DNA from: an uncultured Rhodocyclaceae bacterium
Lineage (GTDB): Bacteria; Pseudomonadota; Gammaproteobacteria; Burkholderiales; Rhodocyclaceae
Assembly: GCA_907163225.1 (NCBI GenBank)
Contig: OU015322.1
Coordinates: forward strand, 2,848,060 to 2,912,059
Length of the DNA: 64,000 nucleotides
Direction of reading: 5' to 3'
Below, piece after piece: positions 1 to 64,000 of this stretch; the first letter of the stretch is position 1; each line of letters starts with the position of its first letter. The notes below the pieces were generated by a model, which was not told the DNA's origin, searched no databases, and saw nothing but the letters and a program-made list of their open reading frames with translations. The position numbers and the translations under genes are program-made.

Positions 1-299
1 AACTACTTGACGAAATCCACCCCGGGGAAATTCTGCTGGAAGACTTTATGAAGCCGCTGGGTATCTCGGCCCGCCAGCTTGCGGCGGATATTGACGTATC
101 GCCGAGTCGCATTAGTGAGCTCGTGCACGGCACCCGGCCCATCACAGCCGATACAGCGCTACGCCTGGGCCTTTTCTTCGAAATGGAGCCGCGTTTCTGG
201 CTGAACCTGCAAACTGAGTACGATATGCGGACCGTTGCCCGTACCCTGCAAGAGAAAATCGCGCCGCGTATCCGTGTCTTTCATCAAGCTGCGGCTTGA
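1..299 (+). CDS. HigA-family antitoxin (5' end outside window)
   Basis: XRE-type helix-turn-helix protein of the HigA/VapI addiction-module family. The frame is open from base 3, and the residues before the first ATG (position 48) already read IHPGEILLEDF, the typical HigA N-terminus, so the true start lies upstream of the window. The HTH follows (LAADIDVSPSRISELVHG), then the family signature ITADTALRLG and FWLNLQ. Members repress their own toxin-antitoxin operon and neutralise an mRNA-cleaving RelE-like HigB toxin. The toxin gene would normally lie just upstream, outside the window, so a functional pair is inferred. Nothing follows within the next 250 bases except the porin leader. Confidence 0.85.
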   Translation, partial: LLDEIHPGEILLEDFMKPLGISARQLAADIDVSPSRISELVHGTRPITADTALRLGLFFEMEPRFWLNLQTEYDMRTVARTLQEKIAPRIRVFHQAAA

Positions 300-557
300 T
301 AGTAAAGCCGTGGCCTGCGGTACCGGGTTACAGGCCGCCGTATCGGGAAATTAACGCCGCAGAAAAAGGCCATTCGGGCAAATACAGGTGTTGCATCAAA
401 ACAACAGAAGCGCAGAGAAGCGTCCCAACATGCCAATCACCGGTTGCTAGGGCGTTTCGCTCTTTGCGACAATCATTGCCAACTTCTCGATCCGAGAGGT
501 AAAGCTTGGCTCGGTCGCAAGGCCGCACCAAAAACTAACCACTAAGGAGATTTTCTG

Positions 558-1670
558 ATGCAAAAGAAGATTATTGCTCTGGCTGTTGCCGCTCTGGCCT
601 CTACCGCCGCTTTCGCACAAACCAACGTCACCATCTACGGCGTTGCTGACCTGGGCCAAGCCTTCGTCAACGTTTCTGGTGCTGGCACCAGCGGCGCTTC
701 TGTTAGCCGTCTGGACTCCAACTCTTCCCTGATCGGTTTCAAGGGTGTTGAAGATCTGGGCAATGGCCTGAAGGCTGTTTTCCAGTTCGAATCCAACGTT
801 TCTGCTGACACCAATGTTGGTGGCCTGAACGGCGTTCGTGACTCCTACATCGGTCTGGCTGGCGGTTTCGGTACCCTGGTTCTGGGTAACATCACCCACC
901 CGCTGCGCACCATGGGCGCCAAGGTTGACCTGATTCCGGGCGCCGCTGGCTTCGGCACGATGGCTTCCGTTACTGGCCAGATCGGTGGCTTGCATACCGG
1001 TGCTGATGACCGTGCTGCCAACACCGTTGCTTACGTTTCCCCGAGCTTCGGTGGCCTGACCGGTACTGTTGCCTACATCAACGGCGAAAACCGTGTTAGC
1101 ACCGCTGCTGCCGGTGGCGTTGCCAACCAGCACGCTTTCCAGGTTGCTGCTCAGTACGACAATGGCCCGATTTACGCCGGTGTCGGTTACCACAAGGTTA
1201 ACGATTCAGGTTTGAACGCTACCCCGGCTGTTGCTGCCAGCGCTGGTGAAAACGCTCGCGTTATTCGTGCTGCCGGTACCTACATGTTCCCGAGCAAGAC
1301 CAAGGTAGCTGCTTTGATTGATAGCTTCAAGATTGACGGCGCTATCGGTGGTGTTGAAGCCAAGCGTCTGGCCTGGTCCCTGGGTGTTTCCCAAGGCTTC
1401 GGCAAGAACACCATTGGTCTGCAGTATGGCCGTTCTGGCAATATCAAGGCTGATGGCGTAAATGTTGCCGACACCAGCTCGTCGATCGCTTCCCTGATCT
1501 ACACCTACGACATCAGCAAGCGCACCATGATTCACGCTCGCCTGTCGCGCCTGAACAACTCGTCTGAAGTCAACAATGGTTTCTACAACAACGCTGTTGC
1601 TCAAGGCCTGACCACGGCTGATGGCGCTGATTTCACCGGCGGCATGGTTGGTGTTCGTCACTCCTTCTAA
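558..1670 (+). CDS. Gram-negative general porin
   Basis: Trimeric beta-barrel outer-membrane porin of the betaproteobacterial type (370 aa), for passive diffusion of small hydrophilic solutes. It has a signal peptide (residues 1-20, cleavage after AFA), the early strand motif TNVTIYGVADLGQ, the GFKGVEDLGNGLKAVFQFE segment typical of this family, and a C-terminal phenylalanine (VGVRHSF) needed for Bam-dependent insertion. A strong ribosome-binding site (aaggag, about 545-550) precedes the ATG. It is monocistronic: 260 bases of leader upstream and an intrinsic terminator directly downstream. Codon use is highly biased, as in abundant proteins. Substrate specificity cannot be read from sequence. 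Confidence 0.95.
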   Translation: MQKKIIALAVAALASTAAFAQTNVTIYGVADLGQAFVNVSGAGTSGASVSRLDSNSSLIGFKGVEDLGNGLKAVFQFESNVSADTNVGGLNGVRDSYIGLAGGFGTLVLGNITHPLRTMGAKVDLIPGAAGFGTMASVTGQIGGLHTGADDRAANTVAYVSPSFGGLTGTVAYINGENRVSTAAAGGVANQHAFQVAAQYDNGPIYAGVGYHKVNDSGLNATPAVAASAGENARVIRAAGTYMFPSKTKVAALIDSFKIDGAIGGVEAKRLAWSLGVSQGFGKNTIGLQYGRSGNIKADGVNVADTSSSIASLIYTYDISKRTMIHARLSRLNNSSEVNNGFYNNAVAQGLTTADGADFTGGMVGVRHSF

Positions 1671-1692
1671 TCTGGTTTAACCAGTTGGAACC

Positions 1693-1720
1693 AAAAACGG
1701 GTGCTTCGGCACCCGTTTTT
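1693..1720 (+). terminator. Intrinsic terminator of the porin gene
   Basis: Perfect hairpin AAAAACGGGTGC-TTCG-GCACCCGTTTTT with a UUCG tetraloop and T run, 22 bases after the porin stop codon. It is symmetrical enough to work in both directions. Confidence 0.9.
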
Positions 1721-1820
1721 ACGTCTACGTTTTGTAATGCAAAATTGCGGCAGCCAGTAACTTTTTAGTTGAAGAAAGACGACTGTGCTTCGCAGTTTTG
1801 AGTTGTGCTAACATGATCAA

Positions 1821-2065
1821 ATGAGCGCAATTACTTTCGATACGCACAAGTTTGTTCAAAGCTTCAGGAGGCTGGCTTTAACCAAAAGCAGGCCGAAGGA
1901 CTTACTGAGGCGATGCGGGCGGCGATTGACGAATCCGAATTGGTGACCAAAAAGGATTTGCAGATTGAGCTTGCCCCCGTAAAGGCAGACCTCAATTTGC
2001 TCAAATGGATGATGGGCGCCTTGATCGCGATTGCCATCGCCAATTTCTCAAAGCAGTTTTTCTGA
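1821..2065 (+). pseudogene. Small DUF1640-like coiled-coil membrane protein, frameshifted
   Basis: Starting at ATG 1821 the frame reads MSAITFDTHKFVQSF, the usual N-terminus of small bacterial DUF1640-like proteins, then runs to an early stop. From about 1868 the -1 frame restores the rest of the family: EAGFNQKQAEGLTEAM, a coiled-coil with KKDLQIELAPVKADL, and a C-terminal membrane segment MMGALIAIAIANF ending at the TGA at 2063-2065. A single base appears to be missing near AGGAGG (1866-1871). Either the gene is inactivated, the base is a sequencing error, or a -1 ribosomal shift restores it. Intact relatives have one N-terminal soluble part and one C-terminal anchor. Function of the family is poorly known. 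Confidence 0.7.
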
Positions 2066-2085
2066 TTTAATAAATTGCAGGCGAC

Positions 2086-2116
2086 AAAAAGCCTCGGGTC
2101 AAACCGAGGCTTTTTT
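2086..2116. terminator. Bidirectional terminator between the DUF1640-like gene and proB
   Basis: AAAAAGCCTCGG-gtcaaa-CCGAGGCTTTTTT hairpin with A and T runs on either side. It lies between convergent genes and can serve both. Confidence 0.9.
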
Positions 2117-2133
2117 GTGCGTGGTGCGGGCAA

Positions 2134-3249
2134 TCAGGAGAGGATCAGATTGTCCCGGTGTATGAGTTCCGGCTCATCAACATAACCCAGGATGTTTTCA
2201 ATTTCGGGTGTTGTTTTGCGTGTAATCAGGCGGGCTTCGCCGCTGCCGTAGTTGCTCAGGCCGCGGGCGATTTCACGACCGTCCGGGCTGATGCAGGCAA
2301 CGGCGGCGCCGCGTTCGAATTCGCCTTCGGCGGCGATGACGCCAATCGGCAACAGGCTTTTTCCGGCTTTTAGCGCGTTGACCGCACCATCGTCGAGCAG
2401 CAGCCGGCCAGCCAGTTGCAGGTGGTCGGCCAGCCATTGTTTGCGGGCGGCGAGCGGCTGGGTTTGCGAGACGAGCAGGGTGCCCAGCGCTTCACCATTG
2501 GCCAGACGAATGATCGGATCGACTTCACGACCGCTGGCAATGGCGGTGTGCGCCCCGCTGCGAGCGGCACGCTTGGCCGCGATGACCTTGGTGATCATGC
2601 CGCCGGTGCCGATGCGCGTTCCGGCGCCACCGGCCATGGCTTCGAGCGACTCGTCGCCGGCCGTGGCTTCGCTGATCAGCGTGGCCTTGGGGTCTTTGCG
2701 CGGGTCGGCGGTGAACAGGCCGATCTGGTCGGTCAGGATGATCAGCGCGTCGGCTTCGATCAGGTTGGCAACCAGGGCGCCCAGCGTGTCGTTGTCGCCG
2801 AACTTGATTTCGTCGGTGACGACGGTGTCGTTCTCGTTGATGATCGGCACGACGCCGAGTTCGAGTAGCGTGGTCATCGTCGACCGGGCGTTGAGGTAGC
2901 GCTTGCGGTCGGCCAGGTCGTCGTGGGTGAGCAGGATTTGCGCGGTGTGCAGGCCGTGCTTGGCGAAAGCGGCTTGGTAGGCTTCGACCAGGCCGGCCTG
3001 GCCGACGGCAGCTGCCGCCTGCTTCTCATGCACGGTCTTCGGCCGGCGGCCCCAGCCCAGGCGCTGCACGCCGCAGGCGACGGCGCCGGAGGAAACGAGC
3101 ACGACTTCCTTGCCCTGCTGGCGCAGCTCGCTGATCTGGCGCGCCCAGTCTTCAATGGCGGCAAGGTCAAGGCCGGCGCCGTTGTTGGTGACGAGCGCCG
3201 AGCCGACTTTGACGACGAGGCGCTTGGCGGTGGCGAGGCGGGTGGTCAT
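2134..3249 (-). CDS. proB: Glutamate 5-kinase
   Basis: Phosphorylates L-glutamate with ATP to gamma-glutamyl phosphate, the first step of proline synthesis. The amino-acid kinase fold covers about residues 1-260 ([11 protein letters not shown] near the start, [11 protein letters not shown], and INENDTV in the substrate loop), followed by a C-terminal PUA domain (about 275-355, with [11 protein letters not shown] and [14 protein letters not shown]). The length (371 aa) is normal for the two-domain enzyme. Its ATG overlaps the TGA of hepT by four bases, so it is the last gene of the obgE-mntA-hepT-proB unit. proB usually follows obgE directly in related bacteria; here a toxin-antitoxin pair lies between. 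Confidence 0.97.
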
Positions 3250-3590
3250 GGTTGTGTTTCGAGGTGTTCGGAGAGCGCTTGGCGCAGGGGTTGCAGGTGC
3301 TGATTCAGGATGCCCCAGATCAGTTCGTGATCGAGGCCGAGATATTCATGGGCGAGTTGGTTCCGGAATCCGGCTATCTGGCGCCAGCGAATGGCCGGGT
3401 GAGATCCTTCCAGTTGTTCAATGCCGTAATCCTTGAAGGATTGCCCAATTATTTCGAGGTTGCGCAGCAGCGCGTCGCGAGCGAGGCGATTTTCCAGAAA
3501 GCTCTGCTTGTCGAGCGATGGCAGTTGTTCGGCTATGAAGTCGATGCAATCGAGGGCATGTATCAGAAAGATGCGCCGATCGGGGGTCAT
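3246..3590 (-). CDS. hepT: HepT-like HEPN toxin (DUF86)
   Basis: All-alpha HEPN-domain protein (114 aa) of the HepT/DUF86 family, in which the conserved R-X4-H motif forms an RNase active site. The motif is visible as RNQLAHEY (R-x4-H-x-Y) in the C-terminal half. The N-terminal part ([26 protein letters not shown]) fits the family. It starts inside the mntA stop codon (ATGA overlap) and its own stop overlaps the proB start, giving strict translational coupling on both sides. Known HepT proteins cleave tRNA or other RNA unless modified by the partner MntA nucleotidyltransferase. Activity here is inferred from the intact motif. Confidence 0.88.
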
Positions 3591-3877
3591 AAGGAGCGGG
3601 CTTCGTTGAGGATGCGATCTTTCAGGTAGGGAGACAGTCCGCCATCCGATACGACATCGACAGGGAGGCCGAGCATTTTTTCAGCGTCTTCCTTCAGATC
3701 AATCAGGTCAAACAGCGAAGCGCCGTCGCGGAAATGAACCAGCAGGTCGACATCGCTTTGCTCGTTGGCTTCGCCGCGCGCCACGGAGCCGAAAACACGG
3801 ACGTTTTCGGCTTTGCATCGGTCGGCGAGGGCAATCAATGCATCTCTTTTGTCGCGAAGTTGTTCGAGTGTCAGCAT
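3587..3877 (-). CDS. mntA: MntA-like nucleotidyltransferase antitoxin
   Basis: Minimal nucleotidyltransferase (96 aa). The catalytic signature VFGSVARGEANEQSDVDLLV contains the GSxxRG loop and the paired Asp residues (DVD) that bind metal. In the known HEPN/MNT system the MNT protein AMPylates a tyrosine next to the HEPN active site and silences the toxin. The partner here has the matching tyrosine (HEY). The gene lies two bases after the obgE stop codon and overlaps hepT by ATGA, so the pair has no visible promoter of its own and should follow obgE transcription. Confidence 0.88.
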   Translation of the reverse strand: MLTLEQLRDKRDALIALADRCKAENVRVFGSVARGEANEQSDVDLLVHFRDGASLFDLIDLKEDAEKMLGLPVDVVSDGGLSPYLKDRILNEARSL

Positions 3878-3879
3878 GC

Positions 3880-5103
<1,224 letters not shown>

Positions 5104-5105
5104 CT

Positions 5106-5135
5106 AAAAAGCCCCATCCTGCGGACGGGGCTTTT
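5106..5135 (-). terminator. Intrinsic terminator after rpmA
   Basis: AAAAGCCCCGTCC-gca-GGATGGGGCTTTTT on the minus strand, 18 bases past the rpmA stop, with a T run. It separates the rplU-rpmA unit from obgE. Confidence 0.85.
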
Positions 5136-5152
5136 GCTTCCGCTAGGCCGAT

Positions 5153-5416
5153 TTATTCGGCAGCCGGAACGATGGTCACCACGCGGCGCTTTTTCAAGCC
5201 CTTGATGGAGAACTGAACCACGCCGTCCTTGAGTGCGAACAGGGTGTGATCCTTGCCGCAGCCGACGTTATCGCCCGGGTGGAATTCGGTGCCGCGCTGG
5301 CGAACGATGATGTTGCCAGCCAGGATGAATTGACCGCCGTAGCGCTTGACGCCCAGTCGTTGGGCTTGTGAGTCGCGGCCGTTACGTGAACTACCGCCTG
5401 CTTTCTTGTGTGCCAT
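5153..5416 (-). CDS. rpmA: 50S ribosomal protein L27
   Basis: Ribosomal protein L27 (87 aa), whose N-terminus reaches the peptidyl-transferase centre. It begins [16 protein letters not shown] and contains the family signature [17 protein letters not shown] and FHPGDNVG. There is no cleavable N-terminal extension of the Firmicutes type. It lies 17 bases after rplU on the same strand. Confidence 0.98.
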
Positions 5417-5433
5417 TTATTAGCTCCTTGAAC

Positions 5434-5745
5434 TTAGGCCGCGATCGCGTCGATGCGCAATTCGGTGTAGTTCTGACGATGGCCTTGATGCTTCTGGTAA
5501 TGCTTACGACGACGCATCTTGAAGATCTTGACCTTGTCGTGGCGGCCGTGGGAAATCACGGTAGCTTTGACGGTGGCGCCAGCAAGGAAGGGAGCGCCGA
5601 TCTTTACCGACTCGCCTTCGCCTGCCATGAGGACCTGGTCGAGAGTAACTTCTGCGCCAACGTCTGCCGGTATCTGTTCTACTTTAAGTTTTAGACCATT
5701 GGTAACGCGATACTGCTTACCGCCGGTTTTTATGACCGCATACAT
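5434..5745 (-). CDS. rplU: 50S ribosomal protein L21
   Basis: Ribosomal protein L21 (103 aa), a 23S rRNA-binding protein assembled early in the large subunit. It starts [14 protein letters not shown] and carries the C-terminal signature [16 protein letters not shown]. It is the first gene of rplU-rpmA; its promoter must lie in the 130 bases shared with the divergent FKBP gene. Confidence 0.98.
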
Positions 5746-5873
5746 GGGTTGGACTCCGAAAATAATACAAAGGGTGCTACAAAGAACCGCGCATTATACG
5801 GAAATTCTCTGAGAAGTCAAAGCCTTGTCGTGTCGCTGTGGTAAACTCATTGCCTTCGAAAAAAGGAGTTCCC

Positions 5874-6218
5874 ATGGCTGAAATCACCACCGCCTCCGGG
5901 CTGGTCTATGAAGATACCGTTGTCGGCGAAGGCGCCGAGGCCAAGGCCGGTCAGCAGGTTACCGTGCATTACACGGGCTGGCTGACCAATGGCAGCAAGT
6001 TCGATTCGAGCAAGGATCGCAACGACCCGTTCGAGTTTTCGCTCGGCATGCGCCAGGTTATCGGCGGTTGGGACGAAGGCGTTCAGGGCATGAAGATCGG
6101 CGGCACGCGCAAGCTGACCATTCCGCCGCATCTGGGTTATGGCGCGCGCGGCGCTGGTGGCGTGATTCCGCCGAATGCAACGCTGGTTTTCGAGGTTGAA
6201 CTCCTCGGCCTGCGATGA
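5874..6218 (+). CDS. FKBP-type peptidyl-prolyl cis-trans isomerase
   Basis: Single-domain cytoplasmic FKBP (114 aa) that catalyses proline isomerisation in folding proteins. Typical motifs are [34 protein letters not shown] and a C-terminal strand with [11 protein letters not shown]. The aromatic pocket residues (Y, F, W, Y, F) are present. An in-frame codon at 5838 exists, but ATG 5874 has a clear aaggag site nine bases upstream and matches the family N-terminus, so it is preferred. No signal peptide. Its stop codon overlaps the next start (ATGA). Confidence 0.93.
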
Positions 6219-7423
6219 GCGGTTCCGACGATCCCTGGGGAAAATGGCGGAAGCCGGAGGCGGTAGCGCCCGAGGCTGAGGCGAAACCGGTTGCCACAAC
6301 GCGGGATGCAAAGCCTGATCTCGTGGCCATAAAAGCAAAGTCTGGCCCCACGGTCAACCGGGAAAATCGGCCAAAAATGAAATCGGCCGAGGCGGCGCCT
6401 GCGAAGGCCAAGCGGCCTGCGCCGGTCGTCGAGACGCCGGTGGCCGAGGATAAACCGGTCGATCCGACGGGGACGTTGGGCGTTCGTCGTTCCGCGCCGC
6501 GCGAGTGGGGCAAGTTGCCGTTGCGCGGCGGTTCGTCGTTGAGGAAGCCGTCTGCGCCGAAGGCGGCGCCGGTTGAGTCTGTCGCTGTATCGGCGCCGAA
6601 GTCGGTGTGGGCGAACAGGACGGATCGTCCTGAACGTGCTGCCAGACCGGCGTCGGCGCCCAAGGTGGCGGTCGTTCGTGACGGCCCGCCGCCGGAAGGC
6701 GTGCGCTTGTCCAAGGTGATGTCGGAGCGCGGCTTGTGTTCGCGGCGCGAGGCGGATTTGTGGATCGAGCGTGGCTGGGTGTTCGTGAACGGCGAGCAGG
6801 TCAGCGAGCTGGGTACGCGTATTGATCCGCAGTCGTCCGAGATCACCGTGACGCAGGATGCGAAGAAGGATCAGGCCAAGGCCGTGACCATCCTGCTGCA
6901 CAAGCCGGTGGGTTATGTTTCCGGCCAGCCGGAACCGGATTGTGTGCCGGCGGTGACGCTGATTACGGCTGAAAATCAGCTGCCCCATTCGGGTGGCCCG
7001 GAGTTCAAGCCGTGGATGTTGCGCGGCCTGGCGCCGGCTGGACGGCTGGACATCGATTCGACCGGCTTGCTGGTGCTGACCAGCGATGGGCGGGTGGCCA
7101 AGCGTCTGATCGGCGAGGACAGCGACGCGGAGAAGGAATATCTGGTTCGCGTTTCAGGCGAGTTGATCAAGGGCGGACTCGATCTGCTGCGTCATGGTCT
7201 GGAACTCGATGGCAAGCCGTTGAAGCCGGCCTGGATCAAGCAGTTGAATGAAGACCAGCTGCATTTCATCCTGAAGGAAGGCAAGAAGCGTCAGATTCGT
7301 CGCATGTGCGAACTGGTCGGGCTGCACGTGATTGGCTTGAAGCGGGTGCGGATTGGCCGAATCCGGCTGGGCGATCTGCCCATGGGTCAATGGCGCTTTT
7401 TGCGCCCGGACGAGGCATTTTGA
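6215..7423 (+). CDS. rluF: RluF-like 23S rRNA pseudouridine synthase with long N-terminal extension
   Basis: RsuA/RluB/E/F-family pseudouridine synthase (402 aa). An S4 RNA-binding domain (about 165-215, with [16 protein letters not shown]) precedes the catalytic domain with motif [17 protein letters not shown], whose Asp is the nucleophile. EKEYLVRV and the C-terminal [19 protein letters not shown] and DE resemble E. coli RluF (23S position 2604) more than RluB or RluE. The first 160 residues are a low-complexity Ala/Pro/Lys-rich extension not needed for the fold. That extension contains a full copy of the 36-bp motif described in the findings, translated as [12 protein letters not shown]. 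Confidence 0.88.
6348..6383 (+). repeat. 36-bp CGGTCAAC motif, intragenic copy
   Basis: CCACGGTCAACCGG followed by gaaaatc, ggcc and aaaaatgaaat, lying inside the N-terminal extension of the RluF-like gene. It aligns without gaps to the copies at 7417, 10651 and 41500. Confidence 0.8.
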
Positions 7424-7452
7424 TTTTGGCTGTTTTTTCCGGTTGACCGTGG
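7417..7452 (-). repeat. 36-bp CGGTCAAC motif, intergenic copy
   Basis: Minus strand CCACGGTCAACCGG, then aaaaaac, agcc and aaaatcaaaat, immediately after the RluF-like stop codon and before the terminator. Confidence 0.85.
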
Positions 7453-7476
7453 AAACACTGCTCAGCCGCTGAAAGA

Positions 7477-7515
7477 CAAAACGCCGGCCGGTTTTAACCG
7501 GGCCGGCGTTTTTTT
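7477..7515. terminator. Bidirectional terminator between the RluF-like gene and the MaoC gene
   Basis: AAAACGCCGGCC-ggttttaaccg-GGCCGGCGTTTTTTT, a strong GC stem with flanking A and T runs between convergent genes. Confidence 0.9.
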
Positions 7516-7528
7516 GCCTTGCCGAAAA

Positions 7529-7951
7529 TCAGGCGGCGCGAACCGGCGGCATCATGACGCATTCGCCGTCGATGACAGTCTTGCCGGCGACGGTGCACAC
7601 GGTGTCGAGAATCACGCGGTTCTTGGCGACATTGACTTCGCGGACGGTGACGGTGGCGGTGACGGTATCACCCGGCTTGACCGGTGCCTTGAACTTCAGC
7701 GTCTGCGACAGGTAGATGGTGCCGGCGCCGGGCAGCTTGTTGGCCAGGGTGGCGGAGATGAAGCCGGCCGACAGCATGCCGTGGGCGATGCGGGTGCCGA
7801 ACATGGTGCCCTTGCAGTATTCCTCGTCGAGGTGGGCCGGATTGACGTCGGTCGAGATGCCGGCGAACAGGATGATGTCAGCTTCGGTAACGGTCTTGGA
7901 CGTGCTGGCGGACATGCCGGGTTCGAGCTGGTCGATGGAATACGTCGTCAT
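7529..7951 (-). CDS. MaoC-like (R)-specific enoyl-CoA hydratase
   Basis: Single hot-dog-fold hydratase of the MaoC/PhaJ type (140 aa). The hydratase-2 motif FAGISTDVNPAHLDEEY supplies the catalytic Asp and His, and IAHGML follows as in PhaJ. Such enzymes hydrate trans-2-enoyl-CoA to (R)-3-hydroxyacyl-CoA and can feed polyhydroxyalkanoate synthesis. The two phasin genes at 41605-42798 show the organism makes PHA granules, which fits but does not prove that role. The gene is separated from the upstream efflux operon by palindromic repeat element B. Confidence 0.85.
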   Translation of the reverse strand: MTTYSIDQLEPGMSASTSKTVTEADIILFAGISTDVNPAHLDEEYCKGTMFGTRIAHGMLSAGFISATLANKLPGAGTIYLSQTLKFKAPVKPGDTVTATVTVREVNVAKNRVILDTVCTVAGKTVIDGECVMMPPVRAA

Positions 7952-8014
7952 GGCTGGGCTCCTTGTGGGGTTATTGATAGCGAAAACAGGACTCTAACAT
8001 ACGTTAGCGTATGG

Positions 8015-8121
8015 AGGCGCTAACAAAATGCCCCCGGCGTCGGTTCGCCTTGCCGTACTGTTTGTACTGTCTGCGTCGGTTCGCCTTGCCGGTTGCGCTG
8101 CGCTGCATTTTGTTCGCGCCT
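8015..8121. repeat. Long palindromic repeat element B (GTAC centre, matched arms)
   Basis: The outer arms AGGCGCTAACAAAATGC (8015-8031) and GCATTTTGTTCGCGCCT (8105-8121) are complementary at 16 of 17 positions. The centre is GTAC-tgttt-GTAC (8055-8067). The 19-mer GCGTCGGTTCGCCTTGCCG occurs twice as a direct repeat (8037-8055 and 8074-8092). The right arm ends two bases from the stop codon of the permease gene. The arms share no sequence with element A, but the core does. Confidence 0.7.
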
Positions 8122-8122
8122 C

Positions 8123-9322
8123 TTATTCGGTGCGCAGGGCTTCGACCGGATCGAGTCGTGCTGCGTTCCTTGCCGGGAGGACGCCGGCGAGCAGTCCGAT
8201 GGTGATGGCGATGCCTTCGGCGAGCAGGACGAAGCTGAGCGGGGTGTGCACGGGCAGGGCGGGCAGCGCGAAGTGGATGAGCTGGGCGAGACCGAAGCCG
8301 AGGATGAGCCCGAACAGCCCGCCGAGCGCCGATAGCGCGACGGCTTCGCCGAGAAATAGCGCGAGGATGGTGCGGCGCGGCGCGCCGAGGGCGACGAGCA
8401 GGCCGATTTCACCGGTGCGTTCGGTGACGGCGATGGTCATTATGGTGACGATGCCGACGCCACCGACCAGCAATGAAATGCCGCCGAGCGCGCCAACGGC
8501 CATGGTCAGCACGTTGAGGATGTTGGACAGCGTTTTCAACATCTCTTCCTGGGTGACGATGGTGAAATCCTCGCGGCCGTGACGGTCGATCAGGTGCGTC
8601 TTGACGCGGCTGGCGACGAGGGCCGACGGAACGCCTTCCTCGGCGGCGATGTTGATTTCATCGACGCCTTCGCGGTTGAACAGCTCCTGACCACGGGCCG
8701 CCGGGATGAAAGCGGTGTCGTCGAGGTCGATGCCGAGGAACTGGCCCTTGGGCGCCATGACGCCGATGACCCGGAAATGCAGGCCGCCGATGCGCAGGCG
8801 CTGGCCGAGCGGGTTGTCGCTGCCGAACAGCTCGTTCTTGAGCTTGGCGCCGAGGACAACGAAGGCGCGCGCGCTGTTTTCGTCGTCGGCCGGCAGGAAC
8901 TGCCCGCTTTGCACGGTCGACCGGAAAACCTGCGGGAATTGGGCATTGACGCCATAGACCAGTGTGCGTCGCGTACGGCCGTTGCCCTCGACTTCGGCGT
9001 TGCCGCGCACATTGGGCGTCACGGCGACGATGTGGGGCAGGCGTTGGAGGGACTTGGCGTCGTCGAGCGATAGCGGCCGGGCGCTCGACGGCAGGCCGGA
9101 AGGGGAGCCGCCGGTTTTGGTCTTGCCCGGGGCGACGGTGATGACGTTGGTGCCGAACTGGGTGAATTCGCCGAGCACGAAGCGGTGGATGCCCTCGCCA
9201 ATCGAGGTGAGCAGAATGACGGCCGCGATGCCAACGGCGATGCCGAGCAGGGTTAAAAAGCTGCGCAGGCGCTGCGCGGTGATGGCGCGGACGGCGAGCT
9301 GGAGGGCGTCGGTGGCGAGCAT
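8123..9322 (-). CDS. MacB-type ABC transporter permease (second copy)
   Basis: Inner-membrane permease (399 aa) with the MacB/FtsX layout: TM1 at about residues 20-42 (FLTLLGIAVGIAAVILLTSI), a large periplasmic MacB_PCD domain (about 45-240), then three TM helices in the FtsX domain (with TGEIGLLVALGAPRRTI in the coupling loop and DPVEALR at the C-terminus). It lacks the ATPase that is fused in E. coli MacB. It follows the paralogous permease at 9330 by seven bases and probably forms a heterodimer with it, driven by the ATPase at 10657. Cargo unknown; such systems export macrolides, peptides or envelope lipids. Confidence 0.9.
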   Translation of the reverse strand: MLATDALQLAVRAITAQRLRSFLTLLGIAVGIAAVILLTSIGEGIHRFVLGEFTQFGTNVITVAPGKTKTGGSPSGLPSSARPLSLDDAKSLQRLPHIVAVTPNVRGNAEVEGNGRTRRTLVYGVNAQFPQVFRSTVQSGQFLPADDENSARAFVVLGAKLKNELFGSDNPLGQRLRIGGLHFRVIGVMAPKGQFLGIDLDDTAFIPAARGQELFNREGVDEINIAAEEGVPSALVASRVKTHLIDRHGREDFTIVTQEEMLKTLSNILNVLTMAVGALGGISLLVGGVGIVTIMTIAVTERTGEIGLLVALGAPRRTILALFLGEAVALSALGGLFGLILGFGLAQLIHFALPALPVHTPLSFVLLAEGIAITIGLLAGVLPARNAARLDPVEALRTE

Positions 9323-9329
9323 GGGCTGG

Positions 9330-10538
9330 CTAGTGCTTCATCAAGGCCTGAACCGGATCGAGCCGGGCGGCGCGGCGGGCTGGCATGACGCCGAAGATCA
9401 GTCCGGTGGCGAGCGCCGTGCTCAGGCCGGCGATCACCGCCCAGTCCGGCGGATAGGCGGGGAAGACCGGGAAGAACTGGCGCAGCGCAAAGGCGCCGAG
9501 CTGGCCGAGCAGGTAGCCGACCAGCGCGCCGACGGCGGAGAGCATGGCGGCTTCGGCCAGGAAGGCGAGGCGGATGGTGCGTGCCGTGGCGCCGAGCGCC
9601 TTGAGCAGCCCGATTTCGCCGGTGCGCTGGGTGACGGCGACGAGCATGACGTTCATCACCAGAATGCCGGCGACGGCCAGGCTGATCGCGGCGATGCCCG
9701 CCACGGCGAGGGTCAGGGCGCCGAGTAGCTTGTCGAAGGTGGCGAGCACGGCGTCCTGGGTGATGACGGTGACGTCCTCTTCGCCACGGTGGCGCTGTTT
9801 GATCGCGGTCATGGCCTGATCCTTGGCGCCCTCGATGGCGTCGCGGCTGTTGGCTTCGACCAGGATGCGGAACAGGGTGTTGGAATTGAACATGGCCTGG
9901 GCCAGCGAGACGGGCACGATGACCAGTTCGTCGGTGTTCATGCCCAGCCCCTGGCCGGTCGAGGCGAGGACGCCGACAACGCGCAGGCGACGGTCGCCGA
10001 CGCGCACGAGCTGGCCGATGGCCGGGTTGGCGCCGAACATTTCATCGCGGATCTTGGCGCCGATGACGGCGACCGAGGAGCCGCGGTTCCAGTCTTCTTC
10101 CGGCAGGCCAACGCCCTGGGCGATGGTGAAGTTGCGGATCGGGATGAAATCGGCTGTCGAACCGGCCACCATGACTTCGCGCAGCTTGCCGCCGAAGGCG
10201 ATTTCCGAGGTGCCGACGGCGAGCGGCGCGACACGGCGCACGGTGGGCAGGCGGCGCAGGCTGCCGGCGTCGTCGATGGTCAGGTCGCGCGGTGTCGTGG
10301 TGATGGCGTTGGCGGGGTTGAAACCGCCGGTGCCCGAGCGGCCGGGCAGGACGATGACGAGGTTGGTGCCGAGCGAGGAAAACTGGCCGACCACGTAGCG
10401 CCGGGCGCCGTCACCGAGGGCGGTGAGGATGACAACAGCAGCGACGCCGATAGACATGGCGAGCACGGAGAGCGTCGTGCGCATCGGGTAGCCGGTGGCG
10501 GCGTCGCGGGCGAAGCGCAGGGTGTCGGTCAGGCGCAT
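9330..10538 (-). CDS. MacB-type ABC transporter permease (first copy)
   Basis: Paralogue of the downstream permease (402 aa) with the same layout: TM1 (TTLSVLAMSIGVAAVVILTAL), periplasmic MacB_PCD domain, three C-terminal TM helices and the coupling loop TGEIGLLKALGATARTI, ending in DPVQALMKH. Two distinct half-permeases in one operon suggest an obligate heterodimer. The start is separated from the ATPase gene by a 69-bp inverted repeat, which lengthens an otherwise tight operon. Confidence 0.9.
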   Translation of the reverse strand: MRLTDTLRFARDAATGYPMRTTLSVLAMSIGVAAVVILTALGDGARRYVVGQFSSLGTNLVIVLPGRSGTGGFNPANAITTTPRDLTIDDAGSLRRLPTVRRVAPLAVGTSEIAFGGKLREVMVAGSTADFIPIRNFTIAQGVGLPEEDWNRGSSVAVIGAKIRDEMFGANPAIGQLVRVGDRRLRVVGVLASTGQGLGMNTDELVIVPVSLAQAMFNSNTLFRILVEANSRDAIEGAKDQAMTAIKQRHRGEEDVTVITQDAVLATFDKLLGALTLAVAGIAAISLAVAGILVMNVMLVAVTQRTGEIGLLKALGATARTIRLAFLAEAAMLSAVGALVGYLLGQLGAFALRQFFPVFPAYPPDWAVIAGLSTALATGLIFGVMPARRAARLDPVQALMKH

Positions 10539-10552
10539 GGTCGGGCCGGGTT

Positions 10553-10621
10553 GTCATTCCCGCGTAGGCGGGAATCCATCGGGGGCTGAAACCCCTGGAT
10601 TCCCGCGTGCGCGGGAATGAC
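10553..10621. repeat. Inverted repeat with two ATTCCCGCG..CGGGAAT units (dRS3-like)
   Basis: GTCATTCCCGCGtaggCGGGAATCC at 10553 on, a spacer cggggg..cccc, then the mirror GGATTCCCGCGtgcGCGGGAATGAC ending at 10621. Each half is itself palindromic and the halves are inverted relative to each other. The unit ATTCCC-N8-GGGAAT is the form of the neisserial dRS3 repeat. It lies between co-transcribed genes and would form a strong mRNA hairpin. Confidence 0.85.
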
Positions 10622-10650
10622 GGTTCGGAAACTTGGGCGCGGAGGCATTC

Positions 10651-10686
10651 CCACGGTCAACCGGAAATTTTGCCCAAAATTGAAAT
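10651..10686 (+). repeat. 36-bp CGGTCAAC motif overlapping the end of the ABC ATPase gene
   Basis: CCACGGTCAACCGG then aaatttt, gccc and aaaattgaaat. It spans the last codons and stop of the minus-strand ATPase gene (ILGKISG at the C-terminus comes from it). Confidence 0.85.
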
Positions 10687-11370
10687 GTCGTCCGTGCGCG
10701 AATCCGACTTCAGTCGCCCATCCTCCATCACCAGTTGCCGACGGGCGCGGGCGCCCATGCCCGGATCGTGGGTGACGACAATCAGGGTGACGCCCCTGGC
10801 GTTGAGGGCTTCGAGCAGATTGACCACTTCCTCGCCGGTATGGCGGTCGAGGTTGCCGGTCGGCTCGTCGGCCAAGATCAGCGCCGGCTGCATGATGGTG
10901 GCGCGAGCGATGGCGACACGCTGGCGCTGGCCGCCGGAGAGCTGGTCCGGCTTGTGGTCGGCGCGCTGGTCGAGGCCGAAATCCTTGAGCGCCTGGGCGA
11001 CGCGCTTGTTACGTTCGGCTGGCGAAATGCCGGCCAGCGTCATCGGCAGTGCGATGTTTTCGGCCGCCGTCAGGCGCGGTACGAGGTGAAAGCTCTGGAA
11101 GACGAAGCCGATGCGCGTGCTGCGCACGGTGGCCTGCTCGTCGGGCGACAGCGTCGTGACGTCGCGGCCTTCCAGCTTGTAGGTGCCCTCGTTGGGGCGG
11201 TCGAGCAGGCCAAGCAGATTGAGCAGCGTCGATTTGCCTGAACCGGACGGCCCCATCACGGCGACGTATTCGCCGGCCTCGATCTGCAGATTCAGCCCGG
11301 CCAGCGCGTTGACCGTGGTGTCGCCGAGCAGGAAGCGACGTTCGATGCCGGAAAGTTCGATCAGCGCCAT
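10657..11370 (-). CDS. ABC transporter ATP-binding protein (MacB/LolD type)
   Basis: Cytoplasmic ATPase of about 237 aa with Walker A GPSGSGKST, Q-loop, signature LSGGQRQRVAIARA, Walker B LILADEPTGNLD and the switch histidine in VVTHDP. The closest groups are LolD and the MacB ATPase domain. ATG 11370 (MALIELSG) is preferred; an upstream extension in the same frame is arginine/proline-rich, overlaps the previous gene and looks non-coding. It starts four bases after the adaptor gene. The last residues are encoded by a copy of the 36-bp motif, so the C-terminal tail was probably acquired with it. Confidence 0.94.
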   Translation of the reverse strand: MALIELSGIERRFLLGDTTVNALAGLNLQIEAGEYVAVMGPSGSGKSTLLNLLGLLDRPNEGTYKLEGRDVTTLSPDEQATVRSTRIGFVFQSFHLVPRLTAAENIALPMTLAGISPAERNKRVAQALKDFGLDQRADHKPDQLSGGQRQRVAIARATIMQPALILADEPTGNLDRHTGEEVVNLLEALNARGVTLIVVTHDPGMGARARRQLVMEDGRLKSDSRTDDISILGKISG

Positions 11371-11374
11371 GCGC

Positions 11375-12529
11375 CTACTTCGCCTTGGCCTGGGCTTTTT
11401 CGTCCGGCGTGACCTTGGCGCCGGCCTTGACGCCTTCCTTGTCGAGCGAGGTGACGATGCGCTCACCGACCTTCAGACCTTCGGCTATCTCGGTGTATTC
11501 CCAGTTGCTCAGCCCGGCCTTGATCGGCCGTTCTTCCAGCTTGCCGCTGTCGCCATTGAAGACCAGCACCTTGCCACCTTCCTGAATCGCGGCGGTCGGG
11601 ATGCGCAGGACGTTGTCGCGGCCGGCGAGGATGATCTCGACGTCAGCGCTGTAGCCGACGAGCAGCTTGCCAGCCTCGGCCGGTTTCTCAAAATCGACCT
11701 CGATGTCGACCGTGCGCGCCTGCTTTTCGACGGCGGAAACGTAGGGCGCGACACGCCGCACTTTGCCGGGCAGCGTCTTGCCGGGCAGCGCGTCGAGCGT
11801 GATGCGTACCGGCTGGCCGATCTGGATCTTCGGCGCATCGACCTCGTCCATCGGCGCCTTGACGTAGAGGCAGGAGTCATCGATCAGGTCGATGGCCGGC
11901 GGCGTCGGTACGCCGGGGGGCGAGGGCGTCGAGTATTCGCCCAGTTCGCCGACGATCTTGGCCACCGTGCCGTCGAAAGGCGCGTAGAGCGCGACGCGGC
12001 CCTGCTCGACACGGGTGGCCCTGAACTTGGCTTCGGCCTGGGCGACGTCGGCCTTGGCCGTGTTGCAGGTGGCGCGCCGGACTTGGGCGTCGGTGCGGGC
12101 CGCTTCTTCCTTACTGGTCGAGACGAAGCCCTTGGCGCGCAATTCGGACTGTCTTTTTGCCTCTTTTTCGGCGTTGACCGCAGCAATGCAGGCTTCCTCG
12201 CCACGCTTGGCGCTCAGGGCGATCTGCGCCTGAGCCAGCGCCGCGTTGGCCTGCTGGTCATCGTTCCATAGCTTGAGCAGCAGTTGGCCCTTCTTGACCT
12301 TGTCGCCTTCCTTGACACCAAGGTACTCGATGCGGCCGCCGATGATCGTCGACAACTTGGTGCGCTGGCAGGCCTCGACCGTGCCGGCGCGGGTGTTGGC
12401 CAGCGTCGCCTCGACCTTGCCGGCGGCGACTTCCTTGAGCACGACGGGGAGGGGCTTGGGCCGGGTGAAGAAGAAAAGGCTAAGGCCGATGGCAGCGATG
12501 ACGACAAGGATGATGGCAACGCGACGCAT
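11375..12529 (-). CDS. MacA-like periplasmic adaptor (membrane fusion protein)
   Basis: HlyD/MacA-family efflux adaptor (384 aa from ATG 12529). One N-terminal TM (VAIILVVIAAIGLSLFFF) anchors it. A lipoyl half-motif (GRIEYLGVKEGDKVKKGQLL), a coiled-coil hairpin (about 85-165, LAQAQIALSAKRG onwards), the second lipoyl half (VALYAPFDGTVAKI) and beta-barrel/MP domains follow. It bridges the ABC permeases to an outer-membrane channel, which is not encoded here (a TolC-type protein elsewhere is expected). A longer reading frame exists upstream but overlaps the previous gene. Confidence 0.92.
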   Translation of the reverse strand: MRRVAIILVVIAAIGLSLFFFTRPKPLPVVLKEVAAGKVEATLANTRAGTVEACQRTKLSTIIGGRIEYLGVKEGDKVKKGQLLLKLWNDDQQANAALAQAQIALSAKRGEEACIAAVNAEKEAKRQSELRAKGFVSTSKEEAARTDAQVRRATCNTAKADVAQAEAKFRATRVEQGRVALYAPFDGTVAKIVGELGEYSTPSPPGVPTPPAIDLIDDSCLYVKAPMDEVDAPKIQIGQPVRITLDALPGKTLPGKVRRVAPYVSAVEKQARTVDIEVDFEKPAEAGKLLVGYSADVEIILAGRDNVLRIPTAAIQEGGKVLVFNGDSGKLEERPIKAGLSNWEYTEIAEGLKVGERIVTSLDKEGVKAGAKVTPDEKAQAKAK

Positions 12530-12537
12530 GGTGTTTC

Positions 12538-13125
12538 CTATCGAAAACCGGGTAGCCAGCCGGAAAGGGCGTGGCTTGGGGGTGGTTCCAGGGCGCCCTG
12601 GTAGAGCGCCTCGATGACCGGCGGTTCCGGCCACGGTTCGTTCATGAAGGTCAGGCCAATTTCTTCCACCGTGCGGCCCGACCAGTAATGTTCGGCGACT
12701 TCGTCGAGGGCGCTGAGCGAGAGGCTGTGTGGCAGGCGCAGGTAGTCAAGCCAGCTGGCGTCGTGAAAGGAGCAGATGTAGGCGCCCTTGGTTTGGGCGC
12801 AGACCAGATTCTTGCCAAAAACGCGTTGCGGGTGCTTGGTACGGAAGGTCATCGCATCGGTGCGGGTGGCGAATTGCAGCATCGCGTGCAGGCGGCTTGG
12901 AAAGTGGTTGTAGCGGCGCTGACGGAAATATTCCAGGTGATACTCGGCAAAGTAGTTCTGCACCGACAACAGCTGGTCACCGGGCGTCGGCGCACCGCCC
13001 TCCGGTGAGGCCAGCGTGGCGCCGAACGGGCTGCCCTTGAGGATGTCCCAACCCGGCAGATCAGCGCCCGGCTCGAGCCAGCAGAAGAGCTCCAACGTTG
13101 CGGTGTCCTTGATCAGATTGTCCAT
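12538..13125 (-). CDS. Conserved hypothetical protein, first gene of the efflux operon
   Basis: Soluble protein of 195 aa (or 214 aa from a TTG at 13182). I do not recognise it with certainty; segments such as YFAEYHLEYFRQRRYNHFPSR and AMLQFATRTDAM resemble DUF2441-type proteins. It has no signal peptide or TM helix. It ends eight bases before the MacA-like adaptor, so it is co-transcribed with the efflux genes. The start is uncertain: ATG 13125 lacks a well-spaced ribosome-binding site. The upstream region is shared with the divergent hybrid kinase gene. Confidence 0.65.
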   Translation of the reverse strand: MDNLIKDTATLELFCWLEPGADLPGWDILKGSPFGATLASPEGGAPTPGDQLLSVQNYFAEYHLEYFRQRRYNHFPSRLHAMLQFATRTDAMTFRTKHPQRVFGKNLVCAQTKGAYICSFHDASWLDYLRLPHSLSLSALDEVAEHYWSGRTVEEIGLTFMNEPWPEPPVIEALYQGALEPPPSHALSGWLPGFR

Positions 13126-13229
13126 ACGGCCGGCGGGGTTGGGGAATTTCCTTATTTTGACCGATCGGGCGTTTTTGGCCAATCAAAGTGTCAGAGAAGC
13201 TTGCCGCGCATAGGGCAAAAATGTCCAAT

Positions 13230-13257
13230 TTGACATATGATTCAAAATACATAAATT
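13230..13257 (+). promoter_or_regulatory. Candidate sigma-70 promoter for the hybrid kinase operon
   Basis: TTGACA at 13230-13235, 16-base spacer, TAAATT at 13252-13257, in the only AT-rich stretch of the 220-base divergent intergenic region. The -10 matches consensus at four of six positions. Confidence 0.4.
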
Positions 13258-13348
13258 CAAAAGATGGAGTGGCATTCAGGCGGGCGGGTGCGATATTGCT
13301 GCTTCGGGTGATCGAAGTGAGCGCCCATTCCCTTTTGCGTGGTGACGA

Positions 13349-16300
13349 ATGAATCTGCGTAAGGCTTTTCTTAGTGTACTGGTGGCGTTTGCCGGCGTGC
13401 TGCTGTTGATCGGTGGCGTGATCCTGGGCGCCCTGGCGGCGTACAACAACGTCTATGACGTAGCTCGCCACCGGCAGGAGTCTTTGGTGCTGATGAACGC
13501 CGTGCGCCATGAGGTCGATTTGCTCAGCCGCTTGGTCAGTTCTTATGTCAGCACGGCCAACCCCCGTTTCCTGATCTATTACTACGACATCCTGAATATT
13601 CGCGAAGGCGTGAAGCCTGCGCCGGAGGGGGTTTCGGACACCTATTGGGAGCAGGTGATCGGTGGCGCCATAGCGCGCGTACCACCGCCCGCGGAGCCGG
13701 GGGTGGCGCTCTCTGAGCGAACCAGTCGCCTTGGCTTTGACGCCGCGGAACAGGCCGTTCTTCGTCGCATTTTCCAGATTTCCGACCAGATGAAGCAGGT
13801 CGAGCAAATTGCCTTTGCTGCGACGCAGGGCTTGTATGACCCGAAAAAAAGGGAGTTTGTTTCGGAGGCTGCGCCACAACCCGCTTTTGCCACCGCCTCG
13901 TTGCATGACTCACATTATCTGAAGCTGCGTTCGGATCTTGCGCTCGCCGTTGAAGAGCTGACCAATCTGGTCGACCAGCGCACGACCAAAAATTTGACGC
14001 ATGCCGGTGAGCTCCTGCATCGATGGATGGTTGCGGCATTAGTGCTGCTTTTAGCGGCCGCCATCGTTTTGATCCTGAGCTACAGTTACCTGAAAAGGCA
14101 ATTGCTCGCGCCACTGACTGTCCTCCACAAGACCGCCACGGCACTGGCCGAAAAATCGTTCAGTCAGCGAGTGGTTGATTTGCAAGGCGTCGAAGAAGTG
14201 AAAACCCTTGCTACCACGATCAACAGCATGGCAACTGCGATCGAGGCGGATATTGAACAACGTGAGCTCGTCCAGCGAGCCTTGCGCCAGGCGCGGGCGC
14301 GGGCCGAAGTCGCGGCCGATGCCAAGTCAATTTTCCTGGCCAACATGAGCCACGAAATTCGGACGCCGATGAACGCCATTCTCGGCATGGCCTATCTGGC
14401 GCTTAAATCCGGCTTGCCACCCCGTCAGCACGACTATGTTTCGAAGATTCACGCCGCCGCTCGTTCGCTACTGGGAATTCTCAACGACATCCTCGATTTT
14501 TCAAAAATCGAGGCAGGCAAAGTGGCTTTGGAGTCGGTGCCTTTCGATCTCGAACTGGTTGTCCAGAATGCTTTGTTCATGGTGCAGCAGAAGGCTGAAG
14601 GGAAGCAGATCGAGTTGATTGTCGATTTTCAGCCGACGCGAACGCTGCATCACCTGCTTGGCGACCCGTTGCGGCTCGGACAGATATTGATCAACCTCCT
14701 GTCAAATGCGGTCAAGTTCACCGAGGCCGGCCATGTCCGCCTGAGCGTCAGGCAAGAATCCTGCGATGGGCAAACATCGACCATCGACTTTCGAATCGAG
14801 GATACGGGGATAGGCATGACCTCCGAGCAGGTCAGCCGCCTTTTTCAGGAGTTTTCCCAGGCGGATGGGGCGACAACGCGAAAATACGGTGGCACAGGCT
14901 TGGGTCTGGCGATTTCAAAGCGCCTGCTTTCCGCCATGAATAGTGAAATTTCGGTCGAAAGTGCCGTTGACCGTGGCAGCGTCTTCCATTTTTCCTTGCA
15001 ATTGCCGCTGGTTCCCGGTGCTGCGGCCGCAAGTGACGACAAGCCGCTAGGTGCCTGTCATCGGGTGCTGGTGGTAGATGACGACAGTGCGGTGCGCGAA
15101 AGCATGGCGCAAATGCTGCTGGCTATGGGTTGTCGGGCAGTGGATCAGTCAGCAGGGGGCGAGGATGCCCTGATGAAGTTGACGGCTGCCAGCAAAAACG
15201 AAAATGCCTACGATTTGTTATTGCTCGACTGGTTGTTGCCCGACATGTCAGGCGGCGAGTTGATCGACGCACTCCGGGCAAGAGGCGTCGTGCTGCCGGC
15301 AAAGCTTGTCGTTGTTTCCTCGGCTGACGCGGTCTTGCTGCGGCACGAGGCGTCTCATCCTGAAATCACCGAGGTGGTCCAGAAGCCGCTCTTGCCGAAC
15401 GTCCTTCGTCGCGTGTTCGATGCCGGGGGCGATGCGATGGCGGCATTGCTGGAGACAGCCATTCCCCGGCCAGGCTGCTTGCAGGGGATGCCGATTTTGT
15501 TGGTTGAGGACAACGAGGTTAACCAGCAGGTCGCCGGAGAGATTCTCAAGGGCTGGGGAGCGAATGTGGAAATCGCCGTGAATGGTCAGATTGCCCTTGA
15601 TTTGTTGCGTTCGCAGGAGGCAGATCGCTTTGCCCTAGTCTTGATGGATATTGAAATGCCTGTCATGGACGGCCGGGAGGCGACGCGTCTGTTGCGTGAA
15701 GATGAACGCTTCCGCGACTTGCCCATTATTGCGATGACCGCGCATGTTGCCGGGCACGGCATGCGGGATGGTTTGGCCAAGGGCGTTACCGGCTATATCG
15801 CCAAGCCGTTCGAGCCAGACGAGTTGTTGGCGATGATTCAACCTTACTGGCATGTGTCGGCGCCGCAGGCATTGACCTCTGTTGAGCCATCGCCGGTGCT
15901 GGAAAGCGAGCAAGCGTTTATTGCTGCGGTGGATGCTGTGCTGGAAATTGATGCGGTTGTTTTGTTGAGAAGATTTGCCGGCCGTTTGCCGTTTCTCGCT
16001 AAAACATTGCGGCAATTTGCTGAGGATTGTCAAAATTGGTCGGATCGCTTGAGTGAATCGCTGGCCCGGGGTGAGTTGGAGTCGGCGCAGCGCCAGGTGC
16101 ATACGCTCAAGGGGCTAGCCGGTACTTTTGCCATGAAGCGCTTGCAGTCCGCACTTTACGATCTTGAGAACGCTATCCGCGGTGGCGTAATTGAACCGTT
16201 TGGCCAGATTGCCGAAGTCGATGCCCAGTTGCTTCCGCTAGTGGCGGGGCTGGAGCGTTTGCCAGTCATATTGCCTGCACCGGGGTCGGAAAGCGATTTC

Positions 16301-16513
16301 AGGCCAGTCGATGTGGTTTTGACCAGATTGAATGATTTGCTGGCCGAGGGCGATGGTGAGGTTGAGGAGGTTTGGCGCCTGAACAGGGGGCGTTTGGCCG
16401 GCTTTTATTCGCCGCGGCAGATTGCGGCAATTGACCGGGCTATCGGTCAATGGGATTTTGGCGAGGCGCTGGTCATCCTGGCCCAAGTCAATCAAGGAGG
16501 GGGCGGACAGTAA
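13349..16513 (+). CDS. Hybrid sensor histidine kinase with two receivers and HPt
   Basis: Membrane multidomain kinase of 1054 aa. TM1 about residues 8-32, periplasmic sensor region to about 225, TM2 about 228-248, HAMP, then HisKA with phospho-acceptor His near 335 (ANMSHEIRTPMNAILGM). HATPase motifs follow (N box NLLSNAVKFTE, G1 EDTGIGM, G2 GTGLGLAISKRL). Two receivers follow: the first with LLLLDWLLPDM (Asp near 627), the second with VLMDIEMPVMDG (Asp near 765). A C-terminal HPt has His near 917 (VHTLKGLAGTF). This is a complete phosphorelay of BarA/EvgS type. Its stop overlaps the next start (TAATG), so the HD-GYP protein is the likely output. Confidence 0.95.
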   Translation: MNLRKAFLSVLVAFAGVLLLIGGVILGALAAYNNVYDVARHRQESLVLMNAVRHEVDLLSRLVSSYVSTANPRFLIYYYDILNIREGVKPAPEGVSDTYWEQVIGGAIARVPPPAEPGVALSERTSRLGFDAAEQAVLRRIFQISDQMKQVEQIAFAATQGLYDPKKREFVSEAAPQPAFATASLHDSHYLKLRSDLALAVEELTNLVDQRTTKNLTHAGELLHRWMVAALVLLLAAAIVLILSYSYLKRQLLAPLTVLHKTATALAEKSFSQRVVDLQGVEEVKTLATTINSMATAIEADIEQRELVQRALRQARARAEVAADAKSIFLANMSHEIRTPMNAILGMAYLALKSGLPPRQHDYVSKIHAAARSLLGILNDILDFSKIEAGKVALESVPFDLELVVQNALFMVQQKAEGKQIELIVDFQPTRTLHHLLGDPLRLGQILINLLSNAVKFTEAGHVRLSVRQESCDGQTSTIDFRIEDTGIGMTSEQVSRLFQEFSQADGATTRKYGGTGLGLAISKRLLSAMNSEISVESAVDRGSVFHFSLQLPLVPGAAAASDDKPLGACHRVLVVDDDSAVRESMAQMLLAMGCRAVDQSAGGEDALMKLTAASKNENAYDLLLLDWLLPDMSGGELIDALRARGVVLPAKLVVVSSADAVLLRHEASHPEITEVVQKPLLPNVLRRVFDAGGDAMAALLETAIPRPGCLQGMPILLVEDNEVNQQVAGEILKGWGANVEIAVNGQIALDLLRSQEADRFALVLMDIEMPVMDGREATRLLREDERFRDLPIIAMTAHVAGHGMRDGLAKGVTGYIAKPFEPDELLAMIQPYWHVSAPQALTSVEPSPVLESEQAFIAAVDAVLEIDAVVLLRRFAGRLPFLAKTLRQFAEDCQNWSDRLSESLARGELESAQRQVHTLKGLAGTFAMKRLQSALYDLENAIRGGVIEPFGQIAEVDAQLLPLVAGLERLPVILPAPGSESDFRPVDVVLTRLNDLLAEGDGEVEEVWRLNRGRLAGFYSPRQIAAIDRAIGQWDFGEALVILAQVNQGGGGQ

Positions 16514-17598
16514 TGAGAGAAACTAATGCAAGCATCTTGGTGGTCGACGATACGCCAGCCAATCTCAGCCTGCTCAACCAGTTGTTGCGCACACATTACC
16601 GGGTCAGGCTTGCCAATAGCGGTGCCCGAGGACTGGAGCTGGCGGTGAGTGCGCCTCCCGATCTTATTTTGCTCGATATCATGATGCCGGACATGGATGG
16701 CTACGAGGTCTTCCGGCGCTTGAAGGCCGCTCCGGAAACGGCCGGTATCCCGATCATTTTCCTTACGGCGAAGGTTGGGGCGGAAGACGAGGAATATGGC
16801 CTGGCATTAGGCGCGGTCGACTTCATTCACAAGCCAATAGCGCCATCCGTTGTCCTGGCCAGGGTACGCATCCATCTGCAAATAAAGACCTGGCAAACCT
16901 TTCTCGAAGACAAGAGCGCCTGGTTGCAAGGCGAAGTCGAGCGACGTGTGAATGAGGTTCTGCACCTGCAGGAGGCGTCGATCCGCGTCATGGTTTCGCT
17001 GGCTGAGTTTCGCGATGAATGTACGGGCAACCATATCCGCCGGACTCAGGATTATGTGAGGCTTCTGGCCGAATATCTAAGTACTCAGGATCGCGACAGA
17101 GAGACCTTGAATCCAGAGAAAATCGACCAGATCGCCAAAGCGGCTCCCTTGCACGATATCGGGAAGATTGCCATTCCCGATCATATTCTGCTCAAAGCCG
17201 GGAAACATACGCCGGAAGAGTTTGAAATCATGAAAACGCACTCCGTCAAAGGCGAAAGCATGTTGTTACGCTCCCAGCGGGAGCTTGGCGACGAGAATCA
17301 GATGCTGCTGTATGCAGCTCAAATTGCTCGTGGCCATCATGAGCGCTGGGATGGCAATGGCTATCCTGATCAGCTTTCCGGTGAAGCCATCCCATTGCCA
17401 GCCAGATTGATGGCCGTCGCCGATGTCTATGATGCCCTGCGCTCGCGCCGCCCCTACAAGCCGGCGTTTAACCATTCGGAGGCGGTCGGTATTCTGATCG
17501 AAGGGCGAGGGAAACATTTCGACCCTCTGCTGATCGACGCATTTATCGCGCTGGAAGGATCATTTTCGGAAATCGCTATCAAGTTAGCCGATGAATGA
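16513..17598 (+). CDS. Response regulator with HD-GYP c-di-GMP phosphodiesterase domain
   Basis: A receiver domain (1-120; SILVVDDTPANLSL, Asp near 55 in LLDIMMPDMDG, Lys in HKPI) is joined by a short helix to an HD-GYP domain (about 165-355). Catalytic motifs are intact: HDIGKIAIPDHIL, MKTHSVKG and HHERWDGNGYPDQL. Such proteins hydrolyse cyclic di-GMP when phosphorylated. ATG 16513 overlaps the kinase stop by one base; an in-frame upstream extension is not needed. Regulated targets are not shown, but the pilus ATPase at 58610 has a c-di-GMP-binding type N-terminus. Confidence 0.94.
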   Translation: MRETNASILVVDDTPANLSLLNQLLRTHYRVRLANSGARGLELAVSAPPDLILLDIMMPDMDGYEVFRRLKAAPETAGIPIIFLTAKVGAEDEEYGLALGAVDFIHKPIAPSVVLARVRIHLQIKTWQTFLEDKSAWLQGEVERRVNEVLHLQEASIRVMVSLAEFRDECTGNHIRRTQDYVRLLAEYLSTQDRDRETLNPEKIDQIAKAAPLHDIGKIAIPDHILLKAGKHTPEEFEIMKTHSVKGESMLLRSQRELGDENQMLLYAAQIARGHHERWDGNGYPDQLSGEAIPLPARLMAVADVYDALRSRRPYKPAFNHSEAVGILIEGRGKHFDPLLIDAFIALEGSFSEIAIKLADE

Positions 17599-17604
17599 GC
17601 CGTT

Positions 17605-18897
17605 ATGCCCACTATGAAAACGATTTCCCGTTCCGGGATCCCAATCTCTTCGTGCAAAATTTGGGCGCTGCCTGTTCTGGCTGCACTCGCCCTGCCAGCG
17701 CAGGCCGTTGACTTTACACTGTCCGGTTTTGGTACAGCCGGCTACGCTCAGTCCGACCAATCGGCTAGTTATCAGCGCTTTATCAACGATAACGGTACTT
17801 TCAAGCGGGATAGCATTCTCGGTGCCCAACTGGACGCCCGCTTTTCGCCAGAATGGGGCGCGACCGTACAAGCCAAGCTGGCGCCCTCGGATCACTCGGA
17901 CAGTGATCTGCGAACTTCGCTCTCCTGGGCGTTTGTGTCATGGCGTCCCAGTGACGACTGGTTGATTCGGGCCGGCAAGATTCGCTTGCCGTTGATGTTA
18001 AACACCGAAAACAATGACGTTGGCGCCACCTTCGATTTTGCTCGTTTGCCACAAGAGGTGTATTCGATTTCACCTACCACCGATGTCCTGGGCGTCAGTA
18101 TCAGCAAGACCTGGATGATCGACTCGTATGAGTGGGGGCTTGAGGGGTACAGCGGTGAGGAGAAGACATACCAGCGTTATTACGTAAGGGCTGCGCAACC
18201 GGACGGTACAGGCCCGGGGTCGCTGTATACACCATTCCGGATGCATAGCAGCGGACTTGTTCTGACCATCCGCGATGTCAGCAATACCTTCCGTGTTGGC
18301 GTTCACGAAGTCGTGGCAAGTCGGATTGGAGAGCTGTCGCATGCGGAAATACCCCTCGTTCAGCAGGGGGGGCTCCAGTATTTTGATGTCAAGCGAGGGC
18401 GTCGGGTGAGCCGACTGTTCATACCGGTCTTCACGCTGGGCGGGACAGTGAGCCTGCCTGAAAATGTCAGGATGACTGCAGAGTACGCGCGAGTGCGGGT
18501 CAACAGCGCGAGCGAGGGCTTGAGTCGGTGGGGCGCATATCTTGCCATCGATAAGCGTATCGGTGACTGGAAGCCCTATATTTACTACGCCAGGATGCGA
18601 TCTACCGGCAAGGCACTGGATTTGTACCAGGCGATTGAGGCTTCCAGCAAAAATCCCTCCTTGCCTGCGCCGCTTGCCAACTTCCAGACGTTGAATGCCG
18701 ATGTTGTGTCAGGCTATGATCAGTGGACTAGCGCTCTCGGTGCATCGTATCGCCTGTCCCCGGTCAGTTTGCTGAAGGCTGAGTATGCGCATACCCGCAC
18801 GGGCGTGGTCTCCAGTTTTGTCGATGCACCGACTGGCGGTGATAGCGGAAATCGGCGTATCAACGTCTTTTCTCTCTCTTACAGTTTCACCTTCTGA
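17605..18897 (+). CDS. Outer-membrane porin-like protein of the sensor operon
   Basis: Predicted beta-barrel protein (430 aa) with a signal peptide (cleavage after AQA, about residue 33), then DFTLSGFGTAGYAQSD, alternating-hydrophobic strands and a C-terminal aromatic residue (SLSYSFTF). It resembles unclassified porins found next to two-component genes rather than the classical trimeric porin at 558. It starts six bases after the HD-GYP gene; ATG 17614 is an alternative start. Co-transcription with a kinase and a small binding protein suggests a ligand-uptake or sensing role, which is inference. Confidence 0.8.
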   Translation: MPTMKTISRSGIPISSCKIWALPVLAALALPAQAVDFTLSGFGTAGYAQSDQSASYQRFINDNGTFKRDSILGAQLDARFSPEWGATVQAKLAPSDHSDSDLRTSLSWAFVSWRPSDDWLIRAGKIRLPLMLNTENNDVGATFDFARLPQEVYSISPTTDVLGVSISKTWMIDSYEWGLEGYSGEEKTYQRYYVRAAQPDGTGPGSLYTPFRMHSSGLVLTIRDVSNTFRVGVHEVVASRIGELSHAEIPLVQQGGLQYFDVKRGRRVSRLFIPVFTLGGTVSLPENVRMTAEYARVRVNSASEGLSRWGAYLAIDKRIGDWKPYIYYARMRSTGKALDLYQAIEASSKNPSLPAPLANFQTLNADVVSGYDQWTSALGASYRLSPVSLLKAEYAHTRTGVVSSFVDAPTGGDSGNRRINVFSLSYSFTF

Positions 18898-18905
18898 GCG
18901 GCTTG

Positions 18906-19316
18906 ATGCGCCGTCTTCCTCTTTTTCTCCTGATTGCCTTTTTGCCAGTCCTTGTCCTGGCAGAAGATGCGCTCGTCTTTATTGCCCACGGAGGTCTCCC
19001 TAAAACGGAGCAGCTGGCTCTGCAACGGCTGTACACCGGCCGCGTGGTTTCGATTGGCGAGCAAGTGGCAACACCCATCAATTATCCAGTGGGGAACCCG
19101 TTGCGCGAACGATTTTTGACCGTAGTCATGGGGCAGAGCGAAGAGCAATACACCGGCTACTGGCTGGTTCGGAGGTATGTGGGCAAAGGTGCGCCACCGC
19201 AGGTCTTGCCAGATGTCGATGCGGTTGTGGCGCATGTTATGTCCACGCCGGGTGCTGTCGGTTACGTTCCATCGTCAAAAGTGCCGCCGGGCGGAAATGT
19301 GATTTTCAAGCGTTAA
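18906..19316 (+). CDS. Small periplasmic PstS-like substrate-binding protein
   Basis: Secreted protein of 136 aa with signal peptide (cleavage after VLA). The mature part resembles short phosphate-ABC-type binding proteins (LQRLYTGRV, GNPLRERFLTVVMG, YWLVRRYVGKGAPPQ, GAVGYVPSS). It is much shorter than PstS and has no transport partners nearby, so it more likely delivers a ligand signal to the kinase at 13349. A TTG at 18903 could also start translation. It is the last gene of the four-gene operon. Confidence 0.8.
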   Translation: MRRLPLFLLIAFLPVLVLAEDALVFIAHGGLPKTEQLALQRLYTGRVVSIGEQVATPINYPVGNPLRERFLTVVMGQSEEQYTGYWLVRRYVGKGAPPQVLPDVDAVVAHVMSTPGAVGYVPSSKVPPGGNVIFKR

Positions 19317-19484
19317 CTCGCTAGCTTTTTTTTGCCGGAGTGATAAGCTGAACCCGTGTTGTGGTTTGCAGCGAGCCCGGCACTCAGTAGTATCTGCTGC
19401 GCTGCAGGAGAGTATATGGCTGTATTCGATAGAAGCATTCTTGAGATTACTGTGTAGTACTCCTTAACGGTGAATAGCCGAATG

Positions 19485-19553
19485 CCTTGGCCGAAAGAGC
19501 CAAGGTTGCAGTAACCGAAGCCCATGCCTGAAACGCATGGGCTTCACGTTTTT
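19485..19553 (+). terminator. Hairpin plus intrinsic terminator between the sensor operon and ridA
   Basis: A perfect stem CCTTGGC-cgaaaga-GCCAAGG (19485-19505) is followed by GAAGCCCATGC-ctgaaac-GCATGGGCTTC and ACGTTTTT (19517-19553). The second hairpin is a strong intrinsic terminator only 12 bases before the ridA start. It may simply end the upstream operon or form part of a conditional leader for ridA; no known riboswitch consensus was recognised. Confidence 0.7.
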
Positions 19554-19565
19554 CAGGGAGCGCAA

Positions 19566-19919
19566 ATGCCTATTCAGCGTCACGGGACAACCCGCCGCTA
19601 TTCAGATAGTGTTACTCATGGTGGGGTTGTGTATCTGGTTGAGGTGCCTTCCAACCTGGCAGCCGGCATTGCGGCCCAGACCGAAAATTTGCTGGCCAGT
19701 GTTGATAGGCTGCTTCTTCAGGCGGGTAGCGCCAGATCACGCTTGTTGATGGTTACCATTTACCTTGCCGACATGGCTGATTACGACGCCATGAACTCAG
19801 TGTGGGATGCATGGGTGCCAGCGGGGCACGCGCCGACCCGTGCCTGTGTGCAGGGGAAACTGGCGAATTCGGAATATCGGGTGGAATTGGCGTTGACCGC
19901 AGCAATCGGTCAGGGCTGA
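19566..19919 (+). CDS. RidA-family protein
   Basis: RidA/YjgF/Rid-family protein (117 aa), normally a trimeric deaminase of reactive enamine/imine intermediates. Family features are VYLVEVPSNLAAGIAAQTENLLASVDRLL (in part), the MVTIYLADMADYDAMNSVWDAW segment and the C-terminal THACVQG-like APTRACVQGKLA, with the key Arg conserved. ATG 19566 with cagggagc upstream is preferred; an earlier in-frame ATG (19524) lies within the terminator hairpin. It ends convergently with the Cys-cluster gene, overlapping by ten bases. Confidence 0.9.
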   Translation: MPIQRHGTTRRYSDSVTHGGVVYLVEVPSNLAAGIAAQTENLLASVDRLLLQAGSARSRLLMVTIYLADMADYDAMNSVWDAWVPAGHAPTRACVQGKLANSEYRVELALTAAIGQG

Positions 19920-20254
19920 ACATCGGCGTTGCAATCGCAGCCTTTTCCTGCTGCGATCCAGCGGGAGATAAGGCGGCTGGTGAACGCTTCAGCAAAGAGT
20001 GGCAGCCAGCCGAGATATTTTCGTGGGGAGGACATCAAGCCGCAGTAGTAGCGTGCCTTGTGCTCGGACCACGCCAGGGCCGGGCATGGGCCTTTGGCTT
20101 GCATGAAGCGCAAGCGAGCCGGCGGGCAGGTTTCCAGCGCGCAGCAAATGCCGCAACCATTGCAAGCCTGCCCTTCAGCGGGCTTGGCCGGTGCATTTCG
20201 GTGGAGATGGATGGTTTGCTCTCGCATCAGCTTTTTGGTCGCCACAAAAGCCAT
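19910..20254 (-). CDS. Cysteine-cluster protein (YkgJ-like)
   Basis: Small soluble protein (114 aa) with an N-terminal cysteine cluster CNGCGICCALETCPP and further cysteines at GPCPAL and YYCGLM, as in the YkgJ/CxxCxxCC family thought to bind zinc or an Fe-S cluster. Function unknown. It is encoded opposite RidA with overlapping 3' ends. Confidence 0.8.
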   Translation of the reverse strand: MAFVATKKLMREQTIHLHRNAPAKPAEGQACNGCGICCALETCPPARLRFMQAKGPCPALAWSEHKARYYCGLMSSPRKYLGWLPLFAEAFTSRLISRWIAAGKGCDCNADVQP

Positions 20255-20285
20255 TCAAGCACACAGGCGAGTGGACGGCTGGATT

Positions 20286-21017
20286 TTAATTCGGTTTTCT
20301 GATCGAAAAAGCCAGCGCATCGCTGCGAAATTTCTCGCGAGCTTTGGGGGCTTCGATTTCATTGGCGAGTTCTTCAATGAGCTGGACGTTGCCGGTGCTT
20401 GAGCGTCTGGCGGCATCCACGATCACTTCCGCGAATGGCCCGATATGGTTTGCCAGGCAGGTGGTCAAGTGACGCAGGAAGGCTACTTCATGGACAAGAG
20501 AGGCGGGCTTTTCTGTGTCCGGGTTCGGCTGGATTGAGAATGCCATCAAGCCCATGGTTGCGCTGTCGGTGTACAGCGGGCTGAAGGTTATAGGTTTGCT
20601 GGGCCAGGTATCGACGTGCTCGGCAAAATCGACGGTGGCGGCAGATCGAATGTTGGCTGGCAGGCGGGCCAGGCGGCTGTGCGCCGAGCGCAGGGCCGCA
20701 CCGAGGAAACGCGCGGCAGACGGGAAAATCAGCCCGTGGTGGATGATGAAGCGGGTGGTGCAGTCAGGGTGTGACTGAGCAAATTCAGTTTGCAGGCTGA
20801 GCAGTCGGCGCAGCATCGATAGCGTCTGGGCGTTGTCAGGAATGATGGCGGTGTACGCCAGTTCTCCGCTCTGCCCGGTTGCTGGTTGAATGTGGCAGGC
20901 GTGTGCCATGACGCTGCCGAGCAGGTCGGTGAAATGCCGCCGGGCGAGATCACTCCGGGCGTGCATGCTGATCGCGATGACGGTGGCTGGCTGCGGAGCG
21001 CCCAACTGTTCTGTCAC
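20286..21017 (-). CDS. Degenerate nucleotide-cyclase-like protein, partner of the heme sensor
   Basis: Soluble protein of 243 aa that I do not recognise as a named family. RFIIHHGLIF and FLGAALRSAHSRLARLP are arranged like the RIGIHTGPV and G.AVNLAARL segments of class III cyclases, but the metal-binding Asp residues and substrate Lys are missing. The C-terminal part (LTTCLANHIGPFAEVIVDAA, then ELANEIEAP) resembles a short domain seen at the C-terminus of some Ser/Thr kinases and cyclases. It lies 31 bases downstream of the heme-sensor gene and is probably co-expressed. A signalling scaffold role is inference. Confidence 0.6.
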   Translation of the reverse strand: MTEQLGAPQPATVIAISMHARSDLARRHFTDLLGSVMAHACHIQPATGQSGELAYTAIIPDNAQTLSMLRRLLSLQTEFAQSHPDCTTRFIIHHGLIFPSAARFLGAALRSAHSRLARLPANIRSAATVDFAEHVDTWPSKPITFSPLYTDSATMGLMAFSIQPNPDTEKPASLVHEVAFLRHLTTCLANHIGPFAEVIVDAARRSSTGNVQLIEELANEIEAPKAREKFRSDALAFSIRKPN

Positions 21018-21048
21018 GCTTCAACCTTCGGGCGTTTTGGCTTGGTGC

Positions 21049-21942
21049 TCACGGTTTTTTCAGCAAGTCTTTTTGTAGCTGAACCACTTTGATTGCTTTT
21101 TCGATGCTCCGGCGCATTCGGTTGAACGCCGTATGCAGGTGGCGGATTTCGTCGGCGCCGCTTTCTTCGAATTCCGGCAGGTCAAGATTGCCCCGGCTGA
21201 TCTCGTCGCTCAACTCGGCAATTCGTCGGATCGGTTCGACGACAAGGCGGGAAAGCATGATGTTGATCGTGATGAAAAGAACCACGAAGAGGCCGCCCAG
21301 CACTGCCGTAAAGGACCAGAAGGCGTTGAGCGCATTCTGCTCGGCCAGACCGGTGGGGATGGCGATAATCTGGGCGCCGACGATTTCATTGTGTTGCCAA
21401 CCGAAACCGTTGGCATCGCCGTATTTGGCGATCAGCGAGGCAGGTGCGGCAGCGGGGGTGCTATGGCAAACAAGGCAGGCCGGGTTGGTGATCTTGATCG
21501 GGCGGGCGATGTAGAGACTGGGGCCGCTGGCCGTTCGGCGCTCGCCAATTGCCTCACTGCTGCTTCCCTCGCGAAAGCCTTTGATGATGGCTGTCTCCCA
21601 TTCGGCACTGCGGTCACGCGGATTGGTCGGGTTCAGTGTTGCTTCGCGGTAGCTGAAATCCGGGTATTTTTTCTGAAGACGGCCAAAGGTTTCGACGGCT
21701 GAGTAGGCCGGAACTGTTTGCGGCAGGAAGACCTTGTCCAGCATCGGATCAAGGTGCGGCTTGATTTCGTCAATCGTGTAGCTGCGCACCGCGAGCGCGG
21801 CTTCCATCATCATGCCGGCGTTACGCAGGACTTCGTCTTTTGCGTTGGCGAGCAGGACACGATAGGTAACCAGGACGCTGACTGCGAAGCCCAGGAGAAA
21901 AAAAACGGTCAGAGCGATGTTGAAACGGGTACGTATGCGCAT
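21049..21942 (-). CDS. Membrane heme sensor with DUF3365 and HAMP domains
   Basis: Membrane protein (297 aa) with TM1 (IALTVFFLLGFAVSVLVTYRV), a periplasmic DUF3365 domain carrying one c-type heme motif CLVCH (about residue 160), TM2 (FWSFTAVLGGLFVVLFITINI) and a cytoplasmic HAMP (SRLVVEPIRRIAELSDEI) ending in a short coiled coil. No kinase, cyclase or methyl-accepting domain follows HAMP, so the output must be another protein; the adjacent cyclase-like gene is the natural candidate. Likely a redox or gas sensor. Confidence 0.88.
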   Translation of the reverse strand: MRIRTRFNIALTVFFLLGFAVSVLVTYRVLLANAKDEVLRNAGMMMEAALAVRSYTIDEIKPHLDPMLDKVFLPQTVPAYSAVETFGRLQKKYPDFSYREATLNPTNPRDRSAEWETAIIKGFREGSSSEAIGERRTASGPSLYIARPIKITNPACLVCHSTPAAAPASLIAKYGDANGFGWQHNEIVGAQIIAIPTGLAEQNALNAFWSFTAVLGGLFVVLFITINIMLSRLVVEPIRRIAELSDEISRGNLDLPEFEESGADEIRHLHTAFNRMRRSIEKAIKVVQLQKDLLKKP

Positions 21943-22014
21943 GGGGTGGGGGCTTGGTTTCAGGCCGCGTTGTGACGACCTTTCGGTAACGGCAGATTTT
22001 GGCCGAGCTTGAGG

Positions 22015-22860
22015 TCAGGGGCGGGCAATGAACAGTTCAGGATCGACCGGCGTGTTGTTCAAAATGACAGCCCAGTGCAGGTGCGGGCCGGTGACGCGCC
22101 CCGTTGCGCCTACTGCGCCGAGCATGTCACCCTTCCTGACCGTCTGGCCTGTCCGTACGTCGATCCGCGAAAGATGCATGTAGGCGGTGATCAGGCCCTG
22201 GCCGTGATCGACAAAGACCGTATTGCCGTTGAAGAAGTAGTCGCCGAGATTGGCCACGACGCCATCCGCCGGTGCCTTGACTGGCGCGCCAGTGCCGACG
22301 GCGACGTCCAGTCCGGCGTGCGGGTTGCGCGGCAGTCCATTGAAAAAGCGGCGCAGGCCGAAGCGGGATGAGAGCGGGCCGGTGGCCGGCAGGGCGAAAT
22401 CGGTGGCCGGCGGCGGCGCGTTAAAACGGCGCTTGATGGCGTCGGTGGTTTCTTTTTCGCGCGCGATACGGGCCAGGTCGTCGGGGTTAGGCTCGACTTT
22501 GCGCTTGTCCTTGATGGTCAGGCGCTGTTCCGGGTAATTCTTGACCTGAACGCCAATGCGTTTGATGGTCGCGGTCGACCCGAAAAAAACGTCAATTTCC
22601 AATTCTCCCGGCAGCGTGTCGAGCGGGATGCCGAGCAGGGCGAACCAGCGACCGTGATCGCTGACTACCGCGATGGATTGCCCTCCCCAGCGCACGGTTG
22701 GCGCGGTCTGTCCCGTCGGGCCGAGGTCTACCACCGCGACGCCGCCGGGCACCGGCAAGTTTTTGGGCAGGGCCGCGACGCCCAGGCTGCTGGCGAGCAG
22801 CAGGGCGCCGATCAGGGGGCGGAGCGGGTTCAGAGTTGAGCTGCCTTGAAGGTGTTGCAC
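22015..22860 (-). CDS. M23-family murein peptidase
   Basis: Exported zinc endopeptidase-like protein (281 aa): signal peptide (LIGALLLASSLGVAALP), an N-terminal region of beta type, and a C-terminal LytM/M23 domain with HAGLDVAVGTGAPV (HxxxD), GNTVFVDHGQGLITAYMHL and HLHWAV (HxH). All three zinc ligands are present, so it should cleave peptidoglycan cross-links. ATG 22860 overlaps the upstream zinc peptidase by 31 bases; a later non-ATG start near the stop codon of that gene is possible. Confidence 0.9.
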   Translation of the reverse strand: MQHLQGSSTLNPLRPLIGALLLASSLGVAALPKNLPVPGGVAVVDLGPTGQTAPTVRWGGQSIAVVSDHGRWFALLGIPLDTLPGELEIDVFFGSTATIKRIGVQVKNYPEQRLTIKDKRKVEPNPDDLARIAREKETTDAIKRRFNAPPPATDFALPATGPLSSRFGLRRFFNGLPRNPHAGLDVAVGTGAPVKAPADGVVANLGDYFFNGNTVFVDHGQGLITAYMHLSRIDVRTGQTVRKGDMLGAVGATGRVTGPHLHWAVILNNTPVDPELFIARP

Positions 22861-23711
22861 TGGTTCATGTCGCCGGATTCAAAGCCAATCCTGAACCACT
22901 TGACGCGCTGGGCCGAGCTGCCGTGGGTGAAACTTTCCGGCACGATGCGGCCTTGCGATTGTTGTTGCAGGCGGTCGTCGCCAATGGCCGAGGCCGCCGT
23001 CAGCGCGGCTTCGAGGTCGCCCGGTTCCAGCACGCCTTTCATGGTGTCGGTGCGCTTGCCCCAGACGCCGGCCAGGCAGTCGGCCTGCAGTTCCATGCGC
23101 ACGGACATGGCATTGCCATCGGCTTTGCTGGCGCGCTGCTGGGCCTGGTGCACCTTGTCGGCGATGCCGAGCAGATTCTGCACGTGGTGGCCGACTTCGT
23201 GAGCGATGACGTAGGCCTGGGCGAATTCGCCCGGTGCCTTGAAGCGTTCCTTGAGGTCGCGGTAGAAGGCGAGGTCGATGTAGACCTTCTGGTCGCCCGG
23301 GCAGTAGAACGGGCCCATGGCTGACTGGCCAGTGCCGCAGGCGGTCGGCGTGGCGCCGGTGAACAGCACCAGCTTGGGTTCCTGATACTGGCGGCCGTTG
23401 GCGCGGAAGACCTCGTTCCAGGTGTCTTCGGTCGAGGCCAGCACCTTGGAAACGAACTGGGCCATTTGGTCGTCGGCCGGCGGGCGACGGGCTTCCGGGG
23501 CGCTTTGCTCCATCGCCGGCATGCCGTCGCCGCTGAGCATGCTGATCACCGTCATCGGATTGACGCCAAGAAAGTAGCTGGCGACCAGGGCGATGGCAAC
23601 GGTGCCCAGGCCCATGCGGCCACCGCCGAGGCGCAAGCCGCCACCGCCGCCCATGCCACTGCCGCGGCGGTCTTCGAGGTTGTCGCTTTCGCGTTGGTTA
23701 TCCATGCGCAT
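22830..23711 (-). CDS. YpfJ-type neutral zinc metallopeptidase
   Basis: Membrane-anchored zincin-like protein (293 aa, PF04228 type). The N-terminus is disordered and glycine-rich (RRGSGMGGGGGLRLGGG), followed by one TM (GTVAIALVASYFLGVNP), then the peptidase domain with CPGDQKVYIDLAFYRDL and the HExxH motif in VIAHEVGHHVQNLLGI, and CLAGVW. ATG 23711 has aaggaaac at suitable distance. It is encoded just upstream of the M23 peptidase, so both may act on the cell envelope. Confidence 0.92.
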   Translation of the reverse strand: MRMDNQRESDNLEDRRGSGMGGGGGLRLGGGRMGLGTVAIALVASYFLGVNPMTVISMLSGDGMPAMEQSAPEARRPPADDQMAQFVSKVLASTEDTWNEVFRANGRQYQEPKLVLFTGATPTACGTGQSAMGPFYCPGDQKVYIDLAFYRDLKERFKAPGEFAQAYVIAHEVGHHVQNLLGIADKVHQAQQRASKADGNAMSVRMELQADCLAGVWGKRTDTMKGVLEPGDLEAALTAASAIGDDRLQQQSQGRIVPESFTHGSSAQRVKWFRIGFESGDMNQCNTFKAAQL

Positions 23712-23723
23712 GGTGCTGTTTCC

Positions 23724-24536
23724 TTAGCGGTATTGATTGATGGCATCGCGGGTTTCGAGCGCCACCTTGCGGGCGGCAGCGGCAAACCCTTCGTCGTTGC
23801 CGGCATAGAGGATGGCACGGGATGAGTTGATCATCAAGCCGGTGGCATTTTTTGTACGGCCGGCCTTGACAGTCGCTTCGATGTCGCCGCCCTGGGCGCC
23901 GATGCCCGGAACGAGCAGCGGCAGGTCGCCGACGATGGCGCGAACGCGGGCGATTTCGGCCGGGAAGGTGGCGCCGACGACCAGACTGATCTGGCCGCTG
24001 GTGTTCCACTCGCTCGCTGCCAGACGGGCGACGCGCTCATACAATTTTTCACCATTCGTTTCGAGAAACTGGAGGTCGGAGCCGCCCGGGTTGGAGGTGC
24101 GGCAGAGCAGGATGACGCCTTTGTCCGGGTAGGCCAGGTAGGGTTCGACCGAATCTCGGCCCATGTACGGGTTGACCGTGACGGCATCGGCCTTGTAGCG
24201 CTCGAAGGCTTCGACGGCGTATTGCTCGGCGGTTGAGCCGATGTCGCCACGCTTGGAATCGAGGATGACCGGGATGCCCGGGTGTTTTTCGTGAATGTGG
24301 GCGATCAGCGCTTCGAGCTGGTCTTCGGCGCGGCGGGCGGCAAAGTAGGCGATCTGCGGCTTGAAGGAGCAGACGAGGTTGGCCGTGGCGTCGACGATGG
24401 CGGCGCAGAACTCGAAGATCTTGTCATCGCGGCCCTTGAGGTGGGCGGGAAACTTGGCCGGATCAGGGTCGAGGCCGACGCAGAGCAGCGAGTTGTTCTT
24501 TTGCCAGGCGGCGGCCAGTTGTTCGATGAAGGTCAT
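23724..24536 (-). CDS. pyrF: Orotidine 5'-phosphate decarboxylase
   Basis: Converts OMP to UMP in pyrimidine synthesis. It is the longer type-2 form (270 aa), with [14 protein letters not shown] at the N-terminus, the catalytic [15 protein letters not shown] motif (Asp-Lys pair) and [10 protein letters not shown] in the phosphate-binding region. The start overlaps the methyltransferase stop by four bases (ATGA), so the two genes are translationally coupled. Confidence 0.96.
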
Positions 24537-25714
24537 GCGACGTCCTTGTGCTTTTCAGACGGTAAATAACGGGAGAATTTTTCCGGCAGTAGGCAATTCT
24601 GCAGGCTGCGCTGGGTGAACAGGAAGCGGCCGTCGCAGACGAAGCCGAGTTGTTGCCAGTCCACTTCCTTGTTCAGCATCATCGTGCATTCGATCAGGTC
24701 GCGGCGGGCGATGCGCGTGTTCTTGGGGAACAGGGCGAGGATAGCGCCGTCGAAGCTGTGGCAGTCGTGCAGGAAAAAGGGCTCTGGCTTGCGCGTGCGG
24801 CCATTGACGTAAATGCGCGGTAGCTCGCTAACCGGGAAGGCGCGGCCCCACTGCCACCAATTGCGCTCGTCGAAGGTTTTGACGCGGCGGGCGAGCAGTT
24901 CGTCCTTGTGCTTGTCGAGATGCGGATGCTTGATGCCGTAGAGCATGTGGCGCGTTTCGCCACTTTCCACGGTCTTCGAGAAGACGAATTCCATGTTGCC
25001 CTTGGGGTGCGTGTAGATGTGATCCGCCCCGGATACGGCGCCAACCTTGACCGAAAACACGTCGGCGAAGCGCAGGCTGTGATCGTCGCGCAGGAACATG
25101 AGCTGGCCATCGGCCTCGACGAAGCGCCGGCCATCGGCCATCCGTCTATCCTTGCGGCCTTTTTCGAAGCGGAAGATGGCGCAGTTCGGTGTGGCGCCCT
25201 GGAAAACGCGAACGTCGCCGGTTTCGTAGAAATGCGTGATGCTGCCCTGCTCGAACAGCCAGGCGTTGAGCTTCTTGGCGGCAGTCAGCTTGATGAATTC
25301 GCGCGGCACGATGAAAACCAGCTCGCCGCCCGGCTTGAGGTGGCGGATGCACTTTTCGATGAAGAACAGGAAAAGGTTGCTGCGCGCATCGAACAATTCC
25401 GATTTCAGGCGTTTTTTCGTGTTGACCGTGACATCCTGAAAACGAACGTAAGGCGGGTTGCCGATGATACTGTCGAACTGTTCGCTCAGCGGGAAATCGA
25501 AAAAGTCGCGAACCAGCGCGCCTTCCGGGGCAACGCTCGGGTCGACTTCGATGCCGATGCAGTCGGCCTGGCGGGACTTCAACTCGTTGAAGAACGCGCC
25601 GTCGCCGGCCGATGGCTCCAGCGTTCGCCCCTTGTTCGAACACAGGTCGAGCATGAAGGCCACCACATTGGGCGGCGTGAAAACCTGGCCGAGTTGTTCG
25701 ACATCACGGGGCAT
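24533..25714 (-). CDS. Orphan N6-adenine DNA methyltransferase
   Basis: Class I SAM-dependent methyltransferase of the Eco57I/TaqI type (393 aa). SAM motif I region [14 protein letters not shown], the acidic IGIEVDPS, and the amino-methylase motif IGNPPYVRF (NPPY) are intact; a C-terminal region of about 180 aa could serve as target-recognition domain. No restriction gene is adjacent: it is coupled to pyrF downstream and to a small Cys protein upstream. A role in epigenetic marking or a solitary Type IIG-derived enzyme is possible. RNA or protein substrates cannot be excluded from sequence. Confidence 0.82.
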
Positions 25715-25717
25715 GGC

Positions 25718-25933
25718 TCAGTCCGGCTGGCTGTCTTTGGCGGGCTGCCCGGGGGCGGCTTTCGGCTGGTCAGCGCGCCCCTTTTTCTCCCAGTAACGTT
25801 CGTTCTTGCTCTCGTCGGCAAAGCGGTAGCGGCCGGCGAGCTCGCAGCCCTTCATGCCGGGATTGCACGGCAGGTTGTTGATCTTGAGGCAACGATCGTT
25901 GACCTCATGCGGGCAGCCCCATCCACCTCCCAT
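25718..25933 (-). CDS. Small four-cysteine protein
   Basis: 71-aa protein between glnS and the methyltransferase, three bases from the latter. It has cysteines at positions 7, 15, 23 and 29 (CPHEVNDRC, CNPGMKGCELAG), consistent with a metal site, and a charged, disordered C-terminal half. A ribosome-binding-like aaggcggg lies in the end of glnS. No function recognised. Its position between two genes with short gaps supports it being real. Confidence 0.65.
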   Translation of the reverse strand: MGGGWGCPHEVNDRCLKINNLPCNPGMKGCELAGRYRFADESKNERYWEKKGRADQPKAAPGQPAKDSQPD

Positions 25934-25937
25934 GGTT

Positions 25938-27743
25938 TTAGCCCGCCTTGCCCCACGAGTCCTTGAGCGTGACGGCGCGGTTGAAGACCGGCGCGCCCGG
26001 CTTCGAGTTGACGCGGTCGGCGACGAAATAGCCGTGGCGCTCGAACTGGAAGCGCTCTTCCGGCCTAGCGTCGCGCAGGCAGGATTCGAGCTGGGCGGTG
26101 ATGGTCTGGGCGGAATCGGTATTCATGTCGTCGAGGAAATCGCGCTCAAGATCCGGTGCATCGCCTTCGCGGCGCGAACCGGGCGCCGGCACCTTGAACA
26201 GCCGTTCGTAGAGGCGAATTTCGGCCGGGTAGGCGTGGGCGGCCGAAACCCAGTGCAGATTGCCCTTGACCTTGACGCTGTCGGCGCCCGGCGTGCCGGA
26301 TTTGGTTTCGGGCAGATATTTGCAGTGGACCGCAACAACCTTGCCGTTCTCATCCTTGTCGCAGCCGGTGCATTCGACGACATAGCCGTACTTGAGGCGG
26401 GCCATGTTGCCGGGGAATAGGCGGCGGAAGCCCTTGCTCGGGACTTCCATGAAGTCCTCGCCCTCGATCCACAGTTCGCGACTGAAAGGGTTGCTGCGCT
26501 GGCCGAGTTCAGGGTGCAGCGGATGGTTCGGTGCGAAGCACTCCTCGACTTGGTCGGCCGGGTAGTTGTCGATGATCAGCTTGACCGGGTCGAGCACGGC
26601 AATGCGGCGCTGGTCGGACTCGTTCATCACCTCGCGCATGGCGTCTTCAAACAGCACGTAGTCGATCAGCGAATCGTTCTTGGTAACGCCAACGCGCTCC
26701 ATGAACAGGCGGAAACCTTCGGCCGAATAGCCACGGCGGCGGGCGCCAACGAGCGTCGGCATGCGCGGGTCGTCCCAGCCGGAAACGTGCTTTTCATCGA
26801 CGAGCTGGATGAGCTTGCGTTTGCTCAACACTACGTAAGTCAGGTTAAGGCGCGAGAACTCGATCTGCTGCGGCAGCGGCCGTTGCATCAGCCCGGCTTC
26901 GGCCAGGCGCTCGAGCAGCCAGTCGTAGAACGGGCGCTGATCTTCGAATTCCAGCGTACAGATCGAATGCGTGATGTTTTCCAGCGCATCCTCAATCGGG
27001 TGCGCGAAGGTGTACATCGGATACACGCAGTACTTGTCGCCGGTGTTGTGGTGCGTGGCGTGGCGGATGCGGTAGATGGCCGGGTCGCGCAGGTTGATGT
27101 TCGGTGCGGCCATGTCGATTTTGGCGCGCAGGATGTGGGCGCCATCGGCAAACTCGCCGGCCTGCATGCGCTTGAACAAATCCATGTTCTCGGCCACCGA
27201 GCGGTCGCGGAAAGGTGAGTTCTTGCCAGGCTGGGTCAGCGTGCCGCGGTTAGCGCGCATTTCGTCGGCGTTCTGGCTATCAACGTAGGCGTGGCCGACG
27301 CTGATCAGCGCTTCGGCGCATTGCAGCATCCAGTCGAAATAATTCGAGGCGTAGTAGAGATTGGTTTCGCCCGCCTGCTCCCACGAGCAGCCCAGCCATT
27401 TGACGGCATCGATGATGGAATCGACGTATTCCTGGTCTTCCTTCTCCGGGTTGGTGTCGTCGAAACGCAGGTGGCAGCGGCCACCGTACTGCTGGGCAAG
27501 GCCGAAATTGAGCAGGATGGATTTGGCGTGGCCGAAATGCAGGTAGCCGTTCGGCTCCGGCGGAAAGCGGGTGCGCAGTTTGGCGGTGTCGAGCGGGGCA
27601 GCGGCGTGGTCGGCGGCAGTGCCCGGATGGCCCGCCCAGTGGCGCTGGGCATGCTTGCCGGCGGCAATATCGGCTTCGACGATGTTCCTGATGAAATTGG
27701 CGGCGGGGGCTGGTGTGTTGGCGGGCTGGTTGGGGCTGCTCAC
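25938..27743 (-). CDS. glnS: Glutaminyl-tRNA synthetase
   Basis: Class I aminoacyl-tRNA synthetase (601 aa) that charges tRNA-Gln. HIGH-type motif RFPPEPNGYLHFGHAKS, the GlnRS-specific FDDTNPEKE, and KMSKS-type VLSKRKL are present, with the C-terminal anticodon-binding beta-barrels (LWIEGEDFMEVPSKGF, RLYERLF). Length and order are normal for proteobacteria. It heads the glnS / Cys protein / methyltransferase / pyrF series on the minus strand and is divergent from crcB. Confidence 0.97.
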   Translation of the reverse strand: MSSPNQPANTPAPAANFIRNIVEADIAAGKHAQRHWAGHPGTAADHAAAPLDTAKLRTRFPPEPNGYLHFGHAKSILLNFGLAQQYGGRCHLRFDDTNPEKEDQEYVDSIIDAVKWLGCSWEQAGETNLYYASNYFDWMLQCAEALISVGHAYVDSQNADEMRANRGTLTQPGKNSPFRDRSVAENMDLFKRMQAGEFADGAHILRAKIDMAAPNINLRDPAIYRIRHATHHNTGDKYCVYPMYTFAHPIEDALENITHSICTLEFEDQRPFYDWLLERLAEAGLMQRPLPQQIEFSRLNLTYVVLSKRKLIQLVDEKHVSGWDDPRMPTLVGARRRGYSAEGFRLFMERVGVTKNDSLIDYVLFEDAMREVMNESDQRRIAVLDPVKLIIDNYPADQVEECFAPNHPLHPELGQRSNPFSRELWIEGEDFMEVPSKGFRRLFPGNMARLKYGYVVECTGCDKDENGKVVAVHCKYLPETKSGTPGADSVKVKGNLHWVSAAHAYPAEIRLYERLFKVPAPGSRREGDAPDLERDFLDDMNTDSAQTITAQLESCLRDARPEERFQFERHGYFVADRVNSKPGAPVFNRAVTLKDSWGKAG

Positions 27744-27811
27744 GGTAAAACCTCAGATTTCAATCACGCCATTTTAACGGTTGGTGTCCTTAAACCGCTA
27801 AAATTCACCGC

Positions 27812-28219
27812 ATGTCTGCATTGCAAAACCTAACTGCGCTCAACTTCCTGGCTGTCGGCTTCGGCGCCGCACTGGGGGCGTGGGCACGCTGGCTCCTCGG
27901 CATGGCGCTGAATCCGCTGCTGATTGGATTGCCGCTGGGTACCTTGGCGGCCAATTTGATCGGTGGCTACCTGATCGGCGTGGCGGTTGGCCTCTTCCAT
28001 CTCAACACCCATTTTCCTTTGGCCTGGAAGCTGTTCGCGATCACCGGCTTCCTTGGCGGCCTGACCACCTTTTCCACGTTTTCGGCCGAAGTCGTCGAAC
28101 GCCTGCTGGCCGGCCAACCCGCTTGGGCCATCGGCCTGGCATCCGTTCATCTGGCCGGCTCGCTGGCGGCCACTTATCTCGGCCTGCTGACCGTTGGCGC
28201 TACGCGGATCTGGAGCTGA
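27812..28219 (+). CDS. crcB: Fluoride channel CrcB/FluC
   Basis: Small membrane protein (135 aa) with four TM helices that exports fluoride. Signature GAALGAWARWLLG, GTLAANLIGGYLIGV and TGFLGGLTTFSTFSAEV (with the conserved Phe and Thr/Ser track). The upstream 68 bases are too short for, and do not resemble, a fluoride riboswitch. It ends directly against the convergent hemerythrin gene. Confidence 0.94.
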   Translation: MSALQNLTALNFLAVGFGAALGAWARWLLGMALNPLLIGLPLGTLAANLIGGYLIGVAVGLFHLNTHFPLAWKLFAITGFLGGLTTFSTFSAEVVERLLAGQPAWAIGLASVHLAGSLAATYLGLLTVGATRIWS

Positions 28220-28675
28220 TCAGGCGCCTTGGTGCGCCAGGGTGTTTTCGGCGAGGTAGCTTTCAAGCGGCTCGTCAAAATCCCTGAAATGAGCCAGCAG
28301 GTTCTCGTGGATACGCTCTACACCCTCAATTGCCTGCACGTAGTTGCCACACGCGGACAGTACGACGCGAATCGATTTCAGTTGGTGGGCGATATCCATG
28401 TGTGACTGATTGTGGGCAATGCGGTGCGCAGCCGGAACGCGATCGTCCATGAACATCGATTCGATCAGGCAGTGTTTCAGGGTGGCTTCGACGAACCCTC
28501 TGATCAACTGGTCGATATTGCCTTGGCAGACAGGGCGATTTGGCGCCTGACAATTGCCGCAACTATCCATTTTATTGCGCTGGCCGCATTCCGAACGGAT
28601 GCGCTCGATCATTTCCAGCATGCGCCCATGATCCCGGTGCATTCTCTCGATTGCATTTTCACCATCAGGCGACAT
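28220..28675 (-). CDS. Hemerythrin-like di-iron protein
   Basis: Soluble helical protein (151 aa) with the hemerythrin ligand pattern: His in MHRDHGRMLEMIE, H-x3-E in LKHCLIESMFM, H-x3-H in AHNQSHMD and H-x4-D in LAHFRDFD. Such proteins bind O2 or NO at a di-iron centre. A cysteine-rich insertion (CGNCQAPNRPVC, residues about 39-50) between the first and second helices is unusual and could be redox-active or bind metal. The ATG is preceded by ggaag. The stop is immediately adjacent to the crcB stop. Confidence 0.8.
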   Translation of the reverse strand: MSPDGENAIERMHRDHGRMLEMIERIRSECGQRNKMDSCGNCQAPNRPVCQGNIDQLIRGFVEATLKHCLIESMFMDDRVPAAHRIAHNQSHMDIAHQLKSIRVVLSACGNYVQAIEGVERIHENLLAHFRDFDEPLESYLAENTLAHQGA

Positions 28676-28857
28676 AGCGACTTCCTAACGAAAAACTGGA
28701 GCGATTCAGATGAACAGGCATACTTTCGTCAGTGGCCGAGGGGGCCAAACGGCTGCCAACTTCGCAAAGTATCCTGACAAGTATTGCACTTAGTTCCACA
28801 TTCTGAAAAACAGTTCATTGCGTTTTGCAGATGGGCGCCTGACCGACGATTTCGGCG

Positions 28858-29844
28858 TCAGAACAGTCGGCCAAGATGCCCGGCAAGGCCTTGCTCGCTG
28901 ACGAAAGTGAGGTCATACATCGCCGAAAAGGCCTTGGCATTGTCGTCGCTGAGACCGGCAATGCACATCACGAACTGCTTGGCATCGAGCCCAAGGCGTT
29001 TTCTCAGTGCCAGGTAGCGGTCGATGTTCTGGCGGAATTCACCGCTCTTGCATTCGATGCAGATCGGCACCTTGCCATCGATCAGCATGAAAACATCGAG
29101 TTCATAAGGGTCGCCATTGGCCAGCGTGAGATTCAAGCCGCGCGTGCAGGAAAAGCGGCGCTGGCGCTCCTTGGCGTAGCGCAGGCAGGTCATCAGTGCA
29201 TGCCATTCCAGCCATTCGCCGTTGAAAAAGGCGCGGATGGTAGGCGCGCTTTGCAGAATCAGCCGCACATTGTTTTCCGGCTTGTTGTGAAAGCACTTGG
29301 TAACGAAAGAAAAATCGTAAAGCTGCTGGCAGAAAACCGAGATAGCCTTCGCCTCATCCGGCGATTTCTTGTCGAGATGAATGGTCGTGCTGGCATGCTC
29401 CTTCTGCTGCGACCAACGGATCCGTTCAAGCACCTCCTTGAGCACGCTCAGGTTGCCGCCAATGGCCTCCGCCACCTCGTCGAAAAATCCGCTGGTATCG
29501 ACCCCGCGCATGTCGGCCTGAACCTTGATCTGCTTTTTGTGGAACCAGTCGTAAATCGGCCCGTGCTGCAGTTCTGTCGCCAGAAAGTCCGTGTTGGCCA
29601 GATCAATCTCGCCCTGCGGCGTTGCCGCTCCCGGCGGACTAGGCTGCGCCGGAGCACTGGTCGATTTCAGGCGGATGACTTCGCGCTGGGCATCAAAATA
29701 CTTGTCGAGCAGCTTCTCGATGAAAAACAGCGTCCGATACACCGGAGCGGGCGAGCCGCATTTGGGGCAGGGAACGCTCTGGCCGGCAAGATCGTCCGGC
29801 TGTTCGGCGAGCAGGGTGCATTTATTGCAGCGGATGACGGCCAT
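28858..29844 (-). CDS. Zn-ribbon protein with PD-(D/E)XK nuclease-like C-terminus
   Basis: Protein of 328 aa, not a recognised named family. The N-terminus has a zinc ribbon (CNKCTLLAEQP... CPKCGSP). A middle helical region (about 60-220) follows, then a C-terminal fold with YELDVFMLIDGKVPICIECK, the E-D-ECK arrangement of PD-(D/E)XK nucleases, close in form to DUF1887/Card1-type domains (IECKSGEFRQN). No CRISPR or restriction genes are nearby. A nuclease role in defence or repair is inference; the apparent active-site residues are intact. Confidence 0.68.
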   Translation of the reverse strand: MAVIRCNKCTLLAEQPDDLAGQSVPCPKCGSPAPVYRTLFFIEKLLDKYFDAQREVIRLKSTSAPAQPSPPGAATPQGEIDLANTDFLATELQHGPIYDWFHKKQIKVQADMRGVDTSGFFDEVAEAIGGNLSVLKEVLERIRWSQQKEHASTTIHLDKKSPDEAKAISVFCQQLYDFSFVTKCFHNKPENNVRLILQSAPTIRAFFNGEWLEWHALMTCLRYAKERQRRFSCTRGLNLTLANGDPYELDVFMLIDGKVPICIECKSGEFRQNIDRYLALRKRLGLDAKQFVMCIAGLSDDNAKAFSAMYDLTFVSEQGLAGHLGRLF

Positions 29845-29985
29845 GATTTTGTCGGTGAGGAATATGCGGGAAGTATAAACCCGCGGTTAAGCGATGGCGC
29901 GCAAGCGGCAGCGGGTTGAAACGAAATTGAAACATCGGCGTAAGACAATCGCGACGTTTCCAATCGTAACCCTCCGGAGAATTCC

Positions 29986-30243
29986 ATGCGTTCCCTGATC
30001 ATTGCCGCCACCTTTGCGCTCACCCTGTCCGCCTGCGCCACCCAGTCCCCCCCGCCTGCCGCTGCGCCTGTTCCTGCTGCAGCAGCCGCCCCGGCTCCCG
30101 CAGCAAAAGCGCCGCAGTGCTACAACGGCGACTCCGGCAAATTTGTAGCCGTCGGCACCACGGCAGCCATATCCGGCGTCAAGGTCGTCTGCGAAAAAAC
30201 CAGCGACGGCAAAAACGCCCAGTGGATGGGCGTCAAGAAATAA
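29986..30243 (+). CDS. Small outer-membrane lipoprotein
   Basis: 85-aa precursor with a lipobox (TLSAC, Cys17), an Ala/Pro-rich linker and a short C-terminal module with two cysteines (QCYNGDSGKFVAVGTTAAIS, VVCEKTSDGK). The ggag at -12 supports the start. It is followed by an intrinsic terminator and is therefore monocistronic. Function unknown. Confidence 0.8.
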   Translation: MRSLIIAATFALTLSACATQSPPPAAAPVPAAAAAPAPAAKAPQCYNGDSGKFVAVGTTAAISGVKVVCEKTSDGKNAQWMGVKK

Positions 30244-30255
30244 TCGCCAGGCCAC

Positions 30256-30294
30256 AAAAGCAAAACGCCGTCCCTTGGGGCGGCGTTTTGCTTT
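30256..30294 (+). terminator. Intrinsic terminator after the lipoprotein gene
   Basis: AAAAGCAAAACGCCG-tcccttggggCGGCGTTTTGCTTT, a long stem with flanking A and T runs 13 bases after the stop. It marks the left boundary of the integron region. Confidence 0.9.
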
Positions 30295-30304
30295 AGGTCG
30301 CACG

Positions 30305-30554
30305 ACTTCACGTGAGGCCGGGCGGCACTGCCTGTTTCAAATTCAGGCAAAATTTCCGGTTGACCGTAGCAACGCCGAAAACGCCAAGCCGACGCGCTAA
30401 AACCAGCACGGTGCCAAGAGCAACCCGACCAAAAATAGGCCCGAAAACCGAGTTGACCGTAACAAAGCAACGAAGGCCAAGCCGCGCTGCAAAAACCAGC
30501 GCGGTGCTCAGAACGGGGGACGGAAAGTGAAGCGACATAAAGAAACCGAAGCCT
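30305..30554 (-). repeat. Degenerate copy of the 313-bp cassette sequence at the integron end
   Basis: On the minus strand this carries the same start as the repeated cassettes (GTTAGAAGGCTTCGG), the GCTTGGC/CCAGCGC blocks and two CGGTCAAC cores (30359-30366 and 30452-30459), but no attC could be seen at its left end. It looks like a rearranged or decayed terminal cassette. No other gene is visible in this stretch. Confidence 0.6.
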
Positions 30555-30624
30555 TCTAACGTGCTAGCTCAGCCGACGGCAGGCAGCGTAGCTGGCTGAC
30601 GGTCGGCTGGAGCGGGATGTTAGA
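30555..30624 (-). other. attC site 10 (distal)
   Basis: Bounded by TCTAAC (30555-30560) and GTTAGA (30619-30624), 70 bp, with an internal dyad around CAGCCGAC..GTCGGCTG. It directly follows the stop of the membrane-protein gene. Confidence 0.85.
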
Positions 30625-30630
30625 GGATGG

Positions 30631-31098
30631 CTAAAGGTGTTTTTCTTCACTTTGCGCCTGAGCTTTCTTTAGGTGGCGTGCGACGCCCGGCCAGCCAATG
30701 GCTTGTATGAGAACAAGAGCGACTACAAGCGCACCTACCAAAAAGGCCCAAATGTCTCTGTGGCTTGGATGAGCGGTGATTAGCAATATTGAAAGTAACG
30801 GGAATAGGAATATGAGAATGATTGGGTAGTAGGTAACGATTTTTGGGATGACGACAATCGGGGTATTCGTTACCGGGTCTAGCCAGCCAACAATGTCTGT
30901 TATTGCGTCGCCTCGAAAAGCAGCAATTACGTTTTGTCCTGAATTTGGTTTGGTTGCCACAGCGATAGGCAATTCGGGAATGTGCTGACCGTCAATGTAG
31001 ATGGATACGACCGAGTGAGCAGTTCCTCCACGGGAGGGTACCGTTACAAAATGAGAAACAGCCAGGTCGGAAATTTTCTCTGTGCGCAAGCGCGGCAC
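30631..31098 (-). CDS. Cassette-borne membrane protein
   Basis: 155-aa protein, GTG start right at the cassette boundary (the ribosome-binding sequence would lie in the preceding attC). An N-terminal soluble part (IYIDGQHIPELPIAV, QNVIAAFRGDAITDIVGWLD) is followed by two TM helices (YYPIILIFLFPLLSILLI, DIWAFLVGALVVALVLI). I do not recognise the family. AT content is higher than in the core genes, in keeping with a cassette acquired horizontally. Confidence 0.75.
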   Translation of the reverse strand: MPRLRTEKISDLAVSHFVTVPSRGGTAHSVVSIYIDGQHIPELPIAVATKPNSGQNVIAAFRGDAITDIVGWLDPVTNTPIVVIPKIVTYYPIILIFLFPLLSILLITAHPSHRDIWAFLVGALVVALVLIQAIGWPGVARHLKKAQAQSEEKHL

Positions 31099-31099
31099 C

Positions 31100-31184
31100 T
31101 CTAACGTAAAGGTGACCGGCGCTGCGCGGGTTTATTGCGCAGCGTCCAGCGACCGAAGGGAGCGGGGTCGACCGCCGGGTTAGA
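31100..31184 (-). other. attC site 9
   Basis: TCTAAC (31100-31105) to GTTAGA (31179-31184), 85 bp, with the GCGCTGCGCG/CGCGCAGCGTC-type dyad common to this array. It belongs to a 313-bp cassette. Confidence 0.88.
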
Positions 31185-31417
31185 AAAGTTTGCCGGGAAA
31201 GCGGTGGCGCAAGCGAACTGCCTGCAGCCGAAACCGCTGGCGGCAAACGGGAAATGCCAGGCAGCCGGGAAAGCCGCCAAACCCGATTTCAATTTTGGCC
31301 AAAATTTCCGGTTGACCGTAGCAACGCCGAAAACGCCAAGCCGACGCGCTAAAACCAGCACGGAGCCTAGAGCAAGCGACGGGAAGCGAAGAAGCATAAA
31401 AAACCGAAGCCTTCTAA
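31105..31417 (-). mobile_element. 313-bp repeated cassette, copy 4
   Basis: Near-identical (roughly nine bases in ten) to the units at 31909, 32222 and 33057. It holds one CGGTCAAC core with the full A/T tracts (31311-31318, minus) and a 98-codon frame at 31101-31397 (MLLRFPSLALGSVLVLARRL...) that starts 20 bases into the cassette and ends in its attC. Whether that frame is translated is unknown. It lies between the membrane-protein and VOC cassettes. Confidence 0.85.
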
Positions 31418-31473
31418 CGTCAAAGCTCAGGGGCGTGCCGCTTGCGGCGCGTCCCTTGGAGCGCAGTGTTAGA
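31413..31473 (-). other. attC site 8
   Basis: TCTAAC (31413-31418) to GTTAGA (31468-31473), 61 bp, dyad GGGGCGTGCCGC/GCGGCGCGTCCC. It follows the VOC gene. Confidence 0.85.
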
Positions 31474-31481
31474 CCATGTGC

Positions 31482-31868
31482 TCATTGCATTGAGTGAAGG
31501 CCAATCATATTGCCTTCGGTATCGACAACCATCGCAATAAAGCCGTGCTCACCAATTGACATCTTGCCTTTGAAGACTTCCCCTCCATGCGCTGCTGCTC
31601 GTTCAGCCTCGACTGAGCAATCCTCACAGGAGAAATAGACCAAAGTGCTACCGCCAGAGGGGCATCCGGCCATTTTCACCAACGCCCCTGCTGCGCCTGA
31701 ATCTTCCATTGACATCGGAAATGCCCACATCTCCATTTCGGGGAAGCCGTTAGGATCAGGATTTTTCAACTCTTCTAATGAGCCTTGAAGCACAGCTTCG
31801 TAGAACGCCTTCGCACGGGGCATGTCCTGAACGTAAATTTCAAACCAACCGACCGGATTGCTTTTCAT
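31482..31868 (-). CDS. VOC-family (glyoxalase-like) protein, cassette-borne
   Basis: 128-aa vicinal-oxygen-chelate protein: GWFEIYVQDMPRAKAFYEAV in the first beta-alpha-beta-beta unit and GFIAMVVDTEGNMIGLHS at the end, with Glu residues that could bind metal. Members include glyoxalases, dioxygenases and drug-binding resistance proteins; the substrate is not evident. The start (ATG 31868) is 36 bases inside the cassette with aaaggagtaacacc upstream. attC follows nine bases after the stop, the standard cassette layout. Confidence 0.88.
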   Translation of the reverse strand: MKSNPVGWFEIYVQDMPRAKAFYEAVLQGSLEELKNPDPNGFPEMEMWAFPMSMEDSGAAGALVKMAGCPSGGSTLVYFSCEDCSVEAERAAAHGGEVFKGKMSIGEHGFIAMVVDTEGNMIGLHSMQ

Positions 31869-31903
31869 GGTGTTACTCCTTTGGGGAAAAATTGTGAAGA
31901 GGA

Positions 31904-31988
31904 TCTAACGTAAAGGTGACCGGCGCTGCGCGGGTTTATTGCGCAGCGTCCAGCGACCGAAGGGAGCGGGGTCGACCGCCGGGTTAGA
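31904..31988 (-). other. attC site 7
   Basis: TCTAAC (31904-31909) to GTTAGA (31983-31988), 85 bp, almost identical to attC sites 9 and 6. Confidence 0.88.
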
Positions 31989-32221
31989 AGGGTTTGCCGG
32001 GAAAGCGGCAGCCCAAGCGAACTGCCTGCAGCCGAAACCGCTGGTGGCAAACGGGAAATGCCGGGCAGCCGGGAAAGCCGCCAAACCCGACGCCAAATTT
32101 GGCCAAAATTTCCGGTTGACCGTAGCAACGACGAAAACGCCAAGCTGACGGGCCAAAACCAGCACGGAGCCAAGAGCAAGCGACGGGAAGCGAAGAAGCA
32201 TAAAAAGCAGAAGCCTTCTAA
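31909..32221 (-). mobile_element. 313-bp repeated cassette, copy 3
   Basis: Same length and organisation as the other 313-bp units, with the CGGTCAAC core at 32115-32122 (minus) and a 98-codon frame at 31905-32201 (MLLRFPSLALGSVLVLARQL...). It sits head-to-tail with copy 2. The distal A/T tract is altered (ggccaaatttggcg). Confidence 0.85.
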
Positions 32222-32301
32222 CGTAGAGGTGACCGGCGCTGCGCGGGTTTATCGCGCAGCGTCCAGCGACCGAAGGGAGCGGGGTCGACCGCCGGGTTAG
32301 A
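32217..32301 (-). other. attC site 6
   Basis: TCTAAC (32217-32222) to GTTAGA (32296-32301), 85 bp, near-identical to sites 7 and 9. Confidence 0.88.
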
Positions 32302-32534
32302 AAGGTTTGCCGGGAAAGCGGTAGCGCAAGCGAACTGCCTGCAGCCGAAACCGCAGGCGGCAAACGGGAAATGCCCGGCAGCCGGCAAAGCCGCCAAACC
32401 CGACGCGAAACTTGGCCAAAATTTCCGGTTGACCGTAGCAACGCCGAAAACGCCAAGCCGACGTGCCCAAACCAGCAAGGAGCCAAGAGCAAGCGACGGA
32501 AAGCGAAGAAGCATAAAAAACCGGAGCCTTCTAA
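32222..32534 (-). mobile_element. 313-bp repeated cassette, copy 2
   Basis: Core at 32428-32435 (minus); 98-codon frame at 32218-32514 (MLLRFPSLALGSLLVWARRL...). In tandem with copy 3, pointing to duplication by repeated integration or by slippage between identical units. Confidence 0.85.
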
Positions 32535-32618
32535 CGTTGTAGGTAAGGGGCGCTGCGCGGCGCTTTATCGCGCAGCGTCCAGCGACCGGAGGGAGCGGCC
32601 TTGACCGCAGTGTTAGGC
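32530..32618 (-). other. attC site 5
   Basis: TCTAAC (32530-32535) to GTTAGGCTT from 32612. The right end repeats the cassette start sequence found at 33057 on the minus strand (GTTAGGCTT), as expected for the R'' and R' ends of one cassette. Confidence 0.88.
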
Positions 32619-33005
32619 TTTTGAGTGATGGTCGGCATAGGCAACTCCGAGGCCAAGAGACCAATCCATACGTGAGTTTTCTACCAAGGCAATCATTACG
32701 TCATCTGCTCGAAAACCAGCCCCGACGGCTTGCTCCGCTACATGGCGAAATAAGGCACGTTTCTGATCGTCAGTGCGACCAAGCAGAAATACCACCTCAA
32801 TTACGCAAGCATCTTTTGAACGGTTAACGCCTCCGAAATGAGGGTCGAGAATAATTTCCTCTGAGTCGAAGCGCGATATCAGTTGAAAGAGATCGTTGGG
32901 CGGAACATTGCAGGTCTTTACAAGTCCATCTTGAACTGCTGCTGCTAACGCTTGCACTTGGTTTGAGGAGAGGTGTCTCGGGGCTGAAATTTTCGTAAGT
33001 GGCAT
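32613..33005 (-). CDS. Tautomerase-family protein, cassette-borne
   Basis: 130-aa protein beginning MPLTKISAP, with the N-terminal Pro that is the catalytic base in 4-oxalocrotonate tautomerase/MIF-like enzymes, and FLLGRTDDQKRALFRHVAEQ as in the longer tautomerase group. The stop codon lies within attC. A further motif VMIALVENSRMDWSLGLG matches this group's C-terminus. Substrate unknown. Confidence 0.85.
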   Translation of the reverse strand: MPLTKISAPRHLSSNQVQALAAAVQDGLVKTCNVPPNDLFQLISRFDSEEIILDPHFGGVNRSKDACVIEVVFLLGRTDDQKRALFRHVAEQAVGAGFRADDVMIALVENSRMDWSLGLGVAYADHHSKA

Positions 33006-33051
33006 ATTGATTTCATTAGTGTCAGGGTTGAGGTAGCGGAGGTTTTTGAAG

Positions 33052-33136
33052 CCTAACGTAAAGGTGACCGGCGCTGCGCGGCACTATCGCGCAGCGTCCA
33101 GCGACCGAAGGGAGCGGGGTCGACCGCCGGGTTAGA
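33052..33136 (-). other. attC site 4
   Basis: CCTAAC (33052-33057) to GTTAGA (33131-33136), 85 bp, of the common array type. Confidence 0.88.
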
Positions 33137-33369
33137 AAAGTTTGCCGGGAAAGCAGTGACGCAAGCGAACTGCCTGCAGCCGAAACCGCAGGCGGCAAAC
33201 GGGAAATGCCAGACAGCCGGGAAAGCCGCCAAACCCGACGCCAAATTTGGCCAAAATTTCCGGTTGACCGCAGCAACGCCGAAAACGCCAAGCCGACGTG
33301 CCAAAACCAGCACAGAGCCAAGAACAAGCGACGGAAAGCGAAGAAGCATAAAAAACCGGAGCCTTCTAA
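33057..33369 (-). mobile_element. 313-bp repeated cassette, copy 1 (nearest attI)
   Basis: Core at 33263-33270 (minus; variant flank TGCGGTCAAC), 98-codon frame at 33053-33349 (MLLRFPSLVLGSVLVLARRL...). As the copy nearest the integrase it should be the most recently inserted. Confidence 0.85.
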
Positions 33370-33428
33370 CGTGGAGCTAACCCGACTGCGCGGCTTTTCG
33401 CGCAGGTCGGGTTGAGCGCAGGGTTAGA
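33365..33428 (-). other. attC site 3
   Basis: TCTAAC (33365-33370) to GTTAGA (33423-33428), 64 bp, dyad AACCCGAC/GTCGGGTT. Confidence 0.87.
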
Positions 33429-33435
33429 AATGTGG

Positions 33436-33663
33436 TCAATTAACCCGCTTTAGGCGGAAGCCCTTACCCTGCATGCACAACTTTAGAAGCTCAGCTTCTT
33501 CAGTTGCGGGGGTTTTGTTTAGCCGGATTTGGTAACGACACTCAGAGAGTGCGTCTGTGCGCTGGTGCTCGGATGCCCCTTCTTTCACATAGTCATAGCG
33601 TGCAGGTGTTGCACATGCGGAAATGGCGGACGCGATAGCGATGATAAGAAGTGTATTTTTCAT
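33436..33663 (-). CDS. Small lipoprotein, cassette-borne
   Basis: 75-aa precursor with a lipobox (AISAC, Cys17), then CATPARYDYVKEG and a short helical tail with two more cysteines (LSECRYQIRL, LLKLCMQGKGF). Similar short lipoproteins are common in chromosomal integron cassettes. No function recognised. attC 3 begins seven bases after its stop. Confidence 0.8.
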   Translation of the reverse strand: MKNTLLIIAIASAISACATPARYDYVKEGASEHQRTDALSECRYQIRLNKTPATEEAELLKLCMQGKGFRLKRVN

Positions 33664-33698
33664 TTCGTAGATAAGTAGTGGTGGTTGAGAGAGAAATT

Positions 33699-33763
33699 TC
33701 TAACGTTAAAAATCACCGGACTGCGCGGGTTTTTGCGCAGGTCCGGTGGATTGCGATGTTAGA
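33699..33763 (-). other. attC site 2
   Basis: TCTAAC (33699-33704) to GTTAGA (33758-33763), 65 bp, dyad TCACCGGAC/GTCCGGTGG. Confidence 0.87.
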
Positions 33764-34248
33764 CAAAGTTTTATGTAGTAATAAGCAATGGGTAACGAGC
33801 CGCAAAAGATTATGAGCGCGACAATAAATACAGACCATGTTCCAGCTTCCGTGCTGGACACATTGAGAGCAGCATCGTTCGGGGAGGCTGGATCAAAATA
33901 AACCTGAATGGTTCTGCCTTCCGGGTAAGTGCTGGCGATTCTCTCCGCGTCATTTTTTGATCTGCATAGGTTGTCGCCAAACTTTATGCGTCGAGCTAGA
34001 TACTCTTGCTGTCCGACCGTGTACCGATAGCGTACATCCGGCAAGTAAGACGCCAAGTTTTTGCACCCACGTTGTACTTGAGAAGAAACAACCACGCCAT
34101 CCGTGACAGGCCATGAAGAGGAAGCCGATGCCTTGGCGAAATCGTTAACTGATGAAGTAAGTGCCCAAAGCGAAAACAATGTTGTGAAAGAAAAAAGCGT
34201 CGCAACAACGATGCTTAGGCCTCTGCCTCGGGGAGTAGATGGCGGCAT
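33706..34248 (-). CDS. DUF3592 membrane protein, cassette-borne
   Basis: 180-aa protein with two TM helices (IVVATLFSFTTLFSLWAL near the start; WSVFIVALIIFCGSLPIAYY near the end) around an extracytoplasmic DUF3592 domain (SWPVTDGVVVSSQVQ, YRYTVGQQEYLARRIKFGD, YPEGRTIQVYFDPASPNDA). Its last 19 codons run through attC 2, so the C-terminal tail (TGPAQKPAQSGDF) is encoded by the recombination site. Function of the domain is unknown. Confidence 0.85.
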   Translation of the reverse strand: MPPSTPRGRGLSIVVATLFSFTTLFSLWALTSSVNDFAKASASSSWPVTDGVVVSSQVQRGCKNLASYLPDVRYRYTVGQQEYLARRIKFGDNLCRSKNDAERIASTYPEGRTIQVYFDPASPNDAALNVSSTEAGTWSVFIVALIIFCGSLPIAYYYIKLCLTSQSTGPAQKPAQSGDF

Positions 34249-34253
34249 TTATG

Positions 34254-34338
34254 TCTAACGTAGAGCTAACCGGCGCTGCGCGGCTTTATCGCGCAGCGTC
34301 CAGCGACCGAAGGGAGCGAGGTTGAGCGCCATGTTATG
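34254..34338 (-). other. attC site 1 (proximal to attI)
   Basis: TCTAAC (34254-34259) to GTTATG (34333-34338). The right end GTTATGTTTC repeats the cassette start at attI (minus strand from 34922, GTTATGTTTC), which fixes the cassette limits. Confidence 0.9.
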
Positions 34339-34900
34339 TTTCCTGCATGTAAAAGACGCTGTGTTCCCAGTATTTCTTGGGTGGCCTTTTAGCGGATAAC
34401 CACCCCATGCGTTTGAGATACCTTGCGATGAACCAGTTTAGTGAGCCGTGCCCAACGAACAATACAGTGCCGTGACTTGAAGCCAAATTAGCGAGTTGCT
34501 CGGCGCAGTTGTGTGCTCTTGCCTTGGCCGAATTGAAAGACTCTGCGTTGGCTGAATATCCGAGCGCCCAGGCAAGCCGAAAAAATACCAACCACGCTTG
34601 CAACGAGAGGGTTGGGAAACGCCACGCAGCGTGAGGCATATCCATTTCTCGGAACATGTGGGAATAGGCTCCTACACGCTCAACCCCAAGGGCATTTGCA
34701 GATTCCAAAGAGCGCGGAAGATTGCTGCACACAGTGAAAGCACATTGGCTGGCTTGCGCAACAGCTTCTTGCGTGGGCAGACACTCGGTATCGATACCGG
34801 CAGCGTTGTACTGTTCAACCCAAACGCCAAACTCTGCCGCATTCAATCGGCGGCGCGTGTCGATCTTGGGTTTGCCATGGCGCATCAGGACGATTTGCAA
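34334..34900 (-). CDS. Histidine phosphatase-superfamily protein, first cassette
   Basis: 188-aa protein with the RHG motif at the N-terminus (IVLMRHGKPK) and the second catalytic His in VLFVGHGSLNWFIARYL, plus CSNLPRSLESA with the conserved Arg. Phosphatase or mutase activity is plausible; the substrate is unknown. ATG 34900 is 22 bases inside the cassette with ggagac upstream. Being first after attI it should be best transcribed if an integron Pc promoter exists. Confidence 0.87.
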   Translation of the reverse strand: MQIVLMRHGKPKIDTRRRLNAAEFGVWVEQYNAAGIDTECLPTQEAVAQASQCAFTVCSNLPRSLESANALGVERVGAYSHMFREMDMPHAAWRFPTLSLQAWLVFFRLAWALGYSANAESFNSAKARAHNCAEQLANLASSHGTVLFVGHGSLNWFIARYLKRMGWLSAKRPPKKYWEHSVFYMQET

Positions 34901-34965
34901 CGGAGGTCTCCTGAAACATAACGTTCAGTAGACACCTTCGCAGGTGCCTACTTCCCGCGGAGGTG
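34901..34965 (-). other. attI recombination region
   Basis: The insertion point is the minus-strand G/TTATG at 34917-34922. To its right lies AACGTTCAGTAGACACC and a hairpin CACCTTCGCAGGTG. attI sites have little consensus, so the limits are approximate; the assignment rests on position between intI and the first cassette and on the matching cassette end. Confidence 0.7.
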
Positions 34966-34981
34966 GTGTATAAATAGACAG
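34966..34981 (+). promoter_or_regulatory. LexA-like box upstream of intI
   Basis: GTGT-ATAAATAG-ACAG, one mismatch from CTGT-N8-ACAG, 45 bases before the intI start. SOS control of integrases through such a box is established for several integrons. Confidence 0.55.
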
Positions 34982-35026
34982 ATGGTGTGTTAACATCATG
35001 ATTTTATTGGGCTGAGTTTTTCGGAT

Positions 35027-36007
35027 ATGTCCAGCGTGGATTCTTCTGCACCGCCGCCAAAGCTTCTCGATCAGGTTCGGGACAAGTTACGCGTCAAGCA
35101 TTACAGTATTCGGACTGAAGCGCAATATGTTCAATGGATACGCCGCTTCATCCTTTTTCATGACAAGCGCCATCCGCGAGACATGGGTGGTTCGGAGGTT
35201 GAGGCGTTTTTGACGGATTTGGCGGTGGCTGGGCGGGTGGCGGCGTCGACGCAGAATCAGGCGCTTTCTGCTTTGCTTTTTCTTTACCGCGATGTGCTGG
35301 GGCTTGATCTGCCGTGGCTGGACAAGGTGGTGCGTGCCAAGCAGCCGCAGCGGCTGCCGGTGGTGCTGACCAAATCGGAAATCATGGCTTTGCTGGATCG
35401 GATGAACGGGCTGCACGGCTTGATGGCGCGTCTGCTTTACGGGACGGGCATGCGCCTGATGGAGTGCGTGCGGCTGCGCATCAAGGATGTCGATTTCGAG
35501 CGGACCGAGATTGTCGTGCGCGACGGCAAGGGGGCGAAGGATCGGGTGACCATGCTGCCCCGTTCGCTGGTGGCGCCCTTGCAGGATCATTGGCGCTGGC
35601 GGCGGCAGTGCTACGAGGATGATCTGGCCAGGGGCAAGGCCTCGGTCTATTTGCCTTACGCGCTGGATCGCAAGTACCCGAATGCCGAAACGGATTGGGC
35701 CTGGCAGTATGCTTTCCCGGCGGCCGGGTATTCCATTGACCCGCGCAGCGGCGTCGAGCGTCGGCATCATCTCGATGAAAAGGGTTTGCAGCGGGCGGTG
35801 AAGAGGGCGCTGCAGGCGAGCGGCATTGCCAAGCTGGCGACGCCGCATACCTTCCGCCACTCGTTTGCGACGCATCTGCTGCAATCCGGCTACGACATTC
35901 GCACGGTGCAGGAATTGCTCGGCCACGCCGATGTGGCGACGACGATGATCTACACCCATGTGCTGAACCGGGGCGGGCGCGGTGTGACCAGCCCGCTGGA
36001 TAATTGA
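35027..36007 (+). CDS. intI: Integron integrase (tyrosine recombinase)
   Basis: IntI-family site-specific recombinase (326 aa). N-terminal SAM-like DNA-binding domain (about 15-100; [19 protein letters not shown]), catalytic domain with Arg in [30 protein letters not shown] (His-x2-Arg), His in LGHADVATT and nucleophile Tyr in TTMIYTHVL. The integron-specific insert is present ([29 protein letters not shown]), which separates it from XerC/D. All catalytic residues are intact. The cassette array lies on the opposite strand. Confidence 0.97.
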
Positions 36008-36014
36008 TTCAACC

Positions 36015-39000
36015 ATGACAAAAAATAGCAACACCCCACGGCGCCCGGCGCCTGATCCCGTTTGCCTGACAGCCGACCTGAAACGCGTGCGCGGCATGCA
36101 GCTTGAGCAGTCACGGTCAACCGGAGAAAAACGCGAAAAATCGATTACCGAGCTGGCAGCCTTGCTGGCCCGCTCGCAGGCGGCGGTGGTCGAGCGTCGC
36201 GGCCGTCTGCCGAAGCCTGAGTTTCAGAGCGATCTGCCGGTCAATGAGCGGCGGGCCGAGATCGCAGAATTGATCGTTAAAAATCAGGTTGTCATTGTCT
36301 GCGGCGAAACTGGCTCGGGCAAGACGACGCAGTTGCCGAAAATCTGCCTCGATCTCGGGCTCGGTGCGCGTGGTCTGATCGGCCACACCCAACCGCGTCG
36401 GCTGGCCGCGCGTTCCGTGGCGACGCGTTTGGCGCAGGAGTTGAAGACGCAGGTTGGCGCCGGTGTCGGCGTCAAGATTCGCTTTCAGGATCGCTCCAGC
36501 CCGGAGAGCTGGGTCAAGCTGATGACCGACGGCATCTTGCTCGCCGAGTCGCAGTCTGACCCGTATTTGAACGCCTACGAGGCGATCATTATCGACGAGG
36601 CGCACGAACGCAGCCTCAATATCGATTTCCTGCTCGGCTACCTCAAGCAGTTGCTGGCCAAGCGGCCGGATTTGAAGGTCATCATCACCTCGGCGACCAT
36701 CGACGCCGACCGCTTTTCGACGCATTTCACGGTCAACGGGAAAAAAGCGCCAATTATCGAAGTCTCCGGCCGGCTCTACCCGGTCGAGGTGCGTTACCGG
36801 CCGGTCGAGGATCTGGAAAAGAAGGACGACGAACGCGACCTCTACGACGCCATCGTCGATGCCGCCGACGAGGTGGCACGGCTGGGCAGCGGCGACATCC
36901 TCGTCTTCCTGCCCGGCGAGCGGGAAATCCGCGAAGCGGCCGAAGCCTTGCGCAAGCACGCCCTGGCTCGCCCCGGCTTGTCGAGCGCCCATGCACCGGA
37001 AATACTGCCGCTTTTCTCGCGCCTGTCGGCGGGTGATCAGGATCGAATTTTCAAGCCCTCGGGCGGTCAGCGGCGCATCGTGCTGGCCACCAATGTGGCC
37101 GAAACCTCGTTGACCGTACCGGGCATTCGTTACGTCATCGACACGGGACTGGCCCGCGTCAAGCGTTATTCCTACCGCAACAAGGTCGAGCAGTTGCAGA
37201 TCGAAAAGGTCTCGCAGGCCGCGGCGCGGCAGCGGGCAGGACGTTGCGGCCGGGTGGCGGCGGGCGTCTGCATCCGGTTGTACGACGAACTCGATTTCAA
37301 CGCGCGGCCGCCGTTTACCGATCCGGAAATCCTGCGTTCCAGCCTGGCCGGCGTCATCCTGCGCATGAAGTCGCTGCGCCTGACCGATGTCGAGAGCTTC
37401 CCGTTCATCGAACCGCCGCCGGCCAAGGCCATCGCCGACGGCTACGCGTTGTTGCAGGAACTCGGTGCGCTCGACGACGACAACGTGCTGACGCCGATTG
37501 GCGCGTCGCTGGCCAAACTGCCGCTTGATCCGCGCATCGGCCGCATGCTCGTCGCCGCCCGCGATCTTGGCTGTCTGAAGGAAGTCATGGTCATCGCCGC
37601 CGGCCTCTCGGCGCAGGATCCGCGCGAACGGCCTCAGGAACGCCAGCAGGCGGCCGACGAAAAGCACAAGCTGTTCGCCGACGAGAAATCCGAATTCCTG
37701 AGCTGGTGGAAACTCTGGAACTGGTTCCAGAACGCCGTCGAACACAAGAAATCGAACAAGCAGTTGGTCGACAACTGCCACGCCCATTTCCTGTCCTACC
37801 TGCGGATGCGTGAATGGCGTGAGGTGCACGGCCAGTTGCATGCCATGGTGACGGAACTGGGCTGGAAGGAAAGCGATCTGCCCGGCACCTATGACGCCAT
37901 TCATCAGGCACTGCTCGCCGGCCTGTTGGGCAATCTCGGCTGCAAGGCCGACGAATCCGGCTTCTACCTCGGCGCCCGTGGCATCCGCTACCTGATCCAC
38001 CCGTCGTCGCCACTGCAAAAGAAGGCAGGCAAGTGGATCATGGCGGCCGAGATCACCGAGACGACGCGCCTCTTCGGCCGCTGCGTCGCCCGCATCGAAC
38101 CGGACTGGCTGGAGAAAGTGGGCGCTCACCTTGTCAAGCGCCAGTACTTCGACGCCCACTGGGAAAAGAAGTCGATGCAGGTCTCGGGCTGGGAGCGGAC
38201 GACGCTCTACGGCGTGGTCATCAACCCGAAACGGCGCATCCATTACGGCCCGATGGCGCCGGCCGAATCGCGCGAAATCTTCATTCGCCAGGGACTGGTC
38301 AGCGAGGAAATCGACGAGGCTTTCGCCAAGCGCTGGCCATTCTTCCAGCACAACCAGAGGCTGATCCGCGAGATCGAACACCTCGAACACAAGCAGCGCC
38401 GGCAGGACGTGCTGGTCGATGACGAGCTGATTTTCGCCTTCTACGACTCGATCATTCCGGAAGGCATTCACAACGGCGCGACCTTCGACCACTGGCGCAA
38501 GGAAGCCGAGCGCGAGACGCCGAAGCTGCTCTACCTGTCGAAAGACGACCTGATGCGCCATTCGGCGGCCGGCGTGACGACCGAGGCCTTCCCGCATCAC
38601 ATCAAGGTCGGCGGCGTTGATTACACGCTGAGCTACCACTTCGAGCCGGGTTCGCCGCGCGACGGCGTGACGCTGACCCTGCCGCTCGCCCAACTCAACC
38701 AGATTCCCGTGCTGCGCATGGAATGGCTGGTGCCCGGGCTGCTCAAGGAAAAGCTCGTTCAGCTCATCAAGACGCTGCCGCAGAAGATTCGGGCGAAAGT
38801 GGTGCCGGTGCCCGAATTTGTCGAAGAATTCCTGTCGACCGTGGCAGGCAACCAAGCGGGTGCAGATCGGAAGATGAATCAGGGCCTGATCACGCCGCTG
38901 ATCGATCACATCCTCGAAGCGCGCGGCCTCAATGCGCGCGGCTGGGCTGTGACGCCGGACTCATTCCGGCCCGATGCGCTGCCTTTGCATTTCTCGATGA

Positions 39001-39983
39001 ACTACAAGCTGATCGACGAGCATGGCCGCCAGCTTGACATGAACCGCAGCCTCGTCGCCCTGCGCGCCGAGTGGGGCAAGCAGGCCAAGGACGAATTCGC
39101 CGAACTGCACGAAACGCCATCCGAATTCACCAATCTGACCGACTGGACTTTCGGCGAGTTGCCGGAGCTGATGGAAGTCCCCGTCGCCGGCCAGACCGTG
39201 CTCGGCTACCCGGGCCTGACCGACGACGGTGAGAGCGTCAGCCTCAAGGTTTTCGATTCCGCCGAGGAAGCCGCCGCCGCCCATCGCGCCGGCTTGCTCC
39301 GCCTGTTCATGCTGCAGTTCCGCGATCAGGTGAAGTATTTCGACAAGAACATCCCCGGCCTGAGCCAGATGGCCATGCAGTACATGGCGCTGGGCAGCAC
39401 CGACGACCTCAAGAACCAGATCGTCGCCCTGACTTTCGAGCGCGCCTGCCTGACCGAACCGCTGCCGACGACGCCGACCGCCTTCAAGAGTCGTTGCGGC
39501 GACAGCAAGGCGCGGCTTGGGCTGATCATGCAGGAAGTCTGCCGGCTGGTCGGCACCGTGCTCACAGAATGGCAGGCCGTTATCAAGAAGCTGCCGGCCT
39601 TCAAGGCGCATGCCGCGGCGGTGGCCGACATCGAGGCGCAACTGAAGCGCCTGATGGGCAAGAACTTCCTGATCGACACGCCCTTCGAGCGCCTGCAGCA
39701 CTACCCGCGTTACTTCAAGGCGATTGTCGTGCGCCTCGATAAACTGAAAGCCAACCCGGCCCGCGATGCACAGCTGATGGCCGAATACGGCCCGCTATGG
39801 ACCAACTACGAACGCCGCGCCATCCAGCTCGCCAAGCTCGGGGCGCTCGATCCGCAGGTCGAACAGTTCCGCTGGCTGCTGGAGGAATTGCGCGTCGGCC
39901 TCTACGCGCAGGAGTTGCGGACGCCGGTGCCGGTGTCATCGAAGCGCCTGCAAAAACAATGGGAAGGAATCAAGAATGGGTGA
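36015..39983 (+). CDS. hrpA: DEAH-box RNA helicase HrpA
   Basis: Large ATP-dependent RNA helicase (1322 aa). Motif I GETGSGKTTQLPKIC, motif II IDEAHERSLNIDFLL, motif III TSATID, motif VI QRAGRCGR, then HA2 and OB regions and the long DUF3418 C-terminus of bacterial HrpA (with YFDKNIPGL and a C-terminal WLLEELRVGLYAQELRTPVP in part). E. coli HrpA is about 1300 aa. A copy of the CGGTCAAC motif lies near the start (36114) and another at 36730, both in frame. It follows intI by seven bases, but no functional link is implied. Confidence 0.95.
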   Translation: MTKNSNTPRRPAPDPVCLTADLKRVRGMQLEQSRSTGEKREKSITELAALLARSQAAVVERRGRLPKPEFQSDLPVNERRAEIAELIVKNQVVIVCGETGSGKTTQLPKICLDLGLGARGLIGHTQPRRLAARSVATRLAQELKTQVGAGVGVKIRFQDRSSPESWVKLMTDGILLAESQSDPYLNAYEAIIIDEAHERSLNIDFLLGYLKQLLAKRPDLKVIITSATIDADRFSTHFTVNGKKAPIIEVSGRLYPVEVRYRPVEDLEKKDDERDLYDAIVDAADEVARLGSGDILVFLPGEREIREAAEALRKHALARPGLSSAHAPEILPLFSRLSAGDQDRIFKPSGGQRRIVLATNVAETSLTVPGIRYVIDTGLARVKRYSYRNKVEQLQIEKVSQAAARQRAGRCGRVAAGVCIRLYDELDFNARPPFTDPEILRSSLAGVILRMKSLRLTDVESFPFIEPPPAKAIADGYALLQELGALDDDNVLTPIGASLAKLPLDPRIGRMLVAARDLGCLKEVMVIAAGLSAQDPRERPQERQQAADEKHKLFADEKSEFLSWWKLWNWFQNAVEHKKSNKQLVDNCHAHFLSYLRMREWREVHGQLHAMVTELGWKESDLPGTYDAIHQALLAGLLGNLGCKADESGFYLGARGIRYLIHPSSPLQKKAGKWIMAAEITETTRLFGRCVARIEPDWLEKVGAHLVKRQYFDAHWEKKSMQVSGWERTTLYGVVINPKRRIHYGPMAPAESREIFIRQGLVSEEIDEAFAKRWPFFQHNQRLIREIEHLEHKQRRQDVLVDDELIFAFYDSIIPEGIHNGATFDHWRKEAERETPKLLYLSKDDLMRHSAAGVTTEAFPHHIKVGGVDYTLSYHFEPGSPRDGVTLTLPLAQLNQIPVLRMEWLVPGLLKEKLVQLIKTLPQKIRAKVVPVPEFVEEFLSTVAGNQAGADRKMNQGLITPLIDHILEARGLNARGWAVTPDSFRPDALPLHFSMNYKLIDEHGRQLDMNRSLVALRAEWGKQAKDEFAELHETPSEFTNLTDWTFGELPELMEVPVAGQTVLGYPGLTDDGESVSLKVFDSAEEAAAAHRAGLLRLFMLQFRDQVKYFDKNIPGLSQMAMQYMALGSTDDLKNQIVALTFERACLTEPLPTTPTAFKSRCGDSKARLGLIMQEVCRLVGTVLTEWQAVIKKLPAFKAHAAAVADIEAQLKRLMGKNFLIDTPFERLQHYPRYFKAIVVRLDKLKANPARDAQLMAEYGPLWTNYERRAIQLAKLGALDPQVEQFRWLLEELRVGLYAQELRTPVPVSSKRLQKQWEGIKNG

Positions 39984-39988
39984 CGAGA

Positions 39989-40723
39989 ATGAATGAAGTC
40001 ATGCTCGCCTTGGCGCGAACCTTCGCCAACCTGAAAAGCGGCAAGGTCTGGCTCTATGTCCTGACGCCGGCGCTGTTCTCGCTTCTGCTGACCATCGCGC
40101 TGGCCATCTGGGGGCTGGGCTGGATGGTGCAGCAAATGATGGACTTCCCCCCGATGACCCTGCTCGTCGGTTGGGGGCTGGTCTGGCTGGCGCACATCCT
40201 GGCCTACCTCGGCGGCTGGATGGCGATCTTCGCCGTCGCCTACCTGACAGCCTCGTTGCTGGCGGCCATCGTCATCATGCCGCTGATGCTCAAGCACCTC
40301 TCGGCGACCGAGTACCGCGATGTGGCGGCGATGGGCAAGGACAGTTTCGTCGCTGCTGCGGTCAACAGCGTTTTTGCCTCAATTTTGTTCATTTTCGGCT
40401 GGCTGATTACCATCCCGCTGTGGCTGATTCCCGGCTTCTCGCTATTGATTCCGCTGCTGCTGATGGGCTGGCTGAATCGTCGGACGTTTGCCTACGACGC
40501 GCTGTCGATGCACGCGACGGCTGGCGAGTGGCAGGAAGTCCGCGCCGGACAAAAGGCGCCGCTGTTCATGCTCGGCCTGACCATGTCCCTGCTCGCTCAC
40601 GTACCCTTTGTCGGGCTGCTGGTACCGGCGCTGGCCGCGCTATCATTTGTTCATTACGGCCTGGAAGCCTTGCGCCGCTCACGCGGCGGGGCGGTCGTCA
40701 CCATCGAGGGAGAGAGACTATGA
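39989..40723 (+). CDS. EI24/CysZ-like membrane protein
   Basis: Inner-membrane protein (244 aa from ATG 39989) with about five hydrophobic segments (VWLYVLTPALFSLLLTIAL; LLVGWGLVWLAHILAYLGGW; MAIFAVAYLTASLLAAIVI; SILFIFGWLITIPLWLIPG; MSLLAHVPFVGLLVPALAA). It fits the EI24-domain group that includes CysZ sulfate permease, but key CysZ residues cannot be verified. A longer frame upstream overlaps hrpA and is not favoured. Its stop overlaps the next start (ATGA). Confidence 0.82.
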   Translation: MNEVMLALARTFANLKSGKVWLYVLTPALFSLLLTIALAIWGLGWMVQQMMDFPPMTLLVGWGLVWLAHILAYLGGWMAIFAVAYLTASLLAAIVIMPLMLKHLSATEYRDVAAMGKDSFVAAAVNSVFASILFIFGWLITIPLWLIPGFSLLIPLLLMGWLNRRTFAYDALSMHATAGEWQEVRAGQKAPLFMLGLTMSLLAHVPFVGLLVPALAALSFVHYGLEALRRSRGGAVVTIEGERL

Positions 40724-41484
40724 GCCGTACCTTTGGCGCCGTCATCATTGGCGACGAAATTTTGTCGGGCAAACGGCAGGACAAGCATTTCGCCAAAATT
40801 GCCGAGCTGCTGGCCGCGCGCGGTCTGCGCCTGAGCTGGGTCGAATATCTGGCGGACGACCGCGAGCGCCTCGCCGCCACCTTCAGGCGCACGATGGCGG
40901 CTGGTGACGTGGTGTTTTCCTGTGGCGGTATCGGCAACACGCCGGACGACCACACGCGGCAGGCCGTGGCGGCGGCGCTCGGCGTCGGGCTGGAACTGCA
41001 TGCCGAGGCCTTCGAGGAGTTGAAAATTCGCTTCGCCGGAGAGGAAATCACAGACCAGCGCAAACTGCTGGTGACCTTTCCGGCCGGGGTGCGGATGCTG
41101 CCCAACCCCTTCAACCGGATCGCAGGCTTCATGGCCAACGACCATTATTTCGTGCCCGGTTTTCCCCAGATGGCTCACCCGATGATCGAGTGGGCGCTCG
41201 AGAGCTTTTACCGCGACCAATTCCAGCCGGTCGCCGGTACGGTCGAAAAGGCTTTCCTGCTGACTGGCCCGACGGCCTATGAAAGCGCGCTGCTCGACCT
41301 CATGGAGCGCATCGTCAAGGATTACCCGACGCTGCGCCTGTTCTCGCTGCCCTCGCTGGTCGGCAAGGAGCGCAAGCATCTGGAGCTCGGTGTCGAAGGT
41401 TCGCCGGAACTGGTCGACAAGGCGATGGAAGAAGTCCGCGTCGAGGTCGAACGCCGGGGAATCCACTGGGTCTGGCGGCCCTGA
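40720..41484 (+). CDS. CinA N-terminal-like molybdopterin-binding-fold protein
   Basis: 254-aa protein of the MoaB/MogA/CinA-N fold: FGAVIIGDEILSGKRQDKHF at the N-terminus, FSCGGIGNTPDDHTRQAVA as the binding loop, and PGFPQMAHPM. The C-terminal deamidase domain of full CinA is absent. The family is often named competence/damage-inducible by homology, but this short form is functionally uncharacterised. Followed by a perfect 36-bp motif and a terminator. Confidence 0.86.
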   Translation: MSRTFGAVIIGDEILSGKRQDKHFAKIAELLAARGLRLSWVEYLADDRERLAATFRRTMAAGDVVFSCGGIGNTPDDHTRQAVAAALGVGLELHAEAFEELKIRFAGEEITDQRKLLVTFPAGVRMLPNPFNRIAGFMANDHYFVPGFPQMAHPMIEWALESFYRDQFQPVAGTVEKAFLLTGPTAYESALLDLMERIVKDYPTLRLFSLPSLVGKERKHLELGVEGSPELVDKAMEEVRVEVERRGIHWVWRP

Positions 41485-41499
41485 GCATTTTTGGCATTC

Positions 41500-41535
41500 C
41501 CACGGTCAACCGGAAAAATTGGCCAAAATTGAAAT
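41500..41535 (+). repeat. 36-bp CGGTCAAC motif, best intergenic copy
   Basis: CCACGGTCAACCGG then aaaaatt, ggcc and aaaattgaaat, between the CinA-like stop and the terminator. The segment AATTGGCCAAAATT is near-palindromic. Confidence 0.9.
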
Positions 41536-41553
41536 CCTGCCAACGGCAGGCGT

Positions 41554-41584
41554 AAAAAAGCCCGCGAATTTCGCGGGCTTTTTT
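41554..41584. terminator. Bidirectional terminator between the CinA-like gene and the phasin gene
   Basis: AAAAAAGCCCGCGAA-ttt-CGCGGGCTTTTTT stem with A and T runs between convergent genes. Confidence 0.92.
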
Positions 41585-41604
41585 GTCAGCGCAGGGCGCT
41601 TGAA

Positions 41605-42177
41605 TTACTTGGCAGCCGTCTTGCGAGCAGCCGCTGTAGCGCTGGTCTTGGCCGGGGCGGCAACCTTGCCGGCAGCAGCCATGTTGGCTTCGGCGATGTC
41701 GGACAGCTGCTTGGCCATGCCGGTCATGTTGTCGAAAGCCTTGGTCGATGCATCAAGCATGGACTGCATGGTGGCGGCGAAAACGTCACCACCGACCGGT
41801 GCAGAGGTCTTGGCCTTTGCGACAGCGCTGTTGATGTTCTTGGTGAAGCTGCCGTACTGGTTTTCCATGACAGCAGTGACTTCCTTCTGCATCTCGGCAA
41901 CCAGTTCATAGACGCTGCGCGAGTAGTCCATCCACTTGGCGGCGTTCGGCTGGGCCAGTTCGGCGTTCAGCTTGGCGACGGCGTTGGCATCCTTGGCGCT
42001 CAACACTTGCTGGGTGCTCGCCAGCGTGTTGTTGAAAAACTCGCGGGAAGCGGCCATGTTCAGGGCGGTCAGGCGCTCGACGCCGTCGAAGGCGGTACGC
42101 AGCAGGGTCGTCATGACTTCGGCGTTGGCTTTTTGGGCAGCGGTCAGTTGTTCAAAGTTCGGGTTGCTCATCATCAT
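41605..42177 (-). CDS. phaP: Phasin-family PHA granule protein
   Basis: Phasin (about 188-190 aa) coating polyhydroxyalkanoate granules. PF09361-type core: FEQLTAAQKANAEVMTTLL, DGVERLTALNMAASREFF and YSRSVYELVAEMQKEV, with an Ala/Lys-rich C-terminus (AAPAKTSATAAARKTAAK). Three consecutive ATG codons lie at the start; the third (MSNPNFEQ) fits relatives best. It lies downstream of a paralogue and is probably co-transcribed with it; the stop is just inside the shared terminator. Confidence 0.93.
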   Translation of the reverse strand: MMMSNPNFEQLTAAQKANAEVMTTLLRTAFDGVERLTALNMAASREFFNNTLASTQQVLSAKDANAVAKLNAELAQPNAAKWMDYSRSVYELVAEMQKEVTAVMENQYGSFTKNINSAVAKAKTSAPVGGDVFAATMQSMLDASTKAFDNMTGMAKQLSDIAEANMAAAGKVAAPAKTSATAAARKTAAK

Positions 42178-42243
42178 CTCCAGGTTTGTTTGCGGGTGTG
42201 GATGAAACTTGCCCCCGACTCAGCGGGGGCATTGTTACAACGA

Positions 42244-42798
42244 TTACTTCTTTTTGGCAGCAGCGGTCGTGGCGCTGACGGCCTTGACGGTAGCGTTGGT
42301 TGCGGCAGCGACGTTGGCTTCGGTAATCTCGGCAACCTGCTTGGCAGCCTTGTTCATGTTGTCGAAAGCGGAGGTGGCAGCAGCGACAGCAGACTTGACG
42401 GCAGCAACAGCCACGTCAGAGCCGGCCGGGGCAGACTGGGCTGCCTTGTCGAGCAGGCTGGCAACGGTCTTCTGGAAATCGCCGAACTGGCCTTCAACCA
42501 TCTTGGACAGTTCTTCCTGGGTCTGGGCCGAAATTTCATACACGGAACGCGAGTAGGCAACAGCTTTCTCGACATTCGGCTGGGCCAGCGAAGCCTGGAT
42601 GGAGAGGGCTTCCTGAACATCCTTGGCACCCATCAGCGCCTTGGCGCCGGAGACGGAATCTTCAATGACTGAACGGGCGGTGTTCAGGTTCAGGGCAGCG
42701 ATGCGCTCGGCCGAAGCCAGGGCGGTGTTGGCCAGGGACAGCAGGGAATCAACGGTTGCCTTGTTGGCAGAAGCGAATTGCTCAGGGGTCTTGAACAT
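42244..42798 (-). CDS. phaP: Phasin-family PHA granule protein (paralogue)
   Basis: Phasin of 184 aa from ATG 42798 (MFKTPEQFASANKATVDSLL), with the same core (ERIAALNLNTARSVIEDS, YSRSVYEISAQTQEEL) and a Lys-rich C-terminus. A longer upstream reading frame is not supported: the region contains the promoter. A strong sigma-70 promoter with two TGC-N3-GCA dyads precedes it, so expression is probably high and PHA-responsive. Two adjacent, divergent phasins suggest granule-surface specialisation. Confidence 0.93.
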   Translation of the reverse strand: MFKTPEQFASANKATVDSLLSLANTALASAERIAALNLNTARSVIEDSVSGAKALMGAKDVQEALSIQASLAQPNVEKAVAYSRSVYEISAQTQEELSKMVEGQFGDFQKTVASLLDKAAQSAPAGSDVAVAAVKSAVAAATSAFDNMNKAAKQVAEITEANVAAATNATVKAVSATTAAAKKK

Positions 42799-42872
42799 GA
42801 GGTATCTCCAGAAATTAATAGGTTTTGCAGAACATTCGAAAGCCGTGGCAGCGGGATCCAAGTGCGGGATGT

Positions 42873-42946
42873 TGCACTGCACCATAACCTTTATTATAGA
42901 GCTGATTGCCGTATTGTCAACACCATTTTTGTGCGGTGCACAAAAA
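42873..42946. promoter_or_regulatory. Candidate PhaR operator dyads
   Basis: TGC-act-GCA at 42873-42881, just downstream of the -10, and TTTTTGTGC-ggt-GCACAAAAA at 42926-42946, just upstream of the -35. Both contain the TGC-N3-GCA dyad reported for PhaR repressors of phasin genes. The placement on both sides of the promoter suits repression. Confidence 0.5.
42893..42920 (-). promoter_or_regulatory. Sigma-70 promoter of the phasin operon
   Basis: Consensus TTGACA (42920-42915) and TATAAT (42898-42893) with a 16-base spacer on the minus strand, about 95 bases before the phasin ATG. Confidence 0.8.
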
Positions 42947-42951
42947 TAAAT

Positions 42952-42980
42952 AAGCCCATGTAAAACATGGGCTTGCGGGT
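42952..42980 (-). terminator. Probable terminator after lptA
   Basis: AAGCCCATG-tttta-CATGGGCTT followed by ATTTATTTTTG on the minus strand, about 60 bases past the lptA stop. Confidence 0.65.
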
Positions 42981-43037
42981 TTTTGTCTAGGTGCGTTCAG
43001 TGCGGTTTTTTGGCGGGCTTGATCCCTCGATGCACAA

Positions 43038-43631
43038 TTACTGTGCGCCTTGCCCGCTCAGGTTGCCGGCTCCTTTGAGCTCAAGGCGTTCGCCACGGGG
43101 AGCGGGTTTTGTCTCGCTGTCTTTGCCCTTGGGCTGGATGACGGCTCGGACGCGTCCGGGTGGCCCCTTCGGGTTGAGCGTTTCGCCGGCGGTGACCAGG
43201 TATTTCTCGCTGACGGCGTCGTACCAGATGTAATCGCCCTTGACCTGGTCTTCGCCGCTCTTCACCCAGGCGCGGTGGAAGAGTTCAACCACTTCGGTGT
43301 TGGTGTTGTACTCGATGCGCTCGCCTTCGCCCTCGACATATTCTTCCTTGCCGTCACGCTTCTGGCGGAAGCGGGCGAGACCACCCTTGCCGCTGAACGC
43401 GGTGCCCTTCTGAAAGCCGTACTGGTCTTCGGTAATGACCACACGGTCGGCTTTCAGGGTCATCGTGCCCTTGGTGATCAGGACGTCGCCTTCGAGAATC
43501 TGGATTTTCTTGGCGTCGTCGAGCGAGGCGCGGTTGGCTTCAAGCAGCATCGGCTTGTCGCGGTCGGCGCGTTCGGCGTGGGCGGTGACGCTGATCAGAA
43601 GGCAGAGGGTGAGCGTGGCGAGTCGTTTCAT
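43038..43631 (-). CDS. lptA: LPS transport periplasmic protein LptA
   Basis: Periplasmic bridge protein (197 aa) that carries lipopolysaccharide between LptC and LptD. It has a signal peptide (LATLTLCLLISVTAHA), the OstA-like jellyroll (ILEGDVLITKGTMTLKADRV, RFRQKRDGKEEYVEGEGERIEY, VKGDYIWYDAVSEKYLV) and an extended charged tail. The start overlaps the lptC stop (ATGA). Unusually the lptB-rpoN genes do not follow; a terminator and the phasin promoter come next. Confidence 0.93.
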   Translation of the reverse strand: MKRLATLTLCLLISVTAHAERADRDKPMLLEANRASLDDAKKIQILEGDVLITKGTMTLKADRVVITEDQYGFQKGTAFSGKGGLARFRQKRDGKEEYVEGEGERIEYNTNTEVVELFHRAWVKSGEDQVKGDYIWYDAVSEKYLVTAGETLNPKGPPGRVRAVIQPKGKDSETKPAPRGERLELKGAGNLSGQGAQ

Positions 43632-44209
43632 GGCTTGGCTCTTGGTCGAATGTATTGTCCCCGGACATGCGACTGCAGGACGAGGGTTGAATTGTTGTTG
43701 TCGATCTGGGCGCCGATCCCGGTCACCCTGGATTGTCCCTGGGTAATTTCAACCGGGCTGCCCGTGAAGGCGATGCCGAGATTGGGCTGGGCGGTCAGTT
43801 CCGGCATGCGGGCGACCATTTCCGGCCGTCCCGGCGTGCCCGTGCGGGTCAGGACGACATTATCCCAGAGAAACACGGTTTCGCCCTTGGCGGTCACTTT
43901 GGCGTGATCGCCAGTGACCGTGACGGGGGCGCTTCCGGGGTGGTAACTGATCAGGGTTGGCGAAGTCAGTTCAGAGGTCTCGTCGTCCGGATAGTGCACA
44001 AAATGGGGGCCGGTCAGCCGGTATTTGATCTGGCCGGATTGATCGAAACGGCGAACGGTGAAGTTGTCGGCCATGGCGTCGGGGTCGTGGCGGAGCTTGC
44101 CGTCGTTTTTTGTTTCGCCACGGTCAACCGTACTTTGCAGCCAAAAACTGAGTCCGGCCAGCATCGCCAGAACGATGACCGGAAAGAGTTGGCTGGGCCA
44201 GTGTTTCAT
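43628..44209 (-). CDS. lptC: LPS export protein LptC
   Basis: Bitopic inner-membrane protein (193 aa from ATG 44209) of the LptB2FGC complex: one N-terminal TM (LFPVIVLAMLAGLSFWLQ) and a periplasmic beta-jellyroll (FTVRRFDQSGQIKYRLTGPH, HAKVTAKGETVFLWDNV, VRGQYIRPRAKP). Its ATG overlaps the kdsC stop by four bases; the longer reading frame upstream is out of place inside kdsC. A CGGTCAAC copy (44122) lies on the opposite strand within it. Confidence 0.9.
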   Translation of the reverse strand: MKHWPSQLFPVIVLAMLAGLSFWLQSTVDRGETKNDGKLRHDPDAMADNFTVRRFDQSGQIKYRLTGPHFVHYPDDETSELTSPTLISYHPGSAPVTVTGDHAKVTAKGETVFLWDNVVLTRTGTPGRPEMVARMPELTAQPNLGIAFTGSPVEITQGQSRVTGIGAQIDNNNSTLVLQSHVRGQYIRPRAKP

Positions 44210-44733
44210 TGCGCGGCGAGGTAGGGGGCGAAAGCTGCGTCGAGCTTGCCCTGGGCGGCGAGGATGAACTCGACGGCCTCGCGCACGGCACCCTTGCCGC
44301 CGGATGCCTCGGTCGTCATGTGGGCGCGTTCCAGTACGATGGGACGAGCATTCGCCGGCGCAATCGCCAGGCCGCACCTGGACATGGCTGGCAGGTCGAT
44401 CAGGTCGTCGCCCATGAAGGCAAGTTCCGACCAGTCAAGACCGAGCTTCTCCAGCAGTTGGGCGGACACAGCGCCCTTGTCGCCGACACCGTGAAAGACG
44501 TGCTCGATGCGCAGGTCTTTGGCCCGGCAGCTGACCACATTGGAGGTGCGGCCGGTGATGATGGCGACCTCGATGCCGGCACGTTTCAGGAGAACGATGC
44601 CGAGGCCGTCCTGGACGTTGAAAGTTTTCAGTTCGTGGCCGTCATCGGTGTAATGCAGGCCGCCGTCGGTCATCACGCCGTCGATGTCGAAGGCAACGAG
44701 CTTGATGCGGGCGGCGCGGGCTTGGGTGTCCAT
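44206..44733 (-). CDS. kdsC: 3-deoxy-D-manno-octulosonate 8-phosphate phosphatase
   Basis: HAD-family phosphatase (175 aa) that dephosphorylates KDO-8-P in LPS core synthesis. HAD motif I VAFDIDGVMTDG, motif II IITGR, motif III Lys in VGDKGAV, and motif IV FMGDDLIDLP are all present; it is the cap-less tetrameric type. It lies one base from kdsD, and the order kdsD-kdsC-lptC-lptA is the standard beta/gammaproteobacterial one. Confidence 0.96.
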   Translation of the reverse strand: MDTQARAARIKLVAFDIDGVMTDGGLHYTDDGHELKTFNVQDGLGIVLLKRAGIEVAIITGRTSNVVSCRAKDLRIEHVFHGVGDKGAVSAQLLEKLGLDWSELAFMGDDLIDLPAMSRCGLAIAPANARPIVLERAHMTTEASGGKGAVREAVEFILAAQGKLDAAFAPYLAAQ

Positions 44734-45731
44734 CAGATAACCTTGGCGTTGAATAGGTCGTGCATGTTGAGGGCGCCGATCAGCTGCTGCTCGCCGTCGA
44801 CGACGAGCAATGCGTTGATGCGCAGGCGTTCCATGACTTCGACCGCCTCGACGGCGAGGCGGTCGGGGCCGATGGTGCTCGGTGAAGGATGCATGACCGA
44901 GGCGATGTCGCCCTGCTGCAGGTCGATCCGTTTTTCAAAGGCGCGACGCAGGTCGCCGTCGGTGAAGATGCCGACGACCGTATTGGTCGGGTCGGTGATT
45001 GCCACCAGCCCAAGTCCACCGCGCGACATGGCGATGATGGCGTCGGTGATGCCGGTGCCCGGCGCGACTGCGGGCACCTTGTCACCGGCGCGCATGACGT
45101 CGCGAACATGCGTCAGCAAGCGGCGACCGAGTGAGCCGCCGGGGTGCGAGCGGGCGAAGTCGTCCGGCCCGAAACCGCGGGCGTCGAGCAAGGCGACGGC
45201 GAGTGCATCGCCCAGTGCAAGGGCGGCGGTCGTGCTGGCGGTGGGTGCCAGGTTGTGCGGACATGCCTCCTGGGCGACGCCGGCATCGAGATGAACATCA
45301 GCCTCGCGGGCCAGTGTTGAGCTTGGTTCGCCGGTCATCGAGATGATCTTGGCGCCCTGGCGTTTGACCGCCGGGACAATGCGCAGCAGTTCCTCGGACT
45401 CTCCGGAATTGGATAGCGCGAGAAGAATATCGTTGCGGGTGATCATGCCGAGGTCGCCGTGGCTGGCTTCGGCTGGGTGGACGAAGTAGGCCGGGGTGCC
45501 GGTGCTGGCCATGGTGGCGGCAATCTTGCGCGCGATGTGGCCGGATTTGCCCATGCCGCTGACGATCAGGCGACCCTGGCTGTTCAGGATCAGTTCGACG
45601 GCGCGCGAAAAATCCTCGTTAATTCGGCCTTTTAACGCGTTGACCGCAGCAGCCTCGATGCTCAGGGTCTGGCGACCCAGTTCCAGTGCGCGTTCCGGCG
45701 AGAAGCGGGCGGTAGATTGGCTTGGGTTCAT
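44733..45731 (-). CDS. kdsD: Arabinose-5-phosphate isomerase
   Basis: Converts D-ribulose-5-P to D-arabinose-5-P for KDO synthesis (332 aa from ATG 45731). SIS domain (about 40-175: VSGMGKSGHIARKIAATMAS, LLALSNSGESEELL) is followed by two CBS domains (about 205-325; VGIFTDGDLRRAFE, ALLVVDGEQQLIGALNMHDL). The ATG 45731 matches the family start; an upstream extension is basic and out of family. Divergent from the antiporter gene. Confidence 0.95.
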   Translation of the reverse strand: MNPSQSTARFSPERALELGRQTLSIEAAAVNALKGRINEDFSRAVELILNSQGRLIVSGMGKSGHIARKIAATMASTGTPAYFVHPAEASHGDLGMITRNDILLALSNSGESEELLRIVPAVKRQGAKIISMTGEPSSTLAREADVHLDAGVAQEACPHNLAPTASTTAALALGDALAVALLDARGFGPDDFARSHPGGSLGRRLLTHVRDVMRAGDKVPAVAPGTGITDAIIAMSRGGLGLVAITDPTNTVVGIFTDGDLRRAFEKRIDLQQGDIASVMHPSPSTIGPDRLAVEAVEVMERLRINALLVVDGEQQLIGALNMHDLFNAKVI

Positions 45732-45783
45732 GGGCTGGCTGAGGTTATGATGGTTCAAGTATACCTGACTTCGAGCAACGGTC

Positions 45784-47742
45784 TTGAGCGCACTCTCCCT
45801 TGTCCTCCTTCTGCTCGGCGCCTCGGTCTTGGCCGTGGTCGTCTTTCGGCGCTTCAATTTGCCGCCGGTGCTCGGCTATCTGTTTGTCGGCAGTGTCATC
45901 GGCCCGCACGCGCTGAATCTGATGAACGACATGTATCGGGCTGAGTACCTCGCCGAATTCGGCGTGGTTTTCCTGATGTTCTCGATTGGCCTGGAGTTCT
46001 CGCTGCCCAAACTGTACGCGATGAAACGTATCGTGTTCGGGCTGGGTTTGCTGCAGGTGGTGGTCAGCATGACGCTGATTGCCGGGCTGATCATGCTCTT
46101 TGGGGTCAGTTGGCAGCTTGCGGTCGCACTGGGCGGTGTCTTCGCGATGTCTTCGACGGCGGTGTTAACCAAATTGCTGGTCGAGCGCATGCAGCTGGAT
46201 TCGGCCCACGGGCGCGAGATCATGGGCGTTCTGCTCTTTCAGGATCTGGCCGTGGTGCCCTTGCTGGTCATCATTCCCTCGCTGACGCAGCCGCCGGAAA
46301 AACTGGCCATGCTGCTCGGTGTGGCGCTGATCAAGGCTGTCGTCGTGCTCGCCTTGATTCTCGTTTTCGGCCAGCGGCTGATGCGCAAGTGGTTCCATTT
46401 CGTCGCCCGTGCCAAGTCATCTGAAGTGTTTGTTCTCAACGTGCTGCTGATCACGCTCAGTCTGGCCACCATAACCGAGCTGGCAGGGCTTTCCCTTGCG
46501 CTGGGTGCTTTCGTCGCCGGCATGCTGATTTCGGAGACCGAATACAAGCTGCAGGTTGAGGAGGACATCAAGCCATTCCGCGACGTATTGATGGGGCTGT
46601 TCTTTGTCACCATCGGGGTGAAGCTCGATTTGCACATTCTCGTCGGCCTGTGGTGGCAGGTGTTGCTGGCCTTGCTCGCTTTGCTGGTGATCAAATCGCT
46701 GATCGTCGGTTTGCTCTCCTGGCGCCTGGGTGCGGCACCCGGCAATGCCATCCGTTCAGGGTTGTGGCTTTGCGCGGGCGGTGAATTCGGCTTCGTGCTG
46801 CTGGGTGAAATCGTCCACATGCCGAGAGAAATTCAGCAGGTGGCGTTGACCGTGCTGGTGCTCTCGATGCTGATCGCGCCGTTCATCGTCCAGTACAGCG
46901 AGCGAATCGTCGTTCGCTTCGTGGCCAGCGAATGGATGATGCGCTCAATGCAGCTGACCAGAATTGCCGCGCAGTCGATGGGTTCGGAAAAACACGTGAT
47001 CCTCTGTGGCTTCGGGCGAAGCGGACAGTATCTTGCCCGCTTTCTGAGTCAGGAGGATGTCAACTACGTCGCCCTCGACCTCGACCCGGATCGTGTCCGC
47101 GAAGCGGCGGCGGGCGGTGAAAACGTGGTCTACGGCGATGTTGGCAGAAAGGAAACCTTGTTGGCCGCCGGTCTTATGCGCGCCAGCGTCGTCATCGTGA
47201 CCGTCGGCGATACCCAATTGTCCGAGAAGGTTTTGCACCACGTTCAGGAATTGCGACCAGACCTGCCGGTGGTCGTTCGTACAGCCGATGAGCGCGATAT
47301 GGAGCGGCTGACCCGTGCCGGGGCGGCCGAAGTCGTGCCGGAGGCCCTGGAGGCCAGCCTGATGCTCGCCTCTCACGCGCTGGTGCTGGTCGGGGTGCCG
47401 CTCAATCGCGTGCTCAAACGCGTTCGCCAGACCCGATCACAGCGCTACAGCTTGCTGCGTGGCTTCTATCGCGGCATGAGTGACCGTGACTATGATGAAG
47501 AAGACGAGCACCAGCCACGTCTGCATTCCGTGTTGCTCGTGCCGGGCGCCGCAGCTATTGGGCAGACTTTGGGCCGCCTCAATCTCGATGCGCTGGGCTG
47601 TGAGGTCAGCGCCATACGGCGACGAGGCATCCGCGCGCTGGAGCCGGCACTGGAAACCCGCCTGGAAGAAGGCGATGTGGTTGTCGTGCTGGGTTTGCCC
47701 GAGGTAGTAACAGCCGCCGAGCAGCGCCTGCTACAGAAATGA
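45784..47742 (+). CDS. CPA2-family cation/proton antiporter with TrkA-N domain
   Basis: K+ (or Na+)/H+ antiporter of the KefB/KefC/YbaL type (652 aa) starting at TTG 45784. About 12 TM helices (residues 1-385) with the LGYLFVGSVIGP and GVFAMSSTAVLTKLL motifs and a conserved GAFVAGMLISETEYK. A cytoplasmic TrkA-N (RCK) domain follows (HVILCGFGRSGQYLARFL, YGDVGRKETLLAAGL), then a TrkA-C part (SVLLVPGAAAIGQTLGRL). It is often found beside kdsD in related genomes. Glutathione gating (KefC-like) cannot be decided from sequence. Confidence 0.92.
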   Translation: MSALSLVLLLLGASVLAVVVFRRFNLPPVLGYLFVGSVIGPHALNLMNDMYRAEYLAEFGVVFLMFSIGLEFSLPKLYAMKRIVFGLGLLQVVVSMTLIAGLIMLFGVSWQLAVALGGVFAMSSTAVLTKLLVERMQLDSAHGREIMGVLLFQDLAVVPLLVIIPSLTQPPEKLAMLLGVALIKAVVVLALILVFGQRLMRKWFHFVARAKSSEVFVLNVLLITLSLATITELAGLSLALGAFVAGMLISETEYKLQVEEDIKPFRDVLMGLFFVTIGVKLDLHILVGLWWQVLLALLALLVIKSLIVGLLSWRLGAAPGNAIRSGLWLCAGGEFGFVLLGEIVHMPREIQQVALTVLVLSMLIAPFIVQYSERIVVRFVASEWMMRSMQLTRIAAQSMGSEKHVILCGFGRSGQYLARFLSQEDVNYVALDLDPDRVREAAAGGENVVYGDVGRKETLLAAGLMRASVVIVTVGDTQLSEKVLHHVQELRPDLPVVVRTADERDMERLTRAGAAEVVPEALEASLMLASHALVLVGVPLNRVLKRVRQTRSQRYSLLRGFYRGMSDRDYDEEDEHQPRLHSVLLVPGAAAIGQTLGRLNLDALGCEVSAIRRRGIRALEPALETRLEEGDVVVVLGLPEVVTAAEQRLLQK

Positions 47743-47763
47743 AAAAGCCCGCCGAAGCGGGCT
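47743..47763. terminator. Terminator between the antiporter and pilin genes
   Basis: AAAAAGCCCGC-cgaa-GCGGGCT; strong T run on the minus strand (serves the pilin), weaker on the plus strand. Confidence 0.7.
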
Positions 47764-47783
47764 GCGGTTCTTGTCGGCTATTT

Positions 47784-48425
47784 CTACAGTGCCTTGCAAA
47801 CAACGTAGGCTGTGTTCCCATCGTCCACGTAGCCCGCATTTGTATCCAACTGGGTGTCTAACGCGCCGGCGGCACTTGTGCCTCGCACCTGGCCAGTACC
47901 TGGCTTGCCGTCATCAAACTGGGCGTCGATGGCATTGGCGATTTTACCCGGTAGATTGGATGAGCAAATGGTCAAGCTGGACAGGCCAAGAGCACCTGCT
48001 TGAGCCTGAAGAAATCCCCCGGCAGCATTTGTTGGGGCAATGGTGGTCGCAGAATCGCCACCGATAAAGCCGGCCAAGCGTAGATGCTGCCAGAAGCGGC
48101 AATTTTCCAAGTCTTTATTTGTGTTGGCACAATCCAGCATCGCTTTAACGCCAGCCGCGCCTACCCCGCCATTGCCGTCGCCCGCCTTAGTTGTAGGGGA
48201 CGTCCAGCGGGTGTTTGCCTGCTCGTCGTCTCCCGGAAAGCGCTTGTAGCGATCCTGGTAGCCATACATCGCTGCTGACATGCCGTTAAGATCATTGGAA
48301 ATGTTCTTGATTTTGGCTTGTGTGATTAGCTCCTGCCCCTTCAGTACTCCGCCTAGCAGAAGACCGATAATGACCAGGACAATGGCGATTTCGACAAGGG
48401 TGAAGCCTTTTTGGTTGTTTTTCAT
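47784..48425 (-). CDS. Type IV pilin-like protein (major MSHA-type pilin candidate)
   Basis: Prepilin (213 aa from ATG 48425) with a short leader and the cleavage/methylation site KG|FTLVEIAIVLVIIGLLLGG (Glu at +5). The C-terminal part has YGYQDRYKRFPGDDEQANTRW, typical of prepilins with an early disulfide-bonded loop, and cysteines (LDCANTN, ENCRF, LTICSS, VVCKAL). Larger than a classical pilin, yet it stands alone with its own terminator, so it is the best candidate for the major subunit near this locus. Confidence 0.85.
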   Translation of the reverse strand: MKNNQKGFTLVEIAIVLVIIGLLLGGVLKGQELITQAKIKNISNDLNGMSAAMYGYQDRYKRFPGDDEQANTRWTSPTTKAGDGNGGVGAAGVKAMLDCANTNKDLENCRFWQHLRLAGFIGGDSATTIAPTNAAGGFLQAQAGALGLSSLTICSSNLPGKIANAIDAQFDDGKPGTGQVRGTSAAGALDTQLDTNAGYVDDGNTAYVVCKAL

Positions 48426-48554
48426 GGCATGCTCCGATAAATATCTCTGTGCAGGGTTTAGCAAATTTCGTGCCTATGGTTCTGGCCGAAAATTTGACAA
48501 TTGCGGATGAGAAAATCGCTGAAGGTGTCGAAATATGAACGGTCTGTCTAAAAT

Positions 48555-50237
48555 ATGAACGCTGGACTGTCGAGCCGGGTTGCCTTTCGGCTGGCCAACT
48601 GGCCCCATTTTTTGCTGGCTGCTCATTTACTGATGTTGCACGCCTTGGCCTTCGGTGGTTGGCGAATACCGGCTGTTCGCTTGTTGTGGGTGGTTGCGCT
48701 GGGGCTTTTCCTGATTTGGCAGCCGTTCGTTGCCGGTGAGAAGCGGGTCAATCTGCGGCTGGGCGGCACCCTTTTTGGGGTCGTTTTGGGGTCGACCGTC
48801 CTGCTCGGGCCATGGCTTTTGCTGATCTGGTGCGGCGCCTTGGCTGCGGCTATTGGCGGGCGAGTGTTATGGACAGAGCGACGTGGCGAGCGGACAGGGT
48901 ATCTGTTGGCTTTCGGTTATCTGATCGGGGTGGCCGTGCTGGGGGTGGTGCCGGAAATTTCCCCTGTCGTTGCCATGGATCCCACTTTGCGCGGACTGTT
49001 GGCCCGCTTCATGCCGCTTTTTCTTCCGTTGCTGCTGCTCTTCCCGGCGCATGCGCCGCTGCGTAAATCCGGCGAGGCGTTCGACCTGTTTTACGGGCTG
49101 CTGGTTTTTCTCGTCATGGCAGTCTTCTTGCTGGGGGCGCTGGCATACATGCTGGTAAGCGGGGCGGGATACGTCGATGCCTTGTTCCGAACCTCAATGA
49201 CGGTTGCCCTTGCCTTGCTGGTAGTGGCCTGGGCCTGGAATCCGCGGGCAGGCTTTTCCGGTATCGGTTCGGCTGTTTCGCGCTATTTATTGTCGGTGGG
49301 CATGCCGCTTGATCAATGGCTGGTTCGGCTTTCAGAAGAGAGCGAGCGGCACGCTGATCCGGTACGCTTTCTTGAGGCGCTGATGCACCATTTGCGCGAC
49401 ATGCCATGGGTGATGGGCGTCTCTTGGCAATCCGGCCAGAGTGCCGGGCAGTCTGGCGAGCAGACGGTTCATGTTCATACTTGCCTGGCCGATGAACTGG
49501 CTTTGTCGGTTCATTTTCGTCAAGCGCCTTCACCGGCCATGCGCTGGCATGTCGAATGGCTGTTGCGGCTGGCGATGGAGTTTTATCTGGTCAAGCGCCA
49601 GACGCACCAGTTGCAGCGCATGGGTTACGTGCAGGCGATCTACGAAACCGGGGCGCGGGTCACGCATGACGTGAAGAATCTGCTGCAATCCTTGCAGGTG
49701 CTTTGCTACGCGGCAAACCAGCCGGGCGATCCAGCTGAAGTCGCTGCCTTGCTTGGGCGGCAGTTGCCACAAATTGCCGATCGATTGAAAGCGACGCTGG
49801 AGAAATTGCAGTCGCCAACGATCGAAAATACCGAGCCGGTCGCCGCTGATTTTTGGTGGAGGACACTAAAGGATCGATATTCGCATGTGCCGATCGTGTG
49901 GGTTGGCGAGGGGGCCGCTGAAATCAGCCTGCCAGGTGCCTTGTACGACAGCGTCGCGGAAAACTTGCTGCAGAATGCACTGGCCAAGCGCCAGCGGCAG
50001 CCGGGTCTGGCCATCAAAGTGACCTTCGAGGGAGATTGCTTGATGGTGGTTGATGATGGGGCTGCCATTTCGTCCGAATTGGCGTCAGCCCTGCTCAAGG
50101 AGCCCGTTCGTTCCGAGGACGGGCTGGGGGTAGGTCTCTATCACGCCGCTCGGCAGGCCGATGGTGTGGGTTATGCGCTGACGCTGGCTGAAAACCGGCC
50201 TGGCTGCGTAGCGTTTAGCTTGGCAGCTTGTCGCTAA
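48555..50237 (+). CDS. Membrane sensor histidine kinase with atypical H-box
   Basis: Protein of 560 aa: seven or so N-terminal TM helices (residues about 15-235), a linker, then an unusual H-box GARVTHDVKNLLQSLQVL, an N box (SVAENLLQNALAKR) and a glycine box (SEDGLGVGLYHAARQADG). The H-box is of the HDxxN type rather than HExxP, so it may belong to a distinct HisKA-like class. The gene is encoded opposite the adenylate cyclase (23-base 3' overlap). No response regulator is adjacent. Confidence 0.85.
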   Translation: MNAGLSSRVAFRLANWPHFLLAAHLLMLHALAFGGWRIPAVRLLWVVALGLFLIWQPFVAGEKRVNLRLGGTLFGVVLGSTVLLGPWLLLIWCGALAAAIGGRVLWTERRGERTGYLLAFGYLIGVAVLGVVPEISPVVAMDPTLRGLLARFMPLFLPLLLLFPAHAPLRKSGEAFDLFYGLLVFLVMAVFLLGALAYMLVSGAGYVDALFRTSMTVALALLVVAWAWNPRAGFSGIGSAVSRYLLSVGMPLDQWLVRLSEESERHADPVRFLEALMHHLRDMPWVMGVSWQSGQSAGQSGEQTVHVHTCLADELALSVHFRQAPSPAMRWHVEWLLRLAMEFYLVKRQTHQLQRMGYVQAIYETGARVTHDVKNLLQSLQVLCYAANQPGDPAEVAALLGRQLPQIADRLKATLEKLQSPTIENTEPVAADFWWRTLKDRYSHVPIVWVGEGAAEISLPGALYDSVAENLLQNALAKRQRQPGLAIKVTFEGDCLMVVDDGAAISSELASALLKEPVRSEDGLGVGLYHAARQADGVGYALTLAENRPGCVAFSLAACR

Positions 50238-51507
50238 GCGAGGGGTTTTGTCCGTTGCTGAGTCGATGGATTACGGTATCTCCCTTGCCTTTGAGATGGA
50301 CTGTCAGCGGTTCGTCGAAGGCAAAGTACTGTGCCAGTCGCTGGTGGGTAGTGGCATCGACGTGAATCATGCCCGGCGTGCCTTCGCTGGTGATTCGGCT
50401 GGCCAGATTGACCGTGTCGCCCCACACGTCGTAAATAAACTTTTTCTTCCCAACTACGCCAGCTACGACCGGGCCGGTACCAATGCCGATGCGTACACTC
50501 AACTGCATGTCGTTGACCGTGAAATCGCGGCGCAGCAGATCGCGCATGGCTATCGCCAGCTCGGCCATGGATCGCGTGTAATTGGTCAATTCGTTGTTGA
50601 GTCCGCCTGCCACCATGTAGGCATCGCCAATTGTTTTTATCTTCTCCATGCCATGGTGTTCGGCCAGTTCGTCAAATGACGAGAAAATGCGATTGAGCAT
50701 CGCGAAGACCTGTTGCGGCGTCATGCCCTCGGCGATTCGCGTGAAATTGACGATATCGACGAACATTACCGTTACGTCCGCGAAACCATCGGCGATGGCC
50801 TGGCTGTCGTGTTTCAGACGTTCGGCTATCGGGCCGGGCAGGATGTTGAGCAGAAGGCGCTCGGAGCGCTCCTGCTCGTCCTGAAGCAGCCGGTGAGTGG
50901 CTTCAAGGCTGCCTTGCGCCTTGGCTTTTTCCTGTACGGCGTAGCGCAGCAGCAGATAAACAATGCTTGAAATGGCGGCGAAATTGAGCGCGAAGAAAAA
51001 TACGCTGGTTTGGATCGAGACCCGTGGGCCTTGATTTCCTACGCTGTCGGCGAGAACGTAATCGAAAAACCCGGAGAGTGCAGTCAGGAAAATATAGGCA
51101 ATGAACCAGGCCAAGGATTCGCGCACGCCGAAAAAAAGGACGGCCCCGATCGGGGCGAGCAAGCCCCACAGGCTAGTGCCGCTGGCCGTGATGAAGTTGC
51201 CGATACTCCATTGCACGGCGAAGGGTGCGAATAGGAATAGCGCCAGTTGCGAATAGCGGAAAAGATCAAAATTGCCGCTACGGAGGTAGAACAGCAGGTT
51301 GCCGACCAGCAGCAGCTGAAAAACGAACGGTGCGGTAGCTGAAAATTGCGGCCCCATCTGGCCGTACAGGAAGAGCCAGAGCATGGAGCCGAGGCAAACC
51401 AGGCCGGTGGCGAAAACCAGCAACGATTTCTTCAGGCGCGTTTCCGCATCGTCTTCGGGGCGAACGCCGCCGGTGCGCAGTGCGAGAAGAAACGATTGGC
51501 GATTCAA
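50215..51507 (-). CDS. Membrane adenylate cyclase (class III)
   Basis: 430-aa membrane protein: six TM helices (about 30-200), a coiled-coil signalling helix (EKAKAQGSLEATHRLLQDEQ), then the cyclase domain with VTVMFVDIVNFTRIAE (metal Asp), EKIKTIGDAYMVAGG (substrate Lys) and YDVWGDTVNLASRIT (Asp and Asn/Arg). Lys and Asp at the purine-recognition positions favour cAMP over cGMP. It lies just upstream of the prepilin genes on the same strand, separated by about 100 bases with no clear linkage. Confidence 0.9.
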   Translation of the reverse strand: MNRQSFLLALRTGGVRPEDDAETRLKKSLLVFATGLVCLGSMLWLFLYGQMGPQFSATAPFVFQLLLVGNLLFYLRSGNFDLFRYSQLALFLFAPFAVQWSIGNFITASGTSLWGLLAPIGAVLFFGVRESLAWFIAYIFLTALSGFFDYVLADSVGNQGPRVSIQTSVFFFALNFAAISSIVYLLLRYAVQEKAKAQGSLEATHRLLQDEQERSERLLLNILPGPIAERLKHDSQAIADGFADVTVMFVDIVNFTRIAEGMTPQQVFAMLNRIFSSFDELAEHHGMEKIKTIGDAYMVAGGLNNELTNYTRSMAELAIAMRDLLRRDFTVNDMQLSVRIGIGTGPVVAGVVGKKKFIYDVWGDTVNLASRITSEGTPGMIHVDATTHQRLAQYFAFDEPLTVHLKGKGDTVIHRLSNGQNPSLSDKLPS

Positions 51508-51603
51508 TGGAGGCCTGTCGGTGCGACTGAACGATGCGAGTGGGGCAGTGTGGCAGTCGCCTTGCCGACGGTCAATATGCCAGCGCGTTGACTCGAGGCC
51601 GAT

Positions 51604-52284
51604 CTAGGGAAGTTTGCCGACGGCAACCATGCGCGATTTGAGCACGGTGGGGATGATCCAGGTGACGAGATCGTCGAAGGTGTCGGTCGGGGTGTGAGAA
51701 ATGAAAGTCAGGTCGGCATCGGCATTTTCTGCTTCATCTCCGGCGGCTCCGGGTAGTTGCGTGCCGCTGGGCAGGTAGGCACCGGCGCCGCGGCTGCCGT
51801 GGCTGACGATGACAGCAGGTAGGGCGGAGGCAATGTCATAGCCTGAAGTAGGTGCGTCCTTGATGTTGGCGTTGCCTAGGGTCTCCAGTGTGAAGCTGGC
51901 GAGCGCACCAGCAGGAACGGCTGCCGCAAACTGGTTGCGTGCGTAGTAGGTCAGCCGTTGCCCCCACGGGTCGGTTTCAGGCAAGCCGAGCGTGCTCCAA
52001 GGTAGTACGCCATGTTCAACGGCGCAGTTTTCCTTGCCTGCGTTGGCGTTCGTGTTGGCCAGGGTCGGGGAGGCCGGGCAGGGCAGGCGGCCGTTGGTAA
52101 TAGCGAACCCGAGCAGGGCTTCCTTTGCATTGTCGAGCTGGCGCTGAGCTTCCTGATAGTTGTTGGCGTCTCGTTGCGCAGACAGGCCGAGCATCAGCCC
52201 GCTTGAGAGAAGTGCGACGATGACCAGCACCACGGTCAGTTCGACCAAGGAGAAACCTTGTTGGAAAAGGTGGCGCTTGGGCAT
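51604..52284 (-). CDS. Minor prepilin (GspH/MshD-like)
   Basis: Prepilin of 226 aa from ATG 52284 (MPKRHLFQQG|FSLVELTVVLVIVALLSSG) with Glu at +5. The remainder (AKEALLGFAITNGRLPCPA, GVLPWSTLGLPETDPWG, SRGAGAYLPSG) is shared with the large prepilin-like protein upstream (both have NGRLPCP/PGSLPCP and LPWxTL). An in-frame ATG at 52314 overlaps the upstream gene and is less likely. It is the last gene of the pilus operon. Confidence 0.88.
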   Translation of the reverse strand: MPKRHLFQQGFSLVELTVVLVIVALLSSGLMLGLSAQRDANNYQEAQRQLDNAKEALLGFAITNGRLPCPASPTLANTNANAGKENCAVEHGVLPWSTLGLPETDPWGQRLTYYARNQFAAAVPAGALASFTLETLGNANIKDAPTSGYDIASALPAVIVSHGSRGAGAYLPSGTQLPGAAGDEAENADADLTFISHTPTDTFDDLVTWIIPTVLKSRMVAVGKLP

Positions 52285-52294
52285 CGTCAATTCG

Positions 52295-54934
52295 TTAGTA
52301 GGAAAGTCGATCATTGAAATCGATCATTGGCGGAGGTGGTGGTGCCGCTGTGGCAAAGGCGCCAGACGGGGCTGCCGCATCTCCGTTCCGAGAGAAATGA
52401 GCATTGATGTTTTCGAGGAAGTTGGCAGTGGCCAGAGTACCCCGATTCTGGGTGGCAAATGCGCGGCCTGCGGCCAGCGCGACGACTCGGTAAGTTCCGG
52501 TGCCGTTAACGGTCAGCTTGCCCGGTTCGTTCATCGTTGCGCCGCTGATCTGGTAAAAAATGGTGTTGGCCCACTGGTTATTGCTCCACCAGGTGGCCTT
52601 TGGCAACAAGAAGTCGCAGCGGCTGGACAGCCAGGTGATGGGAAATGCGCTGGCCGTTGTTCCCGAAAGCTGGGTGCCCAAGGCATTGGCGGCGGTCAGC
52701 AGCGAACTAACCAGCCCGTTCGTTTCGGCGAGTGCGGTGATGGCATTGGCCTGATTTTTGGCGCTTGGGCTGCTGATGTAGTCCTGCAAAAGGGCGGCCG
52801 ATTCGTTCTTGCCGGTAATGCTGGCCAAGGCATCGCTGGCTAGCTTGTAGGCAGAGCTGTTGAGGGCAACAGCCTTACTCGGGTCTTTGTCTGCAGTGAG
52901 CGGATTGGCCTTGGCGAGTGGCGCGATCAGGGCAGCATTGGTGGCAACGATTTTTGCCCATATTTCGAGGTCGACCGTAGCATCACCCAGTGTATTGGCG
53001 GAGGGCTTGATGTCTATCGGTAGGGGGCGTGGGATGGCAGTATCGATTTGGACAAAATCTGTGCGGGCCGCTTTGAAGGCCGCAACGGCAGCTATCAGGC
53101 TAGTGTGGCTGACGTTGTTGTCGATCAGTTCGTTATTGTTGATGGTGACTGCGAGAGCTGAAATTTTGCCAATAGCGATTGCCGTGCTTGTGTCGACCAA
53201 AGAATAGTCCGGCCGGCTGAATTGAATTGAATTGATTGCATCGCTTAGCGCAGCGGAGGCCTCTACCCTTTTGGTGACTATATCGCTGACGCCGGTCGTA
53301 ATGCCATCGATTGATGCTTTGGTGGCGGTCAGAGTAGTTAGCAGGACGCTTGTGTTTTCTGCTGTTGGCGCATCACGTAGTTTCGCGGACAGGGAGGCCA
53401 AAGGGGAGGCGTATGTGCTGATTACGCTGGCCCGCAGGTTGACGCGACTGGCTTCGACACTGTTCTGCAGGGTGCCGAGTATTCCGATAAGGCTGGCGGC
53501 GGCCGTTTGGGAGGTGCTGCCTTCACAGGAAAGTGACAGGTTGGCCGTGGCGTTGCAGGCGGCTCTTGCCGCCTGCTGGGCAGCGTTAAGCGACGGGGAT
53601 ATATCTGGGCGAGCAGTTGTTGCTGTCCATAGCAGGTCTCGGATGGACTGTGTGATGGCAGCGTACTCGGTAGAGGTTGCCGCTCGGCCTAGCGCAGTGG
53701 TTAGCTGGCCGATTTGCCACGGAAAGGCGTCGATGCCTAGTTGGGCAATCTGGTCGGTCAGCTCGTCCAAGTTTGAATTGCTGGTTTTGACCAAGGCTTT
53801 TTCGATAGCTATTCCCTCGATGATGGTTATACCTCCCGCGCTTGTGGCATTTCCAACGTCTTTCTTTAGTCCAGCTAGTTGATCGACAGCATCGTCCGCC
53901 ACCTGTTTGAGTTTGTTGGAAACAGAGAAAATGGCATCAAAGAGATTGCGGGCCTGTAGGATTGCATCGCCAAGCCCGTTGAGTGCGGTCAGTTGCTGGC
54001 TGGCATCTGGTGCGCTGGAAAGTTGAGTCAGCGTCTGGCTAAGTTGAATGATGCTGGCCTTCAGCGCGGCTTCCGGGCCGGCATCGGGTTGGGTGCTGGG
54101 GACGCGCCCGAACAGGCTGTTGGCCTTGCCCTGGAATCCACTCGCCGACAGTGGGGCCGGCCAAGGGTAGCGATGGTCGGTGTTGGCGGTGGAGGCTGCA
54201 TGCTGGGCGAGACAGCTCCGGACCTCGTTGGCGACGCGCTTCTCGACGGCGGCCATCAGTTCCTGGCGGGTGATGACCAGAACGATGTCGTTGAAGTTGT
54301 CGCTCTGCGGGCCGGTGACGTAGATGTTGTCGCCATTGCTGTTTTCGCCATCCAAATAGGCTGCTGGGGTGAGCGAGGGATAGGTTTTGCCGGCTGGCGG
54401 CGATCTGTCCTGTCCTGCCAAGGCACCACGCGGGGCGATGATCAGAGCAACGATGTCATTGTTGGTGTTGCCGTCAACGGTCAGGCCAGGATTGGTGTCG
54501 CTGTTTATCGGATGGGCGCTGTCGTCATCACGCAAGGCAGAGGAAAGCACGTACCACAGGCGGCTGCCTGTGTCGTCGGTCAGTTCCGGTAGGTCCAGGG
54601 TTGCCCAGGGTAGCCAACCGACGTAGCTGGGGCATTGTGTCGCTCCTGCCCCAATAAACTTATCGGCTGTCCCATCGTAGGGCACATTAATGCCAATATC
54701 GCCAATGTCCGGACAGGGCAGGCTGCCCGGGCGGTTGTCATCGGTGACTGCCCGGGCAATCAATGCCTCTTTGGCACGAACCAGTGCGGCAGCAATTTTG
54801 ACCTCCTGCCCGGTCTTGTTGAACTGGCTGTTGGCACTGCGATAAAAGGCATAGCCGCCAGCCATTGCGACGAGAATCATGAGCATCCAGAGTGCGACAC
54901 CCCTTTGCGTTTTCGGCGGGGCGCGGTATTTCAT
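52295..54934 (-). CDS. Large prepilin-like minor pilin (879 aa)
   Basis: The N-terminus is KTQRG|VALWMLMILVAMAGGYAFYR: a prepilin-peptidase-like leader and hydrophobic helix, but no Glu at +5, as in PilX/GspK-type tip proteins. Residues 60-180 resemble the smaller prepilin (RPGSLPCPDIGDIG, LPWATLDLPELTDD). A long Ala/Ser/Thr-rich helical middle (about 280-760) and a Trp/Cys-containing C-terminal part (ITWLSSRCDFLLPK, LAAGRAFATQNRG) follow. Much longer than usual minor pilins; possibly an adhesive tip. Overlaps mshK-like gene by ATGA. Confidence 0.8.
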   Translation of the reverse strand: MKYRAPPKTQRGVALWMLMILVAMAGGYAFYRSANSQFNKTGQEVKIAAALVRAKEALIARAVTDDNRPGSLPCPDIGDIGINVPYDGTADKFIGAGATQCPSYVGWLPWATLDLPELTDDTGSRLWYVLSSALRDDDSAHPINSDTNPGLTVDGNTNNDIVALIIAPRGALAGQDRSPPAGKTYPSLTPAAYLDGENSNGDNIYVTGPQSDNFNDIVLVITRQELMAAVEKRVANEVRSCLAQHAASTANTDHRYPWPAPLSASGFQGKANSLFGRVPSTQPDAGPEAALKASIIQLSQTLTQLSSAPDASQQLTALNGLGDAILQARNLFDAIFSVSNKLKQVADDAVDQLAGLKKDVGNATSAGGITIIEGIAIEKALVKTSNSNLDELTDQIAQLGIDAFPWQIGQLTTALGRAATSTEYAAITQSIRDLLWTATTARPDISPSLNAAQQAARAACNATANLSLSCEGSTSQTAAASLIGILGTLQNSVEASRVNLRASVISTYASPLASLSAKLRDAPTAENTSVLLTTLTATKASIDGITTGVSDIVTKRVEASAALSDAINSIQFSRPDYSLVDTSTAIAIGKISALAVTINNNELIDNNVSHTSLIAAVAAFKAARTDFVQIDTAIPRPLPIDIKPSANTLGDATVDLEIWAKIVATNAALIAPLAKANPLTADKDPSKAVALNSSAYKLASDALASITGKNESAALLQDYISSPSAKNQANAITALAETNGLVSSLLTAANALGTQLSGTTASAFPITWLSSRCDFLLPKATWWSNNQWANTIFYQISGATMNEPGKLTVNGTGTYRVVALAAGRAFATQNRGTLATANFLENINAHFSRNGDAAAPSGAFATAAPPPPPMIDFNDRLSY

Positions 54935-55302
54935 TTTCTGGCGCTGCCCGGTTTGATCTGGATGCGGCCGCCTTGGAGCAGGCTTTCGCGTTCGCCGGTG
55001 GCGGGGTTGAAGGTGTCGCCGACGGGGACGCGTGGTGGCAGTGCGGTGCCATCCCAGTTGACTTCGCCGTTGATCCAGCGGGTTCGACGGCCGTTGCTGC
55101 TGCGCACTTCGCCGTTGAAGGTCTGGCTGGCTTCGCTGCTGCTGGTCTCCGGTAGAAAACCGGGATTGCGCTGGCGCTGAAGATCGAGCTTGGTGCGTTG
55201 TTGCGGGGCCAGGAACAGGCGGCCAAGTTGGGCTTCTTCTGCCTGGCAGGGAATCGCGACGGCAGCGAGTAGCAGGAGGGGGATCAGGCGCGCCATGCTC
55301 AT
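54931..55302 (-). CDS. MshK-like small periplasmic protein
   Basis: 123 aa with a signal peptide (LIPLLLLAAVAIPCQA). The short mature part (QLGRLFLAPQQRTKLDLQ, RTRWINGEVNWDG, RESLLQGGRIQIKPGS) fits the position and size of MshK/GspB-like proteins in MSHA loci; similarity is only structural by eye. It overlaps both neighbours by four bases. Confidence 0.7.
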   Translation of the reverse strand: MSMARLIPLLLLAAVAIPCQAEEAQLGRLFLAPQQRTKLDLQRQRNPGFLPETSSSEASQTFNGEVRSSNGRRTRWINGEVNWDGTALPPRVPVGDTFNPATGERESLLQGGRIQIKPGSARK

Positions 55303-55901
55303 TTCTTTTCGCTAGCGCTGCGGACGGTTAGCCACTGCATTTCGCATTCGGCGGCAAATTGGGCCATGGCTTCGCGCCCATCTGCCTGTCGGGTCAAGGC
55401 TGAAAGTTTGCAGCTACGAACAATGACCAGCGCCTTGGCGTTTTTCTGGATGCGGGCAAGGAATCTGAGCAGGTCTTCTTCATGCACCACCCGAAGCTGG
55501 AGGCGCAGCGGGCTGCTGAACCAGATTTGCGTGCTCTCATCGCCGGCGTCCAGTTTGCTCTGGGCGCCAAATTCGTAGGTCATGCCGGGGATGCGCAACT
55601 CGCGATGGGCGTCGCGAAGCGTTTCAATCCAGTCGAGCCGCCTTTCCTCGCCGGCCAAGCCGGAATTTCGCAATTGTTGGAAAAGTTGCGCCCTTTCCTT
55701 GATCTCCTGTTCCTCGCTGCGAGCCTGGCGCAGCCGCTGTTCGATCTGGATTTTGGCGCTGGCGGCAGCATTGCGCTCGCGGTCGGCCTTGTCGGCATCA
55801 AGGTGGGTGGCCCAGGCCAGCAGGCAGGCAACGGCGATCAGGGCAAGCATGACCGTCAGCGGCAGCCAGAGTTTCGGAAGGTCGCGTTTCGTCAGTTTCA
55901 T
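55299..55901 (-). CDS. MshJ/PilO-like pilus assembly protein
   Basis: 200-aa bitopic inner-membrane protein: a short cytoplasmic N-terminus, one TM (LWLPLTVMLALIAVACLLAW), a coiled coil (about 45-85; SAKIQIEQRLRQARSEEQEI) and a ferredoxin-like periplasmic domain. This is the PilO/GspM layout that aligns the secretin with the inner-membrane platform. Overlaps the MshI-like gene by four bases. Confidence 0.78.
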   Translation of the reverse strand: MKLTKRDLPKLWLPLTVMLALIAVACLLAWATHLDADKADRERNAAASAKIQIEQRLRQARSEEQEIKERAQLFQQLRNSGLAGEERRLDWIETLRDAHRELRIPGMTYEFGAQSKLDAGDESTQIWFSSPLRLQLRVVHEEDLLRFLARIQKNAKALVIVRSCKLSALTRQADGREAMAQFAAECEMQWLTVRSASEKK

Positions 55902-57406
55902 GGCGCGATTTTCCGGATGACTTCAACTGAAAATGGCCGGGGCTTGGCGTCTTCATCCAGCCCGTCGCCACCGCGCAGGGCGCTGCCGGACTCGATGTCA
56001 AACGGGCGCTGCAATACGTTGACGGTATTGGCCGGGTCGGCGCGCAGGGCTTGTACGAATTGATCAAACACGGCCAGGGTTTGTCTTGTGGTGGCTCGTT
56101 CCAGGCGAATGGCGCCGCGCACTGTGGTGATTTCAGGCCCGCTGCTGATTGCTGCGGTCAACGGTAAAAATGTGCCATTTTTCCAATCGATGCTTTCGAG
56201 CGCGATGGCCGGCATACGATCCAGAACGCGGCTGATCATGGCGTAGCTCGAATTTGGCTGGCGCTGCAGGCTGCGCAGCTCGCCGTAGCGATGGGTTAGC
56301 CGGCGCAGCGTGTCGTTGTCGATCTCCAGTTGCGGGAACGTGGCAGCGATTTCGCTGTATCGCCGCTTGAGGTCGGCCGTTTCGGCCGAGAGCGCCGCAA
56401 CTTCCTGGCGCAGAGTATGCCCGACATAGGCTTCCTTGGCCGCGAAAAGCAGGCTGCCAAGCAGCGCGATCAGGCCGGCAGCGATCAGGCCGCGGCGAAT
56501 CTGCGATAACTGGAAATGGTGGCGGTGGTCAGCGTTGGCAAATTGCTGGCGGGGTGGCGCCGTGGTCAGCAGGTGCAGAAAAAGCAGTTCGCTGCGATTG
56601 TCGTCGGGCAGCGTGCGCAGCTGGAGCTTGTGGGCTGCAGCGTGGCTGTCGATCAGCGTGAAATCGAGCAGGCCGTGTTCGGGCCTGGCCTTTTCGATGG
56701 CGGGAATTGTCTGTGGATGGGCGACGATGAAGACAGGCAGGTTTTCATCGCGCCCGATCAGCCGCTGGCCGATCAGGTACTGGCGCAGCTTGCCGGATTC
56801 AGCCGCAAAGGCGCTGGCAATGCCGGCAATGCTGCTGTCGACCAGCGGGGCCATGCGTGAAAAATGCGCATGGCCGTCGACCAGGTAGCTTTCGCGGATC
56901 GAGCTGTCCTGCAAGGTAAGCAGCATGCAGCGCTGGCTCCCCAGCCCCAGTTTTTTGAGCAGCTCGCCGCCCAGCTGGGCAACGGTGTATATGCCGGCCA
57001 GTGCCGCGTCGGCGCTGGCAATCCGGCGTAACCAGGGCTCGAAATTTGCCGGGCTGGTCAGCGCCGAGAGCAGCAGCTTTTCGTTCTTGCGCTGGGATTT
57101 CTCGTAGCCCAGCGAAATGGCGCTGGAGAGTGAGGTGCCCAGAAAGTGCTGGCCGATCTTGCGGGTAATGAGCGCTTGACGGTCGCCGCCCTGCAGGAAA
57201 GGAATGGTCTCCAGTGAATGGCCTTCTTCGGCGACATTGGCCAGCAGTGAGAAATGACTGTTGCGGTTTTGGGCCAGGTATTCGGCAAACTGCTGAAGCC
57301 CGGTCTCGTCGTTGTCGAAAGCGCCTTCGGACAACAGCGCGCCCTGCTGCCAGGCGTAGGCCGAGAGCCGATGGGCGTTGAGGTAGAGAAGGCGACGGCT
57401 GGTCAC
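55898..57406 (-). CDS. MshI/PilM-GspL-like platform protein
   Basis: 502-aa protein with an actin-like N-terminal domain (about 1-290; RRLLYLNAHRLSAYAWQQG, LGGELLKKLGLGSQ), a TM near 315 (LIAAGLIALLGSLLFAAKE), a coiled coil and a PilN-like periplasmic part. It resembles a fused PilM-PilN or GspL and would recruit the ATPase. It overlaps the GspF-like gene by four bases. Confidence 0.8.
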   Translation of the reverse strand: MTSRRLLYLNAHRLSAYAWQQGALLSEGAFDNDETGLQQFAEYLAQNRNSHFSLLANVAEEGHSLETIPFLQGGDRQALITRKIGQHFLGTSLSSAISLGYEKSQRKNEKLLLSALTSPANFEPWLRRIASADAALAGIYTVAQLGGELLKKLGLGSQRCMLLTLQDSSIRESYLVDGHAHFSRMAPLVDSSIAGIASAFAAESGKLRQYLIGQRLIGRDENLPVFIVAHPQTIPAIEKARPEHGLLDFTLIDSHAAAHKLQLRTLPDDNRSELLFLHLLTTAPPRQQFANADHRHHFQLSQIRRGLIAAGLIALLGSLLFAAKEAYVGHTLRQEVAALSAETADLKRRYSEIAATFPQLEIDNDTLRRLTHRYGELRSLQRQPNSSYAMISRVLDRMPAIALESIDWKNGTFLPLTAAISSGPEITTVRGAIRLERATTRQTLAVFDQFVQALRADPANTVNVLQRPFDIESGSALRGGDGLDEDAKPRPFSVEVIRKIAP

Positions 57407-58602
57407 GTTTTGATCTTGCTGATGACGTCGTAAATGGGGCCAATGACCGACAGCATAATCCAGCCGAGCAGTGCACCCATGAATAGCGTCAGCATCGGCT
57501 CGATCAGTGCCTGCGCCTTGCCGACCGATTCCTTGACGTCACGATTGTAAAAATAACTGACGTTGAGCAGCGCCTTGTCCAGTCCGCCGGTGCTTTCGCC
57601 AATCCGCAGCATGCGGACGACAAGCGGTGGGAACATGCCGACATCCTTGAAGGCACCGGCTACGTTCTGGCCTTCGCGGATGGCTTGTTCGACCCGTTCC
57701 AGCGCCTTTTGGACAACCCGGTTGCCGACGATATTTTGTGTCGTGCGGATTGATTCAAGCACCGGTATGCCGGAAGCGTAGAGCATGGCAAAGGTGTTGG
57801 CGAAGCGGGAAAGAATGATTTTCTTGAGGATGGGGCCGACCAGCGGCAGGCGCAGCTTGATGCCGTCGAGACGAAACCTGGCCAGCGGGTTGCTGCGCAG
57901 AACAGCCTGCGCGATAACGACGGCAATGATCGGTAGCGCCAGAAAGACATACCAGTAACCGACCAGCAGGTCAGAGATGAAAAACAGCAGCTTGGTGTGC
58001 ACTGGCAGCACCTGTCCCATATTGTTCACGAACTGCTTGAGCTGCGGGACCATGTAGATCATCAGGAAAAAAGTCGCAGAAACCACGATGCTGGCGACAA
58101 AGGCCGGGTACATCAGCAGCTTTTTGGTATGCGATGCCAGTTCATCTTCCCATTTCAGCGACTCGGTCAGGCTGGCCAGTACGTCGGGCAGTTGGCCGCT
58201 GGTTTCGCCAGCGCGGATCAGGTTGCCGAACACCTGACTGAAAACATCCGGATGCGCGCTCATGGCCTGCGACAGCGTCTGGCCACCCTCGATGCCTTCG
58301 ATCAACCCCGCCATGACCTCACGAAAGCGCGGATGCTCCACCGAGTCGCGCAGGTCGGTCAGTCCATCGAGAATGGGCACGCCGGCGCGCGTCAGATGTT
58401 CGAGATGAAAACAGAAATTGATCAGTTCCGGGCGCGGTACCTTGTGCCCGCCAAAAAGGGCGTGCTGCTTGATCGGTGTGCCGGTAACCAGATCTAGGTG
58501 CATGCGCTTCAGGCGCATTTCGAGGTCGACCAGGTTGATGGCATCGAGGCGCCCGTAGGTCATCCGTCCTTCCGCGCTGACCGCCTTGTAGTCGAAAAGC
58601 AT
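57403..58602 (-). CDS. mshG: GspF/MshG-type inner-membrane platform protein
   Basis: 399-aa protein with two T2SSF domains (FCFHLEHLTRAGVPILDGLT and FANTFAMLYASGIPVLESI) and three TM helices (VASIVVSATFFLMIYMV; YWYVFLALPIIAVVIAQAV; ALIEPMLTLFMGALLGWIML). It forms the rotating platform in type IV pilus assembly. It follows the ATPase gene by seven bases. Confidence 0.92.
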   Translation of the reverse strand: MLFDYKAVSAEGRMTYGRLDAINLVDLEMRLKRMHLDLVTGTPIKQHALFGGHKVPRPELINFCFHLEHLTRAGVPILDGLTDLRDSVEHPRFREVMAGLIEGIEGGQTLSQAMSAHPDVFSQVFGNLIRAGETSGQLPDVLASLTESLKWEDELASHTKKLLMYPAFVASIVVSATFFLMIYMVPQLKQFVNNMGQVLPVHTKLLFFISDLLVGYWYVFLALPIIAVVIAQAVLRSNPLARFRLDGIKLRLPLVGPILKKIILSRFANTFAMLYASGIPVLESIRTTQNIVGNRVVQKALERVEQAIREGQNVAGAFKDVGMFPPLVVRMLRIGESTGGLDKALLNVSYFYNRDVKESVGKAQALIEPMLTLFMGALLGWIMLSVIGPIYDVISKIKT

Positions 58603-58609
58603 GGTGCGG

Positions 58610-60316
58610 CTACATCCGGTCGGTCAGGTCAACGACGCGGGCCAGTTCCTCGAGCGAGGTCGCACCGTTCAACACGCGAAGCATGCCGTCATCGGCCAGC
58701 GTGGTGAAGCCTCGCTGCATGGCCAGTGCCCGGATTTCGTGGGTGGTGGCACGGCGGGCAATCAGTTCGTCAATGCCGGCATCGATGCGCAGCAGTTCCA
58801 TGATGGCGATGCGCCCGCGGTATCCCTGGAAATCGCACAGCTCGCAACCGGTGGCACGGAAAAGGACGGGGCGTGGCCCTTCGCCGAGCGGGCCAAGCAG
58901 GTGGGTTTCGTGCGGTTCGGCGTGGTAGGGCGTCTTGCAGTGATCGCACAGGCGGCGGATCAGGCGCTGGGCGATGATGCCGATGATGTTGCCAGCCATG
59001 ACATCGGGCAACACGCCGATGTCGAGCAGGCGGGGTACGGCGCCAATGGCCGAATTGGTGTGCAGGGTGGTGTACACCTGATGGCCGGTCATGGCAGCAC
59101 GGAAGGCCATTTCAGCAGTTTCGGCATCGCGGACTTCGCCAACCAGAATGACGTCAGGGTCTTGCCGCATCATTGAGCGGATGCCGTTGGCAAAATCGAG
59201 CTTGGCGGTTTCCGAGACCGAGGTCTGGCGAACCATGGCCATCGGGTATTCGACCGGGTCTTCGAGGGTCATGATGTGGATGCCCTCGGCGTTGATGTGG
59301 TTTAGCACCGAGTACAGGGTCGTGGTCTTTCCGCTGCCGGTCGGGCCAGTGACGAGAATGATTCCTTCGGGCCGGGAGATCATCAGTTTGAGCTGGTAGA
59401 GGTGCTCTTCGGCCAGCCCCAGGTTTTCCAGCGGCACGATGCCCTTTTGCCGATCGAGAATACGCAGGACGACGTTTTCGCCGTGAATGGTCGGCTGGCT
59501 AGCGACGCGGAAATCGATGGGGCGACCGGAAACGGTCAGGCTGATCCGGCCATCCTGCGGGGCGCGGGTTTCGGCGATGTTCATGCCGGAGAGTACCTTC
59601 ATGCGCACCGTCATGGCCGGCCAGTAGGACTTATGCAGGGCGCGGATCTGGCGCAGCATGCCGTCGATACGGTAGCGAATGCGCAGGAAGTTGGCTTCCG
59701 GCTCGAAGTGGATGTCCGAGGCCTCGCGTTTGACGGCGTCGGTCAGGATCGAATCGATCAGGCGAACGACTGGCTGGCTGTATTCGTCGTCGGTCGTGGA
59801 AAGGCTGTACCAGTCAATTTCGCCGGTTTCGATTTCGTGCAGGATGCCGTCGATCGACAGTTCGTGGCCGTAATACTGGTCGATGGCGTGGTCGATTTCC
59901 GATTCGCCGGCGAGCAGCGTTTCGATTTCGATGCCTTCTTCCAGTTCGCTGCGGACGCGATCCAGGCCGACGATGTCATTGATGTCGGCAATGGCCAGGG
60001 TCAAGCGCCGGCTTTGGCGATCATAGTCGAGCGGCAGCAGATGATGACGCTTGGCCAGATCGCGAGGCACCAGTTTCAGCGCCTGCGGGTCAATCGCAGC
60101 GTGCGACAGATCAATGCTTTGTTTGCCGAGATTTTCGGAGAGCGCCTGACGCAAGGTGGCTTCGGTGACGAACCCCAGGGCGACCAGCAATTTGCCGATC
60201 GGCTGGTTTTGCTTCATTTGCTCCAGCAGCGCAATGCGCAGCTGATCTTCCGACAGAATGCCTTCGGCGATCAGTATCTGGCCGAGCGGGCGGCGCTGGA
60301 GTGGTGATGTGCTCAT
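58610..60316 (-). CDS. mshE: MshE/GspE-type pilus assembly ATPase
   Basis: Hexameric secretion ATPase (568 aa from ATG 60316). Its N-terminal MshEN domain repeats the c-di-GMP-binding pattern (RPLGQILIAEGILSEDQL, ALLEQ, then PIGKLLVALGFVTEATL). Then Walker A GPTGSGKTTTLYSVL, Asp box LEDPVEYPM, Walker B MRQDPDVILVGEVRDAETAE, His box, and a zinc site (CDHCKTPYH, CELCDFQGYRG). In Vibrio MshE this domain senses c-di-GMP. An extra 20 in-frame codons upstream are not favoured. Confidence 0.93.
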   Translation of the reverse strand: MSTSPLQRRPLGQILIAEGILSEDQLRIALLEQMKQNQPIGKLLVALGFVTEATLRQALSENLGKQSIDLSHAAIDPQALKLVPRDLAKRHHLLPLDYDRQSRRLTLAIADINDIVGLDRVRSELEEGIEIETLLAGESEIDHAIDQYYGHELSIDGILHEIETGEIDWYSLSTTDDEYSQPVVRLIDSILTDAVKREASDIHFEPEANFLRIRYRIDGMLRQIRALHKSYWPAMTVRMKVLSGMNIAETRAPQDGRISLTVSGRPIDFRVASQPTIHGENVVLRILDRQKGIVPLENLGLAEEHLYQLKLMISRPEGIILVTGPTGSGKTTTLYSVLNHINAEGIHIMTLEDPVEYPMAMVRQTSVSETAKLDFANGIRSMMRQDPDVILVGEVRDAETAEMAFRAAMTGHQVYTTLHTNSAIGAVPRLLDIGVLPDVMAGNIIGIIAQRLIRRLCDHCKTPYHAEPHETHLLGPLGEGPRPVLFRATGCELCDFQGYRGRIAIMELLRIDAGIDELIARRATTHEIRALAMQRGFTTLADDGMLRVLNGATSLEELARVVDLTDRM

Positions 60317-60323
60317 GCGCGGG

Positions 60324-61580
60324 TTAAGGCTGGCGCTCGGCTTGCAGTTCGCCCAGCCGCTTCTGGAGTTTGTCACGGTCGAAGGCGGCGGGACGCTTGG
60401 CCGCTGCCTCCAGGGCCAGCCGGTAATGTTGGGCGGCGAGTCGTGGCTGGCGCAGGTGATCGAGGCTGACAGCCAGGTTGAAGAGGTAGTCCGGGTTGTC
60501 GCCTTCTGCGGCGACAGAGTTGAAATAGGCCTGCTGCGCTTCCGACCAGCGGCTTTGGCGCGAATAGAGATTGCCCAGGGCGAAATTGAGCGGGGGCGAT
60601 TCCGGCTGGCCGGACAGCAGCGTTTTCAGGCGGCTTTCCGCTGTGTTCGGGTCGGCATCGGTCGCTGCATGGTTCAAATTGGCAGCCTGCGCGGCAGGGT
60701 CGCTCGGGTTGGCGACCAGGGCGCGTTGCCGCATGTTTTCTGCATCGGCCGGGCGCCCCTGGCGGTGGGCGATGGCGGCGAGGGCGAGCAGGGCATCCGT
60801 GTTGTTCGGTTCACGTTGCAGGACTTGTTCAAACTCCCGGCGCGAAAGGTCGATCTCTCCCCGCTGCAGGCTGGCAAAGCCGCGCACCAGATGGGTGTCA
60901 GGCTCGGGGCGGGTGCGGACGAGGCGAATCGGTGTGGCGCCCTGCGCTTCTGCGTCGCCCACCGACGGGCGCGCCAAGCGTCGCTCCGGACGCGGGAAAA
61001 GCGGTGCTGGGGCGGTTTGGGGTGGGGTTGCTGCGGTCAACTCGGATTTTTGGCCAAAATCGGGTGCTTCTGATAAAGGCACGGCGGGAAGCGGGGGGGG
61101 CGGCACTTGTGGCTGTTGCACTGGCGCTGGCGATGCGATGACGGGGCTTGCCGCGAGCGTTCCATGATTCAGGGCGGTCGTCTGGTACCAGACGTAGCCG
61201 CCGATGGCGACACCGGCAAAACCCAGTGTCCCCAAAGCCAGCCAGAGCGGTAACCGGGACGGTGGTTCGCTCGTCTGCTTGGCGGCAAAGGCGTTGCGAA
61301 CAGCCTCCTGCGACGCTGCGCGGCTTGCCGTGGCGGGGGCTTTTGCTTGCGGAGGGGGCGGGCGATTGACCGGCTGCGCAGTCGTAGCCAACTCAATATC
61401 CACCGCCTCGATATGGGCACCGAGCTTGGGGAGTGGGTTGGTAGTGCTCTTGGGTGGCTCAGAGACCAGTGGCTCAAGTTTGAGCGATTCGTCGGTCGAG
61501 GGCGGCTGACCCGTCAGGTTGCGAGTCGCTTCCTGCTTGCTCGTTTCTGCCCGCTTGAGGGCATCCATCAACAGGCTCAT
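60324..61580 (-). CDS. mshN: MshN-like TPR protein
   Basis: 418-aa bitopic protein: cytoplasmic N-terminus (MSLLMDALKRAETSKQEA, typical of MshN/GspB-associated proteins), a TM near 110 (LPLWLALGTLGFAGVAIGGY), a Pro-rich linker and C-terminal TPR repeats (about 225-415; AEGDNPDYLFNLAVSLDHL, LAAQHYRLALEAA). It is placed between the secretin and ATPase genes as in MSHA clusters. The linker carries a strong CGGTCAAC copy (61034) on the opposite strand. Confidence 0.85.
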   Translation of the reverse strand: MSLLMDALKRAETSKQEATRNLTGQPPSTDESLKLEPLVSEPPKSTTNPLPKLGAHIEAVDIELATTAQPVNRPPPPQAKAPATASRAASQEAVRNAFAAKQTSEPPSRLPLWLALGTLGFAGVAIGGYVWYQTTALNHGTLAASPVIASPAPVQQPQVPPPPLPAVPLSEAPDFGQKSELTAATPPQTAPAPLFPRPERRLARPSVGDAEAQGATPIRLVRTRPEPDTHLVRGFASLQRGEIDLSRREFEQVLQREPNNTDALLALAAIAHRQGRPADAENMRQRALVANPSDPAAQAANLNHAATDADPNTAESRLKTLLSGQPESPPLNFALGNLYSRQSRWSEAQQAYFNSVAAEGDNPDYLFNLAVSLDHLRQPRLAAQHYRLALEAAAKRPAAFDRDKLQKRLGELQAERQP

Positions 61581-61588
61581 GGCTGCTC

Positions 61589-63391
61589 TCAGCGGCTCGG
61601 CGAAATGTTGAAGGGCTGAGCTTCATTGGGCTGAGCGAAAAAGCCCTGTCCCGGAAGATGGTCGCGCATCGAGGCGAATTCACCGTCCAGGCTCGCGTCC
61701 TTGAGGACGATCGGACGTAGGAAAATGACCAGTTCCGTCTTTTGCGCAGCATTGTTGCGGTTATTTACCAATTCCCCGGCCAGTGGGATTTGCCCAAGCA
61801 GCGGCACGCGCTGGGTCTGGTAGTCGATCTTGTCTTCCATGAGACCGCCCAGAATGGCGATGTTGCCGCTGGCGACACGCATAACCGACTCAATTTCCCG
61901 GGTCCGGATGATGGGAACCAGATTGCTGATCTGGTTCTTTCTCAGATCCGGGTTTGGATCCTGGATTTCTCGCGAGACAGAGGTAATTGTTGGGCGGACA
62001 TTGAGCGTTACCGCGTCATTGTCGCTAATCTGTGGCGTCACGCTGACAACGAGCCCCACCGAAACGGACTGCGGGGTCGTGGTGTAAGCGGTTGTTGTGC
62101 CCACGTTGGCGGTGGTTGTGGTGTCCGCTTTTACACTGAAGTAAACGTAGTTTTCAACGACCTTGAGCAAAGCAGTCTGATTGTTCATGACCGAAACTCT
62201 TGGGCTGGAGAGTACTTTGGTCGTTCCAAAAGTGTCGAGCATGGTAGCCAGCGCTCTCGGGTTGCTGTCTGTTCTCGAGAACGACAGGTTGGTTGCGTTT
62301 TTGGTCAGCGCGTCGCCAATAAAGTTAAATGTTCCGACCGTTCCGCCGCTAACGAGTTGGGTCCAGTTGATGCCTTGCTGGTAGCCGTCATTCAATGTCA
62401 CTTCGACTATGGTCGCTTCGATCAGTACTTGGCGCCGCGCCGAGTTGGTCACGCGATCAATGAACTCCTGAATCCGTTCATGCTGGCGCTGGGTGGCGCG
62501 CACAGTGATAACGCCTGTTTCGGCATTCATGATCACCGATGCCGCTTCACGGAAGGTATTGCGCCGCACGACGGAGTTACCCACCGACTGACTCGACGAA
62601 TTCGGGTTCGGGTTGGTTTGCAGTGCATTTGCAATACCTTGGGCGGCTCGACGGCCAGTGGCTTGCGGCAGCGCAGCCACACCCGTCGCATTTTCGGCGC
62701 TGGTCTGCTCAACGATGGTTTCGCTGGAGCCTTCCGGGAGAATCTTGTCCGTTTCGCGCAGGATGTCCTTGATATTCTTTTCAAGGGATTCCCAGAACTG
62801 GTTGCGCGAGGAGTTTTCGATGCGGGTGTTGGAAATGTTGCCAGCTCCGCCGCTGGACGGCGTGGCACTGCTGCCTGCGCTGCTGGGTGTTCCGGTGGAA
62901 ATCTGGGTATTGGTCGATACCGTGCCAGTGACGTTGCGCGCCATGTTCACGTAGTCGACCTTGTAATGCTTGAGGAAGGGCGAGTCGGGCATGATGGCCA
63001 GATTGGGGCCATCCAGCTCGAAGCGCATGTCGACCTGTCTGGAAATGCGGGACAGCAATTGCGGCAGGGTTTGGTCGATCGCGTTCAGCGTGACATTGCC
63101 GGTGATGCCGGAATGGACGTCTACATTGACTTTGGCATCCCTGGCCAAGGCGAAAAGCAGATCGCGAACCGGGACGTTGTTGACGACAACGCTGTAGGTT
63201 TCGGCTTTTCGGGTCGCCCGGGGTTTGGGTAGGGCGAGTGTTTGCTGGACGGGGGCCGGGATGCTGCCAGAGGCAGTGGGCAAGGTGGTTTCCGTGTTCA
63301 GGTGCCCCTTTAGGGGTTCGCGCGGGGTTGGCGCTGCGCAGGCGGACAATATTATGGAGAGCAGCGTTGCATTGATGTAACCGATTTTCAT
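61589..63391 (-). CDS. mshL: MSHA-type secretin MshL
   Basis: Outer-membrane secretin (600 aa) with a lipobox (LLSIILSAC, Cys18), an STN-type N0 domain (VVNNVPVRDLLFALARDA), an N1 domain (VRATQRQHERIQEFI) and the secretin beta-domain (RRQVLIEATIVEVTLNDG, VVSVTPQISDNDAVTLNV, GNIAILGGLMEDK, TELVIFLRPIVL). It forms the channel for the pilus. A Gly/Ser/Thr-rich insert (about 165-200) separates N0 and N1. It is the first complete gene of the operon, 100 bases from the upstream SPOR gene. Confidence 0.93.
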   Translation of the reverse strand: MKIGYINATLLSIILSACAAPTPREPLKGHLNTETTLPTASGSIPAPVQQTLALPKPRATRKAETYSVVVNNVPVRDLLFALARDAKVNVDVHSGITGNVTLNAIDQTLPQLLSRISRQVDMRFELDGPNLAIMPDSPFLKHYKVDYVNMARNVTGTVSTNTQISTGTPSSAGSSATPSSGGAGNISNTRIENSSRNQFWESLEKNIKDILRETDKILPEGSSETIVEQTSAENATGVAALPQATGRRAAQGIANALQTNPNPNSSSQSVGNSVVRRNTFREAASVIMNAETGVITVRATQRQHERIQEFIDRVTNSARRQVLIEATIVEVTLNDGYQQGINWTQLVSGGTVGTFNFIGDALTKNATNLSFSRTDSNPRALATMLDTFGTTKVLSSPRVSVMNNQTALLKVVENYVYFSVKADTTTTANVGTTTAYTTTPQSVSVGLVVSVTPQISDNDAVTLNVRPTITSVSREIQDPNPDLRKNQISNLVPIIRTREIESVMRVASGNIAILGGLMEDKIDYQTQRVPLLGQIPLAGELVNNRNNAAQKTELVIFLRPIVLKDASLDGEFASMRDHLPGQGFFAQPNEAQPFNISPSR

Positions 63392-63493
63392 CGGGTTTTA
63401 CCTTGTCTGAACAGGATGGGGCGGGTTGCGATGCATCTCTATGATGCTAGCACGTAATTTAAGGCGCTTGCAGCTTTGGCCGGAGCCGGAGGG

Positions 63494-64000
63494 TTAGCGT
63501 AACCTGCTGACCTGCCTCGGGAAAGGCTGTGCCGCCTTGATCGAGTCGGGTAGCGTCTGCATGGCGCGAACAGCTTCTTCCCGGTTGGTGTAATCGCCAA
63601 ATATTACACCCGCCCGGTCACGCCCCGAGAGCGTTGAGCGATAGGCGCGAATCTGCGATGGGTCGAGTACTTCTGTAGCACGGGCGAGGAAGCCTTCGAT
63701 CTCGCCGGTATTGGTCGCATCAGTGGCCAGCAGTTGGATGAAATAGTGGGTGCTGGGGGCGTCAGCAATCCATTGCTCGTATTGCGAAAGATGTTGGCGG
63801 GTTAATGGGGCGAAGCGAATTTTGTTTGGCGCAGTAGGCTGATCTACGACTTTGGCAAGTTGCGGTGCGGGTGACGGGCGTTTTTCCGGTTGCGCTGGTG
63901 GAGGCGGTGGCGCTGCGACGACTTTGTCGGCATCGTTTGTGATCGCGGCTTGCTGCAGTGTGACGATGGCCAGCCAAATGAGCAGCGCCGCCAAGCAAGC
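63494..64000 (-). CDS. SPOR-domain membrane protein, probably MshM-like (5' end outside window)
   Basis: The frame continues past the right edge. Visible: a TM (LAALLIWLAIVTLQQAA), a Pro-rich linker, and a C-terminal SPOR-like domain (HYFIQLLATDATNTGEIEGF, RDRAGVIFGDYTNREEAVRA). MshM/ExeA-type proteins have an N-terminal AAA+ ATPase followed by such a tail, and mshM stands at this position in MSHA loci, but the ATPase part is not in the window. Confidence 0.65.
   Translation of the reverse strand, partial: ACLAALLIWLAIVTLQQAAITNDADKVVAAPPPPPAQPEKRPSPAPQLAKVVDQPTAPNKIRFAPLTRQHLSQYEQWIADAPSTHYFIQLLATDATNTGEIEGFLARATEVLDPSQIRAYRSTLSGRDRAGVIFGDYTNREEAVRAMQTLPDSIKAAQPFPRQVSRLR

Follow-up and report, generated by a model that had tools for sequence, protein, structure and literature searches.

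A dispersed element of Azonexus/Dechloromonas genomes with the layout of a DNA uptake signal sequence

A short motif, CGGTCAAC, recurs throughout the source genome of the window (i.e., the whole 64-kb stretch of DNA analyzed here) and forms the core of an extended element that, judging from sequence comparisons, probably represents a further family of DNA uptake signals, carried by Azonexus/Dechloromonas and built like those of the Pasteurellaceae. The first-pass annotation had compared the architecture of the motif with that of an uptake signal sequence. Several results support this comparison: the motif exceeds a Markov background, lacks clear polarity, comes in dialects, is confined to one genus among the genomes sampled, was lost more than once, apparently arises by substitution in place, and is absent from a mobile element. 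Dialects, confinement to one genus, losses, a substitution origin, and absence from mobile elements are hallmarks of the uptake sequences of Pasteurellaceae and Neisseriaceae; we favor the uptake-signal reading.

Two families, Neisseriaceae and Pasteurellaceae, have well-described uptake labels spread over the genome (excerpts of PMC1626085), so any account of why such labels arise has two cases to draw on. The present case would add an environmental genus that has dialects and 76 sampled species, nearly half of them without the label; it would allow tests of when labels appear, change, and decay and of which protein reads them. The uptake-label reading predicts that Azonexus/Dechloromonas are naturally transformable, and the label would provide a means of spotting foreign DNA in their genomes. 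Among the literature matches listed, we found no report of uptake sequences in this group and no uptake or transformation result for this organism; the excerpts of PMC5217627 do not name Dechloromonas, Azoarcus, or Rhodocyclales.

Enrichment of the core motif

Scanning of both strands of the window detected CGGTCAAC 27 times without a mismatch (plus strand, 9; minus strand, 18), compared with 2.40 in 100 dinucleotide-preserving shuffles (standard deviation, 1.63; maximum, 9). The first-pass annotation had likewise counted 27 copies against 2 to 3 expected by chance, and its coordinates were correct except for two copies, which it had placed at 25431 and 44122 and which start at 25421 and 44121. 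The 27 copies are not all independent because several sit in repeated units: four (starting at 31311, 32115, 32428, and 33263) lie in a 300-nt unit repeated at 93 to 95% identity, and two (30359 and 30452) lie in related 89-nt units.

The whole 3.46-Mb genome contains 1,093 copies (521 on the plus strand and 572 on the minus strand), or 0.32 per kb; classical uptake sequences are denser, at about one per kb. Under a third-order Markov model, 464 kb of the source genome held 152 perfect cores versus 36.3 expected (4.2-fold). Scaled to the window, the model expects approximately 5 copies per 64 kb, which is more than the shuffles; against this stricter background, the window is enriched about 5-fold and the 464 kb about 4-fold. 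A frequency no higher than that predicted by such a model had been named beforehand as evidence against an uptake sequence, and the observed frequency clearly exceeds it. The excess was confined to the perfect core, as the 24 one-mismatch variants pooled numbered 681 versus 670 expected (464 kb; third-order Markov model). The reversed control word was also common genome-wide (442 copies).

The extended element and its copies in the window

The core belongs to an element of about 39 bp, TTGCYACGGTCAACCGGAAAAATNGGCCAAAATTGAAAT, whose A/T tracts are spaced by about 11 bp. The exact 8-bp core, CGGTC[A/G]AC, is preceded mostly by A or G, and the tract centers lie approximately 10 and 21 bp away from the core midpoint. 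Among the 152 copies in the 464 kb, 104 were all A/T at +12 to +15 and 65 were all A/T at +23 to +27, versus just 1 and 3 of the 152 at two control offsets. The extended element described in the first-pass annotation is thus real: the flanks of the 27 window copies show A/T tracts, and the 152-copy set agrees.

Full elements, with both tracts, surround the cores at 7442..7449 (minus strand) and 10654..10661 (plus), both intergenic by crude gene calls, and at 6351..6358 (plus), which is read as TVN near the 5' end of the open reading frame (ORF) 6215-7423 (pseudouridine synthase) and perhaps lies upstream of the true start. The full element with its core at 41503..41510 (plus) is intergenic by the crude calls and lies within a listed ORF (41279-41911) that has no Pfam match. 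Beside or in an integron cassette array, the full-element core at 30359..30366 (minus) occupies an 89-nt unit, and the core at 30452..30459 (minus), also in an 89-nt unit, is the second of a close same-orientation pair. The repeated 300-nt cassette unit holds full elements with cores at 31311..31318, 32115..32122, 32428..32435, and 33263..33270 (all minus).

Cores in the sense orientation were located in the genes for glutamate 5-kinase (proB; 2377..2384, minus, AVN), an HlyD-like protein (12173..12180, minus, AVN, with tracts), an OMP decarboxylase-family protein (24171..24178, minus, TVN), an Eco57I-like methylase (25421..25428, minus, TVN), and a nucleotide cyclase (50512..50519, minus, TVN, weak tracts). 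Antisense cores were found in a hybrid histidine kinase gene (14966..14973, minus), a cation/proton exchanger gene (46845..46852, minus, weak tracts), and three called ORFs (19892..19899, minus; 56155..56162 and 61034..61041, both plus, with tracts), as well as in the LptC-family ORF 43631-44377 (44121..44128, plus), for which the crude caller chose an opposite ORF. A DEAH-type helicase ORF (DUF3418) contains cores at 36114..36121 (plus, with tracts), 36730..36737 (plus, with tracts, TVN), and 37109..37116 (minus, antisense, weak tracts). The remaining three were called intergenic by the crude caller. The call is wrong for 11308..11315 (minus, weak tracts), which lies within ORF 10660-11466 (an ABC transporter ATPase according to Pfam), and wrong for 45639..45646 (minus, with tracts), within ORF 44736-45857 (KpsF/GutQ family), unless the true start is downstream; 40359..40366 (plus, with tracts) falls within the listed ORFs 39797-40723 and 40171-41484.

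Placement, strand, and spacing

Over the 464 kb, the crude gene calls assigned 53 copies to the sense and 46 to the antisense orientation. The first-pass reading of copies in genes as mostly AVN or TVN, in one frame, holds for 41 of the 53 sense-called copies (crude calls, some of them wrong). The same calls placed 52 of the 152 copies between genes, versus 24.6 expected. Because the crude caller misplaced several window copies (at least two that it called intergenic sit in Pfam-supported ORFs), the preference for non-coding DNA was retested without gene calls, on the basis of ORFs of at least 100 amino acids. Outside every such ORF lay 18 of the 152 copies, versus 6.8 expected by bases, and 10 of the 30 full-pattern copies; the corresponding count for pooled same-composition words, the motif itself among them, was 127 of 4,218. 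The element prefers non-coding DNA, though many copies stay in genes.

Strand polarity, measured against local GC skew, was suggested by the minus/plus ratio in the window (18:9) and by the split in the source genome (G000), where 96 copies (63%) lay on the locally C-rich strand and 56 on the other. We rejected it, as 9 of 49 same-composition control words (a sample that may include the motif itself) equaled or exceeded this skew, and copies in five other genomes were near 1:1 between strands relative to local GC skew. Clear strand polarity had also been put forward in advance as contrary evidence; genome-wide, the two strands carry 521 and 572 copies.

Close pairs were not in excess in the source genome (2 of 132 spacings of <100 bp versus 5.3 expected). 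Closely spaced opposite pairs are a trait of both known uptake-sequence families, which we do not take as class defining. Across 20 stretches of 20 kb in the source genome, the mean was 6.25 copies and the variance 7.46, with no clear sign of the more-than-random regularity shown by classical uptake sequences.

Distribution, dialects, and losses

A dialect-neutral form of the element occurs in 251 to 992 copies in 39 of the 76 Azonexus/Dechloromonas species, while 34 species are non-carriers (67 or fewer copies) and 3 are intermediate (96 to 126 copies; all counts uncorrected for genome incompleteness). Outside the genus, the 373 genomes in a family sample of 395 carry at most 17 copies, and the 393 genomes in an order sample of 399 carry at most 21. 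Among the sampled genomes, the element is therefore restricted to one genus.

The genus uses two or more dialects, among them those with the cores CGGTCAAC and CGGTCGAC. The 27-bp pattern of dialect A was present in 73 to 340 copies in 12 genomes, in 39 copies in a 13th genome, and in at most 15 copies in the other 63; its reversed control was absent (0 copies) from all 76. One B-type genome contained 2,577 copies of CGGTCGAC in 3.7 Mb, and B-type palindromes, CGGTCGACCG, yield overlapping pairs. The A-type tracts lie at +11 to +16 and +22 to +27, and the first tract is weak in the B type. The tract at +23 to +27 is present in pooled carriers of the A type (231 copies), the B type (391), and other types (42); in one B-type genome (G204) it is weak (6 of 50 copies all A/T).

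The dialects and the carrier status were placed on a tree of ComEC, which included 70 of the 71 genomes with this protein (the short ComEC fragment of G211 was omitted). The non-carrier label required 11 changes, at least 7 of which were forced by starred branches, with the intermediates (G220, G242, and G266) counted as motif bearing in part of this count. The motif has been lost repeatedly within the genus. The A label required 4 changes. In this and the pilin tree described below, the B label denotes every carrier without the A-type pattern, including G227 and G253, which have the CGGTCAAC core with other linkers.

Origin of sites and mobile DNA

One site in comEC was occupied in 31 of 33 carriers, in 1 of 2 intermediates, and in 0 of 23 non-carriers (12 genomes without sequence there were omitted, and the intermediates were not counted as carriers). 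Carrier and non-carrier sequences can be aligned in frame across this site, and the source genome of the window has a one-mismatch core there. Six independent pairs defined by starred branches comprised 5 that agreed, 0 that opposed, and 1 that was equal (sign test; p, 0.0625). The site was apparently written by substitution. Pooled copies compared with two non-carriers had an identity of 0.66 in the core and 0.83 in the flanks, versus 0.82 and 0.82 for control words, and in 11 of 13 carrier copies the core aligned to non-carriers free of indels (2 of 13 had one). On these small numbers (13 and 26 aligned copies), sites appear to arise by base substitution in place and not by insertion.

A 33.7-kb mobile element contained 0 copies versus 7.3 expected. 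The motif is rare in recently acquired DNA, a modest result because it concerns a single element.

Alternative explanations

The main rival explanation is that the motif acts on the chromosome itself, where a protein of the nucleoid or of replication, segregation, or recombination would bind it, and accumulated because it is useful for handling the cell's own DNA. Chi, KOPS, and HIP1 are over-represented chromosomal motifs that reach high numbers per genome within a narrow taxonomic range, and the element resembles them in this respect. Such a motif could equally be confined to one genus and, if slowly accumulated, would also be expected to be missing from recent mobile DNA; the phased A/T tracts would also fit a DNA-bending nucleoid protein. 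Compared with HIP1, Chi, and KOPS, however, the element shows no notable polarity, has phased A/T tracts and dialects, and has been lost in many species. The absence of notable strand polarity, the near-random spacing, the shifting dialects, and the lack of the motif in almost half of the genus after several losses all argue against a chromosomal function, which we consider unlikely. The excess of perfect copies only argues in the same direction; the excerpts of PMC1626085 contrast such an excess with the looser consensus seen where regulatory proteins bind.

Hundreds of similar copies, the duplicated local family at 30.3 to 33.4 kb, and the core indel at 2 of 13 aligned sites would be expected if the motif were a dispersed repeat or a miniature mobile element that spreads by inserting new copies of itself elsewhere. 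The local family, however, exists because integron cassettes are repeated, substitutions account for the differences between aligned sites (11 of 13 copies without a core indel relative to non-carriers), carriers and non-carriers can be aligned in frame at the comEC site, and many copies share one frame inside genes; this explanation is largely refuted and very improbable. Still less credible, and in our view refuted, is the idea that the motif merely reflects base composition or the codons used for Ala/Thr-Val-Asn. The preponderance of TVN and AVN among sense-called copies and the frequency of the reversed control word (442) fit it, but the 4.2-fold excess over the third-order Markov model, the 18 of 152 copies outside all ORFs of at least 100 amino acids (6.8 expected), the A/T tracts beyond the core, the close relatives without the motif, and the nearly equal numbers of antisense- and sense-called copies (46 versus 53) do not.

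Comparison with known uptake sequences

The uptake signal sequence (USS) of the Pasteurellaceae exists as a Hin type, AAGTGCGGT, and an Apl type, ACAAGCGGT; its copies arise by substitution and show no orientation bias, its types are specific to lineages, and in some lineages it has decayed (excerpts of PMC1626085). The element described here has all of these features in common with the USS, as well as a short strict core, many copies, and, downstream of the core, a pair of A/T segments separated by about one helical turn (excerpts of PMC1626085). CGGT lies inside both cores. Unlike AAGTGCGGT and ACAAGCGGT, the core of the element is CGGTC[A/G]AC, and its first A/T segment begins about 7 bp after CGGT, whereas that of the USS lies just 3' of it. 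The element also differs from the USS in showing no close-pair excess in the source genome and in its host, a GC-rich betaproteobacterial lineage.

Dialects of the DNA uptake sequence (DUS) of the Neisseriaceae track clades, some genomes have no dialect, and the DUS drops drastically in genomic islands (excerpts of PMC3630211 and PMC7371117); the element is similar in its clade-following dialects, in the genomes without a dialect, and in its absence from a mobile element. The DUS is unrelated to the element in sequence and is without flanking motifs (excerpts of PMC1626085), whereas the element has A/T tracts.

Proposed mechanism and competence genes

As an uptake signal, the element would be the label preferred by the type IV pilus and competence machinery when it binds and imports outside DNA. 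The core would be recognized by a receptor on the cell surface, which is probably a minor pilin, and the phased A/T tracts may allow the DNA to bend on entry. Labeled DNA would be imported and recombined more often, and because it would be favored in this way, mutations that create labels would spread until hundreds to thousands of copies had accumulated. Labels would decay where competence or its specificity was lost, and where the specificity changed, a new dialect would be overwritten in place. With less confidence than in the uptake function itself, we lean toward a family that evolved independently, was present in the ancestor of Azonexus/Dechloromonas, split into two or three dialects, was lost several times, and arrived by convergence at the layout known from Pasteurellaceae (a CGGT-containing core with helically phased A/T tracts); the form of such labels would then be dictated by the shape of the DNA at the uptake pore as well as by the receptor.

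ComEC-family proteins were detected in 71 of the 76 genomes, in carriers and non-carriers alike, and the presence of ComEC was therefore rejected as an explanation of motif loss, although ComEC was interrupted in eight genomes. FimT, matched by protein search in 27 of the 76 genomes at an E value of 1e-8, proved too divergent for a test. The one receptor candidate compared with the motif, a ComP_DUS-family pilin (51.8 bits; cutoff, 27.3), was present in 70 of the 76 genomes, with or without the motif. The DUS is read by the minor pilin ComP in Neisseriaceae, whereas the ComP-family pilin here tracks the motif only weakly, which speaks against a simple ComP-type receptor. In a tree of 71 pilins from 69 genomes (mostly one per genome), the non-carrier label required 19 changes versus 22.3 when shuffled (as low in 40 of 500 shuffles) and the B label 19 versus 22.2 (43 of 500). 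The A label alone was clearly clustered (8 changes versus 12.2; 0 of 500), although its clustering was tighter on the ComEC tree.

Copy number and anatomy of the element

The first-pass annotation counted 27 copies of the 8-bp core CGGTCAAC in the window, and our search recovered the same number (shuffled sequences gave 2.40). Its coordinates were accurate except for two that were slightly displaced (correct values, 25421 and 44121), and the flanks of these copies bore out the longer element proposed around the core. The source genome (G000; one contig, 3,463,890 bp, with the window at 2848060 to 2912059) contains 521 forward and 572 reverse copies (0.32 per kb), vs 234 and 208 for the reversed word. 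The claimed enrichment also held against a third-order Markov model (152 copies in a G000 sample; 36.3 expected), under which the 24 pooled one-mismatch words occurred 681 times (670 expected). The excess is restricted to perfect copies of the core; one-mismatch words are more numerous in absolute terms, since near matches to an 8-bp word often arise by chance.

The anatomy of the A-type element was drawn from sampled sequence of three genomes (G000, G210, and G244), which yielded 231 copies. Relative to the core, T at −5, C at −3, Y at −2, and A or G at −1 lie upstream, and CGG, an A/T tract (+11 to +16), GGCC-like letters, a second A/T tract (+22 to +27), and a weaker third tract (+29 to +32) lie downstream, with approximately 11 bp between tract centers. 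Of the 152 G000 copies, 104 were entirely A/T at +12 to +15 and 65 at +23 to +27 (control offsets, 1 and 3).

Copies are overrepresented in intergenic DNA: 18 of 152 in G000 (6.8 expected by bases) lay outside every open reading frame (ORF) of ≥100 aa, as did 10 of the 30 showing the full pattern. Rough gene calls, which are approximate because the caller misplaced several window copies, placed 52 of 152 copies in intergenic DNA (24.6 expected), 53 in sense, and 46 in antisense orientation, with 41 of the 53 sense copies read as xCG-GTC-AAC (i.e., T/A-V-N). Strand polarity was judged against local base skew; the locally C-rich strand held 96 of 152 G000 copies, and 9 of 49 usable words of the same composition were equally or more skewed. 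The strand ratio was near 1:1 in G210, G201, G202, G204, and G147. Copies per 20 kb in G000 (mean, 6.25; variance, 7.46) were compatible with random scatter, and no surplus of close pairs was found in this genome (2 of 132 spacings of <100 bp; 5.3 expected).

Dialects and taxonomic distribution

Among 76 Azonexus/Dechloromonas genomes (here, the genus), the 27-bp dialect A pattern occurred 73 to 340 times in 12 genomes, 39 times in a 13th (G242), and at most 15 times in the other 63; its reversed control was absent from all 76. Unbiased k-mer counts from small samples gave CGGTCGAC as the core of other carriers (B-type). In 391 copies from eight B-type genomes, the +23 to +27 tract was strong (weakest in G204; 6 of 50 all A/T) and the +12 to +16 tract weak. 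The richest B genome, G247, contains 2,577 CGGTCGAC and 955 CGGTCAAC copies in 3.7 Mb. Two further carriers, G227 and G253, have the CGGTCAAC core with different linkers and tracts at +12 to +16 and +23 to +28 (42 copies), perhaps a third dialect. Two sampled noncarriers showed only faint traces of the element (40 copies). In dialect B genomes such as G201, the core is often lengthened to the palindrome CGGTCGACCG, so that copies on the two strands overlap; for Simonsiella muelleri, PMC3630211 describes dyad pairs in which two dialects overlap.

Across 199 genomes of the family, the highest CGGTCAAC counts (631 to 1,093) belonged to four of the five sampled genus members; the fifth had 246, and the remaining 194 genomes had 35 to 391. 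A dialect-neutral pattern (CGGTCRAC, 15 bases, five A/T) was found at most 17 times in the 373 genomes outside the genus (67 genera) among 395 family genomes (22 in the genus) and at most 21 times in the 393 outside it among 399 order genomes (6 in the genus). Within the genus, raw counts, which include genomes of 70 to 90% completeness, were bimodal, with 39 carriers (251 to 992 copies), 34 noncarriers (4 to 67), and three intermediates (96, 97, and 126). The 34-bp dialect A form matched at least 115 stretches of named genome contigs; among the matches listed, the only titles were Azonexus, Dechloromonas, Azonexaceae, Rhodocyclaceae, Betaproteobacteria, Gammaproteobacteria, or Proteobacteria, and the genus name used here is taken from these titles. 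One genome of a different genus in the family (G079), otherwise without motif enrichment, has three copies, one of dialect A form, within 2.7 kb (contig C150, 38771 to 41481), possibly DNA gained from a carrier.

Gain and loss of sites

In a tree built from the ComEC of 70 genomes, 11 changes were needed to explain the noncarrier label, at least 7 of them forced by well-supported branches. All 13 dialect A genomes fell in one 27-genome part, alongside 14 noncarriers, and the other carriers were scattered. The simplest reading of this single-gene tree, which has several open forks, is that the motif would be ancestral, that the dialect would have shifted later, and that losses would have been numerous.

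A site within comEC itself, near residue 187 of the 858-residue G000 frame used as query, was occupied by the core, at one and the same alignment position, in 31 of the 33 carriers for which sequence was available, in 1 of 2 intermediates, and in none of 23 noncarriers. The dialect letter there is A or G, the surrounding protein stretch is weakly conserved, and carriers and noncarriers align in frame, mostly without indels. G000 has a one-mismatch core adjoining a small insertion, and G252 is likewise mismatched. With phylogeny allowed for, six independent pairs on starred branches gave five in agreement, none opposed, and one without difference (P = 0.0625). Of 472 A-type copies, 13 could be aligned to samples of two noncarriers (240 kb); core identity was 0.66 vs 0.83 in the flanks, 2 were intact, and 2 had an indel (control words, 0.82 for both, with 13 of 45 intact). 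In the comparison of G000 with other A carriers, 16 of 26 copies were intact, with identities of 0.90 (core) and 0.84 (flank) (control words, 15 of 36; 0.83 and 0.81). Therefore, although numbers are small, these alignments and the comEC site indicate that substitution creates and removes sites, which tend to persist in carriers.

Comparison with known uptake sequences

PMC1626085 describes Pasteurellaceae uptake signal sequences (USSs) and Neisseriaceae DNA uptake sequences (DUSs) as occurring about once per kilobase, without orientation bias, at somewhat regular spacing, with some close opposite pairs, a preference for noncoding DNA, an origin by substitution, and perfect copies outnumbering singly mismatched ones; in Pasteurellaceae, a pair of A/T segments follows the core on its 3′ side, and types are specific to subclades. 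Apart from pairing, spacing regularity, and density in G000, our element shares these traits: pairing was not seen in G000, spacing there may or may not be more regular than random, and density is lower, whereas G247 approaches one copy per kilobase. PMC3630211 describes dialects and also genomes without any dialect. Explanations in which the motif acts on the chromosome account less well than an uptake signal for the losses, the dialects, and the excess confined to perfect copies. With most sequence-level hallmarks present, the element is best explained as a putative uptake signal sequence, in our judgment a probable reading. Among the papers listed in literature searches with little coverage of subscription papers and bioRxiv preprints, none reported an uptake sequence for Rhodocyclales.

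Competence genes and receptor candidates

ComEC was found in 71 of the 76 genus genomes, noncarriers included. In 8 of 70 genomes, comEC is interrupted near FNRTGTTHLxSISGLHV (query residue about 320 to 340): G206 (locus L349), G207 (L337), G230 (L348), G242 (L318), G246 (L341), G251 (L347), G267 (L336), and G268 (L339). Sequences upstream of the break differ among the eight; both halves were seen approximately 33 kb apart in G230 and G251, and the C-terminal part alone in the other six. The gene resembles an integration hotspot, through which mobile elements may switch off competence.

The predicted Pasteurellaceae receptor, according to PMC12616744, is the minor pilin ComN/PpdA. G000 has 19 pilin-like matches, one of which, inside a minor-pilin cluster, belongs to Pfam family ComP_DUS; such a pilin occurs in 70 of the 76 genomes. 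On a tree of 71 ComP_DUS pilins, the noncarrier label took 19 changes (22.3 when shuffled; as low in 40 of 500 shuffles), the B label (all carriers without the A-type pattern) 19 (22.2; 43 of 500), the A label 8 (12.2; 0 of 500), and all labels jointly 27 (32.7; 1 of 200), compared with 14 vs 32.1 on the ComEC tree. The pilin therefore tracks the motif weakly and less well than ComEC. Its gene is highly variable among species (loci L282 to L311 and L352 to L391). At several of six loci viewed, its neighbors resemble, by eye, a PilY1-like ORF and rpsT, as though the gene had been swapped as a cassette.

Foreign DNA and local repeats

Neisseriaceae DUSs drop drastically in genomic islands, according to PMC7371117. 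The 33.7-kb element that splits comEC in the carrier G230 contains no motif copies (7.3 expected); by eye, it has a recombinase-like gene. Among 20 sampled 20-kb stretches of G000, only contig C1 positions 1731001 to 1751000 (L021) had no CGGTCAAC. By eye, its ORFs resemble genes for an integrase and for type I restriction-modification, and it is probably a genomic island.

The window contains a chromosomal integron (30335 to 36007), in which an integrase gene (35027 to 36007; TIGR02249, 489 bits) adjoins six 89-nt repeats that we read as attC-like from their TCTAAC...GTTAG ends. A 300-nt cassette unit is present in four copies (93 to 95% identity), each with an uptake-like motif. An Eco57I-type restriction-modification methylase gene lies at window positions 24536 to 25714.
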